Of a stretch of DNA of 64,000 nt, positions 1-64,000 are shown one piece after another. Location of the stretch: assembly GCF_017254845.1 (NCBI RefSeq), contig NZ_JAFKCU010000003.1, positions 861,432-925,431 on the forward strand. Reading direction: 5' to 3'. The notes beneath the pieces were generated by a model, which made no database searches, had not been told where the DNA came from, and saw only the letters and a program-made list of their open reading frames with translations. Both the position numbers and the translations under genes were made by a program. Each line of letters starts with the position of its first letter. Position 1 is the stretch's first letter. The stretch is from Algoriphagus pacificus. GTDB lineage: Bacteria > Bacteroidota > Bacteroidia > Cytophagales > Cyclobacteriaceae.

Positions 1-752
1 AAAAGCAAATTTTGCCCACAGCAACAGGAGTGCAATTGATCGATATCATTAAGAATGAACTGCTGACCTCCGCGGAACTGACCGGTCAGTGGGAAAAACA
101 ATTGAAGGAAATAGAAAAAGGGAATTTCAATGCAGGTTCTTTTGTGAAGAATATGAAAAGCATGGTAGAGCATTTGGTCTACGAAGTGCTTAACGAGCAA
201 AACTACATAAAAATAGCCCACCCCACTGAAGCCAAAGTTCCGGAAAAAGAAAAGCCATCACCTCCAACTGCACTCGTAGGACATACTTGTCCCAAATGCA
301 AGCAAGGAACGCTCCTAAAAGGAAAATCCAGTTATGGATGCAGTGCCTATAAAACCGGATGCAACTTTTTAATTCCTTTTTCATTTGAAGGAAAGACCAT
401 TTCGGAGAATCAGTATTTACGCCTGGTCCAGAAAGGTGCTACAGTCAACTTAAAAGGGTTTAAAACATCGACAGGAGCTAAGGAAGGATTGGTACGTTTC
501 AATGATGAATTTCAACTCGTTTTGGAAGAAAAGAAAGTAGCTAACTCTTCCAAGAAAAGTCCTCCAGTCATTTCCTGCCCCTTGTGCAGAAAGGGCACCA
601 TAATAAGAGGTAAAACAGCGTATGGATGTAGTGCATACAAAGAAGGATGTGACTTTAGGTACGCCTTTGATACCCTCAGGGAAAAAGCGCAAAATAAGCC
701 TTTAACCCTAGAGCTAGTGACATCTTTATTCAAGGAAAGTGTGGGTAGCTAA
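1..752 (+). CDS. topB: DNA topoisomerase III, C-terminal part (cut by window edge)
   Basis: The frame is open to the left edge, so the 5' part lies outside. What remains is the C-terminal end of a type IA topoisomerase of the plasmid/ICE TopB kind: the short segment PTATGVQLIDII typical of the end of the catalytic core, then two C4 zinc-ribbon units (CPKC...YGCSAYKTGC and CPLC...YGCSAYKEGC). These ribbons bind single-stranded DNA and help the enzyme separate or relax DNA strands. The catalytic tyrosine would be outside. In Bacteroidota such genes are common in conjugative elements, which fits the ArdC, relaxase and coupling-protein genes to the right. Family is clear; which topB copy is not. 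Confidence 0.85.
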   Translation, partial: KQILPTATGVQLIDIIKNELLTSAELTGQWEKQLKEIEKGNFNAGSFVKNMKSMVEHLVYEVLNEQNYIKIAHPTEAKVPEKEKPSPPTALVGHTCPKCKQGTLLKGKSSYGCSAYKTGCNFLIPFSFEGKTISENQYLRLVQKGATVNLKGFKTSTGAKEGLVRFNDEFQLVLEEKKVANSSKKSPPVISCPLCRKGTIIRGKTAYGCSAYKEGCDFRYAFDTLREKAQNKPLTLELVTSLFKESVGS

Positions 753-934
753 TCTGAAATGCGATGATAATGTAACTTTCTTAAATCATCTAGTGTGGCT
801 TCCAAGCTGGTGATCAGCGGAACCTGATAATACATTGAAGTCTTTTCAAAGCTGTCCCTCCATCTCAGTTTAAATCCGCTCTAGCAACCCAGGAAGGTTA
901 AGCATGGAGTTTGTTTTATATTATAAAAGATGAT

Positions 935-1210
935 ATGAAACTATCCAAAAATAAATTTAATATTCTTTCAGCAGTACTTTCTATTGGAATGGCTGCATTA
1001 GCAAAATCAGCAGTAGACAATCGTTATACAGCATTAACTGGAGATCCTGCTCCCAAAAATCCAGAATCTGATAAGGCCTCTTTTGCCGAAGTAGTTGTAT
1101 ATGCAGCGGTAACTGCTGCTGTTGGCGTTTCTGCAAAACTATTGGTGCGGAAATTATTCACCAAACAGTGGAAAAAAATGGATGGTGAAGTTCCAAGACA
1201 CCTTAAATAA
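935..1210 (+). CDS. DUF4235-like small membrane protein
   Basis: About 91 residues from the ATG at 935; an upstream TTG at 911 is possible but less likely. Two hydrophobic stretches (NILSAVLSIGMAALAKSAV and VVVYAAVTAAVGVSAKLLV) flank a short Pro/Asn-rich loop, followed by a basic tail with a WKKMDGEVP motif. Two membrane helices with that WKK..GE.P ending match the DUF4235 family, whose function is unknown. It stands alone between topB and the Crp/Fnr gene. Confidence 0.6.
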   Translation: MKLSKNKFNILSAVLSIGMAALAKSAVDNRYTALTGDPAPKNPESDKASFAEVVVYAAVTAAVGVSAKLLVRKLFTKQWKKMDGEVPRHLK

Positions 1211-1370
1211 AAATTCTATTACCTAATAATCATTCAAAATCTTTTGAAAATCCTCGACTATATGTTTTATAAATAAAAAGAAAATTGTTTCATATTCAAT
1301 GAATCATAATTCAAATAGAAAATCAAATACAAACTTAAGGAATACTTCATTTTGACTTAACCTATAGCCC

Positions 1371-1390
1371 TACCTATTTAGGTATTTTTG
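1371..1390 (+). promoter_or_regulatory. Palindrome overlapping a candidate -7 box upstream of the Crp/Fnr gene
   Basis: TACCTA-TT-TAGGTA (1371-1384) is a perfect inverted repeat. It runs into TATTTTTG (1383-1390), which fits the Bacteroidota -7 consensus TAnnTTTG, 20 bases before the start codon. A possible operator/promoter overlap, for instance for autoregulation; no matching -33 box at normal spacing is seen. Confidence 0.4.
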
Positions 1391-1410
1391 AGAAGAAAAT
1401 AACTTCTACC

Positions 1411-2031
1411 ATGTCCATACCAGTTCGTCCTGTCAATGAATCTTATCTAGGGTTTAATTTTTTTGATTTCCTGGCCAATTTGCCTTCAAATGAGTCATTC
1501 GGGAAAATAAGGGAAATCCTTGTCAAGAAAAACGAATATATCTATGACCCTGCCTCCGAGCATCTATACATGTATGAAATCCTGGAAGGTGCGGTAAAAT
1601 TGGGGAGCTACACGGATGATGGAGAGGAATTTACTTTTGATGTACTCTCTAAGCATGATTTTTTTGGGGATCTAAAATATCTCAACAATCAGTTTTTTGA
1701 GTTTTCCAAAGCCCTGGTGGACACAAGGATAAGAATTTACAATCGGGAATTCTTCAAACAAATGGTCTTACAAGGACCCGAAGTATCGGAATGGTTTATT
1801 TCCTATCTGGTCAAACGTTGGTGCAGTGCAGAGAAAAAGCTTAAAAAGCTTCATGAAAAAAAGGCTCAAGAAAAACTGACGTTTCTGAACACCTACTTTG
1901 ACCTGACAATCAAGGATGCCCATGGTGCTTCTTTTGTTTTAATGGATTTGCTTACCCAAAAAGATTTAGGAGACTTGATTGGAGTCAGTAGACAGACAGT
2001 TGCAAGTACCTCAAAGCTGAAAAAAAAGTAA
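1411..2031 (+). CDS. Crp/Fnr-family regulator with shortened C-terminus
   Basis: 206 residues. An N-terminal cyclic-nucleotide-binding-like beta barrel (roughly 30-120, including ILEGAVKLGSYTDDGEEFTFDVLSKHDFFG split over two strands) is followed by a long helix and a winged-helix recognition region, LTQKDLGDLIGVSRQTVAST. The protein stops almost directly after the recognition helix, at SKLKKK. Relatives normally continue through the wing for another 10-20 residues. The stop follows a run of eight A bases, so a frameshift is possible. The gene precedes the TonB receptor on the same strand and is a candidate regulator of it. The ligand is unknown. Confidence 0.75.
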   Translation: MSIPVRPVNESYLGFNFFDFLANLPSNESFGKIREILVKKNEYIYDPASEHLYMYEILEGAVKLGSYTDDGEEFTFDVLSKHDFFGDLKYLNNQFFEFSKALVDTRIRIYNREFFKQMVLQGPEVSEWFISYLVKRWCSAEKKLKKLHEKKAQEKLTFLNTYFDLTIKDAHGASFVLMDLLTQKDLGDLIGVSRQTVASTSKLKKK

Positions 2032-2100
2032 GCATTTCCCCTTACTTCATTTGCCCCTTTAGGCCTTAAAAATCCAAGAAAAACGTCCATATTTTTCAAT

Positions 2101-2147
2101 TGTTAACATTCTGTTACGCCTCTTTCACATGTTAAATTTTAACATGT
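2101..2147. promoter_or_regulatory. Candidate Crp/Fnr-type operators before the TonB receptor gene
   Basis: TGTTAACA (2101-2108) is followed by a 21-base palindrome (2127-2147) with arms ACATGTTAAA and TTTAACATGT around one T. Both contain the TGTTA..TAACA pattern usual for Crp/Fnr sites. The palindrome centre is 66 bases before the receptor's ATG at 2203. Binding by the adjacent regulator is inference. Confidence 0.5.
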
Positions 2148-2202
2148 AAGGCTTCAGCAGGCTCCTAGTTTTGAATCAAAATTAAACCATTATTCAAACA
2201 CT

Positions 2203-5200
2203 ATGAGTTCAAAAATTTCTACCCATCTAATCCGAGGGATCTTTTGTATTTCCTTGCTTTTGGGAATTCGAACCCACGTTTTTTCCCAGGCAACCAATGC
2301 CTCTTTCTCGGGAACTGTCAAAGATCCAAGTGGTGAGCCATTGATTGGTGCCACCCTATTGATCAAAAATGAATTGACTGGTTTTACAGCCGCGACAGTA
2401 ACCAATCTCACTGGCTCATACAATGTTAACCAGCTTCCTTTAGGCACGGATTACTCTGTCACCTGTACCTACATGGGTTACGGAACCAAAGTCTTCACTG
2501 GTTATTCACTTAACCAAGGAGAAACCATCAAATTGGACATTGTCCTTTCAGAAGAATCACAGAGTCTTAATGAGGTCACCGTGACAGCCAATTCCTTTAG
2601 CAACAGTATCGATAGGTTTGGAAGCTCTACGGCGGTAACAGCCAAGGATATGGCCACTTTACCTGTGAACGGGAGAAATTTCAATTCCCTGGTAGATCTA
2701 TCTCCTGTATCCAATGGGAGTAATCTTTTGGGTCAATTGTATTCCTCTACGAACTATACTATTGATGGGATGACAAATAGAAGTCCTCTTTCCAGTGGAT
2801 CAACCAACCGTGGCCCATTTTCCATTTCCATGGAAGCGATCAGAGAGTTTGAAGTGGTCACTAATGATTATGATGTCACCAATGGGCGAAGTGGTGGCGG
2901 GATTATCAGTGCAGTTACCAAGACCGGAACAAATACGGTTCATGGCTCTGCTTTTCTATTCAATCGTGCAGATTGGCTTGCCAGCAAATATGATACAAGA
3001 GGAAACAAAAGAGAGGATGAATTCTCCATTCAGCAATACGGAGTCACTTTAGGAGGACCGATAATTAAAGACAAAATGCATTTTTTCCTGGCATATGATG
3101 GCCAGAGAGATGCAAGACCCTTATATATCGCTGACATCAGAACTCCCGAAGATGAAAACAGATACAACCTATCTCAAGAATCTTTGGACAGATACCTTCA
3201 AATAGGTAGAGATCATTACGGACTGGCAGACTCTCCTCAAACAGGAAGTTTTGGTAAAAAGCGCTATTCCCATACTGCATTTGCCAGAATCGATTATCAG
3301 ATCAACAAAACAAATCTCCTATCCATCCGGAATAATTTCTCCAGAGATCTGAATAGCCAAGGTGTTTCTGATAACAGCTCCATCAACCTATACGAAGTAT
3401 ACGGAGACCATTTATCCACTGCCAATAGTCTTATGGCATCCCTGCGAACGGAAATCAATTCCACATTAACCAATGAATTGAAACTACAATACCTCTATAC
3501 CTTGGATGATGGTAGACCCAATGCCCAATTGCCAAGCAGCAATATTCCGAGGGCTATCGTTCAACGGGTGGAATCAGAAGTTGATGGAAATACCGTCAAT
3601 ACCACTATCCAATTAGGCGGACAAAGATATCTTCCTGAACGCTTTGAATCCCATGTTTACCAATTGGTCAATAACCTGTATTACACCAAAGGGAAAACCA
3701 ACTTTACGTTTGGTGCAGACTTGTTGCTAAACAACCTGACATCATTGGCAACCAGCGAATTCAATGGTAGATTCTATTTCACCGGATTAGACAATTTTGA
3801 GAACCTAAAGCCATATCGCTATGCAAGAGAAGTGGCTACTGAAGATCCTACTGTAGAACAGTCCATTTTTGGAGGAGGAATCTATGCTCAGGCCGATACG
3901 GACCTTGGCAATGGAATGAACCTTGTTCTAGGACTCAGAGGAGATTATACCAGTTACAAAAACAGCCCAACATTTAATCAGACAGTATTTGATGAATTAG
4001 GCCTAAGAACTGATGTAAAAACAGGAGGATTTCAGGTACAACCTCGATTCCAATTCACATGGGATATCCAGGAAAAGCAACAGAATATCATCCGTATTGG
4101 AGCGGGGGTTTTTGGTTCTGCACTCAATAATTATTCTGATGTAAACAACCTGCAATTCGATGGAACCAAGATTTTTGCCATTGATGTAACCGGTATAAAT
4201 GTTCCGACCCCCAACTTTGAATCCTACAGAAATGATCCTAGTACAGCACCAGGGGTTGATTTATTAAATCAGCCTGGAATCACCCCGGTAACTACCATCA
4301 ATATGAACAGTGAAGACCTGAAGGTCCCAACCGTTTATAAAGGAAATGTTATGTACAACAGGGTATTCAATGACAGATTACGTCTGGGAGTCAACTTTAT
4401 CGCCTCATTGGCAAGGAACAACTACATGTATGTAGATAGAAATATGGTAGACCAACCTTATTTCAGACTTTCAGAAGAAGCTGACCGTGGAGTATATGTC
4501 CCTGCGGAAACCATCAGTACCTCCAATGGAAATGCAGATTGGACAAAAGGTAGAAAAACAGATCAAATCGGAAGAGTCTTAGAGCTGAACAGCGAAGGTA
4601 AAAACAACACCTATACAATGGTGATTGATGGAACTTATCGGTATTTCAGAGATGGTCAGATCACAGCAAGTTACACTTGGAATGACAGTAAAGACAATAC
4701 CTCCTATAATGGTAATGTGGCCAACAGTGCCACTTTAAGCCAGATGGTCGTTGATGATCCAAGAGATCTATCTATGATGAGTTATTCCAATGGGCAATAT
4801 AGAACCAAGGTAGTTGTCTATGGAACCCTTCCCTCCTTTAAAGGATTTACTGTGGGGGTCCGCTATTCAGGAATCGGAGGAACCCGCTATTCCTTGCGTG
4901 TCAACGGCAATGTCAATGGAGACTTTGTGAATTCAAACGACCTTGCATTCGTATTTGATCCTTCAGCTCCCGGAGTTTCAGAAACAATGGCTGAAGCGAT
5001 GAACAATGTGTTGGCCAACCCTGATAATTTGGCCAAAGATTATATCCGTGAAAGCCTAGGAAAAGTGGCAGTGAGAAATGGAGGAGTCAATGGATATTTT
5101 GGAAACTGGGATTTAAGAGCCACCAAAAAAGTATTTTTCTCAGGGTCGAGAAAATCCGGAGTAGAACTGGGACTTGACATCTTCAACGTAGCCAATTTGT

Positions 5201-5373
5201 TGAATAAAGAATGGGGTACATCCAAGACTTTAGGAAATCAAAATCTATTGACCATCAGAAATTTTGATCCTGTAAAAAAAGCCTATGAATATCAAGTAAA
5301 TCCCAATGTAGGAGTTACTACTCCAGGAGGAACCCCTTACCAATTACAGATTTCAGGCCGCATCTTTTTCTAA
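2203..5373 (+). CDS. Oar-like TonB-dependent outer-membrane receptor
   Basis: 1056 residues. Signal peptide (about 1-30, ending THVFSQ), a carboxypeptidase-regulatory-like beta domain (about 33-115, SGTVKDPSGEPLIGATLLIKN), a plug (about 125-230, with LPVNGRNFNSLVDLSP and a glycine-rich RSGGGIISAVTKTGTN segment), then a long barrel ending LQISGRIFF with the terminal aromatic expected of an outer-membrane protein. This resembles the Oar class rather than classic siderophore receptors. Substrate unknown. The phosphodiesterase gene follows 64 bases later on the same strand after a hairpin, suggesting linked use of an organophosphate or nucleotide-like substrate. Confidence 0.85.
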   Translation: MSSKISTHLIRGIFCISLLLGIRTHVFSQATNASFSGTVKDPSGEPLIGATLLIKNELTGFTAATVTNLTGSYNVNQLPLGTDYSVTCTYMGYGTKVFTGYSLNQGETIKLDIVLSEESQSLNEVTVTANSFSNSIDRFGSSTAVTAKDMATLPVNGRNFNSLVDLSPVSNGSNLLGQLYSSTNYTIDGMTNRSPLSSGSTNRGPFSISMEAIREFEVVTNDYDVTNGRSGGGIISAVTKTGTNTVHGSAFLFNRADWLASKYDTRGNKREDEFSIQQYGVTLGGPIIKDKMHFFLAYDGQRDARPLYIADIRTPEDENRYNLSQESLDRYLQIGRDHYGLADSPQTGSFGKKRYSHTAFARIDYQINKTNLLSIRNNFSRDLNSQGVSDNSSINLYEVYGDHLSTANSLMASLRTEINSTLTNELKLQYLYTLDDGRPNAQLPSSNIPRAIVQRVESEVDGNTVNTTIQLGGQRYLPERFESHVYQLVNNLYYTKGKTNFTFGADLLLNNLTSLATSEFNGRFYFTGLDNFENLKPYRYAREVATEDPTVEQSIFGGGIYAQADTDLGNGMNLVLGLRGDYTSYKNSPTFNQTVFDELGLRTDVKTGGFQVQPRFQFTWDIQEKQQNIIRIGAGVFGSALNNYSDVNNLQFDGTKIFAIDVTGINVPTPNFESYRNDPSTAPGVDLLNQPGITPVTTINMNSEDLKVPTVYKGNVMYNRVFNDRLRLGVNFIASLARNNYMYVDRNMVDQPYFRLSEEADRGVYVPAETISTSNGNADWTKGRKTDQIGRVLELNSEGKNNTYTMVIDGTYRYFRDGQITASYTWNDSKDNTSYNGNVANSATLSQMVVDDPRDLSMMSYSNGQYRTKVVVYGTLPSFKGFTVGVRYSGIGGTRYSLRVNGNVNGDFVNSNDLAFVFDPSAPGVSETMAEAMNNVLANPDNLAKDYIRESLGKVAVRNGGVNGYFGNWDLRATKKVFFSGSRKSGVELGLDIFNVANLLNKEWGTSKTLGNQNLLTIRNFDPVKKAYEYQVNPNVGVTTPGGTPYQLQISGRIFF

Positions 5374-5384
5374 AAACACCTTAG

Positions 5385-5420
5385 AAGAGCTACTGATTCT
5401 TTTATGAGTCGGTGGCTCTT
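5385..5420 (+). terminator. Hairpin between TonB receptor and NPP genes
   Basis: The arms starting AAGAGCTACTGATTC and ending GAGTCGGTGGCTCTT pair along their full length if three G-U pairs are allowed, followed by TCTTATT. Likely a weak terminator or attenuator that lowers expression of the downstream gene. Confidence 0.5.
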
Positions 5421-5437
5421 TCTTATTCAACATTCCA

Positions 5438-6805
5438 ATGAAAAATATATTTTCAACAATCAATACAAGCTTAGGGATCCTAATTCTATTCCTAGTCATA
5501 AGCTTTTCAAATGTAAAAGCTCAAACAAAAAGTCCTTCTGAACACGTGATCCTGATTTCCATTGATGGGTTCAGACCGAACTTCTATTTGGAAGAAAAGT
5601 GGCCAGCTCCGAACCTTCAGGCCATGGCCAAAGAAGGTGCTCGATCATTGGGTGTAACAGGAGTTTTTCCTTCCGTAACCTACCCTTCTCATACCACAGT
5701 GATTACAGGATATCCTCCTGCCAAACATGGCATTTATTACAATGCACCATTCGAACCCGAAGGACAAACCGGAAAATGGTATTGGGAAACAGAATTAATC
5801 CAAGTACCTACCCTATGGCATGCGGTAAGAAAAGATGGGTTGACCAGTGCCAGTTTTCTATGGCCAGTTTCTGTCAATGCTCCGATAGATTATAATCTGC
5901 CTGAATATTGGAGTCTTGGAGATGGAGGAAGAATAGAACCCATGCGGGAAATGGAAAACCCAAAAGGATTATTGGCTGAAATGGAATTGAATGTTTTAGG
6001 CAAAATGAATGAAAGAACATTCAATGGGGACTATTTAAACCGGGAAGACAGAACCGGTGAAATGGCAGGATATGTTTTGGAAACCTACCGACCAAATCTG
6101 ATGACCATCCACCTGATTGCAGCAGATCATTTCCAACACAATGAAGGCAGGGAAGGTCCAATGGTCTATAAATCAATTGCTGCAATTGACCGGGCAATAG
6201 GTAAAATCATGGAATCTGCCGCTCGTGCCGGAATCCAGGATAAAACTACTTTTATCATCACGGGTGATCATGGATTCGTCAACATCCATAGCTCAATTTC
6301 TCCTAATGTCTGGCTGGTGAATGCCGGTTTAATGGAAGACAAAAAAGACAGAGGCAACTGGAAAGCAACATTTCACACCAGTGGAGCCTCTGCATTTTTA
6401 CATCTCAAAGATCCCAATGACCAAAAGACAATAAAAGACGTAGAAAAGCTATTGGAAGAATTACCCTCTTCAATCAAAAAACTCTTCAGAGTCGTTAATA
6501 GAGAAGAATTGGATCAAATCGGGGCTGACCCCAATGCCGTGTTGGCCCTTGCTCCTATTCAAGGAATCAGTTTTTCAGGCGCAAGCAACGGTGCAGTACT
6601 GAAACCTGCAAAAGGAGGAACCCATGGTTATTTTCCGGATTTTGATGAGATTGAAACAGGCTTTATAGCCTGGGGAGCAGGAATCAAAGAAAATGTCGAA
6701 ATACAGGAAATGGGGCTTGTGGATGTGGCTTCAGTTGTCAAATACCTTTTAAACCTTTCCATAGAATTACCTGAGAGCACCCTTTATCCCGGAATAAAAA
6801 AATAA
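5438..6805 (+). CDS. NPP-type ectonucleotide pyrophosphatase/phosphodiesterase
   Basis: 455 residues with a signal peptide ending in VKAQ. Alkaline phosphatase superfamily, NPP branch: first metal ligand Asp43 in ILISIDGFRP, nucleophile Thr81 in VFPSVTYPSHTT, later metal ligands in IAADHFQHNEG and ITGDHGF, and a C-terminal GTHGY segment. NPPs use two zinc ions to cleave phosphodiester or pyrophosphate bonds of nucleotides or lipid head groups. Location is probably periplasmic or surface. It follows the TonB receptor, so the two may act on one substrate. Confidence 0.85.
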   Translation: MKNIFSTINTSLGILILFLVISFSNVKAQTKSPSEHVILISIDGFRPNFYLEEKWPAPNLQAMAKEGARSLGVTGVFPSVTYPSHTTVITGYPPAKHGIYYNAPFEPEGQTGKWYWETELIQVPTLWHAVRKDGLTSASFLWPVSVNAPIDYNLPEYWSLGDGGRIEPMREMENPKGLLAEMELNVLGKMNERTFNGDYLNREDRTGEMAGYVLETYRPNLMTIHLIAADHFQHNEGREGPMVYKSIAAIDRAIGKIMESAARAGIQDKTTFIITGDHGFVNIHSSISPNVWLVNAGLMEDKKDRGNWKATFHTSGASAFLHLKDPNDQKTIKDVEKLLEELPSSIKKLFRVVNREELDQIGADPNAVLALAPIQGISFSGASNGAVLKPAKGGTHGYFPDFDEIETGFIAWGAGIKENVEIQEMGLVDVASVVKYLLNLSIELPESTLYPGIKK

Positions 6806-7452
6806 GATTTCCAAAGCTATTTATAGTAAATGGGAAGCAAAATTTAAAATTTCCCATTCACTATTTATTGGCCTAATAAAGGGGCAAAAAAAATTAAATG
6901 ACCTTAAATCCTGAGGAAAATTTGATTTAATATGTTAGAATCAGCAAAAAGAAGAAAATTAAATTAGGTTTTCAATCAGGCTGTAGTGTAAAAGGAATTG
7001 GAGGTACTATACCCGATAAAAATAGAAACTCGCCAAAAAACAAGCATAAGATTAGTGCAAACCAATATATAGTAGTGAATAATTCTATGTAACAAAAACT
7101 AACATATATTAAGTGAGGATTAAGAAATCCTACTCGGAACAATCTCGATTTTTGGATTAAACACATCATTTAATTCCATTGATAGAAAACAATAACAATA
7201 GAAACTGGAGTCAGGCTTTTTAAAAACCTAAGAAAACTGGACATAACATTCCTAAATCAAAATATTTTTTCGCAGAAGAAGCTGGGGCCTGCAAAAGTAA
7301 ACAGAAATAGCCCTTTTCATTGGTTTCCAACCCTAAACGTTCAGTCTCTCATTTACAAAATGATGCAATTCAAAAAGAAAATCTGAATAAAAATTAGGCT
7401 TGTTTTAAGTGCCGTTTCAGAATAGATAGACAATGGAATTAATCAAGTTTAA
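6806..7452. other. Intergenic stretch, no gene seen
   Basis: About 650 AT-rich bases without a supported reading frame. Its only ORF of note (6972-7169, minus) has no domain or start context. No repeat or RNA was recognised apart from the hairpin at its right end. Confidence 0.5.
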
Positions 7453-7491
7453 AATGATCATCTTCAAAAACTTTTATTGAAGATGATCATT
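7453..7491 (-). terminator. Strong hairpin after the HTH gene
   Basis: A perfect 15-base inverted repeat (AATGATCATCTTCAA / TTGAAGATGATCATT) with a 9-base loop lies about 25 bases beyond the stop of the minus-strand HTH gene and is followed on that strand by TTTTAAA. Probable terminator, though the T-run is short. Confidence 0.5.
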
Positions 7492-7516
7492 GAATTTAAT
7501 TTGGATGAGTTAATGA

Positions 7517-7921
7517 TCAGTTCTTTAACCAATTCAAAAATGTTTGGTAGCCAACTCCTATCTCTTCTGCAAAGGCACTTTTATTTGATTTCCCCAAGGC
7601 TTCAACTTTTTTCCACTCTTCTAAAATCTTACTTTTCTCATTTGGCGTGAAATGTTTTCTTTTTGAAACATTTGGAGAAACTTTCTTAAAACTTAAAATT
7701 GAAATCAGTTCATTAAGATCGTTTAAAAACTTAGTGTCTGTTAAAAATAGACCTGCATTTTCTAGTTTCTTTAAAACCTCGTCTTTAGGATGTACAGGAG
7801 TTATTGAAATTTTTTTGGCAGCTGCTTCCTCCAAGCTTATTTGTTTCCCTTCTTCTGTTACATAAATAAAACCCTTACTATTTTTTAATTCTAAAATTGA
7901 TTCTTTAATCAAATCTCTCAT
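7517..7921 (-). CDS. Small protein with transposase-like HTH at its C-terminus
   Basis: 134 residues. The first 85 match nothing recognised. The last 45 (HFTPNEKSKILEEW ... FAEEIGVGYQTFLNWLKN) look like the helix-turn-helix seen in transposase OrfA proteins and Sigma70-like HTH domains. No second transposase frame or terminal repeats are seen nearby, so it is more likely a DNA-binding accessory gene than an insertion sequence. Confidence 0.5.
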   Translation of the reverse strand: MRDLIKESILELKNSKGFIYVTEEGKQISLEEAAAKKISITPVHPKDEVLKKLENAGLFLTDTKFLNDLNELISILSFKKVSPNVSKRKHFTPNEKSKILEEWKKVEALGKSNKSAFAEEIGVGYQTFLNWLKN

Positions 7922-8197
7922 CGTAAATTAAATGTTAAAATAAAGTGATATAAATTTTTCGAAAATATTAAATAACTGTGATTTTCTGTTCTAAGGAACT
8001 TTATATATTCCATTTTTTTCATAATTGTCTAAAATCAGACAAAAAATTACCACTTTAAAACCTTGCCTTATCAATCATTAAAGAGCTTTAAAAAGAAATC
8101 CAAAAACAAAAGAGAAATTAAAAGATCATTTACTTTTGCATAGCTGTAATGGATCAGATTTTTTTAGTGCCATTAAAGAAAACCAACTAGCTATTTC

Positions 8198-8476
8198 ATG
8201 AAAAGACTTCGGATTCTCTGTACTAAAAAAGTATCAAGGACATCCCTCCAGGGATCAATTACCCATATCGGAGGAGTGAATGGAACAGGGGAAAAATGGA
8301 CAGTTTCTACCAAAGAAGCCATCAATGGTATCCTTTCTGGGGAGTATGAGTTTTACTTGCTGGAAAAACGTGATGAAATTCCTGTCCTAATTTCAGGCGA
8401 GCAGGAAAAACATCTTTTTGCCATAGGAAAAGAGAGTTTGACTAATCTATTGGAAGAACTGCCGGACTGTCCCTAA
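8198..8476 (+). CDS. DUF3892 domain protein
   Basis: 92 residues. The pattern CTKK...ITHIGGVNGTGEKWTVSTKEAINGILSGEYEFYL matches DUF3892: a short beta-rich protein with a GG.NG..W motif and a conserved helix. Function unknown; often found in accessory DNA. It converges on the ardC-like gene with a shared hairpin terminator between them. Confidence 0.7.
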   Translation: MKRLRILCTKKVSRTSLQGSITHIGGVNGTGEKWTVSTKEAINGILSGEYEFYLLEKRDEIPVLISGEQEKHLFAIGKESLTNLLEELPDCP

Positions 8477-8503
8477 AGCCTCAGCTCACATGGAAAGGCA
8501 ATC

Positions 8504-8531
8504 AAAAAAAGGGGATATCTCCCCTCTTTTT
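8504..8531. terminator. Bidirectional terminator
   Basis: AAAAAAA, then GGGGA-TATC-TCCCC, then TCTTTTT, between the convergent DUF3892 and ArdC-like genes. A- and T-runs on both sides let it work in either direction. Confidence 0.75.
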
Positions 8532-9510
8532 AAAATGGAGAATCCATTAAAATGTACTCCACTGCTTTTTGGGCTTTATGTGCTGCATGTATTAGCAGCT
8601 GCTTGTGTTTCCTGAACTCAGCCATCCAGTTTTGAATATAGGCAACAGAATTATCCAATAAGTCCTCTGATAGTATTCCGGTTTGGTTGTTAAGGAAACC
8701 AGCCCCCATTTCTGCGATCAATTCTTCTTTCCTGTATTCTTTGGACCCAAACAGATGAGGCTCTCTTACTCCCTTTCTGTTTAACCTGGATTCATGCCCT
8801 GTCGAATGGATCAACTCATGAAACAAAACTCCATAATACCTTTCTATTTTAGCAAACAAATGCTTTTCCGGCATCGTGATTTCATCCAGATCTACTCGAT
8901 AGTAAGCCTCATTCCCATGGTTTCGAAGTGTGGGTTTATGGAGCATGTTTTCTAGGATTTTTTCACATGGATCGATAGAAACTTCCCTTGACACAGCATC
9001 CGGTTTGAGAAAATCCCAATCAATTCCCTCAATTTGTTCAATTGGAAAAACCCGATATTCTTTAAGAAACCCGGACTTTTGAATTTGCTCTTTGGGATAA
9101 AATACAAGTTCTTTTTCTGAAATTCTCTTTCCGGTTTCCCGATCACTATAGCTAAAATTCCAAAAACAGATTGGACAGGATTTAGCCCCTTTTCTAACCT
9201 TTCCCCCCAATGAATTCACCTGATTAAAGGTTAAATAATAAGGATATTTGTGATCCATGCTAAGCAAGACCCAGAGATTGATTCCTTTATAAGGTCTCCT
9301 TGTCAGGTAGTTTGTAGGCATTCCCATTTCATTCCAGGGTTTTCTCCATGGGATAATCCCTTCTTCCATTTTTGCCAAGATCAGATCCGTGAACTTCCGA
9401 TAAATATCAGACCCATTTCCCCGATCCATTTGTCGGTCTCTTTTCCTGTTTCCTACCCATCCTTTTCTCCTGGAAACTGGCAGATTTTTTACGTGCTTCT
9501 TCATTTTCAT
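8530..9510 (-). CDS. ardC: ArdC-like antirestriction protein (ssDNA-binding domain plus zincin)
   Basis: About 326 residues from the ATG at 9510; a further upstream ATG at 9564 gives a Cys-rich, unlikely N-terminus. N-terminal ArdC/DUF1738 domain (YRKFTDLILAKMEEGIIPWRKPWN ... PTNYLTRRPYKGINLW in two blocks) and a C-terminal polyvalent metallopeptidase domain with the zinc motif HELIHSTGHESRL. ArdC proteins of conjugative plasmids protect incoming single-stranded DNA from host restriction. Its presence next to relaxase and coupling genes supports a conjugative element. Confidence 0.85.
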   Translation of the reverse strand: MKMKKHVKNLPVSRRKGWVGNRKRDRQMDRGNGSDIYRKFTDLILAKMEEGIIPWRKPWNEMGMPTNYLTRRPYKGINLWVLLSMDHKYPYYLTFNQVNSLGGKVRKGAKSCPICFWNFSYSDRETGKRISEKELVFYPKEQIQKSGFLKEYRVFPIEQIEGIDWDFLKPDAVSREVSIDPCEKILENMLHKPTLRNHGNEAYYRVDLDEITMPEKHLFAKIERYYGVLFHELIHSTGHESRLNRKGVREPHLFGSKEYRKEELIAEMGAGFLNNQTGILSEDLLDNSVAYIQNWMAEFRKHKQLLIHAAHKAQKAVEYILMDSPF

Positions 9511-9594
9511 TTGTGTTTTAGTTTGACAGATACTTATGAAGCTGCACCAGCATGAGTCCGGCACTATTGCAAGAGGAAACGGAATAAATAAGCC

Positions 9595-9634
9595 GAGGCA
9601 AGAGCGCTGGCTTTATGCCGTAGTCTCTTGCCTC
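9595..9634. repeat. Inverted repeat inside the left direct repeat
   Basis: GAGGCAAGAG (9595-9604) and CTCTTGCCTC (9625-9634) are perfect complements around a 20-base loop. The right copy of the direct repeat retains the right arm but its left arm is replaced by unrelated sequence. Confidence 0.6.
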
Positions 9635-9670
9635 CTGTGACGGGATCATGCTTAATTGGCGGAAAAAGGA
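9601..9670 (+). repeat. 70-bp direct repeat, left copy
   Basis: Matches 20280-20349 at 68 of 70 positions (mismatches at 9611 and 9635). It lies upstream of the ardC-like gene. The two copies bracket the MscS, sulfatase and DUF1254 cargo. Confidence 0.9.
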
Positions 9671-9827
9671 GTGTGAAAAAAAATTCTATTTTATTCTGAT
9701 TTTTAAGACCAATTAAAGTCCACACTTGATCAATATGAAGTATTTAAGAAATATTTTAGCAAGTGTTTGAAACTACAATATAGAAGTCCATTCATTTCAA
9801 CTAAACAAAAAAGACTTTCAAAAACTA

Positions 9828-11735
9828 TCAATCTTGATTCGGCAAATCCCTGTGATATATAGTTCGGTGAGGAAAGGGTATTTCAATATTCAACTCATCA
9901 AAACGATTTTTAAGCCTCCGTAAAAACTCTCTTTTAACAAGCCATTGTTTCATAGGTTTTGTCTTTAGCAAAACTTTGATAATGATTGCAGAGTCAGCAA
10001 AAGAATCCACTCCCAACATTTCCGGCTCATCAGTAATCAGGTTTTTATATTCATTGTCATTCCTCATACCTTTTGCCACCTTCACGATCACATCCATGAC
10101 ATGGTCAATGTTTTCCTTGTAGGCAATTCCAATTTCAAGAGAAACCCTTGACCACTTGTGAGTCAGGTTACTTACTTTGGTAATCTCGCCATGGGGAATA
10201 AAATGAGCTACTCCCTCCAAATCACGTAAAACAGTAGTTCGCAAACTGATGTCCTCAACAACACCTGAAATGTTATCTATCTTGATCACATTTCCTACGC
10301 GATACTGATTTTCAGAAAGGATCATAAATCCAGAGAAAAAATCTTTAACCAAACTTTGCGCTCCAAATGCGATAGCCAGAGAAAAAACAGCTGCGCCGCC
10401 TAGGAGTACGGATACATTGATACCTAATTCTGATAAAACCGTAAGAAACCCTATAAAAATCACAGCTATCGAAAGTCCACTTCGAATTGCTCGACTTAAT
10501 GTTTCAAACCGTTCTTCTCGATCCTCCTTTGTTTTATACCCACGAAAGGTCAATCCTCTAAGTATATGACCTATTATCCATTTACCACCTAACCAAATCA
10601 TAAATAACATTAATAGAATTATTAGGATACGGGGCCCTGTATTTACAAGGAATGAGATTATTCTATGAGGGGCCAAAGGACTTCTTAGGTATTCCAACCA
10701 TCTATTCTGAGTCAAAATTTTTCGAGTTGCATCAGCCACCTCATTAGTCATCGAGCTTTTTAAACTGTTCAAGTTTGATACCCTACTTTCTATTTGGGTT
10801 ATTTGACCATCATCCTTTGCTATTAGGCTATCTACTTTACCAATAAACCCATAAGACTGGGCAATTCTATTAGCAATAACCGACTGTAGTCTAGGATTTG
10901 AATTGGATTTTTGAAGTTCTTTTAATTGGACTTCTAATTGTTTAATTGTCGATTTCCAATGTGCAAGTTGTTTTTGGGAGTTGAAAGAAAAAGATTCCAT
11001 TAAATCAAGATCATCTTGGTTGATGGTTGATAGTTGTTCAAGTAACAACCACCTGATTTTAGCCACATCAAATTTGGCTTTTAATAGCTTCAACTCCCTT
11101 TCAGCCTCGACAATGCGCCAATTGTATTCATTATCAACTTCATTAATAGATATTTCTTTGTTAAAAAATGTGCTATCCGATTTTAAAGAATCCAAGTTTG
11201 AAATATTCTTTGAAATAAATTGGTTCGAGCCCCTCTCTAACAGATCCATTATAATCGAAGAATTCCCCTTCATGGACAATGCAAAAATCTCTTCTTCTTT
11301 TTCAATTTTACTTTTTACAATTTTTATCTGTTGATTTAGATTACGTCTCCGTTGCAACATAAATTCCAATCCTTCTTTTAACTTTTCCCATTCCTGGACT
11401 TGAAAAGCAAGGTCTACAGGAGGACTCTCCATCTTCTTAATGGAGTCTAAGTAATTGTCTATCTGATAAAATTGAACAGCCGTATTTTGAAAAATAGGTT
11501 CCTGCCTAGTACTATCAGATTTTAGGGAAATTAATCTAGATTTATCTTGAATTATTCGCTGGCTCAGTTCAACCAGAAATTCTATATCCGTTAATTTTTC
11601 ACTACCAACTGATTCTTTTTCGATCTCATTTTGATTTTGAATTACCCTAGCTGCATTGGACAAAGCAGGTATAAACAGGAAAATTATAATGAATGATCCA
11701 CAAAAATTCCTAAAGGCTTGATTAAATGGATCCAT
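9828..11735 (-). CDS. MscS-family mechanosensitive channel with long coiled-coil domain
   Basis: 635 residues. Signal-like N-terminus, about 300 residues of charged heptad-like helices (periplasmic, as in larger MscK/YnaI-type proteins), then membrane helices (about 365-460). The pore helix GGAAVFSLAIAFGAQSLVKDFFSGF (given in part) and the beta/cytoplasmic vestibule domain from ENQYRVGNVIKIDN onwards follow. MscS channels open under membrane tension and release solutes during osmotic downshock. It reads in the same direction as the sulfatase operon upstream but is separated from it by 134 bases, so may have its own promoter. Confidence 0.85.
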   Translation of the reverse strand: MDPFNQAFRNFCGSFIIIFLFIPALSNAARVIQNQNEIEKESVGSEKLTDIEFLVELSQRIIQDKSRLISLKSDSTRQEPIFQNTAVQFYQIDNYLDSIKKMESPPVDLAFQVQEWEKLKEGLEFMLQRRRNLNQQIKIVKSKIEKEEEIFALSMKGNSSIIMDLLERGSNQFISKNISNLDSLKSDSTFFNKEISINEVDNEYNWRIVEAERELKLLKAKFDVAKIRWLLLEQLSTINQDDLDLMESFSFNSQKQLAHWKSTIKQLEVQLKELQKSNSNPRLQSVIANRIAQSYGFIGKVDSLIAKDDGQITQIESRVSNLNSLKSSMTNEVADATRKILTQNRWLEYLRSPLAPHRIISFLVNTGPRILIILLMLFMIWLGGKWIIGHILRGLTFRGYKTKEDREERFETLSRAIRSGLSIAVIFIGFLTVLSELGINVSVLLGGAAVFSLAIAFGAQSLVKDFFSGFMILSENQYRVGNVIKIDNISGVVEDISLRTTVLRDLEGVAHFIPHGEITKVSNLTHKWSRVSLEIGIAYKENIDHVMDVIVKVAKGMRNDNEYKNLITDEPEMLGVDSFADSAIIIKVLLKTKPMKQWLVKREFLRRLKNRFDELNIEIPFPHRTIYHRDLPNQD

Positions 11736-11869
11736 ATAAAAAGATGGTTGTTTAGAAGAATTAATTCAACAAATGATAATCTTCGAACTTAATTTTTAGG
11801 CTTTCGGAAAATTTATATACCATTTCAATAATCTCGAAATTCTCTAATGGAATTGGTTTTACTTTTCTA

Positions 11870-13312
11870 TTATTCAATGTTTTTACTTACACCTGGAGGT
11901 TCCCAAGATCCGTTCATTGCAACCTCTTCTGGCCCATAAATCCTCATCATTAAATAGAACGGTTCGTTTGGAGCAGGCAACCAATTTGATTTTTCATTGG
12001 CAGAATCAGGAGCTTCTTTTTGAATATAAATTGTAAGCCCTCCCTCTTTGTCAAAATAAAGTCCTTCTGTGGTGGAGTTGATTAAATAGCGGTCAATCTC
12101 ATTTTCAACCATATAGCCACCGACTCCATCCGCTTGTTTATTGTAAAGCGTAAGAGACCAAAAATATTTGGCAGGTGGAATTTGATCTTTGTTAAAGTGT
12201 ATTTTATAGTTAACCTTACTTCCGTCCAAAATATCTCCATCCATATCAACATGGGCAATCGGGTAAAATGCCTCTATTTTATCATTTCCATAGATCCCAA
12301 CCATTACAGCTGCGGCTCTTAGAAGCCAATCCTGATTAAAAAATTCCCTTGGTCCAAAAGCATTCATCATACTCCAACCGTTTACTTTCCCAGCGATGTT
12401 TTCTGCTTTATTCTTAATGGCATTCTGAGCTTCTTTTATCCCTTCATGAATAGAATTTAATACCTCGGGAGAATAGTTAGTAGAATCGAATTTCCCTCCC
12501 GGTTCAATTCCAATTTTCCTAAACCTATTTAATGAAGCTGAATCTTCTTGGTGCAAAGGTTCAATCATCGTAAGATAAAAATTGACATATTTTACAAACC
12601 TGGCATCTGAAAACTCTTCAGGATTTAAAGGGATCCAATTTAGATCTGAGGAGGGTTTTGGCTCGAATCCTTGAAATACACTCAAAGGCTGAAGTTTATA
12701 TTGCTTTTGAATAGCCAATACGTTGGATAAATCATCTTTCCCCTTAAGCTGAGTCCGTCCAATAATTGTAACAAACTGACTTTCGCTATGAAAAACCCCC
12801 GAAAACTTATCTTTTGGAATTTCTCCCTGGTAGCTAGGTCCAATAAATAAATAGTCCCCACCTTCTGTACCGGTTGTCCGTGTACCTATGTAAGCAAAAT
12901 TGTGAGTGAAAAGATCCACACATTGGAAAACATAATATCTATCTTCTATGTCAGGAACAGAAAGCACCAAAGGCTCTGCCCTTAGATCAATTCCAAAAGC
13001 TGAATAAGGGGTGTCCCCATTCATAGACACTACGTCCTTTCTTGTGTGATCCGCAGGTATAGTATCATTCGAAATTTTATTTAGTGGCCCACGATATCCG
13101 GGGCTTTGAGGCATGGTGGTATAAAATTGAGCCTGATACCCCATCAAAAGAGGATAGGAAAAAATGTAGGCTTCTTTGGCAATTTCTTTTGCTTCCGTTG
13201 GATCGTCAGTTATTGTGGCTTTTTGAACTGGCTCACAAGAAAAAAGAAAACCGATAAGGCATCTTAAAGAGATGATCAAAAAACGGTTTATTTGCTTAGA
13301 CATCGTCATCAT
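11870..13312 (-). CDS. DUF1254/DUF1214 lipoprotein (second copy)
   Basis: 480 residues. Lipobox in LIGFLFSCEPV, so probably a lipoprotein. N-terminal DUF1254 (AYIFSYPLLMGYQAQF ... NGDTPYSAFGIDL) and C-terminal DUF1214 (YFWSLTLYNKQ ... SNWLPAPNEPFYLMMRIYGPE). The biochemical role of this pair of domains is not established. It ends the four-gene operon, eight bases after the sulfatase stop, and is a paralogue of the protein at 15702-17138. Confidence 0.8.
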   Translation of the reverse strand: MMTMSKQINRFLIISLRCLIGFLFSCEPVQKATITDDPTEAKEIAKEAYIFSYPLLMGYQAQFYTTMPQSPGYRGPLNKISNDTIPADHTRKDVVSMNGDTPYSAFGIDLRAEPLVLSVPDIEDRYYVFQCVDLFTHNFAYIGTRTTGTEGGDYLFIGPSYQGEIPKDKFSGVFHSESQFVTIIGRTQLKGKDDLSNVLAIQKQYKLQPLSVFQGFEPKPSSDLNWIPLNPEEFSDARFVKYVNFYLTMIEPLHQEDSASLNRFRKIGIEPGGKFDSTNYSPEVLNSIHEGIKEAQNAIKNKAENIAGKVNGWSMMNAFGPREFFNQDWLLRAAAVMVGIYGNDKIEAFYPIAHVDMDGDILDGSKVNYKIHFNKDQIPPAKYFWSLTLYNKQADGVGGYMVENEIDRYLINSTTEGLYFDKEGGLTIYIQKEAPDSANEKSNWLPAPNEPFYLMMRIYGPEEVAMNGSWEPPGVSKNIE

Positions 13313-13320
13313 TTTTGATT

Positions 13321-15681
13321 CTATTGTTTAGTATAATGGACGTTTACAGATTTAATCTGACCGTTAAAACTAAACGGTGCTTTGTCATAATAGACATCTG
13401 ATATAGGTGAGCCGAGGTCTGTGCCGATATCCAAACATTCATTAAATGTGAAGGATAAATTTACCAAAGTGGGTACCACCCCAGATGAATAAGGCTTTCC
13501 GTTTACTTCGATTTCGACTTTACCTGTGTTTAAAAAAGCATAATCATCTCTTCTTTCTGTACCAAGCTCTATCACTATTTTATTATCTCCCGTAGGTAAT
13601 TTTGTCTTTCCTTTAATTATCGTTCGTTGGATTTCCATCATATTGTACTCATAGTGTAGAATTCCATCGACTACATAGCAACTCAATCCACCTGAAAATC
13701 CACCAAGCGCCAGCAACACTCCATTTGCTTTTTGAGGTACATCAACATCAATTGTAATTCTATTTGGAATTGTCCCCAATTTGGGAGCCGCAATTTCTGG
13801 CAATCGGGTAAAATTGCCTGGATAATTAAATTCTGTTGCTGGATTTGATGCTAGGGAATCCGGATGAAGGGCAAGGTACAAACCACCTCCTATTGGTAGA
13901 TTGTTGTTTTTGGCGGATTCCACCAAAAACTGTTCTTTCATTGCTCGAAGCTTTTCAGGATAACTTTGTGCCAAATCATTGGCTTGGGAAAAATCTTCTT
14001 CCAAGTTGTATAATTCCCAATTATCCTTATCGGGAGTCCATTCTGCAAGACCCGGCGTAATGGTCATCCACGGAACCCGGGGACCAAATGTGGCAGCAAA
14101 CCAACCATCATGATAAATTCCTCGGCTACCCATAATGTCGAAAAATTGGGTATGTTTTTGACCTGGCGAATCTGCATCATTGAATGAATACGCCATACTT
14201 GTACCATCAAAAGGTATCTGTTGAAATCCATTCACCATCAAAGGATGTTGGATTTTCAGAACATCATAAATAGTCGGAACCACATCATTCACATGGTGGA
14301 ATTGAGTTCTGATCTGATTGTCTGGTTTGATTTTTTCAGGCCAAGATACCACTAAGGGTTGTCGTGTCCCACCAAAATAAGCTCCCAAAAGCTTTGTTCC
14401 TTTAAAAGGGGTTGATCCTGCCCATGCCCAACCAGCATGGTACATGTTGTCTGTTTTTGGGGTACCTAATATCTCTAATCCACCTAATTCATTAGCCGTC
14501 CGAATATGATCCGCCACAGTAGAAGGGATTTGATTTTGCGTAAGCGCTTCACTTATTGATCCTTTTATGCCTTCAGAACTTGATCCATTATCTCCCCATA
14601 TATAAAAAATAAGCGTATTTTCTCTTATCTCCAAGGATTCTAGTTCTTCGATGATCCGCCCAGCCTCATAGTCAGCCTGTTCTGTAAAACCTGCAAAAAC
14701 CTCCATCAGTTTTCGTTGAAAAGGTTTCTCATTCTCAGGAATATCACTCCAGGCATCCAATCCTTCTGGGCGTGGAGTTAATTCGGTATTATCAGGAATC
14801 CAGCCTGTTTCTTTTTGTCTTTCGAAAACACGGTATCTGTAGGCATCCCATCCATCATCAAATTTACCCTTATATTTATCACTCCATTTCTTTGGTACCT
14901 GATGCGGTCCATGGGATGCTCCGGGAGCCCAATATATAAGAAATGGCTTTTCGGGATAGATTGCTTGATGAGTCCTGATCCATTCTATGGCGTTGTCTGC
15001 TAAATCTTCAGAAAGAGAATACCCTTCCTCTGGAGATTTGGGAGGATGTACATAGGTGGTATTTTTGATGAGGGTAGGTTCATATTGAGATGTTTCACCT
15101 GCCAGGAAACCATAGAAATATTCAAACCCATATCCCACCGGCCAGTAATCAAAAGGACCTGCTTGGGTAGTTTGCCCTCCAGGAGTATTATGCCATTTGC
15201 CAAATGCAGCAGTACTATATCCATAATTTTTCAAAACCTCGGCCACTGTAGCTGAAGTTTTGGGAATAAGACCACTGAATCCATCCCAGTCATTGGCAAG
15301 CTCAGTTATTTGACCATTTCCAATCCGAGTATGGTTGCGTCCCGTCAATAAAGCAGCACGAGTTGGAGAACACATTGCCGTAGAGTGGAATCTGTTATAT
15401 GAAATACCTTCCTGGGACAATTTGGTAAATGTAGGTGTATGAACTTCACCTCCGTAGGTATCGGGAAGTCCAGGCCCCGTATCATCCAAAAGAATGATCA
15501 AAATATTTGGTGCATTCTCAGGAAGGTGAGAAATATTATTCCTGTTTCTATATATAGATTCATCAATGGTTCGACCTGCGATACTTGCAGTAGGTGTGGG
15601 CTTAAAAGGTAAAATCTCCTGGGCTATGGTTACTCCAAAACCAAAAACAAGAAAAAGGATAAGCACCAATGTTGTTTTCAT
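13321..15681 (-). CDS. Arylsulfatase (second copy)
   Basis: 786 residues. Signal peptide ending VTIAQ. Type I sulfatase: metal-binding Asp pair in ILLDDTGPG (66-67), the formylglycine motif CSPTR at Cys104 followed by ALLTGR, GKWH, and IWGDNGSSSEG. The Cys must be converted to formylglycine by a maturase (FGE or anSME); none is in the window. A C-terminal beta-rich domain (about 640-780) follows the catalytic part. It hydrolyses sulfate esters, substrate unknown. Same operon as its paralogue at 17148 and the two DUF1254 lipoproteins. Confidence 0.88.
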   Translation of the reverse strand: MKTTLVLILFLVFGFGVTIAQEILPFKPTPTASIAGRTIDESIYRNRNNISHLPENAPNILIILLDDTGPGLPDTYGGEVHTPTFTKLSQEGISYNRFHSTAMCSPTRAALLTGRNHTRIGNGQITELANDWDGFSGLIPKTSATVAEVLKNYGYSTAAFGKWHNTPGGQTTQAGPFDYWPVGYGFEYFYGFLAGETSQYEPTLIKNTTYVHPPKSPEEGYSLSEDLADNAIEWIRTHQAIYPEKPFLIYWAPGASHGPHQVPKKWSDKYKGKFDDGWDAYRYRVFERQKETGWIPDNTELTPRPEGLDAWSDIPENEKPFQRKLMEVFAGFTEQADYEAGRIIEELESLEIRENTLIFYIWGDNGSSSEGIKGSISEALTQNQIPSTVADHIRTANELGGLEILGTPKTDNMYHAGWAWAGSTPFKGTKLLGAYFGGTRQPLVVSWPEKIKPDNQIRTQFHHVNDVVPTIYDVLKIQHPLMVNGFQQIPFDGTSMAYSFNDADSPGQKHTQFFDIMGSRGIYHDGWFAATFGPRVPWMTITPGLAEWTPDKDNWELYNLEEDFSQANDLAQSYPEKLRAMKEQFLVESAKNNNLPIGGGLYLALHPDSLASNPATEFNYPGNFTRLPEIAAPKLGTIPNRITIDVDVPQKANGVLLALGGFSGGLSCYVVDGILHYEYNMMEIQRTIIKGKTKLPTGDNKIVIELGTERRDDYAFLNTGKVEIEVNGKPYSSGVVPTLVNLSFTFNECLDIGTDLGSPISDVYYDKAPFSFNGQIKSVNVHYTKQ

Positions 15682-15701
15682 AAAGACAGAATTTTAGATT
15701 T

Positions 15702-17138
15702 TCATTCTTCGGTTTTTATCATACCAGGGATTTTCCATTCTCCTCTGAGAATTTCATCTTTCGGGCCATATAGTCTCATGACACAATAGAAGGGTCCGTC
15801 CGGAGCGGGTAGCCAGTTGGATTCCAATTCGGCTCCCGGGGATTCATTTTGTACATAAAAAACCAAAGATCCATTCTCCTCTCTTTTGAAATCATCCAAA
15901 GAGGTGGAATTTACGAGGTATTTATCCAAGGGATTATCGACCAAGAGTTGAGATTTGCCATCATACATGGTGATCGACCAAAACGCATTTACCGGAGGTA
16001 ATTCACCTTCATCAAAAGTAATAGTGTAGTTGTTTTGGGATGCATCCAAGGGCGCACCTTGATTGTCGGTCAGGTACATGGGGTAAGACGCTTCGGTGGC
16101 TGAATTCCCGTACAAACCAAGATAGGCTCCCACAGCCCGGATCAGATAAAAATTATCATATCCATAATTCTGCTGGGCACTCTGATTTAAAAATTCCCTT
16201 GTACCAAATATTTTGGTGCTTCCCAAAGCGTCAGAAGATCTTTCCTGGATGAATGCTTCCATCTCTGAAAAGCCATCTTTGACACCAGCCTGAATTGCTT
16301 CCTGAATTTTTGAGTCAAATCCTGATAAGTCGAATCCTTCTTTTGTACCAATTCCTATGCGATTAAACTTTTGGTATAATAATTCTTCTCCCTCCGGTAC
16401 TTGAACAAAATCCAAAACAAAATCCAGATAGGTAAATGCCGCTGCAGTAAACTGATCTCCTTCATTCCACTTTGGGAAGTTTGCATCGAGATCTCTGGCA
16501 ATCGGGGTTTTCCCCAAATACTCACTAAGGGTTTCCACCCGGTATTGGCTTTGCAATGCTGCTACTTTATTCAAATCCTCCTGACCAAAAAGTTGGGTAC
16601 GGACAATGGTGAAAAACAAGTCTGTCTCAGATCGAATGACCTTATTGATTCCTTCTGGAACCTTCCCTTCCCAATCTTCTAAAGCGATCAAATAGCTTCC
16701 GGGTTCGGTGCCTGTAGTTAAGGAACCGATGTAGGCGAAGTTATGGGTAAATAGGTCAATCAATTGAAAACTGTAATATCGGTCTTCACCAACCTGGGGA
16801 ACTGAAAATACAATGGGTTCCTTTCGGATATCACTCCAAAACATACAATAGGGGGTGTCAGAATTTGGGGTGACGATAGCTTTATCTTCAGGAGAAAATA
16901 ATCGGGCCTCACAGGATTTTTCATTAAGGTCCCCTTTGTAATCCCCGGAATTTTTATCAATTACATTTGCGTAAAGCGTTTTGTAATTGACGACCAAAGG
17001 AAAACCATAGATAAAGGCTTCTTTGGAAATTTGCCGGGCTTCCTCGGGACTCAATTCATTTTCATTGGAACAGCCTATGAAAAGGATTGGAATGACTAAA
17101 AGTATCCCTACAGAGTATTTATTCATTTTGGATGTCAT
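15702..17138 (-). CDS. DUF1254/DUF1214 lipoprotein (first copy)
   Basis: 478 residues. Lipobox in LFIGCSNEN. DUF1254 (AFIYGFPLVVNYKTLY ... TPNSDTPYCMFWSD) then DUF1214 (AFWSITMYD ... SNWLPAPDGPFYCVMRLYGP). Nine bases separate it from the upstream sulfatase and twenty from the downstream one, so transcription is surely shared. Recurrent pairing with sulfatase suggests it handles the sulfatase substrate or product, which is inference. Confidence 0.8.
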   Translation of the reverse strand: MTSKMNKYSVGILLVIPILFIGCSNENELSPEEARQISKEAFIYGFPLVVNYKTLYANVIDKNSGDYKGDLNEKSCEARLFSPEDKAIVTPNSDTPYCMFWSDIRKEPIVFSVPQVGEDRYYSFQLIDLFTHNFAYIGSLTTGTEPGSYLIALEDWEGKVPEGINKVIRSETDLFFTIVRTQLFGQEDLNKVAALQSQYRVETLSEYLGKTPIARDLDANFPKWNEGDQFTAAAFTYLDFVLDFVQVPEGEELLYQKFNRIGIGTKEGFDLSGFDSKIQEAIQAGVKDGFSEMEAFIQERSSDALGSTKIFGTREFLNQSAQQNYGYDNFYLIRAVGAYLGLYGNSATEASYPMYLTDNQGAPLDASQNNYTITFDEGELPPVNAFWSITMYDGKSQLLVDNPLDKYLVNSTSLDDFKREENGSLVFYVQNESPGAELESNWLPAPDGPFYCVMRLYGPKDEILRGEWKIPGMIKTEE

Positions 17139-17147
17139 AGGCTATAT

Positions 17148-19511
17148 TTATTGATCGACCAAATACTGGGATTTGAAACTGTGAATTTGTCCAGTGTATT
17201 TAAATGGAGCTTTGGAATAATAAGCTTCTGATACGGGAGAGCCTAAATCGGCTCCTAAATCAAAGCATTCATTCACTGAGAAGCCTGCCGTGATAATCGT
17301 GGGAATTGAGCCTTTGATCATTTCTTCACCATTAACAGTAATGGTAATGTTTGCCGCCTGTAAGAATGCCTTGCTGGCATGAGCTTTTGGCTCAAAGACT
17401 AACTCGATGTTCACATCTCCATCAGGAAGCTTTGTGCTGCTCTTAAGCTTAGTACGCTCTATCTCAAAGAGATTATATTCATAATTCAAAATTCCTTCTT
17501 CTACGTAAAGAGTAAGGCCTCCTGCATACCCAGCTAAGGCAAAAATTACCCCACTCGAATTACTTGGATTGGTTAATTCTATGGTGGTTTTGTTTCTTAC
17601 CAGACCTAGTCTCGGGGCATTGGATTCGGGTACTCGAACTGTATTGTTGGGATAGATAAAAGTTGATCTTGGATTTACTTTAAGTTCCTCTGGATGTAGC
17701 AATACATATAGTCCTCCTCCAATCGGTAAATTTTTGTTTCGTCGAGACTCTTCCAAGAATAATTGCTTTAACTCTTCCAGTTTTTCAGGATACTCATTGG
17801 CCAAATCAATAGCTTGGCTAAAATCATTTTCCAGATTGTGTAATTCCCAGACATCATTTTTAGGGTTCCAGGATTCCAATCCAGGTGTTCGTGTCATCCA
17901 AGGTACTCTGGGGCCGAAGGTGGATGCCATCCAACCTTCATGATAGATGGCTCTGCTGCCCATTACATCAAAGAATTGGGTTTTCTTTTTACCTTCTGCA
18001 TTTGCTTGATCAAATGTATAGGCCATACTGATTCCATCCATTACATCCTGCTCAAACCCGTTGACGACCTTGGGCAAGGGTATATTCAAAACTTCATAAA
18101 TGGTTGGAGTAATGTCATTGACATGGTGAAACTGTGAGCGCACTATTCCATCGGCTTTAATTTTATCAGGCCATGAGACCACCATGGGTTGTCTGGTTCC
18201 TCCAAAGTGTGCGGCAACCAACTTTGTAGATCGAAATGGTGTAGCTCCTGCCCAAGCCCATCCTGCATGATACATATTGTCGGTTTTTGGCCCTCCCAAC
18301 GCATCTAAGCCACCCAACTCTTGGTTCATTACCCGGATATGATCTGAAATCTCGGTCGGAATTTGATTTTGTGCTAGTAACTCGCTGATGGTGCCGTTTT
18401 GGCCTTCAGAACTACTTCCATTATCTCCCCAGATATAAAAAATCAACGTATTATCATCTATGCCTAATTCCTCAACAGCGTCCACAATACGGCCTACATT
18501 ATAATCGGCATGCTCGGTAAATCCTGCAAATACTTCCATCAATCTTCGCTGAAAATCCTTTTCATCTTCAGGGATCTCATCCCAAGCTGCCATTGTTTCA
18601 GGTCGTTCTGTAAGAATGGTGTTTTCGGGGATCCAGCCTAGCTCCTTTTGCCTTTCAAAGACACGTTTTCTATAGGCATCCCATCCATCATCAAATTTTC
18701 CTTTGTATTTATCTGCCCATTTGTTGTTTACGTGATGTGGCCCATGAACTGCTCCAGGTGCCCAATACATAAAAAAGGGTTGGTTAGGTTTCAAGGCCTG
18801 ATGGTTTTCAATCCATTTGATTGCGTCATCAGCCAAGTCATCTGTTAAATGATAACCTTCTTCAACAGTTTTTGGAGGATGGTCAACATACGCATTATTT
18901 CTGACCAAAGTGGGCTCATATTGGGAGGTTTCTCCTCCCAGAAAACCATAAAAATATTCAAAGCCATAACCAGTGGGCCATTCATCAAAAGGTCCTGCTT
19001 TGGAAGTTGAACCTGGATTGGTATTATGCCATTTTCCAAAAGCAGAGGTACTATACCCATAATTTTTTAAGACCTCCGCTACTGTTGCAGATGTTTTTGG
19101 GATTACACCACTAAAACCATCCCAGTCATTAGCCCATTCTGTTATCTGACCATTTCCAACTCTAGTATGGTTTCTACCGGTCAAAAGTGAGGCTCTTGTA
19201 GGAGAACACATTGCAGTGGAATGGAATCTGTTATAGGATATTCCTTGATTCGCCAATTTTGTCAAAGTTGGCGTGTGAACCTCTCCACCATAGGTATCCG
19301 GCAGCGCTGGTCCGGAGTCATCAATCAAGATTACAATAATATTTGGGGCATCTCCTGGCAGGTAGCTGGGTTGCTGCCGATGTTGATGGGTTGATTCTTC
19401 CATTGTTTCCCCAGCGATGCTTGAGGAAGGAACAATAGGAAATGGTAGTATATCCTGAGCGAATGATGTAAATGGATAAAAAAAGCCAAGTAGAATTAAA
19501 AATCTATTCAT
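17148..19511 (-). CDS. Arylsulfatase (first copy, operon leader)
   Basis: 787 residues from the ATG at 19511, chosen because AGGAG lies six bases upstream and a clear signal peptide (FLILLGFFYPFTSFAQ) starts there; an ATG at 19544 lacks both. Type I sulfatase with VILIDDSGPALPDTYGG, formylglycine motif CSPTR (Cys102), GKWHNT and IWGDNGSSSEG. Very similar in order and motif spacing to the copy at 13321. First gene of the operon; 450 AT-rich bases upstream must hold the promoter. Confidence 0.88.
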   Translation of the reverse strand: MNRFLILLGFFYPFTSFAQDILPFPIVPSSSIAGETMEESTHQHRQQPSYLPGDAPNIIVILIDDSGPALPDTYGGEVHTPTLTKLANQGISYNRFHSTAMCSPTRASLLTGRNHTRVGNGQITEWANDWDGFSGVIPKTSATVAEVLKNYGYSTSAFGKWHNTNPGSTSKAGPFDEWPTGYGFEYFYGFLGGETSQYEPTLVRNNAYVDHPPKTVEEGYHLTDDLADDAIKWIENHQALKPNQPFFMYWAPGAVHGPHHVNNKWADKYKGKFDDGWDAYRKRVFERQKELGWIPENTILTERPETMAAWDEIPEDEKDFQRRLMEVFAGFTEHADYNVGRIVDAVEELGIDDNTLIFYIWGDNGSSSEGQNGTISELLAQNQIPTEISDHIRVMNQELGGLDALGGPKTDNMYHAGWAWAGATPFRSTKLVAAHFGGTRQPMVVSWPDKIKADGIVRSQFHHVNDITPTIYEVLNIPLPKVVNGFEQDVMDGISMAYTFDQANAEGKKKTQFFDVMGSRAIYHEGWMASTFGPRVPWMTRTPGLESWNPKNDVWELHNLENDFSQAIDLANEYPEKLEELKQLFLEESRRNKNLPIGGGLYVLLHPEELKVNPRSTFIYPNNTVRVPESNAPRLGLVRNKTTIELTNPSNSSGVIFALAGYAGGLTLYVEEGILNYEYNLFEIERTKLKSSTKLPDGDVNIELVFEPKAHASKAFLQAANITITVNGEEMIKGSIPTIITAGFSVNECFDLGADLGSPVSEAYYSKAPFKYTGQIHSFKSQYLVDQ

Positions 19512-19941
19512 AAAAAACTCCTGATTTAAGTTGTAATTAAACATTAATTAACTTTCAGAATTATGGCTTAAAGTAAAAACCAATAAATTATGATTCATAT
19601 AATTATAATTATTCTTTGTAAAATCTACAATTTTTAGTTTAAGTATTTTCAGGAAAATGCCTTTTAGATAAAAAATCGCAAGTCAATTCCTTATTATTTT
19701 CCGATTACAGAAAGAATTGTTAGAACTATAAAAAGAGTAAATCTCTAATATTTAATTAGCAGAATACAAAACCAATAATCCTTAATTCTACTTTAAAGGC
19801 TCTAGAATTCTGAAAAAAATTAGTAGCAGGTACATAAAAAGTAATCTATTCACCTATTGCAAAAACTAGAAAAGGTAATTTTATGAAAAATTGATCAAGA
19901 AGATGACAATCTTTATGATCCGAGCAAGCCATTTGAGGTAA

Positions 19942-19971
19942 TAAAAAAATAAGCCCAAATCTCTTTGGGCT
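19942..19971 (-). terminator. Rho-independent terminator of the PorP remnant
   Basis: AGCCCAAA-TCTC-TTTGGGCT, followed on the minus strand by TATTTTTTTA. It lies 25 bases beyond the remnant's stop, showing that a once complete transcription unit ended here. Confidence 0.75.
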
Positions 19972-19995
19972 AATGAATAAATTTCTCTTGTCTAA

Positions 19996-20279
19996 TTACC
20001 AAATCAGAACTTCATTATCGGATCTGCGCGCATTTTCTCGGTACAGATTAAAGACAGCAGTAAACTCATGCGTGTTTCCAGGAAGGTTATATCCTCCACC
20101 AGTGGAAAACTCATACAAATAACCTATTCTCAGCCTTTTTGTCAAAACACCCAATTGGGCATTGGTCGCATAATTGATCCTGTTTCCTGCACCTATTCAT
20201 ACCCGGTCCATCAGCAATGCCTTGAGATTAAATTCCAGATTGTCCTTCAGGTCCTTTTGGCTTCTGTATAAAGTATTAA
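19996..20279 (-). pseudogene. C-terminal remnant of a PorP/SprF-type membrane protein
   Basis: Minus-strand reading gives LYRSQKDLKDNLEFNLKALL, MDRV, an in-frame TGA, then IGAGNRINYATNAQLG, RLRIGYLYEFSTGGGYN and a C-terminus ending LYRENARRSDNEVLIW. This is the C-terminal quarter of a PorP/SprF protein, the outer-membrane partner of type IX-secreted, gliding-type proteins. The TGA stands where relatives have Trp (TGG to TGA). The 5' part is missing exactly where the right 70-bp repeat begins, so the gene was cut by the same rearrangement. Confidence 0.75.
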
Positions 20280-20349
20280 AGAGCGCTGGTTTTATGCCGT
20301 AGTCTCTTGCCTCGTGTGACGGGATCATGCTTAATTGGCGGAAAAAGGA
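20280..20349 (+). repeat. 70-bp direct repeat, right copy
   Basis: Matches 9601-9670 at 68 of 70 positions and abuts the PorP remnant. The sequence left of it is unrelated to that left of the first copy, so similarity begins abruptly at AGAGCGCTGG. Confidence 0.9.
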
Positions 20350-20763
20350 TTGAAAGTAAATTCCATACTTACCTTTTACCTATTGATTTTATAAATGGAA
20401 AAAACTTTGAGTGAGGGTTTAGGAGACAAACTCTTTACAATAATCATCCGGTTTAAATAAATAAGCTTAGAACAAATGCTGGAAATTATAGCTGATAGGA
20501 CTTCAAAGAATCCAAAATGAAAAATCAATTCTTTATAAATATTTTCAAATGCTTATTTGACTCTCTTATAAGAGAAAACAAACCTATTTCAATTAGAAGT
20601 AACATATCATATAAATAGCTATATTTCATTAATAATCAATTAATTATAAAAAATATAATTCAGGTAAAATCTAGTATTTCAACTGAACAAACCTTAAATA
20701 TGAGTTGAAAATAGTAAGAGATAAATTATACAAATTTCAATAAGAAGACTTCCTCTATCAATC
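20350..20763. other. AT-rich gap downstream of the coupling protein gene
   Basis: About 410 bases with no supported ORF. No clear terminator, repeat or RNA was recognised. Confidence 0.4.
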
Positions 20764-22746
20764 TTAGCTAGACCGAATGATCATTCCCGCCAAAGCAGGA
20801 GTATCCAACATTCTTTCCAATTCCGAATCAACCAAAACAGCAATCTCCTCTTTTATCCTTCTGTAATTTTCCAAGACTTCGTCTTCTTGAAGCTTTCTGA
20901 CCCTAGGAATATCCTGAAAGCTTTTTACATCAGCTGCCAGTTTTTCATGATCATTGATGATTTCACAATGAAATGCTTTTAGCTCAATCTTTTCTTTAGG
21001 ATCATCTGCTACCATGCCTACAAATTGCCCAGAAGAAAGCTGGGCAATGGTTGCAGGTGGAACCGCTAGCTCCAACTGTTTAGAATGACTGAAAGAAGTA
21101 TCTCCTGAGTTGATGGACATGCTCTGCCTCTTTTGCATGATTTTACCGATTCGATCAGAAAGTTGCTTTGCTGTATCTCCTAAAACCTGACCTGACACTA
21201 TATTTCCAACTGTGTTCATGATTACTTCTGCCTGTTCCCTGCCATAATCCTTTTTCAATTGGCTGTAGTCCTGGACTCCTAACGTTGTGGCTACTTTATT
21301 TGATCTGGAAGTGGCAATCAGGCTATCAATCCCATTGAAATAAATGGTTGGGAATTCATCAAAAACCAGACTCGATTTGAGTTGGTTCTTTCTGTTGACC
21401 AATTTGGTGATTCTGGAAATATAGAGGGAAAGTACCGCTCCGTATACTTGCTGCTTTTGAGGGTTATTCCCCATACAGATGACTTTTGGGGCTTTCGGGT
21501 TATTGAGATCCAGGGTAAACTCAGAATGAGAAAGTACATAGTATAATTGCGGGGAAGATAACCTGGCCATCGTGATTTTTGCGCTGGCAATCTGACCTTC
21601 CAATTGTTCGGCTGCACCATGCAGGTAAGCTGATACAAAGGGATTGATCAATACCTCAATTTCAGGCTCCAATCGAAGAACTGAGAACAACTTGTCGTAA
21701 TCCATCTGCATCATTTCAATGACATGAGGCAGGCTGCAATATTTTCCTTTTCGGTATTTCTTTAAAAACCAGATCACTGCTGTCACAAAATTAATGGGGG
21801 ATTCCACAAAAAAATCTCCTTGCTTTCTGATCCATTCTCTGTTTAAACCCAGCATAATAGTCCTACTGGATTCAGAAGCATCTGTGATATCAAACATGGT
21901 AGATGGTTCCAAGGGGTTGCACCGGTGGCTACGTTCCAGGTCATCAAAATTAATGGTAAAGAATTCAGGCTTCACAGGGTACTTTGCTCCATGCTTCAAC
22001 AGGGAATTATAAGCAATTCGGGACAAGTCATCGTATTTGAAATCATAGATAAACATCGAGAAGCCTTTGCTGATGTGTTGGGTGATGATATGCCTGATCA
22101 CAAAATAGCTTTTTCCGGAACCCGGAGTTCCTGTCACTAAAATCGCACGAAAAGGATTGATGATATTTAGCCATCCCGGCTTTATTTTCTTATCCAAGCG
22201 ATAGCGTGTTGGCAGATTGATGGAAAACTCATTTTCAATCAAGCGATCTTCCTGAGGAAATGTCTCATTGAGGTAGTTAAAAATACCCTTATCCCATCCT
22301 CCCCATAGATATCGGGAAAGTCTCCCTCCTGCAATAAGTATTAGAAACCATCCTAAAAAAAGCAGGATCAAATAAGATGGAACAAGCAGATGTATAGGCA
22401 TCATGCGAACACTAATCCATTCGGCATAAAAATATAACAAGAGACCAGCTATCCCCTGCAGTCCAATCCAGCTCAATTTCAGATGAATTGATTTCTTACC
22501 CTTTGCCCCCAATAAGGAAATGAGCAACAAGCCCAATGAAAATAAGAGAGTCTTGCTTTTACTATCAAACAGCCCTGTTCTAACCAATAACTCTATGAAT
22601 TTATCAACCCATTCATGAGTCCAAGCTAATTGTGCAAAAAAATCATACCCTACTAAATAACCATGAATTGCCAGTGTTAATACAGAGGCTAATCTGGTAA
22701 AGTCCAGAATCTTTTTAAGGCCTTCTAAATTCTCTCCTGTGCCCAT
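20764..22746 (-). CDS. Conjugative coupling protein (TraG/MobC-type T4CP)
   Basis: 660 residues. Several N-terminal membrane helices (about 15-145), then a RecA-like ATPase: Walker A GTPGSGKS (206-213), Walker B region SSLVFDEFPTIYF and a downstream region GNIVSGQVLGDTAKQLSDRIG typical of VirD4/TraG coupling proteins. It links the relaxase-DNA complex to a type IV secretion channel. The stop overlaps the relaxase start by one base. Bacteroides elements call this gene mobC or traG; the symbol is left open because naming varies. Confidence 0.88.
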   Translation of the reverse strand: MGTGENLEGLKKILDFTRLASVLTLAIHGYLVGYDFFAQLAWTHEWVDKFIELLVRTGLFDSKSKTLLFSLGLLLISLLGAKGKKSIHLKLSWIGLQGIAGLLLYFYAEWISVRMMPIHLLVPSYLILLFLGWFLILIAGGRLSRYLWGGWDKGIFNYLNETFPQEDRLIENEFSINLPTRYRLDKKIKPGWLNIINPFRAILVTGTPGSGKSYFVIRHIITQHISKGFSMFIYDFKYDDLSRIAYNSLLKHGAKYPVKPEFFTINFDDLERSHRCNPLEPSTMFDITDASESSRTIMLGLNREWIRKQGDFFVESPINFVTAVIWFLKKYRKGKYCSLPHVIEMMQMDYDKLFSVLRLEPEIEVLINPFVSAYLHGAAEQLEGQIASAKITMARLSSPQLYYVLSHSEFTLDLNNPKAPKVICMGNNPQKQQVYGAVLSLYISRITKLVNRKNQLKSSLVFDEFPTIYFNGIDSLIATSRSNKVATTLGVQDYSQLKKDYGREQAEVIMNTVGNIVSGQVLGDTAKQLSDRIGKIMQKRQSMSINSGDTSFSHSKQLELAVPPATIAQLSSGQFVGMVADDPKEKIELKAFHCEIINDHEKLAADVKSFQDIPRVRKLQEDEVLENYRRIKEEIAVLVDSELERMLDTPALAGMIIRSS

Positions 22747-24035
22747 TACCCCTTAGTTTCACTGCTCCCACTATCTTTTCTTTTCCTTCGTTTCTTTTTC
22801 GGATAAACAGGTCCTTGATAAGGGGAATCAGAAATATCCCCCACATCGATAATCAAAGAATCTTGCAACAGCTCAGGTATTGGTGAAACTGAATCCAAAG
22901 CGGGGTGCTCCACCCTAACTGGTCTCTCCTTCTGATCAACTGAAGAAATGGTATCCTTCTTAGTAGCTAGGGATCCTCCTGCCAATCCAAACCTAGCTAC
23001 CAAGGCATTTGCCGCAAATACCTTCCCCAACTCAGAACCTTTGAAAACACAACCCGATTGATGATCGATATAAGTCACCCCATACAATCTACCACTAGCG
23101 TTATAAACCAAATGAATTGCAATCCTTTGTCGAAGCAGGTCTTTTATAAACTTCTCCAAAGCTTTGGGATCGGATGCTTTCTGATTTCCCAGAACTCCTT
23201 CTACGATTGCTGAAACCGCTTCCTTATTCAGTTTCTTTCGAGTCAAAGCCCGATTAAATCGTTTTTCCAAACGATCCAAGGTAGGTTTAGAATAAAAAGA
23301 ACTGGCTTTAATTGGCACTCCTCTTCTTTTGCGTTTGTCATCCAAAAAATGAAATACAAGTCCTCTGTTTTGGTAACGCAGCGATTCCTTTTCACCTCTA
23401 GATGCAGTGACGTGAAACAAAGCCAAAACAGCATTGAAATCTGTGAAAGAGGAAAAATAGTAATTGGCCAAGACATGATTGATCACGGAATTCAAGTATG
23501 CTTTTGTAGGGACTTCTCCATACTTAGGATCTATAAGAGATTTTAAGTCTGCCCCTGTGTAATGCTGTCCCTCTGCCCTGATCAATCCATATTTTACTTC
23601 CAGGAATTTTCTCGCTTCTTCAGATTTGGTTTTCCCCAAATTATGGGTTTCGATTCTCTTGCCATTGCGATCAATATTAGTCGTGACGATATGCACATGC
23701 GGATGGGCTGCATCGAGATGTTGATATATCAGGTAGGGTTGTGTTCCAAATCCAATCCCCTCCATGTAATCCCGAGTTATCTCCACCATCCTTGCTGAAG
23801 ACAACTTATCTCCTGGAGCGAAATTCAAAGAAAGGTGCAAGGTATTCGTGTGAGTCCTGCTGTTTCTCTGCTGTAGAGACTTGAACCTTTTGTATAGTTG
23901 TCCTTCGGTCATTCCACTCACTTCACCCAAGAACCCTTCCCCATGAATCAGATTTGCAAGCCCCTGCTCCCTTTTCAACTCATTGTATCGTAATACCCCC
24001 CTGACATTCTTCCCTGTCATAATTCTGACAACCAT
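22746..24035 (-). CDS. Relaxase/mobilisation nuclease (MobP-like, Bacteroides type)
   Basis: 429 residues. Relaxase domain with the metal-binding triad HPHVH (111-115) preceded by YLIYQHLDAA and a start motif MTGKNVRGVLRYNELK. The nicking tyrosine is probably in the N-terminal region, around Tyr17 or Tyr48. It nicks oriT and leads the strand into the recipient. The basic C-terminal tail (KKKRRKRKDSG) is typical. It overlaps the MobC-like gene upstream by 19 bases. Confidence 0.88.
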   Translation of the reverse strand: MVVRIMTGKNVRGVLRYNELKREQGLANLIHGEGFLGEVSGMTEGQLYKRFKSLQQRNSRTHTNTLHLSLNFAPGDKLSSARMVEITRDYMEGIGFGTQPYLIYQHLDAAHPHVHIVTTNIDRNGKRIETHNLGKTKSEEARKFLEVKYGLIRAEGQHYTGADLKSLIDPKYGEVPTKAYLNSVINHVLANYYFSSFTDFNAVLALFHVTASRGEKESLRYQNRGLVFHFLDDKRKRRGVPIKASSFYSKPTLDRLEKRFNRALTRKKLNKEAVSAIVEGVLGNQKASDPKALEKFIKDLLRQRIAIHLVYNASGRLYGVTYIDHQSGCVFKGSELGKVFAANALVARFGLAGGSLATKKDTISSVDQKERPVRVEHPALDSVSPIPELLQDSLIIDVGDISDSPYQGPVYPKKKRRKRKDSGSSETKG

Positions 24036-24439
24036 TTAGATTGGATTTTCGCCAAATTAGTTTCAAGCATTTTCATCTGATTCTTCACTGATTTCAATTG
24101 TTGGCTTAGCTTTTTACCCATCAAAATCTGATGCATGGCATTTTTGGAGCCATTAAAATTCTTGGTTACCTGATTGATATTGATCCCGATACGGTTGATT
24201 TCCTGATGTATAAGCACCAGTTCCTCCATCCAATCATCAAAAGAATGATCCTGATAACGGATCAATAACTTTTTGTTTTCCAAAATCTCGCGAACCAAGG
24301 AACTCATGGAATGATTATCAGAACTAGTCAAAAGCTCACAGAGTTGCTTGAAAGTCTTGGAAGAAACACGGGCTTCCACCCGATGGGGAAAGCCCTTGGA
24401 TTGATTTCCTTTGCTCAATTGTCCAGATTCCATAGCCAA
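24017..24439 (-). CDS. Relaxosome accessory protein (MobC family)
   Basis: 140 residues. N-terminal ribbon-helix-helix-like segment (HRVEARVSSKTFKQLCELL) and the MobC signature LVLIHQEINRIGININQVTKNFN. These proteins bind next to oriT and help the relaxase open DNA. Part of a tight operon with relaxase and coupling protein. Confidence 0.82.
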   Translation of the reverse strand: MAMESGQLSKGNQSKGFPHRVEARVSSKTFKQLCELLTSSDNHSMSSLVREILENKKLLIRYQDHSFDDWMEELVLIHQEINRIGININQVTKNFNGSKNAMHQILMGKKLSQQLKSVKNQMKMLETNLAKIQSKWLSEL

Positions 24440-24738
24440 TCAGAGGCCGCTGCTTTCCAATCCGTCACATCATTCCCTCGTTCATTTCTCCAATCCATAC
24501 TCTGGTAGTAGAAGTAAAAAACTTCTCCCTCTTCCACTGGATACCCTTTTTCACAAAAGAAATCCTTCACTTCTTCCATGCTGGGTCCAAGATGCCGATG
24601 CACCTGAAAATCAATTTGTGCCTGTAACATATCTCCCTGGTCTTGATGAGCAAACAAGGTGAAAAACAAGAGGATTTTTATTTCACATCCTTTTGATGAC
24701 TTGGTAAAAATTGACCAGAAACCAAAAACCAAATCCAA
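24415..24738 (-). CDS. Small protein of mobilisation operon, WKxAAxxWL motif
   Basis: Up to 107 residues; the start is uncertain and an ATG at 24630 (MLQAQIDFQVHRHLG) may be more real than 24738. The C-terminal motif FYFYYQSMDWRNERGNDVTDW followed by KAAASDWLW recalls the tail motif of small replication and DnaD-like proteins (WK..A..W). It overlaps the MobC-like gene by 25 bases, indicating translational coupling. Role unknown; perhaps relaxosome assembly or regulation. Confidence 0.6.
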   Translation of the reverse strand: MDLVFGFWSIFTKSSKGCEIKILLFFTLFAHQDQGDMLQAQIDFQVHRHLGPSMEEVKDFFCEKGYPVEEGEVFYFYYQSMDWRNERGNDVTDWKAAASDWLWNLDN

Positions 24739-25295
24739 CTCCTCAAAAAAATGGACCTAAAATCAAAAGTAAAAGTACGCAGGTCTCCAGATCCAACTTA
24801 AAAAACTATAAAACAGCGACTCCGGAGCAAGTTCGCAAGGTATTGTTGTAGACAATACTACATCTTGCTTACTGCACCACAGCGCAGTACTTTCCCCTTC
24901 AGGTCTAAAGCCAATAATTGGAACTATCCCAAGGCTTTCAAATAATCCTAATGTAAGCAGAAGTCTTAATCATTGAAAGCTGCCTTCTACCAATCCAATA
25001 TTGGTTTTCAATTTTCAAAACCCCATCGCTCTTAATTGTAGTAATTATAACAGGACTATTTCAACTCAAAGAAAGTCCTGAGTTCAAAAATCTTTTTAAC
25101 TATTTCCAGTTCTGAATTAAAAGGAATACACATTCACTAAAAAAAAATGATTTAAAAAAAAGATCCCAAAACCATTGTTCCGGGATCCATTTTTAAAAAT
25201 ATCAAGACAGATTCAATATGACCAAACCATTCCTATTCTTTAAAAACCAATTGCAGATAGGTTGCTCGGGAATATAATCCTTCTTCAAACAAGTT
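24739..25295. other. Intergenic region upstream of mobilisation operon
   Basis: About 560 bases with no supported gene. It carries the oriT candidate and presumably the operon promoter. Confidence 0.5.
24840..24889. other. Candidate origin of transfer (oriT)
   Basis: Two inverted repeats lie about 100 bases upstream of the mobilisation operon: GTATTGT-TGTAG-ACAATAC (24840-24858) and TACTGC (24870-24875) with GCAGTA (24884-24889). An inverted repeat next to a nick site before mobC/relaxase is the usual oriT layout. The nick itself cannot be seen. Confidence 0.45.
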
Positions 25296-26945
25296 CTAAT
25301 CATATTTAGGAACAACCTTGAATATGAATTCTATTTCTGATTCATCATGCCTACAAGTCGCAGAATAGGTTCGATTGGGATCCACTTCATTTGGCTTTAA
25401 TGAAAAAGTATCGTCATCAAAATCATCATTTGGACCAACATCATATTCAAGAATATCAACCCGAAATGCAATTTTATTGATCGGGTTACTTTCTTTCATA
25501 GGGAATGAGATGGATTTGTTCACGGAAACGTATCTATTTTCTTTTAAAACAAGCGGAGCGTTTTCTGATCCTTTTATAAAAGTCCAAAATGGGTTACGTA
25601 TTTTTGGCTCAACTTGATTCATCAAATTAATGTGATGGATTACGTTGGAATTAATTCTGTCTTCATCCATAATATCCTTTCCTTTTTTATCCAAGGCACG
25701 GATTCTAACAAACGCTTTTACTTGTTCATTGTCTCCCCCATCATCGTTTACCCTACAACTGATGCTGTCCCAAATCACCTGATACTTAGTTGGCACCGGA
25801 TGGCATTGCCTACTTTTGTAATCCACAAAAAGATGAGTTCCAACCATCTGATTGTCAATTGTACTTAAAGAATATGAAATAGGTACTTCATCATTTTTCG
25901 TATTAAAATATTCCTTAATTGAATCTCGGATACTTTTCGTTTCTGTCCCTAACAAAACAGGAGCAATCAAAGGCGTGCCCCCAATGGAAACAATCTGCAT
26001 GGAAACCTTTTGATCCTTTACCTTTTCCTTTATCCGCTCATTCAACTCTATTCCTACCGCCAAATAATCAGCGTATTGCTTTAGATCAATATCCATCCCC
26101 TGGTATGATTCATCACTTTCAAAAACAAAAAACAGCATCCTACCATATCCTACTGAATCAACATAAACCCAATTCGGGTTTACCAAAGCATTTGGTACAG
26201 CTCCATCTTTATCTGGATCATCCTCTTTTAAAAAGAAAAAATCATCAGGCTCATGCAGATCATTATTAACACTCATTCGATAATATTCCTGCTTTACTTC
26301 CAAGTAAAACTTATGGGTTTTTCGATTTGAATCAAAAGAGATTTTATGACTGCCTCCAAAACCAAGGTAATGTCCGCTCCCACTAAAATTTGTCAATAGA
26401 GATGAAAAAGAATCAAACTGACTGATTTTGCCAATTGTTAAGGCTATGTCGGGAAAATCTTTACTTCGAATCAATCTGTTGACTGCATCCCTGACATTCA
26501 GTTTTGTGGGATTCTCAACAATCGCTGTTGCTGTTTTAAAATGATGGCTATCAACCATGATTCCAATTGGTTTTCTTGCATAGGGCAAGGTATTCGCATT
26601 TCCAGCTACCAGGTCCTTTATATCATATACCCCTCCCAAAAATATTTTGGAAATAGCATAGTTATTTTCGACTAACTGATCAGAGCTGGCTGTTCCGGAC
26701 ATATGATTGATACTACATTGCCAACCGCTTAATTTTTCAGTTTCTTGAGATCCAGGAACAACATTGTATGATGGATCTAAATTCCTTTCATAAGTCATAA
26801 TTGCCTTATCAGTGGGACTAAAAATAACCTCTTTCGAAAAAAGACGATTAGACGGGAGTACTTTAAAATTAAACTTTGGTTTAACTTTCTTAAACTCCAT
26901 ACGGGAAGAAGGTTCCACTTTTTTAAAAATCATTTTTTTTGCCAT
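25296..26945 (-). CDS. Cholesterol-dependent cytolysin-like protein (CDC family)
   Basis: 549 residues. Sequence order follows the thiol-activated cytolysin fold: VENNYAISKIFLGGVYDIKD (about 92-111, the position of the TYPGAL region), PTKLNVRDAVNRLI (146-159), QEYYRMSVN (219-227), YVDSVGYGRMLFFVFES (261-277, the CDC SSVAYGR motif), VSIGGTP (319-325, the paired glycines), VPISYSL (354-360) and KYQVIWDSISCRV (387-399), then a beta-rich domain 4. The Trp-rich undecapeptide that gives classic CDCs their membrane loop is absent, as in CDC-like pore formers. No signal peptide is evident (MAKKMIFKKVEP). An AraC gene lies upstream on the same strand. Likely a pore-forming or pore-derived protein; target unknown. 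Confidence 0.78.
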   Translation of the reverse strand: MAKKMIFKKVEPSSRMEFKKVKPKFNFKVLPSNRLFSKEVIFSPTDKAIMTYERNLDPSYNVVPGSQETEKLSGWQCSINHMSGTASSDQLVENNYAISKIFLGGVYDIKDLVAGNANTLPYARKPIGIMVDSHHFKTATAIVENPTKLNVRDAVNRLIRSKDFPDIALTIGKISQFDSFSSLLTNFSGSGHYLGFGGSHKISFDSNRKTHKFYLEVKQEYYRMSVNNDLHEPDDFFFLKEDDPDKDGAVPNALVNPNWVYVDSVGYGRMLFFVFESDESYQGMDIDLKQYADYLAVGIELNERIKEKVKDQKVSMQIVSIGGTPLIAPVLLGTETKSIRDSIKEYFNTKNDEVPISYSLSTIDNQMVGTHLFVDYKSRQCHPVPTKYQVIWDSISCRVNDDGGDNEQVKAFVRIRALDKKGKDIMDEDRINSNVIHHINLMNQVEPKIRNPFWTFIKGSENAPLVLKENRYVSVNKSISFPMKESNPINKIAFRVDILEYDVGPNDDFDDDTFSLKPNEVDPNRTYSATCRHDESEIEFIFKVVPKYD

Positions 26946-27034
26946 TGTACTTTTATTTGATTTCCATAAAAGTACCAGTCGTTAAATATTAAAAAGGGTA
27001 TAAAAACGACATTCAAAAAAATCTTTTAAAAAGC

Positions 27035-27868
27035 CTAATACCTCAATTGTCCATGAATTAAAACAGAATTTTGAGAGACAACCTCTTTTAGTTTAGCCAA
27101 TTGTTTTCCTGTAAAAACTTTAAATTCCTTTTTTAAATGTCTCTGGTCATAATAATTACTCTTATATGCCAGATCTGTCCAATTCTCGTATTCTTTTCTT
27201 TCTACACTACTGTAGGCTTTAGAAAACCGAATTATTTTTTCATAAAGTTTAGGTCTCATTCCCAACCTCAGAAGACTCAATCTCTCAAATTGCCTCAAAC
27301 TCAGGTTACAAACTTTTGCTATTTCACAAATCCTTTTTGGGTTTGGATCCTTCCAGAGAGAATGCATTTGAGCATCCAGCTGATGTACTTTTAAGGATTT
27401 TGGCATGAGCTTAATCAAAAACTGAACGATTGCCTCTAAAATAATTTCCGGCTCACTAGTCAAGGCTAACTCCTTATTTAACCCAAGAATATCGTCTCCA
27501 AAAATTTCCGCCGCATCAAAACTTTGATCGACCATCAAAACCTGTGATATTGAGGTCAACCGATATAAAGCACCAGGTAAAAGACCAACTCTAACATGGG
27601 AATACGGGTTTTCTGAAAAAATAACGACTGGTGAAGTCTGGGGACCGACAACAACTGTTTGAGGCTGCGTTTCAGACTTATAAAAACCCTTTTTCAAGAC
27701 ACTCATATTTCCATTTAAATGAAAACAAAATCCCGTTTGCGGAGTGGGCGGATGATAATAGATAAACTTCTTTTTATCTGGTAACTCCTCATGCATATAC
27801 ATGATGCAACTTACAAGATCCTTTAATTCTTCGGGAATAGCTTTTTCAATGCACTTCATCTCAGACAC
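27035..27868 (-). CDS. AraC-family regulator
   Basis: 277 residues. The N-terminal ligand domain (YHPPTPQTGFCFHLNG ... ENPYSHVRVGLLPGAL) resembles the DUF6597 type found in Bacteroidota. The C-terminal double HTH includes RICEIAKVCNLSLRQFERL and NWTDLAYKSNYYDQRHLKKEF. 89 bases upstream of the cytolysin-like gene on the same strand, so it may control or be co-transcribed with it. Confidence 0.8.
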   Translation of the reverse strand: MSEMKCIEKAIPEELKDLVSCIMYMHEELPDKKKFIYYHPPTPQTGFCFHLNGNMSVLKKGFYKSETQPQTVVVGPQTSPVVIFSENPYSHVRVGLLPGALYRLTSISQVLMVDQSFDAAEIFGDDILGLNKELALTSEPEIILEAIVQFLIKLMPKSLKVHQLDAQMHSLWKDPNPKRICEIAKVCNLSLRQFERLSLLRLGMRPKLYEKIIRFSKAYSSVERKEYENWTDLAYKSNYYDQRHLKKEFKVFTGKQLAKLKEVVSQNSVLIHGQLRY

Positions 27869-28502
27869 CTATTAAAAAATAAACCATTTAATCTAATGAT
27901 TAACAGATGATTAAACAAGCCAATTAGATGAAAAATGAGCCAATCTAATTTTTGCTAGTTTTTTTCAAGCAGTTCAGATTTATTCTTTTCCCTGAACCCA
28001 GGTGTGTTATTAGAATTAAAATTATCCAGGTTTTGCACCTTTTTTTACAAACAGAACAAAATAATGAAGTAGAATTCCCAACTATGTCAAACAAATAAAA
28101 AAGAATGACTTTAACAAAATGAGTTTCTTACTTCCACAAAAAAATGGAACGACAGAAGAAGAATAAAAAGCTTTAATCAAGGGAATTCAAATACTGCTGA
28201 GAATTGGATAGTAATCTAACAAAGACTAAAAAATAATAGCCAAATCTATTATTCAGACCAATAAAAAGGAATTTAAAAATAAGTGACAAGCTAAAAAAGC
28301 CCCATCAAAAACTCGAGATCTCAGACATATTGCATTTATGAATCCAATAAATAACTCAAAGTCTTCCTAAAGTTTGCAAAGGTGAAATGACACTTAGTAT
28401 TTAACCCAAATTGCCTAATACTTATTTTTAAATTATAGCCATGGCAATTACTCTCAAGTTGAGTGTACTGCCTTTTCCCTATCTGTCATATCCAATTTTT
28501 CC
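27869..28502. other. Intergenic stretch, no gene seen
   Basis: About 630 AT-rich bases between the AraC gene's start and the pyruvate-kinase pseudogene's 3' end. No convincing ORF, hairpin or repeat was recognised. Confidence 0.45.
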
Positions 28503-29924
28503 TTAAGTAGATTGTATATCTATTTGATTGAAAAACTTTTTCGCTATCCCCAATTCTCTGAACAACAACCTGTTCTTCATCTTCAGGCTTCGACTTCTGC
28601 TCGCTATGCCCCTAAGAGTCTTCAATACCTCTAGGGTATGTTCCCCCTTATTGATCATAATGCATTCGGCTAAAGAGGCCCTTCCTGCATCTGTAATTTC
28701 CGCCCGTGAAGCAACTCCTGATTTATGAAGGTTCTCCAATACCTGGGTAGCCCAGATCACTGGGGTATGTGCAGCTTCACATAACCAGGATATTTCCTCC
28801 TGTATTTCCACCAATCGTTCAAAGCCAATTTCAACAGCTAAATCCCCTCTTGCTATCATAATTCCAAAATGAGGTTCCTTCATTCCTTCAAACAGCAATT
28901 CAGGGAAGTTATCTACTGCCTCCCTTGTTTCAATTTTTAAAATAACGGGAGGAATATCTCCGGAAAAAGACGAAAGTTCACGTCTCAGTTCAGTAAGATC
29001 TGAGGCTTTACGGACAAAGGAAAGACCAACTGTATCTGCATGGCTCATCACAAAAGGAATACAGGCTAAGTCAAACGGAGTCAAGGAAGGGATCGGCAGA
29101 TCCGAGTCAGGAAAATTGATCCCTTTTTCTGCTTTGATCTTAGATTTTTTGGAAGAGTCTCTAACGATTTTCAATCGAACTCCATGATCCAGCACTTCTT
29201 CAACTTTGGCCATAATCAACCCATCATCAATAAATACCCGGTCCCCTACTTTCAATGAGTTGATGAGTCCTTCTTCTCCAGGGCTGATTACAATGTCTTT
29301 TTTGGAAAAATTATCCGTGGAATCTGCCAACCAGACACTTTGCCCCTGCTTGATTGATACTTTGCCCTATTCTTTACCTTTTTTAAGTAATCCTACTCTC
29401 AGTTTCGGACCTGCCAAATCCAAATGGATTTTACATTCTATGTTTTCTCTTGCACTCTCAATTCTGATTTTCCGGATCAGCTTTTCCCAGACAATTTCAT
29501 CATCGTGGGCACAGTTGATCCTTGTTACAGCCATTCCGTTTCTTAGCAAATTTCGGATGGCATTCCTTTTCTGAAGGAAAGACGAATCCATCGTGACCAT
29601 AATGGAAGACGGCCATTCCTGATGCGTATGCCCAAATAAAATTTCACTAGTTTGTGCAATCTTTTGCGAGGCATATTCAGATGTACTTAAATCTTTATTT
29701 TTAAACTTAACTCCAAGCCTCTCCAAAGTTGATTGGACTTGGAAATGTGTATGGCTTTCACAGCTGGCTAAAGAAGAAAGACCCTTCGAATGCAAATCAT
29801 TTTGTAGTTGTTGAATATCAGTATTCCTTAAAACCAGATATTTCAGGAGGTTTTTGGCCGATACCTAAGAATCAGGGTGAATCTGAGATAACTTATCTGC
29901 ATACTTATCAGGAACATTTTCCAT
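28503..29924 (-). pseudogene. Pyruvate-kinase-like gene with two in-frame TAG codons
   Basis: One continuous frame of about 473 codons from ATG 29924, interrupted by TAG at 29865-29867 and 29367-29369. N-terminal helical part (LQNDLHSKGLSSLASCESH), barrel segments FLQKRNAIRNLLRNGMAVTRIN, LDLAGPKLRVG, GLSFVRKASDL, VILKIETREAV, IMIARGDLAVE and APVIWATQ-like TPVIWATQVLENL. The usual C-terminal allosteric domain is absent, and the helical N-terminal extension matches a divergent pyruvate-kinase branch. Both stops lie within otherwise intact frame, so the gene is either recently inactivated or read through; inactivation is far likelier. Confidence 0.75.
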
Positions 29925-29996
29925 TTTGGTTTCCAGATCAGCTAATTTTTTAGTGATTTCTATAAATTCCTGAAAAATAAATTATAAAAGAGAAGG

Positions 29997-31892
29997 TTAT
30001 GACTTTAATACCAATTTGAATGTTGTTCCCTCACCTTTTGCACTATCCACTTTAATCGCCGCTCCGATACTATCTGCAAAGTCTTTGGTCAACATCAAGC
30101 CAATTCCGCTACCTTTTTCGCCCTTGGTACCTTCTGTAGAGATTTTATTTGAAAAAATATTCTTTACCTGTAATGCATCCATTCCTATTCCATTGTCTTG
30201 AACCAGAATTGTATTCCCCTCAATGGAAATCATTACTCTACCACCTTCCTCGGTGAATTTGATGGCATTGGAAATTAAGTTTCTTAGAATTAAAGTCAAT
30301 CGATCAGGATCTGATAAAATGCTCGTCGATTCAGGTATCAAGTTTAAAAATTCAATGTTTTTTTGTTGGATTTGCAACTGGAAAGTTTTTTTGATCTCAT
30401 CCACAATTAACCTAGGAGATACTTGGAGAAAATTCTTTTGGTTTTCATCCATCTGGGTCCTGGCCCAGGTAAGTATACTGTCGAGCAAATTTGAAGCATT
30501 GGAGGTCTCTTTTGAAATTAATGAAACAATGTAAGTCATATCCCCACTTTCCAAAATTCCGGATTTCCATAAATCCAAGGTACTTTTCAGGGAAGACAAA
30601 GGGGTTTTCAAATCATGCGAAATTATTGAAAACAGTTTTTCCCTAAACCTGTTGGATTCTTCCAGTTCAAGAGACTGCTTTTTGATTATTTCATTGTTTT
30701 CTACCAGCTTTTTATTGGTCAAAGAGATTTTTCGGTTGAGTTTCCATTGTCGAAATACCAGCACCAATAAAATTAAAGCAATCAGGATTGAGGCAATCAA
30801 TAGTTTTTTTTGGTATTTGATTTTCATAACAGCCAATTCTTCCATATTTGCCAGTTTTTGAAGGTCCAGTTCCTTTTTCTCGCTTTCGTATTTTATGGAA
30901 AGTTCTTCCCTTATTTTTTCCCTGCTGTCATTATAAATAGTATCAGAATAACTATCTGTAATCGATAAATAATCAAATGCTTTTTTATAATCCCCCAGGA
31001 CGGCATACAGGGAACTTAGTTGGTCTGCTGCAATGGAAATTTGAAATGGAGAGCCAATTTCATTGGCAAGCTGAAATGCTTCTTCAGATACTTTAATTGC
31101 CTTCCTGATTTCCCCTTTGCTTCTGTGCACAGCAGAGAGCCTATTTAATGAAGATAGAATTCCTTCATTGTTTTTGTTTTTTCTACTCAGTTCCAATGCA
31201 CGAAAAATGAGTTCTGCAGATAGGTCAAAATCACCCTTTTCCTCATACAATTCAGATAATTGAATCAGAGTTTGGGTTTCCCCTCCCTCATCACCAAACT
31301 TGGTCTTGTAATCCAAGGATTTCTCCAGGTAATACATGGCCGAATCCAGCTCAACTTTCCGTTTATAGGTTGCCCAAACATCTCTGTAATAACTCCCAAT
31401 GTTATTATACAGCAAGCCTAGTGCTTTTTCATGATTCAACGCTAATGCAATTTTCAGGGAGGTTTTAAATTTTTCCACCGCATTGGGAAGATCCTTTAAT
31501 CGATAATATATGTTTCCTAGATTTAAATAGGATTCCATAATCCCTGTAGAGTCAGAAAGACTTTCCCTGATTCTTAATGCCTGATAGTGGCTATCAAGGG
31601 ATTTTTCAAAATCACTCTTAATCAAATAACAGACTCCGATCAAATTATAAGCAGAGGCTTGTAGCTTCATCAAGTCCTCGCTTCTGGAAATTTCCAGACT
31701 TTGATTGGATAACAATAAAGCTGTATCCTGATCTTCTGCATAATAGCTTTTTGCCAGATCAAGTAGCAAAGCTGATTTTAAAGAATCTTTTTCTGCCTGC
31801 TTAATATCCTGAATTAATTTCTGTCTTGGGTTTGAATTCAACTCCTGAAAAGGAAGAAAAAAGGCTAAGAAAATAAATGAGAATATTGACAC
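29997..31892 (-). CDS. TPR-containing sensor histidine kinase
   Basis: 631 residues. Signal-like N-terminus, about seven TPR units (about 30-320; for example MESYLNLGNIYYRLKDLPNAVEKF), one membrane helix (KKLLIASILIALILLVLVFRQW), coiled-coil linker, HisKA with phospho-acceptor in FSIISHDLKTPLSSLKS, and HATPase motifs NLISNAIKFTEEGG, VQDNGIGM and GEKGSGIGLML. The periplasmic TPR sensor is common in Bacteroidota. No response regulator gene lies beside it, so its partner is unknown. Confidence 0.88.
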   Translation of the reverse strand: MSIFSFIFLAFFLPFQELNSNPRQKLIQDIKQAEKDSLKSALLLDLAKSYYAEDQDTALLLSNQSLEISRSEDLMKLQASAYNLIGVCYLIKSDFEKSLDSHYQALRIRESLSDSTGIMESYLNLGNIYYRLKDLPNAVEKFKTSLKIALALNHEKALGLLYNNIGSYYRDVWATYKRKVELDSAMYYLEKSLDYKTKFGDEGGETQTLIQLSELYEEKGDFDLSAELIFRALELSRKNKNNEGILSSLNRLSAVHRSKGEIRKAIKVSEEAFQLANEIGSPFQISIAADQLSSLYAVLGDYKKAFDYLSITDSYSDTIYNDSREKIREELSIKYESEKKELDLQKLANMEELAVMKIKYQKKLLIASILIALILLVLVFRQWKLNRKISLTNKKLVENNEIIKKQSLELEESNRFREKLFSIISHDLKTPLSSLKSTLDLWKSGILESGDMTYIVSLISKETSNASNLLDSILTWARTQMDENQKNFLQVSPRLIVDEIKKTFQLQIQQKNIEFLNLIPESTSILSDPDRLTLILRNLISNAIKFTEEGGRVMISIEGNTILVQDNGIGMDALQVKNIFSNKISTEGTKGEKGSGIGLMLTKDFADSIGAAIKVDSAKGEGTTFKLVLKS

Positions 31893-32454
31893 TTAGACAA
31901 ATAGGTTAGTGAACACAAATAAAATGAATCTTTAAAGACTAACACCTACTTAACAAATACAATCTTACCACTCATAAAAAATCTCAAAGGGTCTAATTAT
32001 ATCCAGCCTTATCCAATGAACAAATTTTTACTTTAAAACAGATTACCAAACCAATAATATACATTAAAACAATCAATTCATTTTCCTCAATACCAGATAC
32101 TTACACCATTTTTAAAAGAATAAATGCGATTCTTTTTTTCAGAGCTACATTAAAAATTATTTGTGTCTCTGCATAATTGCGCGTATTGGTATATACAGGG
32201 AAGAACCAATCTAGCCTACAATCTTTCACCAAAATATCTTCTGTTGAGCTTATTGGCTGCCTGCAACTATATGGATACATATATCTAATATTCAGAAAAT
32301 CGAGTAATTTACTATAGGAATTTAAAAATCAACTATTAGCTGTAGCAGATACGAGAAATGTTTCGTCTTTGATTAAAACCTTTTGAATATTTAAAAAACT
32401 TCAATTCATTTTTTAAAAATCAATTTTCCCTTTTTCCATTTAACCAAAAATTAT
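31893..32454. other. Intergenic stretch, no gene seen
   Basis: About 560 bases holding the divergent promoters of the histidine kinase and the lipoprotein gene. No repeat, RNA or decayed gene could be supported. Confidence 0.4.
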
Positions 32455-32958
32455 ATGAAAGCCAGAATATTAATAAGCTTAATCTCCCTTACTGTTTTCT
32501 TTTCATGTCAAGAAATTGAAGAAGTCAGCCCTTATGCAAAAATGGAAGGAAGATGGGAACAGATTTTTGATGTGAATGGCCTTTATGAAGGCTACCACAT
32601 TTTTGAGTTCAAAAAAGATGGTACTTATATTGGTGAAATGTCAGCTAGAACACTCGATACAAAAGAACTTATCGGCTATAGAGGTATTGAGGAAGGGCTT
32701 TATGAGATAAACGAAAATAAGATTACTTTGACCCGAACAAAAGCATTCTCACGAGATGTCAATGATCCGTCTTTTGTAGATGACAATTCTCCCTTTCCAA
32801 CTTTTGTACCAAAAGATGCCCTTATCCCTGACAACTGGCCACAGGAGATTGCTTATTGGATAGCAGATGATTTTTCAGAATTACGATTTATCTGTCCTGA
32901 AAATTCAGCCGATTACTGTGTAGAATTTACTACTTATGTCAAAGTGACTAACCCTTGA
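32455..32958 (+). CDS. Small lipoprotein, lipocalin-like
   Basis: 167 residues. Lipobox LTVFFSCQEIE. The rest (MEGRWEQIFDVNGLYEGYHIFEF ... GLYEINENKITLTRT given in part) has the alternating-strand GRW...F..DG.Y....Y.I pattern of lipocalin-like Bacteroidota lipoproteins. No function can be assigned. Single gene between the histidine kinase and the decayed acyltransferase pair. Confidence 0.65.
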   Translation: MKARILISLISLTVFFSCQEIEEVSPYAKMEGRWEQIFDVNGLYEGYHIFEFKKDGTYIGEMSARTLDTKELIGYRGIEEGLYEINENKITLTRTKAFSRDVNDPSFVDDNSPFPTFVPKDALIPDNWPQEIAYWIADDFSELRFICPENSADYCVEFTTYVKVTNP

Positions 32959-33116
32959 CAACTATTGGTATATAAAATCCTTTCTATTGTTCATTCATAT
33001 TGAATAAAAGTAGAATCCGCTGCTATAATCAGGTAAAAGGGATTTTATCCTTTATCTATAAAAAAATTCAAATCAATCAATCCACTTAAAATGTTCAGAG
33101 GAAATTTTGCTGATCA

Positions 33117-34034
33117 TTAGTTAACCTGAATTGAATAATTCTGTTGTTTTTGGAAATCAATACTCAAGTTATCAAACAGAACATTTGCAAATTTTTCCCC
33201 TCCTTTCCTATCGAGGTGATCCAAATCTCTAAAGAGGGAATCTTGTTCCAGATAAATGCTATCCATATCAATGATTGGAAGATGGTTTGCTTTAAAAATA
33301 CTGTCTGCATTAAAACTTTCCTCATCCAGTATGTCTACATAAGTCCTGGAAAGGGAAAACCTCAATCCGACCAGTTCAATTTTATGGGATTTACAAAGTG
33401 CAATAATCCGCTTCAATGAGTCAGACATTTTACCTGAAGGATTTTCGGGCTGAAAATAATTTCTAATCCTTTCTTTCGTCTTTTGATGCTGTTCGTCTAA
33501 ACTCAATTTTTCCCATGAAGTTTTTGACCTAACTCCCCCCCATTTTGAAAAAGCAAACAGTTCCTTTTGAATGAAATTTTTAATAATCAAGCTATACCGA
33601 TCATTTAAAAAAACGCAATAATAATTCAGGTATTTATCACGGAAGTAATGCCAAAAGTTAGGGTAATCCTTCCTAACGGTATAATAGGAAGAACGGTCAA
33701 GGTTATTTTGACTTTCCCTTGTGGGAGAAAGTGTATGATCATCTACGCTGATAATAACTTTTTTTACAGGAGTGTTACGAATTAGAAAATTCAGTTTCCT
33801 TTCCATTTCAAGATAAGAATCACTTTGTCCCGAAAAATTGTGAACCAAATAGTTTTCCGTATAATCTCCCAATGCCTCCCCATGAGAATCTGCTAGTAAA
33901 TAGTTTTAATAATCAAGGTCTACTTCATCATAATCTTTTATGTAAAACCCCCTGATCATTAAAAACAACAGAAAATTCAAGGCAGTCAAAAACAACAAAA
34001 ATGTGATTAACTTTTTTAAGAATAGTCCAGTCAT
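33117..34034 (-). pseudogene. SGNH-like partner of MBOAT acyltransferase, in-frame TAA
   Basis: Two ORF parts (33117-33872 and 33906-34034) lie in one frame, separated by TAA at 33906-33908. Read through, the junction gives DYDEVDLDY, stop, NYLLADSHGEALGDYTEN. An N-terminal membrane anchor (KKLITFLLFLTALNFLLFLMI) precedes an SGNH/AlgX-like start motif LADSHGEAL. Later HLDRKGGEKFANVLFDN would carry the catalytic Asp/His. Such proteins act with MBOAT membrane acyltransferases to O-acetylate polymers. Start is four bases past the MBOAT stop, so the two were an operon. Confidence 0.7.
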
Positions 34035-34038
34035 AGGG

Positions 34039-35488
34039 TCAAAACTGAAAATAAATGAATTCGATTTCTTCAGAAGTATTTCCAAAAATGTCAATGATAA
34101 ATATCAGAAGGAAATAAAACGACCACCGCTGCCATTTTTTGGGTATTTCTTTTAATCCCTCAATTCCAAATTCCAGACGCCTTCCCTTCCATTCCACCCA
34201 TAAAAATGCCAAAATCAAAATAATCAAGGTAATTGAGCCTGGAAATAATGAAAAATTAGGAAGGGTAAATAGGGAAATAGAAAATAAGCCGGAAATATAA
34301 TCTAAGGCATGGAATATATTTTCTGACCTGAAAAATATCCAAGCAAATACCGTAAGAAAGAAAGTAAGGATCATTCTAGAGAATTCACGAAGATCTGGAA
34401 ATCCTCCATTTTCGTTCACTACATCCAAATTATTCCTGTTTTTCCCCAACAGCAACAAGGGAAAAAATAGACAGCATTCAAAAGTCCCCAAATAACAAAA
34501 GTCCAATTGGCACCATGCCACAAACCACTGAGAAAGAAAATGATACATTCCTGACTTGCTGCCTTTTCCCACATTTACTCCCTCCCAAAGGGATATACAC
34601 GTAGTCCTTAAACCAAGAAGAAAGCGAAATATGCCAGCGCCGCCAAAATTCTGCTATATCCCTTGAAAAATAAGGAAAAGCAAAATTCTTCATCAAGTTG
34701 AAACCAAAAAGGCGGGATGTTCCGATTGCTATATCAGAATAACCGGAAAAATCACCATAAATCTGAAATGTAAAAAAAACAGCCCCAAGCAAAAGAGTGC
34801 TTCCTTCGTAGGATGTGGAATTATTGAATATCTGATTTGCAAATTTTGCACAATTATCGGCGATTACGATTTTCTTAAACAAACCCCATAATATTTGACT
34901 TAAACCGTCTGCTGCCTCACTGTTGTTAAAGGTCCTTTTTGTAAGGAATTGTGGGAGTAAATTGGAAGCTCTTTCAATTGGCCCTGCAACCAATTGTGGA
35001 AAAAAGCTTATGAATGCCATAAATGCAGGCAAATCCCTTGTGGCCTTCAACTTTCCTTTATAGATATCCAGCGTATAGCTGAGTGTCTGAAAGGTATAAA
35101 AACTAATCCCCACAGGAAGAATAATATTCAGGGAATTCGCTTGAATTGGGACTCCAAATATGGAAAATACATTTACAAAATTCTCAAAGAAGAAATTGTA
35201 ATATTTGAAAAACCCAAGCGTACCGAGGTTGAAAAAAAGGCTAAAAAACAATAAGATTCTTCTTTTAAAAACATCTTTTTCCTGATCCAACAAAATCCCT
35301 ATTGTGAAATCCACCAGCGTTCTGAAGAAGATTAAAATCAAAAATTTCCAATCCTACCAGCCATAGAAAATATAGCTTGCCACCAAGAGCAAAATATTCT
35401 GCGATCTGTGGTGTTTCTTCAAAATAAACCAATAGAGTAAAAACACGATTGGTAGAAATATTGCAAAATCGAAGGAATTGAATAACAA
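34039..35488 (-). pseudogene. MBOAT O-acyltransferase (AlgI-like) with stop and two frameshifts
   Basis: Frame-by-frame reading restores a normal AlgI-type protein: [30 protein letters not shown] (35354-35356, where Trp is expected), DWKFLILIFF, GISFYTFQTLSYTLDIY, FWRRWHISLSSWFKDYVYIP, then a frameshift near 34540 into [20 protein letters not shown], and another near 34460 into [10 protein letters not shown]. The catalytic His region WHGANW is present. The likely start is TTG at 35486 where relatives have ATG. Four lesions mark it as dead unless sequencing errors explain them. It would have transferred acetyl groups across the membrane to an exopolysaccharide. Confidence 0.75.
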
Positions 35489-35952
35489 GGTGAGAGATGT
35501 TAATTTCCAGTAGGTAAGTAGATTTAGTAACTAGCTCAATCGACAAACATAATAGATTGATCCTTTTAGAAAAAAAGAGACTTCAAAAAAACCACCATTA
35601 TTTGAGATGTATTGTTTCTAGAGCAAAGCGTTCATGAAACTGTCCGAGCCAAAACCAAAAAAATCAAAACTTTAATTTCGATTCCAAATAGGTCTAAATT
35701 AAGCATTCGGCTAGTATTTAAAAAGGATCGAAAGAATTTAGAAGGCTCTATAATTAATATCACTTTCAAGTTATTCTTAAGATGAAATCGTTTTAATATT
35801 ATACTTGAACAAGTAGAATGGTTCATTATTGTGAAATTCTTTATTGAGATTTTAATTCAATTAAAACTGAATAATGAGAAATTAGCTTCAAATTCATATC
35901 CTTTTGAATCAATCAGTTTCATTCAAGCTTTCTTCTATCAGTCCATTAATCT
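35489..35952. other. Intergenic stretch before the substrate-binding protein
   Basis: About 460 AT-rich bases; the ORFs in it have no supporting features. Presumably holds divergent promoters. Confidence 0.4.
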
Positions 35953-36975
35953 ATGCACCTGTACACTTCAATTCTTATACTTTTTTTCTTTGTTTATAAT
36001 GGGTTAATCCAACTAAAAAACAAAGAGGCAGTTTCAAAGGCTGATCAAATCACCTTTATTTTGCCAGAAAGTAATAACCTTCAATGGATCAATTTTTACG
36101 TGGCAGTAGGGGCAGGATTTATTGATGATTCTATTCAATTAAAGTACCCAAAAAATAAGCGCTCCTTTGATGAGCTTTTTGATGCTGAAGGTCCTTCCAT
36201 CACGATTTTGCCAAGACCCCTTTTAATCGAATTTGCATCCGAAGGGAAGGAAATCAAAGCCATTGCCAACCTACTTGAAAATGATCCGGTAAACTTGATC
36301 GGAAATTCAACTGTGGTTCAGGATCGTCAGGTTGACAGTTCCCAAACAGTTGCCCAAATTTTAGAAAAACTTCAAGGCTTACGAATTGGAGTGGCTCCTG
36401 GGCCTGTCACCAGATTAAAGAAGCTCTTGGAATTTTACGGGTTTGATCCTGAAAATCACTTTAAAATCTCCATTACTGGTGGAAGACAACAAAATGCCGC
36501 ATTTGAAAAAAATGAAATAGATCTTTTGTATGCTCATACACCATTTTTGGAAGATGCACTCGTCAATCAAAATGGTAATCTACTAATCAACCAATCCAAT
36601 GGATCCGTTCCTGCATTAAGCGAAAGGGCAATCCATTTTTTAGCAGTAAAATCAGATCAGCTAGAGGCTAATCAGGCTCAAATTCAATCGGTAGTCTCCG
36701 GTATTTACCGAGCACAGGTATTATTAAAAAACGATCCAGAGGAAGCTTTCAGGGCTTTGATGAAATCTCCAGTAAAATATGCTTCAGAAAAAGAGCTAAG
36801 GACCATATTTGACATCTATAAAAATGCTGTCCCAAGTACTCCATTGATCAACCCTGATTTCTCAAAGGAACTGGATTTGTTGCCGGGACACAGTCCTGTT
36901 CCTTCATCCAAAGACATCAATTATGAGAATTTTATAGATAATCGATTTGCCCAATTTGCAATTGATACCCTATAA
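35953..36975 (+). CDS. Periplasmic substrate-binding protein (NMT1/SsuA-like)
   Basis: 340 residues with a signal anchor. Fold and motifs of the NitT/TauA/SsuA binding-protein family: ITFILPESNNLQWINFYVAVGAG, LQGLRIGVAPGPVTRLKKLLEF, and DLLYAHTPFLEDAL. No ABC permease or ATPase gene lies nearby. It converges on the TonB receptor with three bases between stops. Members bind small anions, sulfonates or pyrimidines; the ligand here is unknown. Confidence 0.7.
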   Translation: MHLYTSILILFFFVYNGLIQLKNKEAVSKADQITFILPESNNLQWINFYVAVGAGFIDDSIQLKYPKNKRSFDELFDAEGPSITILPRPLLIEFASEGKEIKAIANLLENDPVNLIGNSTVVQDRQVDSSQTVAQILEKLQGLRIGVAPGPVTRLKKLLEFYGFDPENHFKISITGGRQQNAAFEKNEIDLLYAHTPFLEDALVNQNGNLLINQSNGSVPALSERAIHFLAVKSDQLEANQAQIQSVVSGIYRAQVLLKNDPEEAFRALMKSPVKYASEKELRTIFDIYKNAVPSTPLINPDFSKELDLLPGHSPVPSSKDINYENFIDNRFAQFAIDTL

Positions 36976-36978
36976 CTC

Positions 36979-38964
36979 TTACCAGTTATACCCGAAATAA
37001 ATTTGAAAATCTCTTCCTATTCCAGGAACATTGATCCCAAAAGGAACATAATATTCATCTGTCATATTCTTTACTTCCATCCCTAAGTTCATAAAGTTCT
37101 TTTTGTTTGTTATTTGGGCTTCAATTTTTGCATTTAAAAGGTGATATGCCTCAGAGGGTCGGATAGCCCAAGTTTGGCGAATTGTTCCCTCGGGCAATTG
37201 ATCAAAAGCAAGAACAAATTCATGTTGAATTTCAGAATGAATTGAAATCTTTGAGTTCAAGATTTGAGAATAAACAACTTTAGCGGAACTTTTTCCTGGA
37301 GGTATTCCAAACAAAGGCGTTCCTCCCTTAAAAAATCCGGCTTCAGAAATATCCATTCCACTCATAATCTGAAATCCATGGATCAAATAAATGGAATATT
37401 GATTGTTTCTGTTCCAGATCAAATAATCCAACTGTGTCTCAAACCCCATGGATCTAGCTTTCTCTGTATTTTCATAGCTGTAATACCCAATCTCCATGGG
37501 AATTTCTGTGATTCTGTCCAATTGAAACGCTAGCCAAGAATTCCATTTAAATTGAAGACGGCCTATCCTGCCTTCAAAAATCCAATCCAATTGATAACTT
37601 TTCTCAGGAAGGATATTTTCATTGCCAAGAAAAATCCCCCTGCCTCCGAAAAACTCCCCAGAACTTTCCTGAAATGTCGGCCATCTAAAATACCTTCCTA
37701 ATGTCCAGACGGATTTAACATGATCCGAAATCTTCCAATTAAGAGAGGTAGCACCCGTTACAATACCTCTCCATTGGACTTTAGATTTCCCTAAGGAATT
37801 CAGATCTGCCCTTATTCCAAAATCCAGATTCAGTTTCGATTCAGCTCTATACTTGCCTGTCATAAAAACTCCTGTTCTGGATTGCATCCCTGCCAGACTT
37901 TTTTCTTCAAATTCTATCACATCATCCAACAGATTTTCCAGCATCCCACTTTCAAATTGTCTGATCCATAAAAAATCCGTCCCTATTTTTCCTGTCAGTT
38001 TTTTATTTATCCGGATAGGCCTTTGGTATTTATGTCCAAAAGAAAGTTGATCATATTCCCGGATTTCTTTGAAATTTAAACGACTGAAGTCCAGATGATA
38101 ACTATCCCTGAATTGGCTGGATTTCTGAAAAGTTGTCCAGATATTTTCCTGATTTTTTAAGTCTGACCCCCAAAAGACCTTGATATTTCCTTGGTAATTA
38201 ATATGATCTTTAAATGACCTTAACTCATTAGGATTATTTTGAAATCCCTGTGGCCTTTCCCAATATCCATTGGAAAAGCTTTGATTCCATTGAATTTGAA
38301 AACCCTCATTTTTTGATAAGAAGGAGGATAGAGATAAGTTGTTTTGGGAAGATGAAGAGTTTTGAGCCTCTTCTTTTTTTGCATAAGAATAATTCCCTGA
38401 AGTTTGAGTCCGGACTCTTATTTTGAACCCCTTGATAGAATCCCCTACTCCCCATCTACCTCCAAGGGTATGAGAATTGGAATTTGACCCAAAGTGGTAA
38501 TAAAGTTGATGGGATTCATCTAAAGTTGGAGGTTTCATTTGGATATCGATGACTCCTCCCATGGCTCCACTTCCATAAACGACCTTTTCCATTCCTTCTA
38601 CGAGGTCAATTTCCAAAAGCTCATCCGGATTGATATCATTTCCAAAATAGCCTTGGTTGAGAATCCCTAATTTTGTAGCTCCGTCCTTTTCTATACGTAG
38701 TCGGTTTGAAGTCATCCCTCTGTAAATAATAGGATAACTATTATCATGGATCCTAAAAATGCCCGGTAAATTCGCAAGAATATCCATTGCCCTGGGTTTA
38801 GTCCCAGAAATCTTGATAGTATCAATTTCCGTCTTTCCTAATACCAAAACTTCTTCAAGATTCAACTCATTTACTTTGGTAGGTAGTGTTTGGGCAAAAG
38901 TCTTTAAAGCAATCAACTGGACCACCTGTATATACCAAATATATTTGACTAGCTTTTTGAGCAT
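36979..38964 (-). CDS. TonB-dependent outer-membrane receptor
   Basis: 661 residues. Signal peptide ending TFAQ, TonB-box-like segment, plug (about 35-160: GTKPRAMDILANLPGIFRIHDN, EIDLVEGMEKVVYGSGAMGGVIDI) and a 22-strand-type barrel with C-terminal FQIYFGYNW. Shorter than Oar/SusC types and lacks the CarboxypepD domain, so closer to metal or cofactor receptors. Translationally adjacent to the lipoprotein upstream (start follows its stop directly). Confidence 0.85.
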   Translation of the reverse strand: MLKKLVKYIWYIQVVQLIALKTFAQTLPTKVNELNLEEVLVLGKTEIDTIKISGTKPRAMDILANLPGIFRIHDNSYPIIYRGMTSNRLRIEKDGATKLGILNQGYFGNDINPDELLEIDLVEGMEKVVYGSGAMGGVIDIQMKPPTLDESHQLYYHFGSNSNSHTLGGRWGVGDSIKGFKIRVRTQTSGNYSYAKKEEAQNSSSSQNNLSLSSFLSKNEGFQIQWNQSFSNGYWERPQGFQNNPNELRSFKDHINYQGNIKVFWGSDLKNQENIWTTFQKSSQFRDSYHLDFSRLNFKEIREYDQLSFGHKYQRPIRINKKLTGKIGTDFLWIRQFESGMLENLLDDVIEFEEKSLAGMQSRTGVFMTGKYRAESKLNLDFGIRADLNSLGKSKVQWRGIVTGATSLNWKISDHVKSVWTLGRYFRWPTFQESSGEFFGGRGIFLGNENILPEKSYQLDWIFEGRIGRLQFKWNSWLAFQLDRITEIPMEIGYYSYENTEKARSMGFETQLDYLIWNRNNQYSIYLIHGFQIMSGMDISEAGFFKGGTPLFGIPPGKSSAKVVYSQILNSKISIHSEIQHEFVLAFDQLPEGTIRQTWAIRPSEAYHLLNAKIEAQITNKKNFMNLGMEVKNMTDEYYVPFGINVPGIGRDFQIYFGYNW

Positions 38965-39600
38965 TTATTTAAGCCTTGCCCATCGGATGGTAACAGCTCC
39001 ACCTCCTTCTCTGGATACATGCTGAAACTTATACATCTTTCCTTCTCTAGTTTGAATCAAAAATACTGGTTGATCAACCTCATCCAACCGCACTACTTTA
39101 TCTCCAATTACCAAAGCAGAAAAAGCATCCTCTAAAATTTCCAATATAGGTCTACCCTGAGCATCCAGATCTACTTCAGGTTCAAAATCAAATACCCCAT
39201 CAGGCTCCAGAGCATTGATCATTTCGGCGGTTATTTCTTGAAAATTTTGAAATGCAATTGGCTCTGTTCCAATTTCAGAAAAGCTAGAAATATCAAGTGC
39301 CATTACTGAAGAAGCATTGGTCTCATCTCCGAATAAGAACACTGCTGGCCTTCCCCCTTCTGCAGTTCGGTAGGCTATTATTTTAAGATCAAATTGAAAA
39401 GATGCAGCTGTATCCAATTGAGCAATTTGCCCTGTTTCATTCGCATCAAAATCTATCCCCCCGCCAGAAGGAAAATTCTGAGGATTTGTCTGTATAACTC
39501 CCTCATAAACTTGAGTGTCTATTGGATCTAAATCATCATTTTCACAGCAAATAAAAAAAAGGGATATGAGAATTAATAGGAGAAAATAGTTGAGTTTCAT
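38965..39600 (-). CDS. Surface lipoprotein partner of TonB receptor, possibly HmuY-like
   Basis: 211 residues. Lipobox ISLFFICCEND. Middle and end (AASFQFDLKIIAYRT ... VFLIQTREGKMYKFQHVS ... VTIRWARL) are reminiscent of HmuY-like heme-binding lipoproteins, but identity is weak and the heme ligands cannot be placed. Operon with the receptor at 36979; a ModE-type palindrome sits just upstream of its start. Confidence 0.5.
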   Translation of the reverse strand: MKLNYFLLLILISLFFICCENDDLDPIDTQVYEGVIQTNPQNFPSGGGIDFDANETGQIAQLDTAASFQFDLKIIAYRTAEGGRPAVFLFGDETNASSVMALDISSFSEIGTEPIAFQNFQEITAEMINALEPDGVFDFEPEVDLDAQGRPILEILEDAFSALVIGDKVVRLDEVDQPVFLIQTREGKMYKFQHVSREGGGAVTIRWARLK

Positions 39601-39613
39601 TCTTGGAATTCAT

Positions 39614-39641
39614 TTCGATATATATTTATAAATATATCGAA
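39614..39641. promoter_or_regulatory. ModE-box-like palindrome
   Basis: TTCGATATAT, eight bases, ATATATCGAA: a perfect 10-base inverted repeat in the gap between the lipoprotein and the ModE-like gene. It agrees with the known ModE pattern of CG-nTATATA half-sites facing each other. Centred about 27 bases upstream of the lipoprotein start, a position suited to repression. Confidence 0.6.
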
Positions 39642-39710
39642 TTACACTTTCCTTTTACTTAATTAAATCAAACAATTAAAAAAGCTTTCAATTATCAGTA
39701 CTTTAATCCT

Positions 39711-40058
39711 ATGAAGGAAATAAGAATTCGCTGTTGGCTTGAACATGACGGACAAAAGTTTTTTGGTCCTGGGCCCTATCAATTAATGAACATGATAGAT
39801 CGGAAAGGCTCCATTTCATTGGCTGCAAAGGAAATGAATATGTCCTACAAAAAAGCTTGGGATATGATCCACCGAATCAATGAAATCAGCAAATCACCAG
39901 TGATTGTTTCCCAAAAAGGAGGGAAAATGGGTGGTGGTGCTGAGGTAACCCCTTTTGGGAAAGAAGTGCTATTGAAATATGAGCAACTAGTTGAGAAGCT
40001 GAATCAAGTAGTAGAAGTAGAATCTGAACTGAGAAGCTTGTTTGAACAAGGTATTTAA
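39711..40058 (+). CDS. ModE-like winged-helix regulator, DNA-binding domain only
   Basis: 115 residues. Matches the N-terminal winged helix of ModE: FGPGPYQLMNMIDRKGSISLAAKEMNMSYKKAWDMI (in part) and KGGKMGGGAEVTPFG. The molybdate-binding Mop domains are absent, so it either senses something else or acts through another partner. Divergent from the lipoprotein/TonB operon and separated from it by the ModE-like palindrome. Confidence 0.82.
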   Translation: MKEIRIRCWLEHDGQKFFGPGPYQLMNMIDRKGSISLAAKEMNMSYKKAWDMIHRINEISKSPVIVSQKGGKMGGGAEVTPFGKEVLLKYEQLVEKLNQVVEVESELRSLFEQGI

Positions 40059-40157
40059 TAGAAATAAGAATTTCTATTAAATACCAAGGCTGATTAAATG
40101 ATGCCAAGGTTTTTCTTGATTGGTTCAATAAAAACCATTGTATCGGATGCCCGTTTT

Positions 40158-40256
40158 CTATTTAGGTTTTTTAAGCACGAGATAGAAACAATAGCAGGTC
40201 ATTCCTACCACAGCTAATTGGACAAGAACGGAAAGTAGTAAGGCGGAATTATTCAT
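40158..40256 (-). CDS. MetS-like small subunit of NSS transporter (32 aa)
   Basis: Short frame MNNSALLLSVLVQLAVVGMT followed by CYCFYLVLKKPK: one membrane helix and a Lys-rich tail. It starts inside the last codons of the NSS transporter (8-base overlap). NSS-family transporters of bacteria often carry such a one-helix partner, as in MetPS, where it is needed for transport. Too short for routine gene calling. Confidence 0.7.
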   Translation of the reverse strand: MNNSALLLSVLVQLAVVGMTCYCFYLVLKKPK

Positions 40257-41919
40257 GGGAAATAGATTTACGTTTTACTCCTGAAAACCAGACAATGACT
40301 GAGATAAATACAAACAGGACCACTAATTGGATTCTTGCCAAATTGGAGAAAAAGACTCGGTCTGATAACCAATTACCATCTTCAGTCCCCTCTTTTGCCT
40401 CCAAGGAATGCTTCAGGTCTTCATGGCTAATTTTTGCGATCAGTGAATGGGCATCAAGCTTCCAACCCTCTCCTTTCCATAAACCTGTGAAAGCTTCCTG
40501 CCAGTCATTTCCCTCAGGTGTAAGCATGGCTCCAAGTAATACAAACAGAAGCAAAACTGGTGTAACATAACACATGACCCATTTGAAGAAAGCAGGAACC
40601 TGAATATCAGCTCCGGAATTCAATTCCTCCCAACCCCTGTTTATTCCAAAAACCCAGGCAAACAAAATCATTTCAAGAAAGGCAAATATGACCAGACTGA
40701 CAGTTCCTGCCCAGTAATCGTATTCCTCGAAGTAACCATATTGATAAAAAAGGATAGTTGGTGCGCCCATAATCAAAGCCAAAAGCCCAAAACTGAGAGC
40801 TCCTTTCACTTTGCCCCAGCCAAACTCATCTTTCATAAAGCCCATCCAGGGTGTTCCCATGGCGAGGGATGAGGTGATTCCTGCAAAGAACAACAAGCCA
40901 AACCAGCAAACCCCGGCAATGGTACCAAAAACTGCCCCCCATTGTTGGAACAAGTAAGGCATGGTTTGAAATGCCATTCCAAATCCTGCATTGTTCAGAA
41001 CCCAATCCATTCCTAGGAATCCAGCAGCTATGGGGATAACAATGGCACTTCCCAAGACGATCTCCACAAATTCATTGGTAAAACCTGAAGTAAGGGAATT
41101 GAGGGCAATATCTTCATTAGCCTTGAGATAGGAAGCATAGCATTGGATGGAACCCATGCCAACTGAGAGAGTGAAAAAGATCTGACCCGCTGCCGCTAAC
41201 CATACTTTTGGGTCCCATAATGAGCTGAACTGTGGAGTCCAAAGAAAATTTAATCCATCCCAAGCATTGGCATCGGGAATTAGTTCTGTCGCATTTTCAG
41301 CGCCCATCGACCAGCCTTTTACAGCCAGAATAACCCCAAATAAAATCAAAAGTGGCATGCCGATTTTGGCCACTTTTTCTATACCTCCCAATCCTGTGGA
41401 AAGAATATAACAATTGATTCCCAATACGATAATATAGATCCACAAAGGGAATAAAGGGATACCAAAATCCGATCCTGTCAGATTCACATACTGTAGAAAA
41501 TACTCGCTTACGGCAGTTTGTGAAAGGTCAGAAAAGGTTCCGAATAAGGTATGGAAGACGTAGATCAGCGTCCATGATTCGATGTAGGTGTAATAAGCAA
41601 CAACAGCGATGTTGGTGAATATCCCAAAGACCCCGATGTATTTCCACCAAGATCCTTTACCCATGGCTTCTAAGATATAAGGGGTACTGTGATTTCCGGA
41701 TTTACCACCAAATCTTCCAATAGACCATTCGGTAAACAATAAGGGAATCCCCAATAGGACAAAACAAACCAAATAGGGAATGATGAATGTACCTCCCCCA
41801 TTCTGGATGGCCTGTACCGGAAACCTCAGAAAGTTCCCCAACCCTACTGCATTACCCGCCATGGCAAGTATCAAACCGGTCCTGGATCCCCAGGTCTCAT
41901 TTTTAATTTCCATCTTCAT
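40249..41919 (-). CDS. Sodium:neurotransmitter-symporter family (NSS) transporter
   Basis: About 556 residues; ATGs at 41919 or 41913 start the conserved sequence, 41946 only adds an untypical head. SNF motif WGSRTGLILAMAGNAVGLGNFLRFP with the unwound TM1 Na+ site, about 12 membrane helices, and FTLSVGMGSIQCYASYL (TM6-7). Na+-driven uptake of amino acids or related compounds. Partner is the 32-aa protein at 40158. No soluble metabolic gene nearby shows the substrate. Confidence 0.85.
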   Translation of the reverse strand: MKMEIKNETWGSRTGLILAMAGNAVGLGNFLRFPVQAIQNGGGTFIIPYLVCFVLLGIPLLFTEWSIGRFGGKSGNHSTPYILEAMGKGSWWKYIGVFGIFTNIAVVAYYTYIESWTLIYVFHTLFGTFSDLSQTAVSEYFLQYVNLTGSDFGIPLFPLWIYIIVLGINCYILSTGLGGIEKVAKIGMPLLILFGVILAVKGWSMGAENATELIPDANAWDGLNFLWTPQFSSLWDPKVWLAAAGQIFFTLSVGMGSIQCYASYLKANEDIALNSLTSGFTNEFVEIVLGSAIVIPIAAGFLGMDWVLNNAGFGMAFQTMPYLFQQWGAVFGTIAGVCWFGLLFFAGITSSLAMGTPWMGFMKDEFGWGKVKGALSFGLLALIMGAPTILFYQYGYFEEYDYWAGTVSLVIFAFLEMILFAWVFGINRGWEELNSGADIQVPAFFKWVMCYVTPVLLLFVLLGAMLTPEGNDWQEAFTGLWKGEGWKLDAHSLIAKISHEDLKHSLEAKEGTEDGNWLSDRVFFSNLARIQLVVLFVFISVIVWFSGVKRKSISHE

Positions 41920-41931
41920 AGAAAACATCAA

Positions 41932-42004
41932 AAGTGGCTGTCTCAAATCTGTCTGCCTGAGCGTAGTTGAAGGCCTAATTGACAGGAATAAGAAACAGCC
42001 ACTT
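41932..42004. repeat. Long-loop inverted repeat with dispersed-repeat core
   Basis: AAGTGGCTGT (41932-41941) pairs with ACAGCCACTT (41995-42004). The loop includes CTGAGCGTAGTTGAAGGCC, a core known as a dispersed intergenic repeat in Cytophagales. It may act as a terminator for the minus-strand gene ending at 42008. Confidence 0.55.
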
Positions 42005-42007
42005 CCC

Positions 42008-42502
42008 TTAGGAATGAACTTGATTTTTAAGCGTTTGATACCACTTATCCGCTAATACGGTCTCTCCCTGAAGGTCTGTGAAATGATCCGCATGGTAAAA
42101 TTCAAGCTGATGGAGGTCTGAGCTTTCAAGCCTTGGCACTAATTCCAAAACCACTGATTCAGGAATGCGGTAGTTTTGGTTGGCCTGTTTCTCATCAGAA
42201 TATTTCTTTATCAGGTTTACTTTTCGGTATTCATTCAGGTTAAAACTTTTCAGGGATAGGTCTTGTCCATCCTGCAAATAGACCAGTACCTTTTTCTTGG
42301 AATCAAACCCTATCCCATACCGGAATCTCCAGGTTTCAACTTCCGAAAGATTTGCTCCAGCAGAATTAGCCTGCTCATGAAGCTTGGAGATAAGGAGCTT
42401 ATTTTTCTTTTTGTTCTTTTGGCTATAATAAATGAATGGCGCACAAAAAGTGCACATAAATAGTGTGGACACAATAAGTGTCACAGGTTCAATATCAAAC
42501 AT
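42008..42502 (-). CDS. Unknown protein with one membrane helix
   Basis: 164 residues. One N-terminal membrane helix (VTLIVSTLFMCTFCAPFIYYS), a basic stretch, then a soluble domain (WRFRYGIGFDSKKKVLVYL ... NLIKKYSDEKQ) with a beta-rich core. No family recognised. Single gene between the transporter and a small membrane protein. Confidence 0.55.
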   Translation of the reverse strand: MFDIEPVTLIVSTLFMCTFCAPFIYYSQKNKKKNKLLISKLHEQANSAGANLSEVETWRFRYGIGFDSKKKVLVYLQDGQDLSLKSFNLNEYRKVNLIKKYSDEKQANQNYRIPESVVLELVPRLESSDLHQLEFYHADHFTDLQGETVLADKWYQTLKNQVHS

Positions 42503-42571
42503 GTGTAATTGAATTAGAGGAAGATTTTTTTAAGACAGAGCTATTTGCTCACTTGAGAAAAATCAGTCTCT

Positions 42572-42919
42572 CTACCAGGGATAAAAAAAATGAATGAAAG
42601 TCTGCTTAACGTCGAAAAATGGAATGGTTTCACTTCCATTCCCTAAGAAGTAAGGCTTAACTTTCTTGGTTAAAAACAAAAATTCAGGCCAAGCTGAACA
42701 GAAATTCGACCATAAAGTCCAGTCAATTGAAAAACCGGGAATGATAGGTTTACTTACTGAAACCAGTGCAGAAATACCAGGAAAAGAAGCTTCATTTATT
42801 TCCTCTAACCTATCTGTTTGTTGATTCTCAATGATGGGTTGGGAAGGAAGAAAAAATACAGGAGTCTGGTTTAAAAACCAGACAAGCACCAAAAAAAGTA
42901 CTATTCCTTTTTTGCCCAT
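42572..42919 (-). CDS. Unknown small protein with signal anchor
   Basis: About 115 residues from ATG 42919 (MGKKGIVLFLVLVWFLNQTP), preferred over 42964 because it begins right before the hydrophobic helix. The rest is aromatic-rich without a known motif. Real-gene status rests on codon pattern and the sensible signal region only. Confidence 0.4.
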   Translation of the reverse strand: MGKKGIVLFLVLVWFLNQTPVFFLPSQPIIENQQTDRLEEINEASFPGISALVSVSKPIIPGFSIDWTLWSNFCSAWPEFLFLTKKVKPYFLGNGSETIPFFDVKQTFIHFFYPW

Positions 42920-43376
42920 TTTGAAAGCCAAATTCTTCCGAAAGTTAGTTGAAATAAAATTCAATTTCCAAAAACTTTTAGATCATATAATTTTCCTTGG
43001 CTAACGAATATCAGTAATACCAATACCTTAAAAAAATCTTGAATTACCATCCACTTCCTCTTTAAACTCGAAATATCGAAAAATAAATTTTCCCGAAAAC
43101 TATAGGGTAAAAGTCATTCTAATAAAAATGATTATTAGGAATAGGGTAAAATTTTTGATCTGAGATAGTTCAAACTGAAAAACATTGTAAGATTCTCAAT
43201 TGAGTAATTACACAAGTTTTTTTTGTGCAGGCGATTTTTTCTGAGTTGTAGCCAAAAGTTTCGAATATAAACGGGTCGAGCTGGTGAGCTTGATTGTCCA
43301 CAGGACATCAAGTGTTGCAATCGATGAGGAAATTTCGATCCAAGATAGGGTTAGGTTTGTATAATGAATTGCAAAA
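42920..43376. other. Intergenic stretch, no gene seen
   Basis: About 450 bases, with a hairpin at 43289-43312 (CTTGATTGTCC, ACA, GGACATCAAG, one unpaired T) that may be the spacer of the thioredoxin-like cassette. Confidence 0.4.
43289..43312. repeat. Bulged hairpin, possible cassette spacer apex
   Basis: Ten pairs with one extrahelical base and a 3-base loop. Unpaired bases in the folded strand are a hallmark of integron attC sites, but flanking arms are poorly defined here. Confidence 0.3.
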
Positions 43377-44246
43377 TTAAATATCCTCCAGAATTGCCAT
43401 TTCGAGCTTAGAAATATTACCCTCGCTATAACCGTCGATTATTTCAACAACTTTTGAATCTTTTATTACAATGTGTTTTGGAAAGCTATAAACATTATAA
43501 TCATTCCCATTAACTATAACCACATCATAATTGAAATTGTATTTAGTTAAGAATTTGTCCTTAAGGTAATCAACATCAATATCAGAAATGGGAGCAACAA
43601 AATTGACTTTGGGGTACTTAGTTACCAGTTGATTCAATTCAGGAATTTCTTTGATACACGGGGCACATGTTGTATGCCAGAAGTTTAGAACTATTATTTG
43701 ATCTGAAATTTCACGAGTTTTAATTTCTTTGCCTGAAATACTTATCCACTCTAAATCCGGAATCCTTTCTCCTGCTTTAAATCGAATAACATTTTCCCAT
43801 CCTGGTTCAATCAGATCATAAAAAGAAGTGTCTAACTCAGGTATTTTTTGGGTAATTTGATCAATTCTCATATTGGAACTGAATAAGGTCGAGAATTTTA
43901 AGATATTATCGGAATCTGTCCTACCTATAAAAAAAGTTGATGAGTTACCGTGATCTGCAGAGAAAAGTAGCTGAGTTTGATCTTCTTTTTTAACGAAGTG
44001 GATGATTTGGACGTTACTCAATTTTCTTTCATCACCTTCCAAAATCCTATTATAAGCTTCAACTAAATTGGTCTTATATTCTTCGTTATTACCGTATTCC
44101 GCAGGAATTAAGAAATTAACATAATCTGTAATATTCCGACTGTTGAACGCTTGAACGTAATTATTGACTTCGTCTGTAAAATCCTTTTCTGATTGACAGC
44201 TGAAAGAAATTGCTAAAACGAGAAAAAAGGCTGTTATATTTTTCAT
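43377..44246 (-). CDS. Thioredoxin-fold lipoprotein (TlpA/AhpC-like)
   Basis: 289 residues. Lipobox AISFSCQSEK. N-terminal half (about 20-150) unknown; C-terminal thioredoxin-like domain with IIVLNFWHTTCAPCIKEIPELN (active-site CAPC) and cis-Pro region SFPKHIVIKD. Likely a membrane-bound thiol-disulfide oxidoreductase. Its start lies just downstream of an integrase-tail remnant, in the way a first cassette would sit. Confidence 0.8.
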   Translation of the reverse strand: MKNITAFFLVLAISFSCQSEKDFTDEVNNYVQAFNSRNITDYVNFLIPAEYGNNEEYKTNLVEAYNRILEGDERKLSNVQIIHFVKKEDQTQLLFSADHGNSSTFFIGRTDSDNILKFSTLFSSNMRIDQITQKIPELDTSFYDLIEPGWENVIRFKAGERIPDLEWISISGKEIKTREISDQIIVLNFWHTTCAPCIKEIPELNQLVTKYPKVNFVAPISDIDVDYLKDKFLTKYNFNYDVVIVNGNDYNVYSFPKHIVIKDSKVVEIIDGYSEGNISKLEMAILEDI

Positions 44247-44258
44247 AGTATAATATTG

Positions 44259-44286
44259 CAGTACACATGTATAAACCCCAGTCCTA
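44259..44286 (-). other. attI-like junction, left copy
   Basis: Read on the minus strand: stop TAG of the integrase-tail remnant, then GACTGGGGTTTATACATGTG, TACTGCA, and the cassette gene's ATG about 15 bases later. It matches the junction at 59801-59831 nearly base for base. Confidence 0.55.
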
Positions 44287-44455
44287 CAAGTCTATTGGGT
44301 ATATATTCGCTTTGCTCGCAGGGAATGGGATGTTATAGTAAGCAAATTAAGAATTTCGTCAATCCTATCCACCACAAGCTTTGAATGTTTTTATTTTGAT
44401 AGGAAGTAAATGAATTTCAGTCTCGAAGGTCTTATTACTTTCAATACTCAACAAT
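44284..44455 (-). pseudogene. Integrase C-terminal remnant (left copy)
   Basis: Frameshifted pieces align with the end of the integrase at 49391: ILLSIESNKTFETEIHLLPI (compare [20 protein letters not shown]), VDRIDEILNL, and a tail KANIYPIDL then TAG. The rest of the gene is missing. Confidence 0.65.
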
Positions 44456-44632
44456 ATTTTGTGTTGTCAGCACCCTATAAAAAAGGAACCGTCTTACTCC
44501 AGCCGGGTCTTTTCCAAAAAAAAAAAGTCTAATAGGTATGAAATAGACACCAAATTTTAAGCCCTTTTCGGGTTTAACAAAAAGGTTGATTGAGGTTTCT
44601 TTCAGTTTCCATTTTCTTGTTTTCTTGGTCAT
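44441..44632 (-). CDS. Small ORF after the HipB-like regulator, doubtful
   Basis: 63 codons starting one base after the regulator's stop. No motif of HipA or other toxin is visible; its 3' end runs into the integrase remnant, so it may be a truncated partner gene or chance ORF. Confidence 0.25.
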   Translation of the reverse strand: MTKKTRKWKLKETSINLFVKPEKGLKFGVYFIPIRLFFFGKDPAGVRRFLFYRVLTTQNIVEY

Positions 44633-44633
44633 T

Positions 44634-44846
44634 TCATTCAGGCTCGTTTCTTTCTGTTGGTATAGGTCCTAGTTCATGGCCAAATAATGATAAAACCTGA
44701 TTGACTTTATCAATCATTAATGATTTCTTTCCTTGTTCTAGATCACGCACAAATCGTAGTCCAACGCCAGCTTTAAACGACAGGTCTTCTTGTGTTAACC
44801 CCAGTTTTTTACGTCTTTCTTTTACAAATCGGCTCAGCTTTTCCAT
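44634..44846 (-). CDS. HipB-like XRE regulator
   Basis: 70 residues from ATG 44846. HTH_3 domain RFVKERRKKLGLTQEDLSFKAGVGLRFVRDLEQGKKS, ending VNQVLSLFGHELGPI as in HipB/Y4mF-type antitoxins. An upstream in-frame codon would translate the operator repeats (LYPKGY..., FLYPFGY...), so the shorter start is preferred. Four palindromic operators lie just upstream. No intact HipA toxin follows. Confidence 0.8.
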   Translation of the reverse strand: MEKLSRFVKERRKKLGLTQEDLSFKAGVGLRFVRDLEQGKKSLMIDKVNQVLSLFGHELGPIPTERNEPE

Positions 44847-44854
44847 AATAAAAT

Positions 44855-44995
44855 TATACCCTTTCGGGTATAAATAAAGTGATAAAAACAAAAAAATATA
44901 CCCAAACGGGTATAAAAATGATTTTCTTAGCAAAAATATACCCGTACAGGTATAAATAATAAGCCTAAAACAGAAAGTATACCCGATTAGGTATA
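44855..44995. promoter_or_regulatory. Four phased operators of the HipB-like regulator
   Basis: TATACCC-N4-GGGTATA palindromes at 44855-44872 (loop TTTC), 44897-44914 (AAAC), 44937-44954 (GTAC, right arm AGGTATA) and 44978-44995 (GATT, right arm AGGTATA). Centre spacings are 42, 40 and 41 bases, about four helical turns, so bound dimers would face the same side. The HipB operator of E. coli has a comparable TATCC...GGATA form. Confidence 0.75.
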
Positions 44996-45004
44996 AATTA
45001 ATTA

Positions 45005-45133
45005 GCTAACGATTAAGTATAAGAGCTGTTGCGGATTTCAGGGCAATTACCGGTCCGCCACCCCAAAAGTTTATTAAATGTACAGGCCTTGATTTTACCA
45101 CTTCACCCGCTATTGCTCTTATACAATGTTGTG
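45005..45133. repeat. attC-like palindromic spacer, site 1
   Basis: Begins GCTAAC and ends GTTGTG. Inner arms GTATAAGAGC-n-GTTGCGG (45017-45034) and CCGCTATTGCTCTTATAC (45107-45124) pair imperfectly. Lies between the regulator and the serine hydrolase gene. Confidence 0.6.
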
Positions 45134-45153
45134 ACACGTTCTTTGTGAACTGA

Positions 45154-46983
45154 TTAGTTGCAAAAACTCCTGATTTTGTTTGATTCTTTAACGCCTTCAA
45201 GGCCTGCATATTCAAAATTATCACTAAAGTAATAATAGACCGTACCATTTGGTAATAAGAATACTCTGATTCCACCATAACCACTCATATAAGGAATCAA
45301 TTCGGATTCTGACACTAAACAATTTCCGAAAGATTGAATCTCAGATAGATCCAGCAGCCAAAACCCTTTGGAATATTTAAGGGCATTCCAGCTAGTACTC
45401 AAAACGCTGGAGGTGGAGGCATTCATTACATCTGATAACATCTTTGTATCAAGTATTTGTTCTCCGTTAATAATACCACCGCTAAGCAAAAAATGTCCGA
45501 TTTTGACGATATCATCAGGTAAAAAAACCAATCCATATCCAGAAAATGGCTGGGCTACTGAGTCATATGTCCTTGCAATTTCCCAGCTGCCAGGGCTGGT
45601 TCCAATCGGTTTCAAAATATCTTCAACAACCAAATCACGAAAATAATCTGCTTTTGGACTGTTTCTAATAGATCTTAAATAAGCATTCATGGCTGTTCCG
45701 AGCAAATAGGTATCTGAAGTATGATAGGCAAACTGTTCTCCGGGAGTACTTTTCCTTGGAAATCGATTTATGGAAAATGAAAGTTTTGATTGATGATCTA
45801 AATCCAAAAAGAAGTTAAGGCCCTCCCATTCTGTTTCTAAATAGATGTCTTCATCATTCGTGTCACGGGATTCCAAATAATTACCGGTAGCCATATCCAA
45901 AGCATTTACAAACGTAACATCAGCCCAGTTCCCGCTTTCAACGCTTTCAGGAACGACCGAAGCAATTGTTGTTGATGAACTGCCCGAATACAATTTCTCC
46001 ATACGCATCAATCCTATCCCTGCGGCTATGCTTTTTGCAGTGGAGTAGGAAGGAATACTCAGTGATTCAGGAAATGGGTAGGTCCCATAACGTGTTTCGG
46101 GTGTACTCAGGTAATGTACACCATCAATCAAGAAGCCATAGATTGTCATATCCTGAGAATTCACCTCTGTGGGAGAACTAAATTGAATAGGGTCCGCTCC
46201 AGGATAATCCTTTTCTAATTCGGAAATCGGTTTTACTGGTATGCGTCCCTTCACTTCACGAATGTATTTCTCGATGTACTGCTCTTTTTCGGGAATGGGA
46301 TAGGGTGTGTAATCAGCTTTGACAGTACCCCAAATATTGACTTTGCGGTAAGGGCATGTTTCACTTGCTGTCTGGAACACAAGTGAGGAAGTAGAGCCAT
46401 CGTTTTTAAATAAGAATGACATGGCACCGTTATAAATACAATTTTGATTTTTTTCCTTCAGGGCAAATGGAATTGATACTCTACTGTAACCATTATCTCC
46501 ATTTTCGTCCCAAACCCGACCGGGCTCAACAATGAACTCATAATACGTGCCTTCGTTCATTTGAAAGCCCCTCTTTAGTGGAATGATGTAAGAACCTTGT
46601 TGAATAAATTCAAAGTCAAATAACAGAATATCGGCCCATTCGTCCTGCGAAATTGCACTGGTGCTATCCTCGATTATAAATTTATTTGTCCCTCTGCGGC
46701 CCAAATCACCAAATCGTAATCTGCCTTCAAAGGTATTAGTCGGGAAGGCGGCTTGTTCTGGAACAGCATAATGCTGAAAGTCAACGATGGTATCAGTCTT
46801 GGCAGTATTTAGAAACTCATAGGTGAAGGTGCTGCGATAAACCACTCCGCTGCCATTTAATGATGGAATTTCAGAATCGAGGCCCTTACCTGTTTTGTTA
46901 TTTATGGAACATCCAAAAACACTAATAGCAAGAATCAGCTTCAAACAAATCCGGATCGAATATTTTTCTATACCTATATCCAT
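45154..46983 (-). CDS. Serine hydrolase of beta-lactamase/penicillin-binding fold, lipoprotein
   Basis: 609 residues. Lipobox AISVFGCSINN. N-terminal half (about 40-250) is an unassigned beta-rich region. The C-terminal half is class C-like: SYSTAKSIAAGIGLMRM gives the SxxK motif (STAK), YHTSDTYLLG the YxS/N position, and YGGIRVFLLPNGTVYYY the end. Activity unknown (esterase, peptidase or carboxypeptidase). Located in the cassette region. Confidence 0.75.
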   Translation of the reverse strand: MDIGIEKYSIRICLKLILAISVFGCSINNKTGKGLDSEIPSLNGSGVVYRSTFTYEFLNTAKTDTIVDFQHYAVPEQAAFPTNTFEGRLRFGDLGRRGTNKFIIEDSTSAISQDEWADILLFDFEFIQQGSYIIPLKRGFQMNEGTYYEFIVEPGRVWDENGDNGYSRVSIPFALKEKNQNCIYNGAMSFLFKNDGSTSSLVFQTASETCPYRKVNIWGTVKADYTPYPIPEKEQYIEKYIREVKGRIPVKPISELEKDYPGADPIQFSSPTEVNSQDMTIYGFLIDGVHYLSTPETRYGTYPFPESLSIPSYSTAKSIAAGIGLMRMEKLYSGSSSTTIASVVPESVESGNWADVTFVNALDMATGNYLESRDTNDEDIYLETEWEGLNFFLDLDHQSKLSFSINRFPRKSTPGEQFAYHTSDTYLLGTAMNAYLRSIRNSPKADYFRDLVVEDILKPIGTSPGSWEIARTYDSVAQPFSGYGLVFLPDDIVKIGHFLLSGGIINGEQILDTKMLSDVMNASTSSVLSTSWNALKYSKGFWLLDLSEIQSFGNCLVSESELIPYMSGYGGIRVFLLPNGTVYYYFSDNFEYAGLEGVKESNKIRSFCN

Positions 46984-47037
46984 GATGTTGTCAATGTTTC
47001 ACAACGTAAAGAGTTTTAAACACATTCCGCCAAAAAA

Positions 47038-47074
47038 TTAACCACACTAGTTAACGTCAACCGGATGTGGTTAA
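47038..47074. repeat. Inverted repeat near left end of IS91-like pair
   Basis: TTAACCACA and TGTGGTTAA pair around CTAGTTAACGTCAACCGGA. It could be a cassette spacer or the end of the IS; sequence to its right becomes GC-richer. Confidence 0.4.
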
Positions 47075-47287
47075 AACCGTGTTGGACCAAACCGACCTTC
47101 TTATGGGCATTGATCTTCACAGGTTTTCGGGATTTGTCTCTTTTTTGTTTTTTATCTTTTTGGTCCTGGGCTCCAGGTATCTTCTTTTTCCCTTGTCAGC
47201 GATTCAATCAGGCATAGGATTCCCCGGGAGTTTTGTACCCAAGATAACAGTTTGAAGCTATTCAAAGAACTTGCATGCCTACTTTAT

Positions 47288-48454
47288 TTAAGAACTGTTC
47301 TGATGTATGCTTGGCACCACATAGACCATCCTTCCTTTTCTGCAACAGGGGCATCTGAACATTTCTTCTCCCAAAATACCCACCAACAATCCGTAGGTAC
47401 TATATCCAAGGTACTGCGACTCTTTTTTCTGGCTTTTCAGCAAGGCAAAGCAGTCTATCCTGCTACCTGTTGCCGGGGAAAGGATCCCGTAATACCGGAT
47501 CTTGTAAAAGCCGGTGGGAAGGATGTGTTGAAGAAACCTTCGGATAAACTCTGTGGTGGACAGCTCCATCAATCCAATCCTGTTGGTCCGGTAATCTTTG
47601 TATCGGAACTTCACAGATGTTTTGTCAACCTCTTGGATCCTGCTGTTGCTGATAGCCACCCGATGGGTATATCTTCCCAGGTAACTGACAACCTGCCCCG
47701 CTCCCCGGAAGGTCTTTTTGATATAGACATGCCAGTTCTTTTCATAGAGTAGCTTTCTGAGCGCTTTTCTGTCCTCATAAAGCTCCCTTTCCCGATCAGG
47801 CAGTGTGAGTTCGCCATTGTTCAGGTGTTTTTCCAGACCGGAAAAAAGCAGGCCCCGGAACACAGGTGACAGTGCCTTGACGGGAACGAAAAACTTCCGG
47901 TGCGAGTAAACCCATTCCATCCCATCCTGATCCACTCCTCCTGCAGGGATGAGCATATGGATGTGGGGATGGTAGCTCAGCGATTGTCCCCAGGTATGCA
48001 GTACTGATAAGTTTCCTGTTTGGACTCCCAAAAATGAGGGGTTTGAACCTGTTTTCCTGACCGCCTCGGCAGAGGATGCGAACAACAGGTCATAGCACTT
48101 CTTCTGGTTCAGGTAGAACAGGGGGCGCAACACCTGGGGAACCGTGAACACCACATGAAAATACCGCACAGGCAGAAGCCTCGACTTAAGCCTTTCCACC
48201 CACAGCAACTGCCGCACATACTGGCATTTGGGGCAGTGCCTGTTCCTGCAGCTGTTGTAACAGGTTTTGACGTGATCACAATCCTCACAGATCAACCGAT
48301 GACTGCCTTGGATACTGGTCCTACAGGTGACTATTGCCCGGAATGCTTTGTGCTGGTCAGCAGTGAGACGGTGCCGGGAAAGATAATCCTGCTGACAGTT
48401 CCTGAAAACGTCTGCCAGCTCGGGGCCAGAGGACCGTTTGTTTACCGTTTCCAT
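47288..48454 (-). CDS. IS91-family transposase
   Basis: 388 residues. N-terminal zinc-binding region CEDCDHVKTCYNSCRNRHCPKCQ (split C..C.. pattern), HxH-containing rolling-circle region SYHPHIHMLIPAGG, and GYLGRYTHRVAISN with the likely catalytic tyrosines. A C-terminal zinc knuckle (CPCCRKGRM) closes it. HUH-type single-strand transposition. Co-directional with the recombinase just upstream. Confidence 0.85.
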   Translation of the reverse strand: METVNKRSSGPELADVFRNCQQDYLSRHRLTADQHKAFRAIVTCRTSIQGSHRLICEDCDHVKTCYNSCRNRHCPKCQYVRQLLWVERLKSRLLPVRYFHVVFTVPQVLRPLFYLNQKKCYDLLFASSAEAVRKTGSNPSFLGVQTGNLSVLHTWGQSLSYHPHIHMLIPAGGVDQDGMEWVYSHRKFFVPVKALSPVFRGLLFSGLEKHLNNGELTLPDRERELYEDRKALRKLLYEKNWHVYIKKTFRGAGQVVSYLGRYTHRVAISNSRIQEVDKTSVKFRYKDYRTNRIGLMELSTTEFIRRFLQHILPTGFYKIRYYGILSPATGSRIDCFALLKSQKKESQYLGYSTYGLLVGILGEEMFRCPCCRKGRMVYVVPSIHQNSS

Positions 48455-49264
48455 TTAAAGTCTGTCCAATGGACTTTCTATTTGGGAAGGCTCAAACTTG
48501 CACACGTGGAGATAGACCGTAGTGGTCTGCAGGGAACGGTGTCCCAACAGTTCCTGGATCATACGCACATTCACACCCGATTCCAGCAGGTGTGTGGCAA
48601 AGGAATGGCGCAGGGTATGGAAGGAAGCATCCTTGGTGATATGGGCTTTCACCATCGCCGCTCTAAGTACCGTCTGGGCACTGGTAAAGCTGTAGGGTTT
48701 TCCGGCAAACCTCCCCTCAAACAAAAACTCCTTCGGACGATAGAGACGGTAATAGTCCCGGAGTCTGCCCAATAATTCCCGGGGAAGAAGCGTGTACCTC
48801 CCCTTGTTGCCTTTTCCTGATCTCACCCGAATCTGCATTCGGTCACTGTCAAGATCATCGGGTCTTAAATGGACCACTTCACTTAACCGAAGCCCAGACC
48901 CATAGGTCAAGGCCACCAGACAATAATGCTTCCGGTTCTTCAGGACATCCAATATCCGGCAGATCTCTTCCTTCGAAAAAACAACCGGTATGGGCTTGGG
49001 CTTTTTGGGACGTCGGATTTTTAGCTGTTCCCAGTCACTTCCCAGAACCTCCATGGTCAATATCCTAAATGCACTGATGATTAAATTGGTACTGGAGGGA
49101 GAAAGCCCCTCACCGTCGATCCTCTTGAGCAAATAACCCTTCAGTTCCTCCGAACTGATCAGATCAGGACTTTTGGACAGATTCCTGCTGACCAATGAAA
49201 TACAACTCAGGTAGGACTTGATCGTTCTGTCTGAATAATTCCGCAAACGCATCGCTTCATACAT
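48455..49264 (-). CDS. Tyrosine recombinase associated with IS91-like element
   Basis: 269 residues. SAM-like N-terminal core-binding domain (NYSDRTIKSYLSCISLVSR) and catalytic residues in GSGLRLSEVV (Arg), [16 protein letters not shown] (His, Arg), LLGHRSLQTT (His) and VYLHV (Tyr). It ends in IESPLDRL, like integron and XerC-like enzymes. Such recombinases accompany IS91-type transposases in Bacteroidota. Distinct from the longer integrase at 49391. Confidence 0.85.
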   Translation of the reverse strand: MYEAMRLRNYSDRTIKSYLSCISLVSRNLSKSPDLISSEELKGYLLKRIDGEGLSPSSTNLIISAFRILTMEVLGSDWEQLKIRRPKKPKPIPVVFSKEEICRILDVLKNRKHYCLVALTYGSGLRLSEVVHLRPDDLDSDRMQIRVRSGKGNKGRYTLLPRELLGRLRDYYRLYRPKEFLFEGRFAGKPYSFTSAQTVLRAAMVKAHITKDASFHTLRHSFATHLLESGVNVRMIQELLGHRSLQTTTVYLHVCKFEPSQIESPLDRL

Positions 49265-49370
49265 GCGCTGACGGAGGTTTTTTTTTCCATGTTTTTAAAA
49301 ATTAAAATGAAACATGGATAAAATTAAATGGTACAACCTGATTTACAGGGGATTGATCAATTAAAAAACT

Positions 49371-49385
49371 ACCGACAAAGTCGGT
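49371..49385 (-). terminator. Short hairpin after the integron-like integrase
   Basis: ACCGAC-AAA-GTCGGT, followed on the minus strand by AGTTTTTTAA. It starts six bases beyond the integrase stop. Confidence 0.6.
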
Positions 49386-49390
49386 TTAGT

Positions 49391-50584
49391 TCAACACCTC
49401 GCTAAACCTAAAGATTCCGAGTCTATAGCGTTTATATCGCTTTTATCCACAGAGGTATTAGGTGTTGTTGAAACCAAATTAAGAATTTCGTCAATCCCAT
49501 CAAGCGGGCTCTGAATATTTTTATTTGAGATAGAAAGTACATGTGTATAAATCTCTGTGGTCTTACTGCTTTCATGACCTAACAATACCTGAACGTAGCG
49601 CAGATTCGTTCCTTTTTGAAGTAGATGCGTGGCAAAACTATGTCTTAATGAATGCACCGTTGCCCATGGATTTGAATTGCTTTTTTCTACTGCCCTTCGA
49701 AATACAGCCTGGATACTGGTTGCGGAATATTGTCCTCCCTCCTGCCCTTCAAAAAGCCAATATGAAGGTTTATAAGCTAAGTAGTATTTTCTCAAGAGAG
49801 TCAGTAACACAGGAGATAGAACCGTTTTCCGGTCTTTTTTACCTTTTGCACCTTTGATGAAAATATAACCTTCATCCGAATGTATGTCCCGTACTCTTAA
49901 TTTGATGGCTTAACTTATCCTTAAACCAGCACTATAAATTAACATCAGAACAGTGCGATGCTTCAGGTTTTCTACACTTGCCAAGATGGCTTTGATTTCT
50001 TCCTGGCTCAGGATATTTGGAAGAACAAGGCTTTTTTTAGGTCTTTGAATATCATAAATGGTCCGCTCCCTACCCAAAACATGTTCATAATAAGCCTTGA
50101 TAGCGTTGATCAAAGTATTTTGCGCACTTTCTGAAATCTTGTATTTACTGATTTGGTGGTACACGAAGGATTCAATGTCCTCCTTGCTGAGATCCTTCAG
50201 TTCTCTGGCTTCAAAAAATGAAAGAAATGGCCTCAATGCTGAGCAATAACCCTTAATAGTGGATTGGCTAAAAGCCTTTAAGATTAGCTTTTGTTTCAAC
50301 GCAATTAAGATGGATTCAGAAGATTCATTTAGGTTTTTAGATGGAATAATTGATTTTTTTACCGATTCCTCAATAGTAAAAATTCCATTAAAAATAGCTT
50401 GAAGTAGCTTCCAATTTTCCTCAGTATGGACAATGCTCCATAGTTTCTGGGTAGGATGATAAAAGCTGGTATTCAGTTTTTTGAATTTTTCTCTTTCATT
50501 TTTAAGCTGAAATGGAATATAAACTTTAATCCTTCCAGCTTTGGGCAATGGCCTGTAAATAACTATGAATTGATTCGATTCCAT
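49391..50584 (-). pseudogene. Integron-like tyrosine recombinase with one in-frame TAA
   Basis: 397 codons in a single frame with TAA at 49910-49912 (AGLRIS, stop, AIKLRV; neighbouring families have Glu there). N-terminal extension of about 80 residues (FIVIYRPLPKAGRIKVYIPF ... LWSIVHTEENWK) precedes the usual core-binding domain. Catalytic Arg lies in YSAGLRIS just before the stop; His-Arg in [16 protein letters not shown], His in [10 protein letters not shown], Tyr in IYTHV. The tail [10 protein letters not shown] resembles the SPLD end of IntI. Remnants of its tail occur at 44284 and 59829, each next to a cassette gene. Confidence 0.8.
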
Positions 50585-50635
50585 GGCTTTTTGAAAGGCA
50601 TATTAAAAGAACCATTTCTAAGTAGTCAGTTGATA

Positions 50636-50685
50636 ATCGTTTATAGTCGTTTGTTGTCATTTACAATCGTTTGTTGTCGGTTAGA
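50636..50685. repeat. Five 10-bp tandem repeats upstream of integrase
   Basis: ATCGTTTATA, GTCGTTTGTT, GTCATTTACA, ATCGTTTGTT, GTCGGTTAGA in direct succession, ending 50 bases upstream of the integrase start. The period is one helical turn, suggesting a protein-binding array. Confidence 0.6.
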
Positions 50686-50896
50686 AAAATAAAACTAAAA
50701 AAACCTCAGGACACTAGTTTTTAAAAAAAAGTAAATTAATTTTGTTGTACTTTTAAATAAGGACATATAATTCCTAAAAGGTACATTTTTTTGTACCTCA
50801 CCTATTGTAAACAATTCATTTTCAATCATTTCATTTTTCTGCATTGGTAAATAAATTTAAAAAATGATTTGAGGCGAACCTGCCTGCCGGTAGGCA

Positions 50897-50940
50897 GGTA
50901 TCTTCTCCAAATTCTGTATCGGAAAGTAACCTAAAGAATT
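50897..50940 (+). repeat. Direct repeat upstream of integrase, copy 1
   Basis: GGCAGGTATCTTCTCCAAAT, then TCTGTATCGGAAAGTAA. Matches 59985-60026 apart from a GT insertion and a few changes. In both places it lies on the 5' side of integrase sequence. Confidence 0.6.
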
Positions 50941-50982
50941 GCTAAACAGCAGTTAAGAAAGCGTCTAAGGTATTATCAAAGG

Positions 50983-51102
50983 CTCGACTATGAGTATTTG
51001 CGTGGTTTAGCATTAAACCTTGAAAGTACACACCAAATTGAAAATCCTGGGGAATGTTCAGAATTAAGCGAAAACAAGCAATTACTTATAGCCATTGTTA
51101 GC
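50983..51102. repeat. attC-like palindromic spacer, site A
   Basis: Starts CTCGACTATGAGTATTTGCG and ends TTACTTATAGCCATTGTTAGC. Terminal arms GGCTATGAGTA-type and its complement pair; interior is nearly identical to site B over about 110 bases. Confidence 0.7.
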
Positions 51103-51786
51103 TGCAGTTTTACTATTTCGAAAATTCAACAATAATTTTATGCTTACTAAATGCGAATAAAGTACAATAGGTACAATTACAGCAGGAAGCCAAACAAAAG
51201 GAAAGTAAGTTACACCAATATTGGGTTGGTCAAATGCTAATTGCTGAATTGGGGTTTGAGCACTCAAAACTGCTATAGTCAAAATATTAACTAACAGTCC
51301 TAAACAAATGAAATTCCATATTAAAAGCCCCTTTTTTCCAATCCATTTCTTCACAAATACGGCATAGTAAATTATTGGTGCTGAAATGCCAGAAAGAATA
51401 TCATAGTTATAACCCTCAAAAGTCATTAAATCAGGAATATAACCTTCTATGAAAACATAGTACAATACGATTTCTACAGGAATTCTAATCGTATGCAATA
51501 AAGTCAACCATTTGAAATTTTCCTCATTGCTAATCGTATTGTTTTTTGTAAAGAAAAAATATACAATAACGAAAAGGATACCTGGAGCCAAAAGAAAAAC
51601 AAATCTTGGTGGTATCGTATTTTGAACTCGGTAAAACCCAAAATATCCCAAGATTCCGACTACAGCCATCCAAATGAAGATACCTGCAAGTTGCTTTCTA
51701 CTTTTATGGGTATGATAAAAACACAACAAAGTAACTAAGGTTGTAAAAGTGAAAAATATTACGATTGAAGTAGAAATTTCTGACAT
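51082..51786 (-). CDS. Multi-pass membrane protein, unknown
   Basis: 234 residues, about seven hydrophobic helices (for example IVIFFTFTTLVTLLCFYHT and LLIWNFICLGLLVNILTIAVL in part). No family recognised. Shares a cassette-sized unit with the Crp/Fnr gene upstream, lying between attC-like sites A and B. Confidence 0.6.
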   Translation of the reverse strand: MSEISTSIVIFFTFTTLVTLLCFYHTHKSRKQLAGIFIWMAVVGILGYFGFYRVQNTIPPRFVFLLAPGILFVIVYFFFTKNNTISNEENFKWLTLLHTIRIPVEIVLYYVFIEGYIPDLMTFEGYNYDILSGISAPIIYYAVFVKKWIGKKGLLIWNFICLGLLVNILTIAVLSAQTPIQQLAFDQPNIGVTYFPFVWLPAVIVPIVLYSHLVSIKLLLNFRNSKTAANNGYK

Positions 51787-51859
51787 GCCAATTAAACTTT
51801 AATGCAAAGTTCAATAGGTGAGATTCAAATCCACTTGACAAAAGGCAAGAATTAAAAAT

Positions 51860-52435
51860 CTACATTTTTTTTCGCAACCTGCTCAAAGTGCTATCGGTAA
51901 CACCTAAATAAGAAGCAATATACTTTAGCGGCGCATATTGTAGTATTTGGGGTTCTATGCTTAAAAGGTTCTGATATCTCTCTTTAGCTGTTCGATTTAT
52001 CATTCCAAAATTTCTGCTTTGAGAAGCAATAAATTCTTTTACCAAAATGGCTCTGCCAAAATCTCTGAAAGCAGGTTTATCATGAAATAGCGTATTTAAT
52101 TCTTCATACGAAATTCTAAACCCTTTACATTTTGTAATAGCTTGTATATATGCCTCTGAACGAATTCGATTAAAGAATGAAGTAATTTCAAATACAATGT
52201 TGTTTTCTGTAAAGAAGTCTATGGTAATTTCTTCACCTTCCAGGTTGTAGAGAAAAGTTCGCATTAATCCACTTTCCAAATAGAAGTAATCATCACTTAT
52301 TTCATTTTCCCTTAGCAAGTAGTCTTTTTCCTCTATTTCAATCGGATGAAATGTGTTTGCAATTTGGTCAGCCTCATCTCTTGAAATTTTGACGACACTT
52401 AAAATGAAGTTTACTAACGACTCTCTATTGTTCAT
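51860..52435 (-). CDS. Crp/Fnr-family regulator of cassette
   Basis: 191 residues. Cyclic-nucleotide-binding-like domain (IEEKDYLLRENEISDDYFYLESGLMRTF in part; ITIDFFTENNIVFEITSFF) and a shortened HTH (LKYIASYLGVTDSTLSRLRKK). Same strand as the membrane protein 73 bases downstream, which it may regulate. Begins just inside attC-like site B. Confidence 0.82.
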   Translation of the reverse strand: MNNRESLVNFILSVVKISRDEADQIANTFHPIEIEEKDYLLRENEISDDYFYLESGLMRTFLYNLEGEEITIDFFTENNIVFEITSFFNRIRSEAYIQAITKCKGFRISYEELNTLFHDKPAFRDFGRAILVKEFIASQSRNFGMINRTAKERYQNLLSIEPQILQYAPLKYIASYLGVTDSTLSRLRKKM

Positions 52436-52449
52436 ATTATCATATTACA

Positions 52450-52572
52450 GCTAACGGTCTCGGCTATGAGTTTTGCGTGGTTTAGCATTAAACCTTGAAA
52501 GTACACACCAAATTGAAAATCCTGAGGGATTTTCAGAATTAAGCGAAAACAAGCAATTACTTATAGCCATTG
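52450..52572. repeat. attC-like palindromic spacer, site B
   Basis: Starts GCTAACGGTCTCGGCTATGAG and ends TTATAGCCATTG. Its arms and interior match site A (50983-51102). The first eight bases CAGCTAAC (52448-52455) are the reverse complement of GTTAGCTG at 51097-51104, so the two-gene cassette has inverted ends. Confidence 0.7.
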
Positions 52573-52586
52573 AAGGCATTACGTTT

Positions 52587-53171
52587 TTATTCTACTTTTA
52601 ACTTCATTCCATAGTACGCATTGATTAGGTAAAGCACATTAATTAAAGGTCCTATCATCAATGCCTGTTTCCAATTAATAATTCCGATAAATGTAATTAA
52701 GAAGGTCAAAAATGCAATTCCTGAAAGTGCTACTGCAATCCATTTCAGCCATTTCTTTAGATAAGTGTCAGATGAGTATAGCTTTAGTAGTCCTCCCAAA
52801 AAAATCAAGTTTCCAAATATAAAAATTACGGTTGCCACTTGATTTGCCATTTGGGACAATTCAAAGGATGTATTTTCATATCCACCAAGCATTATTGGAT
52901 AAGTCGAGAGTAGAATCAGTTGTCCAACAGAAATTATTATCCAGCTTATTTTCTTAAGATTAATAGTAAAGTATAATGCACCAATCGCTATAAACGTCAT
53001 AAAAAGGAATTCAATTTTCCAATGCATACTATATACATCCCAATTTTCATTCAAGTAATTATGCCTTTCCATTGGGTTGAGAGGTGCTTTACTTGATAAA
53101 TAGATATAAATTCCTATTGTTATATTTATCAATATGGAACCTGACGTCCAAAGTAGTTTTCCAAGTTTCAT
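52587..53171 (-). CDS. Multi-pass membrane protein, unknown
   Basis: 194 residues with about six hydrophobic helices (GKLLWTSGSILINITIGIYIYL; WIAVALSGIAFLTFLITFIG in part). No family recognised with confidence. Alone between attC-like site B and the S9 peptidase cassette. Confidence 0.6.
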   Translation of the reverse strand: MKLGKLLWTSGSILINITIGIYIYLSSKAPLNPMERHNYLNENWDVYSMHWKIEFLFMTFIAIGALYFTINLKKISWIIISVGQLILLSTYPIMLGGYENTSFELSQMANQVATVIFIFGNLIFLGGLLKLYSSDTYLKKWLKWIAVALSGIAFLTFLITFIGIINWKQALMIGPLINVLYLINAYYGMKLKVE

Positions 53172-53367
53172 AATATTCTATTTTAAATAAATGCTAGCGC
53201 CCAGATATGGCATATGCATTTCGGCTTTCAAATATTGGTATTGTTTCTTTGTTGCATTTCACTTTCAGATAACTCAGGTGAGGTATGTGGTTTATCGTTT
53301 GTTATACGGTGTTCCTCAACCCCTAAAAACAAGAGACCTTCAAACCAGCCTGCCGGCTGGCAGGCAT

Positions 53368-55527
53368 CTACTTAGAAGGAACGGCTAGGTGTCGGTCAAA
53401 GTATTCGATGATTTTACCAAACAGGTAGCGATCGTAATTCTGCTCACGGCTCCATCCATGAGTTGCACCCGGTGCAAAAGCAAAGTCGAAGTCCTTGCCC
53501 TGTTTAATCAATTCTTCAGCTAACACGGCCACTGTCTTGAAGGGCACCACATGGTCTTGCATACCGTGGATAAACAGAAGTTTATCCTGCAGATTTGATG
53601 CATACTTGACTGCTTTTCTTTCGAAGATCTCCGGATGTGTCTGAGGGGTACGAACAATCGCCACATCGTCCGTGCCAAAGAACATCGGGTCCACAGCTGC
53701 TGCTGCAGCAACACCCACCTGGAATAAGCCCGGCTTCATCAACAGCGAATAAACGGAGAGTGTGCCACCGTAACTGCTGCCCCAGATACCGATGCGATCG
53801 GGATCGACATAATCCAGTGACTCCATGTAGGCAACGGCACTTGCATAATCCTCAATGTCCTGGTCCGCAAAACCCAGCAGGAACTCTTCACGGAATGCCC
53901 GGCCATAACCGTCGCTACCTCGTGAATCCACCTGCACGATAATATATCCCTCCTTGACCAACAATTGCTGTACAAGGCTGTAGTTACCGGCCCAGCGGTT
54001 CCTCGCTGTATTCGAATACACGGGCCCAAACAGCACTGGATACTTCTTACCGAGCTGCATGTTTGTAGGTTTCAGAATCCGGGCATGCAGCGTGTATTCA
54101 TCTACAAGACTGGGGAAACTAAGGTATTCTGCAGCTGCCCAAGATCGCTCCGTAAAGGCGGGCAAGGGCGAGTGGGTTACTCGGGTAGCGTCACCACCCT
54201 CGCTGCTTACCACATAAAGCTCGGGCGGTGATGTGTCGTTGCTGTGCATAAACACCAAGTGCCTGCCATCCGGTGAGGGGTAGCCATCGTTCCGGCCCGA
54301 AAGACGCGTCACCTGCTCTGGATCGCCACCGGACATCTTTAGGCGATACACGTGTTGTTCGTAGGGATTGACGCCGTTGCCTGGATAAAACAGTGCATCA
54401 CCAGCAATACTTGGAGCGGATAGTGCATCGTAGGATGGATCTGTCAGAAGCTGCGGTCGATCCCCAGACGTTGAGGCATCGATCGTGTAGAGGCCGTAGC
54501 GATCACCCATATCGCTTAAGAAAACAACCCTCTTTCCATCCGGATGCCAGGTAGACCCAAACGATGTATACATGCGGCTCTCTCGAACACCTCGCCAAAT
54601 CTCGCGCAATTGGCTTTCTCCGGGTGCAACTACAAACAACTTACGGTCAACCGCTGTATCGGATGCAATATCAACCAGTAGCGCTCCGTCTGGTGACCAG
54701 TTGAAGTCGATGACCTGGTTGGCATGCGGATCAGGCAAATCTAGGTATGTAATGTTACCGCTTTCTACATCGAGCAGTCCAACCCTGCGAATCTCGTTTG
54801 GATCGCCGGGGTAACTTCTGCGTACTTCGTTGGGATTCGTTTCATCAGCGAGGTAATCCGGGAACGGTACCTTTCGCATCTCACGTCTGTCAACGGCGTG
54901 GAATGCAATTGTTTTGCCATCCGGGGACCACTTGTACGTTGGTCCACTCCAGATGCCTGGACCGATTTCACGTTCCGGTAGGCTGTAGCGCCCCTTCTGT
55001 AAGCTCGAGAGACTGGCGATGCCGATCTCGGTGAGCTGGCGATTTTGTTTGGTAATGAAATCAGCAAGCCAAAGGTCACCGTTCCGTATATATGCCGCTT
55101 GCGTGCCGCTTGGAGATATCGACAGGTTACCTGCACCTGCCTCGACGGGCATCAATTGGAGCTCGTCTCCCTGGCTCAGCGAAGACTGCCATAAGTTGTT
55201 ACCTCGCAGGCTGAGGATTGTGTTGGCGTCAGTCCATACAATATCGCGCACTGACGCGGATGCTGTATCGGAACTAAAGCGCACTTCCTTCCCATCACTT
55301 GTGAATACCCAGAGGCCACGCCTAGGATTTCCTGGTTCACTCCAGGAAAAGGCAAAGTGCTCGCTGTTCGGTGCCCACACGGGTACAGAGGGGCTTGTTC
55401 CCGTCAGTTTTGGCGTTGCGAAAAGGTCATCAAGAGTGAGCTCAGCTTCCTGTGCTGTGACTATTGTGGGCATCACCATCAGAAATCCTGCCACTACCCA
55501 TGTTTGCCAAAAAGAGATCTGTTGCAT
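53368..55527 (-). CDS. S9 prolyl oligopeptidase / DPP-IV-like peptidase, GC-rich
   Basis: 719 residues, signal peptide ending VTAQ. N-terminal beta-propeller repeats (WSPDGKTIAFHAVD, WSPDGALLVDIASD, WHPDGKRVVFLSD, SPDGRHLVFMHSN) and a C-terminal alpha/beta-hydrolase with GIWGSSYGG (Ser585), Asp658 in GMQD and His690 in ATHGW. Cleaves short peptides after proline or similar. The base composition is clearly GC-richer than the neighbours and codon use differs, pointing to acquisition from another lineage. Confidence 0.88.
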   Translation of the reverse strand: MQQISFWQTWVVAGFLMVMPTIVTAQEAELTLDDLFATPKLTGTSPSVPVWAPNSEHFAFSWSEPGNPRRGLWVFTSDGKEVRFSSDTASASVRDIVWTDANTILSLRGNNLWQSSLSQGDELQLMPVEAGAGNLSISPSGTQAAYIRNGDLWLADFITKQNRQLTEIGIASLSSLQKGRYSLPEREIGPGIWSGPTYKWSPDGKTIAFHAVDRREMRKVPFPDYLADETNPNEVRRSYPGDPNEIRRVGLLDVESGNITYLDLPDPHANQVIDFNWSPDGALLVDIASDTAVDRKLFVVAPGESQLREIWRGVRESRMYTSFGSTWHPDGKRVVFLSDMGDRYGLYTIDASTSGDRPQLLTDPSYDALSAPSIAGDALFYPGNGVNPYEQHVYRLKMSGGDPEQVTRLSGRNDGYPSPDGRHLVFMHSNDTSPPELYVVSSEGGDATRVTHSPLPAFTERSWAAAEYLSFPSLVDEYTLHARILKPTNMQLGKKYPVLFGPVYSNTARNRWAGNYSLVQQLLVKEGYIIVQVDSRGSDGYGRAFREEFLLGFADQDIEDYASAVAYMESLDYVDPDRIGIWGSSYGGTLSVYSLLMKPGLFQVGVAAAAAVDPMFFGTDDVAIVRTPQTHPEIFERKAVKYASNLQDKLLFIHGMQDHVVPFKTVAVLAEELIKQGKDFDFAFAPGATHGWSREQNYDRYLFGKIIEYFDRHLAVPSK

Positions 55528-55859
55528 ATATTTGTTTTAGTATTTGTCTAATGAGATAATCTGATACTGCTCAAAAAATGCTATCGCCATTGGATCGTAA
55601 GTTTTCTGAAGGTCTTCGCATTCAGTTTTTTTTGGTTTTCTCCTCACCTCTTCCCTGCCGTAACGGTCCTCAGCTTGGAGAAGGCAGGTTTTAGGAGCCA
55701 TTCTCTTCCAGCCTACTCCTGACTTCTTAAAGATTCTGCTTTTCATATTTACTCTGAACCACACTCTGTATCTATGGTGATGTTGTGCAACGTATTTAAT
55801 TCTTAAAATCTTTTGGTACATCAGGTCTTACTTGAGTCAAAATAAGCTCAAAGCGAAAA
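55528..55859. other. Gap upstream of S9 peptidase
   Basis: About 330 bases. An ORF of 94 codons (55537-55821) is basic and without motif, so is not called. Presumably carries the peptidase promoter and the end of the next cassette. Confidence 0.35.
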
Positions 55860-56237
55860 TTATTTTTCATTTTCGAACACGGATTTGTGTCTGCTAAACC
55901 TTTGAACCCAACCGTCTTCTGTAAAAATTTCTCCATGTAAGCCATCAGAAAGTTCTGCTACATTTTCGCCATCCATAAAAACTTTGAGTCCACTATCTAA
56001 ATCGTTACTCTCCTGAATGGCAAAAAGAAAATCATGCATAGAGTTCTCCAGTACCTTTTCCAAAACATCCGCAACGACTTGTTTTTGGTCTTGAGTTAAT
56101 TTTGAAAGTTTGGCATGTAACTCTTTTGATTCCTGACTTCTCCATTTACCTTGAATTAGTCCTCTGAACCAATCGATTTGTTTATCTCTCAACTTTTCAA
56201 CTATCAATTTTCCAAATTTGTCTAATTTGTTATTCAT
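55860..56237 (-). CDS. Small unknown soluble protein
   Basis: 125 residues, helical N-terminal half (LDKFGKLIVEKLRDKQIDWF; KLSKLTQDQKQVVADVLEKV) and a beta-containing end (HGEIFTEDGWVQRFS). Good start and codon pattern but no family recognised. Single-gene cassette. Confidence 0.55.
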   Translation of the reverse strand: MNNKLDKFGKLIVEKLRDKQIDWFRGLIQGKWRSQESKELHAKLSKLTQDQKQVVADVLEKVLENSMHDFLFAIQESNDLDSGLKVFMDGENVAELSDGLHGEIFTEDGWVQRFSRHKSVFENEK

Positions 56238-56361
56238 TGAGCTTAGGTTTTAAAATGGCTTAAAGCGTTAAGTGTTTGAAGCTTTAGCTTTGGTATTAGC
56301 GATTGCCTTGTGCCGCTATAGTTTCATACATGGTGGTAAAGGCAGGCTTTGGTTCATTAAT

Positions 56362-56793
56362 TTATTTTTTTATTTGCCTTTTGACTTCATCTTTAGATTC
56401 CTTCAAAACCTTTTTCACTTCTTCAAATCTTGTGTCTGGATGGTTATTCCAGTCCATAAGTCTATGATTTACAACTCTTCCATTTTCGTACTTCTCCAAT
56501 GTAAATCTTACATTTTGCATTGCGGGTCTTCGATGTATGTATTCCCCCGTAATATCAACTGAAGCTTTATAAAGAGCACAAAACAGACTATACTTTCCAT
56601 TCGCTATATCATCATCACATATACGGTCATCTTGTTTATTCCACTTAGTTGAATCAGATAATATAGAATCTGCTCTCTGAATTATTTTTAAGTCTATCGA
56701 GTCGAATACGAGATCACGATTTTCTTCATTTGTCTGAGCAATGGCTATTTGTGATGTGAATAAGACGGAAAGAAGAAGCAATATTTGTTTCAT
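56362..56793 (-). CDS. Small secreted unknown protein
   Basis: 143 residues with a clear signal peptide (LLLLSVLFTSQIAIAQ). Conserved-looking centre FCALYKASVDITGEYIHRRP and a basic tail. Four Cys/Trp-poor strands; no domain recognised. Lies next to attC-like site E. Confidence 0.6.
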   Translation of the reverse strand: MKQILLLLSVLFTSQIAIAQTNEENRDLVFDSIDLKIIQRADSILSDSTKWNKQDDRICDDDIANGKYSLFCALYKASVDITGEYIHRRPAMQNVRFTLEKYENGRVVNHRLMDWNNHPDTRFEEVKKVLKESKDEVKRQIKK

Positions 56794-56817
56794 AATATTT
56801 TGAATTTACAGCAAGAC

Positions 56818-56879
56818 GCTAACTAGTGTATAAACGCTATAAAGGCACTTACATGCCTACGGTTGTTTGTATTAACGCC
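56818..56879. repeat. attC-like palindromic spacer, site E
   Basis: Starts GCTAACTAGTGTATAAACGC and ends GTTTGTATTAACGCC, with an apical hairpin GGCACTTACATGCC. Arms pair imperfectly. Confidence 0.45.
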
Positions 56880-57133
56880 ATGAATATACTGAAAAAGAAG
56901 TACACGCCCTTTCTGACTTGCTTACTCAATCCGCAAAATAATCAATAGGTAAGAAGCGATGAAAATGGGTTTCATTAGCATAAGTAGTCATTAGTATTGA
57001 TATAGAGAAAAGCGGGTATGATTAGTGGGCTATCCTACCTAATGGCTTTTCGTCTGAGTACGAAGATAAAATCTAATATATATTCAGGGTTGACATTTCT
57101 ACCAGATACGGTATATGCACTAGCGATAGTGCT

Positions 57134-57727
57134 CTATGATTTTTGGTCTTTAGCAATTCCCTTGAGAATCATTTCCATGCCCCACTTCAACAGATCTTTA
57201 GATTGCTCATTATCCAATCCGCAAACATCTTTGGTGACAATAAGGGGTTCGATACCCATTAATACAGTAAACAGGTTGATCAGATTGTTTTTTTCGCTTT
57301 TGGTAAGATTGGCTTTTTCCAGAACTAATCGTAAGGTCTTTACCCTTCTGGCGCCTCTTTTTAGTTTTGACGTACTGGTGATCGCAACGGCCAGATACTT
57401 TCTGAAGGCGTGTTCGTGGTCTAGTGCCAGCGTGTTATAGTATTTCTGAACACCCAAAATAGCTTCTTCAAGATCTAAATCCTTAACGCTGTCGTATAAG
57501 GTTTCCGGTTTTTGGGTCTTGATCGCTAAACCGGCTTCTCCAGCCAGTTCATCTACATTAGAATAATACCTATAGATCGTGGCTCTTGATATTCCGGCTT
57601 GCTTGGAGATATCATCAAGGGTAAAATCGGTTCCTTTATTTAAAAAATACTGAGCTGCTGCCAGTATTTTATCCCGGGTTCCCAGCTTTTGGTTAACTCT
57701 CCCTTTATCTAGAAAATCATTCTTCAT
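57134..57727 (-). CDS. TetR-family regulator
   Basis: 197 residues. HTH RDKILAAAQYFLNKGTDFTLDDISKQAGISRATIYRYYSN (in part) at residues about 17-60, then a helical ligand-binding domain. Divergent from the cupin gene, with two palindromic operators overlapping both start codons. Confidence 0.85.
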   Translation of the reverse strand: MKNDFLDKGRVNQKLGTRDKILAAAQYFLNKGTDFTLDDISKQAGISRATIYRYYSNVDELAGEAGLAIKTQKPETLYDSVKDLDLEEAILGVQKYYNTLALDHEHAFRKYLAVAITSTSKLKRGARRVKTLRLVLEKANLTKSEKNNLINLFTVLMGIEPLIVTKDVCGLDNEQSKDLLKWGMEMILKGIAKDQKS

Positions 57728-57796
57728 GAGACAAATATCTCATAAAGTTTTGAACAACCAAAAACTTGTTTTACTTTTATGAGACAACAATCTCAT
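57726..57796. promoter_or_regulatory. Twin TetR operators between TetR and cupin genes
   Basis: ATGAGA-N6-TCTCAT at 57726-57743 and again at 57779-57796 (spacers CAAATA and CAACAA). The first overlaps the TetR start codon and the second the annotated cupin start, so bound repressor would block both genes. Confidence 0.8.
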
Positions 57797-58234
57797 AAAA
57801 TGAAACAAAATATAACAAAATGGGTGCTAGGCCACAAAGTAACGGCCTACCCAACCACCGGAGACTACGATTTAATGATGGGAGAAACGCCACCCCATGT
57901 TTCGGGACCGCCGCCTCATTTCCATAATTCTTACAAGGAGTCTTTTCTCGTCATAGAGGGCGAAATGGAGTTTATGGTCAATGGTGAAGTCACACTGGTG
58001 AAAGCCGGAGAGTCCGTTGATATTCCACCGCAAACGCTTCATACGTTTGGCAATAAGGGTGATAAGTCCTGCAAGTGGGTCAATATCCACAGTCCGAAAG
58101 GCTTTGCCAGTTTTTTTGAAAAAATGGGCGTACCGGCCGAAGAAGCGAATGCTCAGGAAAAATCGGTAGCCCCCGACCTGATTCAGGAAGTCATAAAAAA
58201 TGCAGCCAACTATGATATGGTGATAAAAATGTGA
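57779..58234 (+). CDS. Cupin-domain protein
   Basis: 151 residues from 57779, or 144 from the ATG at 57800, which is more plausible since the first ATG lies inside an operator. Cupin motifs GPPPHFHNSYKESFLVIEGEMEF and GESVDIPPQTLHTFGN (metal ligands His, His, Glu, His). Substrate unknown. Controlled by the adjacent TetR. Confidence 0.82.
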   Translation: MRQQSHKMKQNITKWVLGHKVTAYPTTGDYDLMMGETPPHVSGPPPHFHNSYKESFLVIEGEMEFMVNGEVTLVKAGESVDIPPQTLHTFGNKGDKSCKWVNIHSPKGFASFFEKMGVPAEEANAQEKSVAPDLIQEVIKNAANYDMVIKM

Positions 58235-58276
58235 GTGGGAAAAACGACCAATTGATTAAACAAAACACTTTTAAGA

Positions 58277-58786
58277 ATGAAAAGAATAATTACTTACACG
58301 GGAATGCTATTACTATGGGGATTGACAATATCGTTGGTCTCCTGCGAAAAAAATGAAGAAGAGCCTAAGGATGAAGTGGCGCAAATGATTGAGGAAGTGC
58401 GAAACATCACCCAAAGCTACACGCTACACAGTAATGGGGTAGCCGCCGGGTGGGCGACTGACCTTTCTGGTTGCGTAGCACACCCAACGGAAGGTGGCAT
58501 GGGGCATCACTTCGGGCGTTTGGAATATATTGACGGCCGGATTAATCATTTGGAGCCGCAAGTCTTACTGTATGCTCCTGATGCTAACGGAACTATGGAA
58601 TTGTTAGGAGTTGAATACTTGATTCCTTTTGCAATACACTCCGAAGACAAAGAACCACCCACGCTTTTTGGCCAGAATTACCATAAGAATCAGCAAATAG
58701 AAATGTGGGCACTTCATCTTTGGTCAGAAAAGGAAAATCCTAACGGTATGTTTTATGACTGGAACCCTGATGTAAGTTGTCAGTAA
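58277..58786 (+). CDS. Unknown lipoprotein
   Basis: 169 residues. Lipobox LVSCEKNEEE. The core AGWATDLSGCVAHPTEGGMG ... LEPQVLLYAPD ... HLWSEKENPNGMFYDWNPDV is a conserved-looking family with His- and Trp-rich ends, but no function is known to me. Follows the cupin gene on the same strand after 42 bases; may be an operon. Confidence 0.6.
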   Translation: MKRIITYTGMLLLWGLTISLVSCEKNEEEPKDEVAQMIEEVRNITQSYTLHSNGVAAGWATDLSGCVAHPTEGGMGHHFGRLEYIDGRINHLEPQVLLYAPDANGTMELLGVEYLIPFAIHSEDKEPPTLFGQNYHKNQQIEMWALHLWSEKENPNGMFYDWNPDVSCQ

Positions 58787-58824
58787 ACGAGCGCTAAGAA
58801 ATTATTTCGCTTTTTCAACTCATT

Positions 58825-58886
58825 ACTAACGGTTTGCATATTGTGCGTATCCCGCAGGGTATGCACTATATGCGTTGTTGTGCAGC
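58825..58886. repeat. attC-like palindromic spacer, site F
   Basis: ACTAACGGTTTGCATATTGT ... TATGCACTATATGCGTTGTT: arms GCATATTGTGCGTA and TATGCACTATATGC pair at 12 of 14 positions, around TCCCGCAGGG. Ends in GTTGTGCAGC (58877-58886). Confidence 0.65.
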
Positions 58887-58891
58887 GTTTT

Positions 58892-59794
58892 TTATTTTAT
58901 TCTAATTGGCAAATTAACTTCTGATTTCACTGGTTTTCCTTTGTATGTTGCAGGATACCAATCGTTCATAAGGACTGAGTCTTTTTTGACTAGTTCGATG
59001 ATTTCTAACGATTTCATTGGTTCCCAAATCTTAATTGTGTTTAAGTCAACTTGTCCATTTTCGTCAATTATCATCTGAAGTGTGATGAAGCTTTTCTTAG
59101 GGACTTCTGTTTTGGCTCTGTCAATTTCATATTCCTTCAAAACAGCTTTCAACGAGTCATCGCCAAATTTGAATTCAGCATAGTTATCAGGCATTTCATA
59201 GATTCCAAGACTGTCCTTAATTCCCATTTTTATTTCGTTCTGGTCTAGAATCCAATCCCGACCTTTTAGTTTTTCATTTTCTGAGTAGAATTTGAATTTT
59301 CCGTTGAATATTCTAAATGTGGTAGTGTCGTTCACACCTTCCTTACTCAGGAGTTTTCCTGCGTAGTAGTTCTCTCTTATCTGTAGAGTATAATGAGCTG
59401 TAATTAGTTTTTCTTCAAACGGGTTATCGCTAAATGATAGAATTGCTTTGTCGACTAAGAATTTACTTTCTGAGCCATCAATTACGTCAGTCCATTCGTC
59501 ATAAATAGCACTGATAATTTCTAATTCGGGAGAAATTGTGAATTGAACTTGATGGCCTGTGAATCCATCGTTGAATGTGTTCGTAATAATCAGGTTGTTG
59601 TCATTTATTTTTATTGATGCGGCTGTATCAAGAAGGCCATCCATATCAAGTTTAAGGAAGTAGTCATGAGGAAAGTAACTGTTGTCTTGTTCATAAACGG
59701 GTTGATATGTAACAATCGCATGTCCTAACTGTCCAAAGACAGAAGTTCCTGAAAAAATCAGAAGTCCAATTAATATGTTCGTCAGTTTGTTCAT
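58892..59794 (-). CDS. TonB-C-like secreted protein
   Basis: About 300 residues from ATG 59794. Signal peptide (LIGLLIFSGTSVFGQ), unknown middle, and a C-terminal TonB-like domain: ITLQMIIDENGQVDLNTIKI and WYPATYKGKPVKSEVNLPI. The cassette has 10-base inverted ends (GTTGTGCAGC at 58877, GCTGCACAAC at 59801) and directly follows an integrase-tail remnant. Confidence 0.65.
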   Translation of the reverse strand: MNKLTNILIGLLIFSGTSVFGQLGHAIVTYQPVYEQDNSYFPHDYFLKLDMDGLLDTAASIKINDNNLIITNTFNDGFTGHQVQFTISPELEIISAIYDEWTDVIDGSESKFLVDKAILSFSDNPFEEKLITAHYTLQIRENYYAGKLLSKEGVNDTTTFRIFNGKFKFYSENEKLKGRDWILDQNEIKMGIKDSLGIYEMPDNYAEFKFGDDSLKAVLKEYEIDRAKTEVPKKSFITLQMIIDENGQVDLNTIKIWEPMKSLEIIELVKKDSVLMNDWYPATYKGKPVKSEVNLPIRIK

Positions 59795-59800
59795 TTTAAT

Positions 59801-59831
59801 GCTGCACAACACTTGTATAAACCCCTTCCTA
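59801..59831 (-). other. attI-like junction, right copy
   Basis: On the minus strand: TAG, then GAAGGGGTTTATACAAGTG, TTGTGCAGC, and the cassette's ATG a few bases later. The corresponding stretch of the copy at 44259-44286 is nearly the same. Confidence 0.6.
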
Positions 59832-59951
59832 CTTGTCTATTGCGTATATATTCGCTTTGTCCACAGGTGTATGGGGTGTTTTGGAAACCAAATTAGGGAT
59901 TTCGTCAATCCCATCAAGTGGTCTTTGAATGTTTTATTTGAGATAGAAAGC
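59829..59951 (-). pseudogene. Integrase C-terminal remnant (right copy)
   Basis: Gives VLSISNK, then after a one-base shift [37 protein letters not shown]. Matches the tail of the 49391 integrase ([20 protein letters not shown]). It is followed to the right by the copy of the integrase-upstream repeat (59985), so most of the gene was deleted. Confidence 0.75.
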
Positions 59952-59984
59952 ACTACCCTTCAAATAGCCAAGAGGAAGATTTAA

Positions 59985-60026
59985 AAGGCAGGTAGTATCT
60001 TCTCCAAATTCTGTATTGGGAGGTAG
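59985..60026 (+). repeat. Direct repeat upstream of integrase, copy 2
   Basis: GGCAGGTAGTATCTTCTCCA, then AATTCTGTATTGGGAGGTA. Pairs with 50897-50940 and marks the 5' side of the deleted integrase. Confidence 0.6.
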
Positions 60027-60218
60027 GTAATATAAAATAAGTCAAATCTATTACACTAAAATGCAAATAATCCCCTCTGAACAGATCGTTTTGAGGTGGA
60101 AGAATGTGTCTTTTTAACTATTTGGGCATCTTACTTATTTAAAAAGTACTGTATTATTTTTAGTAGGTTTTTGTAATTTAAACAGTTGATTTTTTTTGAC
60201 TTATTAAATTCATTCAAA

Positions 60219-62378
60219 ATGTATGATGCTTTTATATCTTATTCACATGCAGCAGATGGAAAACTTGCACCAGCAGTAGAAAAGTCGCTTCAAAGATTTG
60301 GAATTCCATGGTGGAAAAAGCGTGTTCTGAATATTTTTAGAGATGAATCCAGTCTATCTGTTTCACCCCATTTATGGACTAATATTGAGGAGGCTTTAAG
60401 TAAATCATCTTACTTAATATATATGGCCTCCCCTAAATCCGCAGAATCTAAATGGGTAAAAAAAGAAATCAATTACTGGATTGAAAATAAATCCTTAGAC
60501 ACATTATTGATTGCTTTAACAGATGGTGAGATAATTTGGGATGAATCGGAAAGTGTTTTTTTTGATTCTAGGACAAATTCCCTTCCCGACAATCTAAAAA
60601 CCAAGTTTGATGAAGAGCCCTTTTATATTGATTTAAGAGCATTTAAAAACAAAGAAGAACTTTCTTTAAAGAATCTACTATTTCAAAAGGAGATACTCAA
60701 ACTTGCAGCTCAATTGCATGGAAAAGCTCCTAAAGATTTGGCGAGTGAAGAACTTAAAGCTCAAAGAAGATGGAGAATAATAAAAAATACTGCAATTCTT
60801 ATTCTAACTGGTCTCCTAGTTTTTTCTATTTATCAAACCATTGAGGCAATAAACAATAAAAATGATGCTATTGAACAAGCAAACAATGCTAGAAATCAAA
60901 CCAAAAAATCTATAGCTAACAGCTTGATTGCAACCTCAAATTACTTAAATCAAACTAATCCAACTGTTAGCTTTCGACTTGCAGAATATTCCTTAATGTA
61001 TGACAGCTCAAATATCGATTCTTACTCAGCACTATTAAGGGCCTTTTATTCAAACCCTCATTATTATTTAGGTCAACTTCATGGAAGCTCATTTTATGAC
61101 AATAAGTCTCAAAAAATGAAAGATATTGAACCTCCTAAGGACCTTGAGTTTTATGCACCAGACATAAAAGTTCCCGGTAGTTTTTTAAAAAAAATTGGAA
61201 TTGATTATAAATCAGAATTTTTATTTTTGAGTAGAACTATCCTATCTCCAGAGTCAAATTTTAGCCTTTTCTTTTATTCCCCTGAAGCTGACATGGCGGA
61301 ATATACAGTTGAACTCTGGGACATCACAGGAGAATTCACCCGATGGGGCAACAGAATATGGAATGATGAAACTGAAGATTGGTATGATGATCCATTATAT
61401 CAACAGTACCTTACTTATAACCAGATAGATGGGCTTGATGAAACTAATTTTTCCTATGACAATAGATATTTGGTAGTTCCACGAAATAATAAAGCCAATA
61501 TAATTTCAATTCCATTTTCAGGACAAAAATATTTAGGCAGAACCTTTGACACATATTCTTCAATTCCTTTGGAGTTTGAAATAGGAAGTTCAAGTTCACA
61601 ATTAATCAGAGCCAATTTCAGTACTGAAGAACATATCGTTAGCACAATTGATCTAAAAGGCGATACTGTTTCATTCAATCTAGAGAAGATGCCACTTTTG
61701 ACAATCCCATTTGGCAACAAGACTACTATCTACAGCGATATTGAAGGTGAATATATAATATCAGAAACTTTGAATAGCACCACAGTCTGGAACTTATTTG
61801 GAGAAAAATTGGGAACTGGAAAAATTGACAAAGATGTTTTTAAACCTGATTCAGCTTTTCAAAAGAGCATAAAAACAGTAAATGTCATTTCAATCCTGTC
61901 ACCCGAATATTATAATTCCTATGGATTTGAGAACGATACTGCGGCTATATCCATGGATGGATTAATAAAAATGAATGGAACCATTATTTCTGATTCTTTA
62001 GGAAAGGAGCAACTTGCTTTAGAAGGACATTCAGAAATTATCTCTTCTGTAGATGTCTCTGATTTAGGAGAGTATTTTCTTACTGCCATTTGCCCAAAAA
62101 TTGGAGTTCCTGAGACCAAGTTATGGGATAACAAGGGTAAGGAATTGTTGACAATCAAAAACTTTGGTGGCAAAGTTGGCTTTTTACCAAAGAATAAAGC
62201 TTTCTATACCTATACTATTCGATGTTGTGTAGAATGTGACTCAGATCCTAGCGTTGTGGTATGGCCTATAGATAAAACAGTTTTAATAAATTGGGTAAAT
62301 AAAAATCAAATTCACGAAATAACAGATTCTGAAAAATCACAATTTGGAATTGAAACAAGCTATTTAATAGATAATTAA
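60219..62378 (+). CDS. TIR-domain membrane protein with beta-propeller
   Basis: 719 residues from ATG 60219; an upstream TTG start is unlikely. TIR domain (1-145): MYDAFISYSHAADGKLA, DESSLSVS, SPKSAESKWVKKEINYW with Glu83 in the position of the NADase catalytic glutamate. Transmembrane helix about 190-208 (NTAILILTGLLVFSIYQTI). Then a helical N..A.Q..N.. linker and a degenerate propeller-like C-terminal region rich in W and SPE.NFSLFFY. TIR proteins of this shape are often signalling or defence effectors. Whether it degrades NAD here is unknown. Confidence 0.78.
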   Translation: MYDAFISYSHAADGKLAPAVEKSLQRFGIPWWKKRVLNIFRDESSLSVSPHLWTNIEEALSKSSYLIYMASPKSAESKWVKKEINYWIENKSLDTLLIALTDGEIIWDESESVFFDSRTNSLPDNLKTKFDEEPFYIDLRAFKNKEELSLKNLLFQKEILKLAAQLHGKAPKDLASEELKAQRRWRIIKNTAILILTGLLVFSIYQTIEAINNKNDAIEQANNARNQTKKSIANSLIATSNYLNQTNPTVSFRLAEYSLMYDSSNIDSYSALLRAFYSNPHYYLGQLHGSSFYDNKSQKMKDIEPPKDLEFYAPDIKVPGSFLKKIGIDYKSEFLFLSRTILSPESNFSLFFYSPEADMAEYTVELWDITGEFTRWGNRIWNDETEDWYDDPLYQQYLTYNQIDGLDETNFSYDNRYLVVPRNNKANIISIPFSGQKYLGRTFDTYSSIPLEFEIGSSSSQLIRANFSTEEHIVSTIDLKGDTVSFNLEKMPLLTIPFGNKTTIYSDIEGEYIISETLNSTTVWNLFGEKLGTGKIDKDVFKPDSAFQKSIKTVNVISILSPEYYNSYGFENDTAAISMDGLIKMNGTIISDSLGKEQLALEGHSEIISSVDVSDLGEYFLTAICPKIGVPETKLWDNKGKELLTIKNFGGKVGFLPKNKAFYTYTIRCCVECDSDPSVVVWPIDKTVLINWVNKNQIHEITDSEKSQFGIETSYLIDN

Positions 62379-62481
62379 GAAAATTCAGGAGATAGGAAAT
62401 TGGTTTTTTTTGAATCCTTATAAAATCTGCTTAGGCAAGAGCTTTCCTTTTTTCATCTAAAACGGTCTTTTTTGTATTCTA

Positions 62482-62520
62482 AAAAAAAATAAACCCGAGC
62501 AATTTTGCCCGGGTTATTTT
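62482..62520. terminator. Bidirectional hairpin terminator
   Basis: A-run, then AACCCGAGC-AATTTT-GCCCGGGTT, then ATTTTATT, between convergent TIR and 62538 genes. Confidence 0.7.
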
Positions 62521-62537
62521 ATTGATTGCTAGCTGAG

Positions 62538-62789
62538 CTAGTTCAAAGAACTCATCAGCTTCTCTTCAAGCCTTTCCTCATCTACTGTGAGTTGGGCAAT
62601 GCTTACTAGCACTGTACCAGCAGTGATTGCATAGCCTGCATAGCTCAGCAGGACTACCGGGATACTGCCAGGTGCAGTGATCACAGCGGTTCCTACTGCT
62701 GCGATGATCAATCCGATTTTCTTTACTTTTTGGAAAAACAGAGGTGTTGGGGCTGTTGCCCTTTGTTTTATTTCTGTTAGTATGGACAT
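62538..62789 (-). CDS. Small two-helix membrane protein
   Basis: 83 residues with two hydrophobic helices (IGLIIAAVGTAVITA and SIPVVLLSYAGYAITAGTVL) and an acidic helical tail (DEERLEEKL). Holin-like in size and shape, but no family recognised. Sits before a long inverted repeat and further small genes of the same orientation. Confidence 0.55.
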   Translation of the reverse strand: MSILTEIKQRATAPTPLFFQKVKKIGLIIAAVGTAVITAPGSIPVVLLSYAGYAITAGTVLVSIAQLTVDEERLEEKLMSSLN

Positions 62790-62849
62790 TTTTTGATGTA
62801 TGATTTTAGATTTATGATTTATGATGTTGGTTGTCAGTTGAGAGTTATT

Positions 62850-62925
62850 AGTTATCGGATGTATTCTCCCAACTTTTGAAGGCTCCTCCTACGGCGGACA
62901 GGCAAAAGTTGGCATCCCGATAACT
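62850..62925. repeat. Long inverted repeat
   Basis: AGTTATCGGATG...CCAACTTTTG faces CAAAAGTTGG...CATCCCGATAACT; with one bulge the arms pair over about 22 positions. The loop contains TACGGCGGACAGG. Possibly a transcription-related or mobile (MITE-like) hairpin. Confidence 0.55.
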
Positions 62926-63220
62926 ATCGAGGAGCCCTTGCCCGAAATCAGCTTTGAATTGTCTTCGGACAATTCATGGATGAATTCAAAGTCCAGCTAA
63001 AAACAAGCGGATCTCCGAGACAAGCCCGGAGCTAGCTTGTTTTCTTAGCGCTGTCCTTTGTTATTCATCCACCAGCTGCTTCCAAGGGCATTTGCTCCAA
63101 TTAAAGATTTTAGGAGCTAAACCATAGCACCTGATCACTGAAAACTATAAACTGCGACTGCTCACTGCCTACTGACACTGATCACTGCCAACTGCGACCT
63201 ACCTCCTGCAGGCAAGATGC
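62926..63220. other. Gap between small membrane genes
   Basis: About 300 bases with two short tandem-like runs, ACTGCGACTGCTCACTGCC and ACACTGATCACTGCCAACTG, and no gene. Confidence 0.4.
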
Positions 63221-63415
63221 TCACCCTCCTTTCATCATATTTTTCAGGAAGGCCTGTTCGATCTCCAGCCTGTAAAAGAGCTCTTTCAACTTTGCCAATT
63301 CACCTTTTAACTGCCGGGTATCTTCAATCAGCAGTTTGAGGAAATAGGCAATTACCGAAAGCAATAACATCGTCACTGCTCCTGCCAAGGTTAAGAGTAA
63401 CTCTGCTCCAGACAT
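63221..63415 (-). CDS. Small membrane protein with coiled-coil tail
   Basis: 64 residues: one membrane helix (LLLTLAGAVTMLLLSVIAYFL) and a heptad-like helix (DTRQLKGELAKLKELFYRLE). Start overlaps the DUF5675 stop region by 25 bases. Spanin- or holin-like in shape. Confidence 0.6.
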   Translation of the reverse strand: MSGAELLLTLAGAVTMLLLSVIAYFLKLLIEDTRQLKGELAKLKELFYRLEIEQAFLKNMMKGG

Positions 63416-63819
63416 GATTCCAATTGATAAGGAATTCCTGTAGAAACGATCTGCAAGTCAAGGATTTCTCCCCGCTCCCAAAAAGGAGTGAGTTCATCCA
63501 TAAGCTTCAAGAAAGCTAGTTTTGTAAACAGTGGAGTGCCATCTGCACGGTAAGAAGTTACTGGACAGAGTTCATTTAAACCTGGCCTAGATTCTCCTGA
63601 TCTGGCTTTAATCAACCCTCTCTCACCTACTTTGATAAACCAGCCCTCTTCCTCTGAATGTGCTGCCTCCAGTTCGTAAGTTCCTTCATCCAGGCAATGA
63701 ATTGCTTGATCATAGCAGGATTTTGGGGCTTCCCGGATAAAGCACAACTGCTTTTGACCGAGGTATAGCCTCCCCAGGCTTCCCCGGGGAGTATACCTTC
63801 TTTTAAGAAGAAGTCTCAT
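63391..63819 (-). CDS. DUF5675-family protein
   Basis: 142 residues. The pattern FIREAPKSCYDQAIHCLDEGTYEL and HSEEEGWFIKVGERGLIKARSG matches DUF5675, a small beta-rich protein often found with phage-like lysis or structural genes. Its ATG overlaps the stop of the upstream partial gene (ATGA). Confidence 0.75.
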   Translation of the reverse strand: MRLLLKRRYTPRGSLGRLYLGQKQLCFIREAPKSCYDQAIHCLDEGTYELEAAHSEEEGWFIKVGERGLIKARSGESRPGLNELCPVTSYRADGTPLFTKLAFLKLMDELTPFWERGEILDLQIVSTGIPYQLESCLEQSYS

Positions 63820-64000
63820 CAGCTGCTTTTGCTCACTGACAACATCTTGGCGGCATTATGCGCTCCGTTGTTGATCGCATATTCCACACCATTGACCAAT
63901 TGAACAAACTCCACACTGAGCACAAAAACATAGTGGGTTCCACTCAGCTGAGTCTTGTCCACTGTCAGCGTCTGTGAAAGAGCCGGGTCCAAAATGGAAA
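63819..64000 (-). CDS. Unknown protein, C-terminal part (cut by window edge)
   Basis: Frame open from the right edge ending SILDPALSQTLTVDKTQLSG, THYVFVLSVEFVQLVNGV, EYAINNGAHNAAKMLSVSKSS, TGA (63819-63821). The tight ATGA overlap with the DUF5675 gene shows it is real and co-transcribed. Function not recognised. Confidence 0.6.
   Translation of the reverse strand, partial: SILDPALSQTLTVDKTQLSGTHYVFVLSVEFVQLVNGVEYAINNGAHNAAKMLSVSKSS

What the first reader, a model, noticed from the sequence alone, without database searches (positions are those of the whole stretch)
43200..60030. Integron-like cassette chain with recombinase reading into its cassettes
Seen: ten or so short gene units, most minus strand and many with signal peptides or membrane helices, are separated by imperfect palindromes ending in GCTAAC/GTTAGC or GTTGTG. 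A tyrosine recombinase with an SPLD tail lies among them, and its 3' tail also occurs, without the rest of the gene, at two other places. In both of these the tail runs directly into a cassette gene on the same strand. Inference: a cassette-capture system in which entry occurs just downstream of the recombinase stop codon, unlike classical integrons where attI lies upstream of a divergent intI.
Basis: partly seen in the sequence, partly recalled or inferred. Interest (0 to 1): 0.85.

Follow-up and report, generated by a model that had tools for sequence, protein, structure and literature searches.

The report
Reverse integrons with patch-less integrases
The region is a gene-collecting system of Bacteroidota that inserts foreign genes right behind its own recombinase gene, and it uses a recombinase lacking the part thought to be essential for this job, so integrons in these bacteria have probably been overlooked.

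Summary
The window holds three tandem, partly decayed integron units: one full-length integrase gene broken by an in-frame TAA, and two relics that mainly keep the 3' end and attI. Close relatives share the integrase 3' end up to ...GTGTT and then continue into unrelated genes. Across many Bacteroidota this integrase family is followed on the same strand by attC-like hairpin arrays. Cassette borders fall at G|TT: R'' of an attC is the reverse complement of the preceding R' in 36 of 49 adjacent pairs, 8% for random pairs. The attI heptamer behind the integrase stop predicts the first called attC in 20 of 44 loci, 4% permuted. A 98.7% identical cassette sits at attI in a same-genus genome and inside an array of Flavobacterium enshiense. 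The geometry is that of Treponema's 'reverse' integrons. New are an integrase clade lacking the IntI-specific insert (51 of 51 members), usually with an N-terminal extension that looks HARP-like (weak scores), and homologues in 147 of 295 genomes of the class. No experiment was done; the window's own unit is probably inactive.

The parts
59797..60025 (-). Unit 1: relic of an integrase unit (3' tail plus 31 nt of upstream DNA 59995-60025; most of the gene deleted)
59804..59810 (-). attI-1 crossover heptamer GTTGTGC
   Evidence: reverse complement of the R'' of attC 58824-58883
58892..59794 (-). First cassette gene of unit 1 (no NCBIfam match)
58824..58883 (-). attC site A, R'' GCACAAC, R' GTTAGTA
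   Evidence: fold z -3.1
52449..52575 (-). attC site C, R' GTTAGCT intact, R'' degenerate
   Evidence: fold z -4.1
51082..52435 (-). Two-gene cassette (cNMP-binding regulator 51860-52435, hydrophobic protein 51082-51786) between site C and site D
   Evidence: GTTAGCT 52455 / AGCTAAC 51103
50985..51103 (-). attC site D, R'' AGCTAAC intact, R' lost; near-copy of site C
   Evidence: z -2.0
50640..50683 (-). AAACG repeats spaced about 10 bp upstream of the integrase; homology with the closest relative L039 ends here
49391..50584 (-). Unit 2: integrase (HARP-like N-terminal part, SAM-like domain, catalytic domain), in-frame TAA at 49910-49912
49389..49395 (-). attI-2 heptamer GTTGAAC, overlapping the integrase stop codon, followed by an IS91-type insertion
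47288..49264 (-). IS91-type element (tyrosine recombinase 48455-49264, transposase 47288-48454) behind attI-2
46999..47005 (-). Cassette 5' border heptamer GTTGTGA
45154..46983 (-). Cassette gene of unit 2 (609 aa, only a weak NCBIfam match)
45004..45134 (-). attC site B, R'' TCACAAC, R' GTTAGCT
   Evidence: fold z -0.4
44634..44933 (-). HipB/Y4mF-type antitoxin gene inside the array
   Evidence: TIGR03070
44251..44460 (-). Unit 3: relic of the integrase 3' end with attI-3 (core 44258-44266, decayed)
43377..44246 (-). Cassette gene of unit 3 (TlpA/ResA-like thioredoxin-fold protein)
   Evidence: matches below the curated cut-offs

Best explanation
This is a decayed chain of three chromosomal integron units of the reverse type. 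Each unit was an integrase gene, an attI site at or just behind the integrase stop codon, and a same-strand array of gene cassettes bounded by attC hairpins. Cassettes enter and leave by recombination at G|TT, between attI and the attC of a circular cassette, and by inference through a folded single strand as in classical integrons. The enzyme belongs to a clade of integron-like tyrosine recombinases, widespread in Bacteroidota, that lack the IntI-specific insert and usually carry an N-terminal extension that looks HARP-like. Shown by sequence: junction, orientation, attC structure, border rule, movement of cassettes between genomes. Inferred: that this recombinase performs the reaction, that attC is used as single strand, and that the HARP-like part helps bind it. 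The window's unit 2 is probably dead or dormant (in-frame stop, IS91-type element behind attI).
For: Shared 3' junction followed by unrelated genes. Strict attC scan of 21 stretches: 81 hits on the integrase strand, 24 on the other, 6 in shuffled sequence, 371 kb. Border rule R''(n+1)=rc(R'(n)) in 36 of 49 adjacent pairs, 8.1% of random pairs, 12 of 78 within one site. attI heptamer predicts the first called attC in 20 of 44 loci, 3.9% permuted; among 44 of the 80 genome-contig loci, 24 had an attC call and 10 matched with one of the first three calls, 8.2% permuted. attC covariance model: 0 hits in 19 control loci beside XerC/D-like genes, 185 kb; in those 44 genome-contig loci 13 hits, all 13 on the integrase strand, 12 downstream of it. 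Near-identical cassette with ends at GTTAG in L043 and F. enshiense L198, and twin platforms in G094 diverging at GTT. Shared-segment ends carry GTT in 37 of 47 left and 44 of 47 right ends against 9-12% background (redundant set). No TIGR02249 match over cut-off in 98 genomes or in 9 genomes of genome-contig loci.
Against: No recombination was observed. The window's integrase is broken. The covariance model built from other loci did not find the window's own sites at E up to 0.5, and site B does not fold better than shuffles. Many family loci failed the attI test: 10 of 54 were not testable and 24 of 44 missed with the first called attC, among them the window relic, whose R'' my caller placed 3 nt off. 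My attC caller has false positives: with relaxed settings 24 same-strand and 19 opposite hits in 20 control loci, and 56 opposite hits beside 121 same-strand ones in family loci. The border-rule pairs are partly redundant: 8 of the 36 come from one repeated 227-nt cassette of G094. Another recombinase acting in trans cannot be excluded by sequence alone.
Confidence: 0.9

Rival explanations
1. A CALIN-like cassette graveyard: the attC arrays were built by a canonical IntI elsewhere or in the past, and the neighbouring recombinase is an unrelated Xer-type enzyme.
For: attC sites look canonical in layout; the recombinase scores below the TIGR02249 cut-off; cassettes clearly travel between genomes.
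Against: No canonical IntI over cut-off in 98 genomes or in 9 genomes of genome-contig loci. The 3' end of this recombinase family itself carries the attI: 20 of 44 loci match, and twin platforms diverge at GTT directly behind integrase-ssb.
Confidence: 0.05
2. Ordinary dispersed repeats or terminators between genes; the recombinase tails are chance duplications.
For: Some spacers are weak; a G+C-rich hairpin repeat is also present (near 50880 and 53350).
Against: Zero covariance-model hits in control loci, the border rule and near-identical cassettes with fixed ends do not fit dispersed repeats. Covariation in aligned sites is supportive but the sites were chosen for pairing.
Confidence: 0.02
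3. The recombinase is the integrase of an ordinary integrative element with a 3' att site, and the arrays are passengers.
For: Tyrosine recombinases of phages and ICEs often have att sites next to the gene (recalled); the unit is found beside different genes in related genomes.
Against: No element-wide homology: relatives share the unit from about the upstream repeats to attI; the junction is followed by cassettes that end in attC.
Confidence: 0.03

Closest known systems
Classical integrons (class 1, Vibrio; IntI + attI + attC cassettes)
   Same: attC layout R''-L''-L'-R', G|TT border, R''/R' rule between neighbours, a group II intron at a cassette border in L041
   Different: attI lies 3' of the integrase on the same strand; the integrase lacks the IntI insert (59-64 against 101 residues) and usually has an N-terminal extension
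Reverse integron of Treponema denticola (PMC4909258, passages read)
   Different: Different phylum. Recalled, not tested: the Treponema enzyme is a normal IntI with the insert
CALIN (attC clusters without integrase; PMC9024848, passages read)
   Same: A program requiring a canonical IntI would probably call these arrays CALIN (inference)
   Different: Here a dedicated recombinase with its own attI is present
Archaeal XerA / Xer recombinases
   Different: XerC/D-like control genes in relatives have no attC model hits nearby and form a separate clade
HARP domain of SMARCAL1 (4O66)
   Same: N-terminal domain: top Foldseek match (E 0.074, probability 0.87), Pfam HARP in 4 of 25 members at E up to 0.05, best 5.7e-6, profile to PDB E 0.014
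   Different: Weak scores, rmsd 8.1; a HARP-like domain fused to a recombinase is an inference

Membership tests
Integron (functional sense) | attC-type hairpin sites between cassettes | tested here: met
   four sites in the window, two of them half decayed
Integron (functional sense) | Cassette borders at G|TT with R''(n+1) complementary to R'(n) | tested here: met
   36 of 49 pairs against 8.1% random
Integron (functional sense) | attI next to the integrase where new cassettes enter | tested here: met
   20 of 44 loci against 3.9%; twin platforms
Integron (functional sense) | Integrase recombines attI x attC through single-stranded attC | not testable with these tools
   needs an assay
Integron integrase IntI (TIGR02249) | Score over the curated cut-off of 265 bits | tested here: not met
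   202 bits; 0 of 98 genomes with a match over cut-off
Integron integrase IntI (TIGR02249) | IntI-specific additional domain / I2 helix before the HxLRH box | tested here: not met
   59-64 residues in 51 of 51 members against 101 in 20 of 20 canonical IntI; profile positions about 181-238 left unmatched in the family rows listed
Integron integrase IntI (TIGR02249) | Grouping with canonical IntI in a tree | tested here: inconclusive
   canonical IntI 20 of 20 one clade (100); family 50 of 51 one clade (85); their mutual order with the IS91 integrase is unresolved (quick tree)
Classical integron layout | Divergent intI with attI upstream of it | tested here: not met
   attI 3' of the gene, same strand
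HARP domain (PF07443) | Score over the Pfam gathering cut-off | tested here: inconclusive
   window integrase N-terminal half: no HARP row. Scores seen were below the 25-bit cut-off (19.3, 18.1, 16.1; 14.4); the best member had E 5.7e-6, its score was not shown

The most novel reading that the evidence does not exclude
A second lineage of integrons: tyrosine recombinases that never had, or lost, the I2 insert run complete attI/attC cassette arrays across Bacteroidota, with a HARP-like (forked or single-stranded DNA binding) N-terminal domain, and sometimes a neighbouring ssb gene, doing the hairpin-recognition work that I2 does in IntI. They could be living representatives of the state before I2 was acquired.
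Probability: 0.4. Interest if true: 0.95.

Novelty: new variant of a known kind. Interest (0 to 1): 0.88.

Why it matters
Current models hold that acquiring the I2 helix let a tyrosine recombinase use attC hairpins, and that intermediates are lacking (abstract and passages of PMC7790495). A survey with IntegronFinder reported very few integrons in Bacteroidetes: only In0 in the earlier study, then a complete one in Salinibacter ruber (passages of PMC9024848). Homologues of this patch-less integrase occur in 147 of 295 genomes sampled from the window's class (I did not check each of them for an array). If they run integrons as the checked loci suggest, both statements need revision: integrons of this class (presumably Bacteroidia) were missed because the usual search defines them by the IntI insert (inference), and nature offers a test of whether I2 is needed. 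Practical gain: a large cassette pool (this window's includes an antitoxin gene) and a simple search rule: patch-less integrase with same-strand attC behind it.

Tried and rejected
Whole-genome attC counting with covariance model R2 was too insensitive: 15 of 98 genomes with a match, and sites known (for example in L043 and L050) were missed; not used. First model R1 had no base pairs, dropped; alignment A5 was not built into a model.

First two attC scanners were poor (113 hits in shuffled sequence); replaced by the strict filter.

Bacteroidetes LexA motifs (PMC8565304 passages) do not match, by eye, the repeats upstream of the integrase; SOS control not supported. The repeats are limited to few members: AAACG twice or more in 8 of 51 family loci, 1 of 19 canonical IntI, 0 of 19 Xer.

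Idea that the recombinase tails are only 3' fragments: rejected for tail 1, which keeps upstream DNA.
Full report
What is there. The window is G000:C23:861432-925431, the end of a contig. On the minus strand between 60.0 and 43.4 kb lie three integron units in tandem. Unit 2 has the recombinase (49391-50584), interrupted by a TAA at 49910-49912. Units 1 and 3 are relics: the 3' tail at 59797-59953 and 44251-44460, and for unit 1 also a 31-nt stretch that lies upstream of the gene in unit 2; its 19-nt core occurs nowhere else in the genome. Each tail leads into an unrelated gene on the same strand.

Border arithmetic in the window. In an integron the R'' box of a cassette's attC is the reverse complement of the R' box in front of that cassette. 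Three such pairs exist here: GTTGTGC 59810 / GCACAAC 58883, GTTAGCT 52455 / AGCTAAC 51103, GTTGTGA 47005 / TCACAAC 45134. Four attC-like hairpins were recognised (A, C, D, B); folding as single DNA strands gave z -3.1, -4.1, -2.0 and -0.4 (the last is site B, not better than shuffles), and attI-1 gave -0.2, as expected for a site that does not fold.

Close relatives. Among 98 genomes, 13 other same-genus genomes carry the recombinase at 64-82% identity, several with in-frame stops. The 3' flanks of L039, L041, L043 and L044 and the window's three copies align up to ...GTGTT and then diverge. Upstream, homology with the nearest relatives stops at or before a block of AAACG repeats, so the conserved unit is about repeats-integrase-attI.

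Wider family. Homologues of 40-50% identity in other genera of the order, and in the same genus, show same-strand attC arrays behind the gene. A strict structural scan of 21 stretches (371 kb) gave 81 hits on the integrase strand, 24 on the other (partly palindromes seen on both strands) and 6 in shuffled sequence; the set includes near-duplicates (L040/L041, L044-L047). Over 13 of these stretches, 36 of 49 adjacent attC pairs obey the border rule in 3 of 3 letters, 8.1% for random pairs, 12 of 78 within a site; 8 of the 36 are copies of one 227-nt cassette in genome G094.

attI test. For 54 integrase loci (40 from the class sample, 13 from relatives, one window relic) I asked whether the R'' of the first called attC reappears, reverse-complemented, between 40 nt before and 450 nt behind the integrase stop. 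Ten loci had no usable call or flank; 20 of the other 44 had the exact heptamer, all 20 at 12-154 nt behind the stop, against 3.9% with R'' boxes of other loci. In six further loci the second or third called attC matched. The other 18 did not match, the window relic among them because its R'' was called 3 nt off. Of the 80 loci from genome contigs I tested 44: 24 had an attC call and 10 matched with one of the first three, permuted 8.2%. Controls: 20 loci beside XerC/D-like genes gave 24 same-strand and 19 opposite hits with relaxed settings, where 40 family loci gave 121 and 56.

Covariance model. Model R2 (31 sites) gave 0 hits in 19 of the 20 control loci (185 kb; L153 was left out because one search showed a family member in it) and 56 in 42 sources, the window and 41 family or own-genome loci that include its own seeds, but none in the window. 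In the 44 genome-contig loci it gave 13 hits, 13 on the integrase strand and 12 downstream, in Arundinibacter roseus, Flavobacterium enshiense, F. aciduliphilum, Aquiflexum sp., Rufibacter sp. and one MAG. At least two of the 44 loci (L189, L193) appear, from equal contig lengths, to be contigs already in the class sample (L128, L116); L128 gave a seed.

Movement. A 1442-bp cassette in L043, directly at attI, is 98.7% identical to one inside the array of F. enshiense DK69 (L198); the shared stretch begins at GTTAGTG and ends at CGTTAGC. In complete genome G094 two integrase-ssb-attI platforms, 99.75% identical over 1629 bp, diverge right after TATAAACAAGTT into different first cassettes; the integrase of one copy (L052) is interrupted by an insertion (ssb by TIGR00621 for L051). 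Across shared segments of at least 96% identity, 37 of 47 left and 44 of 47 right ends carry GTT, background 9-12%; all but one come from L051, L052 and L053. The L043 cassette also occurs in L041, 83% identical, beside a group II intron.

The N-terminal part. Residues in front of the core: median 116 (0-318) in 51 family members, 33.5 in canonical IntI, 25 in Xer; L053 has no extension. The repeat R+...F.Y...i...K.l.g..W......W.iP (alignment of 19 chosen members) resembles HARP: Pfam HARP in 4 of 25 members at E up to 0.05, best 5.7e-6; profile to PDB 4O66 E 0.014, behind an unrelated designed protein at 0.0059; top Foldseek match 4O66, E 0.074. This is suggestive, not proof.

How widespread. 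147 of 295 genomes drawn from the class have a match at E up to 1e-45 to the L055 integrase; the threshold is my choice from the gap between this group and Xer, and the arrays of most of these genomes were not checked. Relatives with the same N-terminal pattern were also seen in a Spirochaetota, a Firmicutes and an archaeal MAG (L202, L200, L206).

Known or not. Reverse geometry: known from Treponema (PMC4909258, passages) and mentioned for Spirochaetota in PMC9668308 (passage). Bacteroidetes: passages of PMC9024848; two surveys name Bacteroidota among phyla with integrons without describing this type (passages of PMC8618304 and PMC9668308). Role of I2: abstract and passages of PMC7790495. Searches of the open PMC library listed no paper that, by title or abstract, describes such integrons in Bacteroidota; preprints and subscription papers were not held, so a description elsewhere is possible.

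Verdict. It works like an integron. By the usual definition of the integrase it is not a member, because the IntI insert is absent. I file it as a new variant of a known kind.

Noticed in passing
L041 12288-14150 (minus); same ORF arrangement in L040: A group II intron (Rfam RF00029, RF01999; RT/maturase TIGR04416) sits at the border of a cassette, like the IIC-attC introns known from integrons.
   Followed up: partly
L050 9573-9836, L051 3462-3827, L052 3365-3730: An ssb-like gene lies between integrase and cassettes in three loci of two genomes; only the L051 copy was checked by profile.
   Followed up: partly
window 50640-50683 and upstream of L039, L040, L048, L049: AAACG repeats spaced about 10 bp in front of the integrase gene; function unknown, possibly a protein binding array.
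   Followed up: partly
L053 upstream of the integrase: Several copies of a 24-nt repeat (CATGAAAATTTAAGCGATACACAG-like) directly before the integrase.
   Followed up: no
L015-L021 (seven same-genus genomes): Seven genomes carry an equally scored, multiply stopped copy of the integrase; the four fetched with long flanks (L044-L047) have the same following genes, so a decayed unit seems to have spread recently or been conserved.
   Followed up: no
window 47288-49264 and 49389-49395: The IS91-type element carries its own IntI/XerA-like recombinase without the IntI insert and follows a GAAC at attI-2.
   Followed up: partly
window 60186-62378: A plus-strand gene upstream of unit 1 with a TIR-like N-terminus (weak PADLOC matches).
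   Followed up: no
window 44634-44933: HipB/Y4mF-type antitoxin gene between attC site B and unit 3; no toxin partner was looked for.
   Followed up: no
several class-sample contigs (e.g. G195:C25, G163:C54, G266:C250): Assemblies often end shortly behind the integrase, as repetitive cassette arrays would cause.
   Followed up: no
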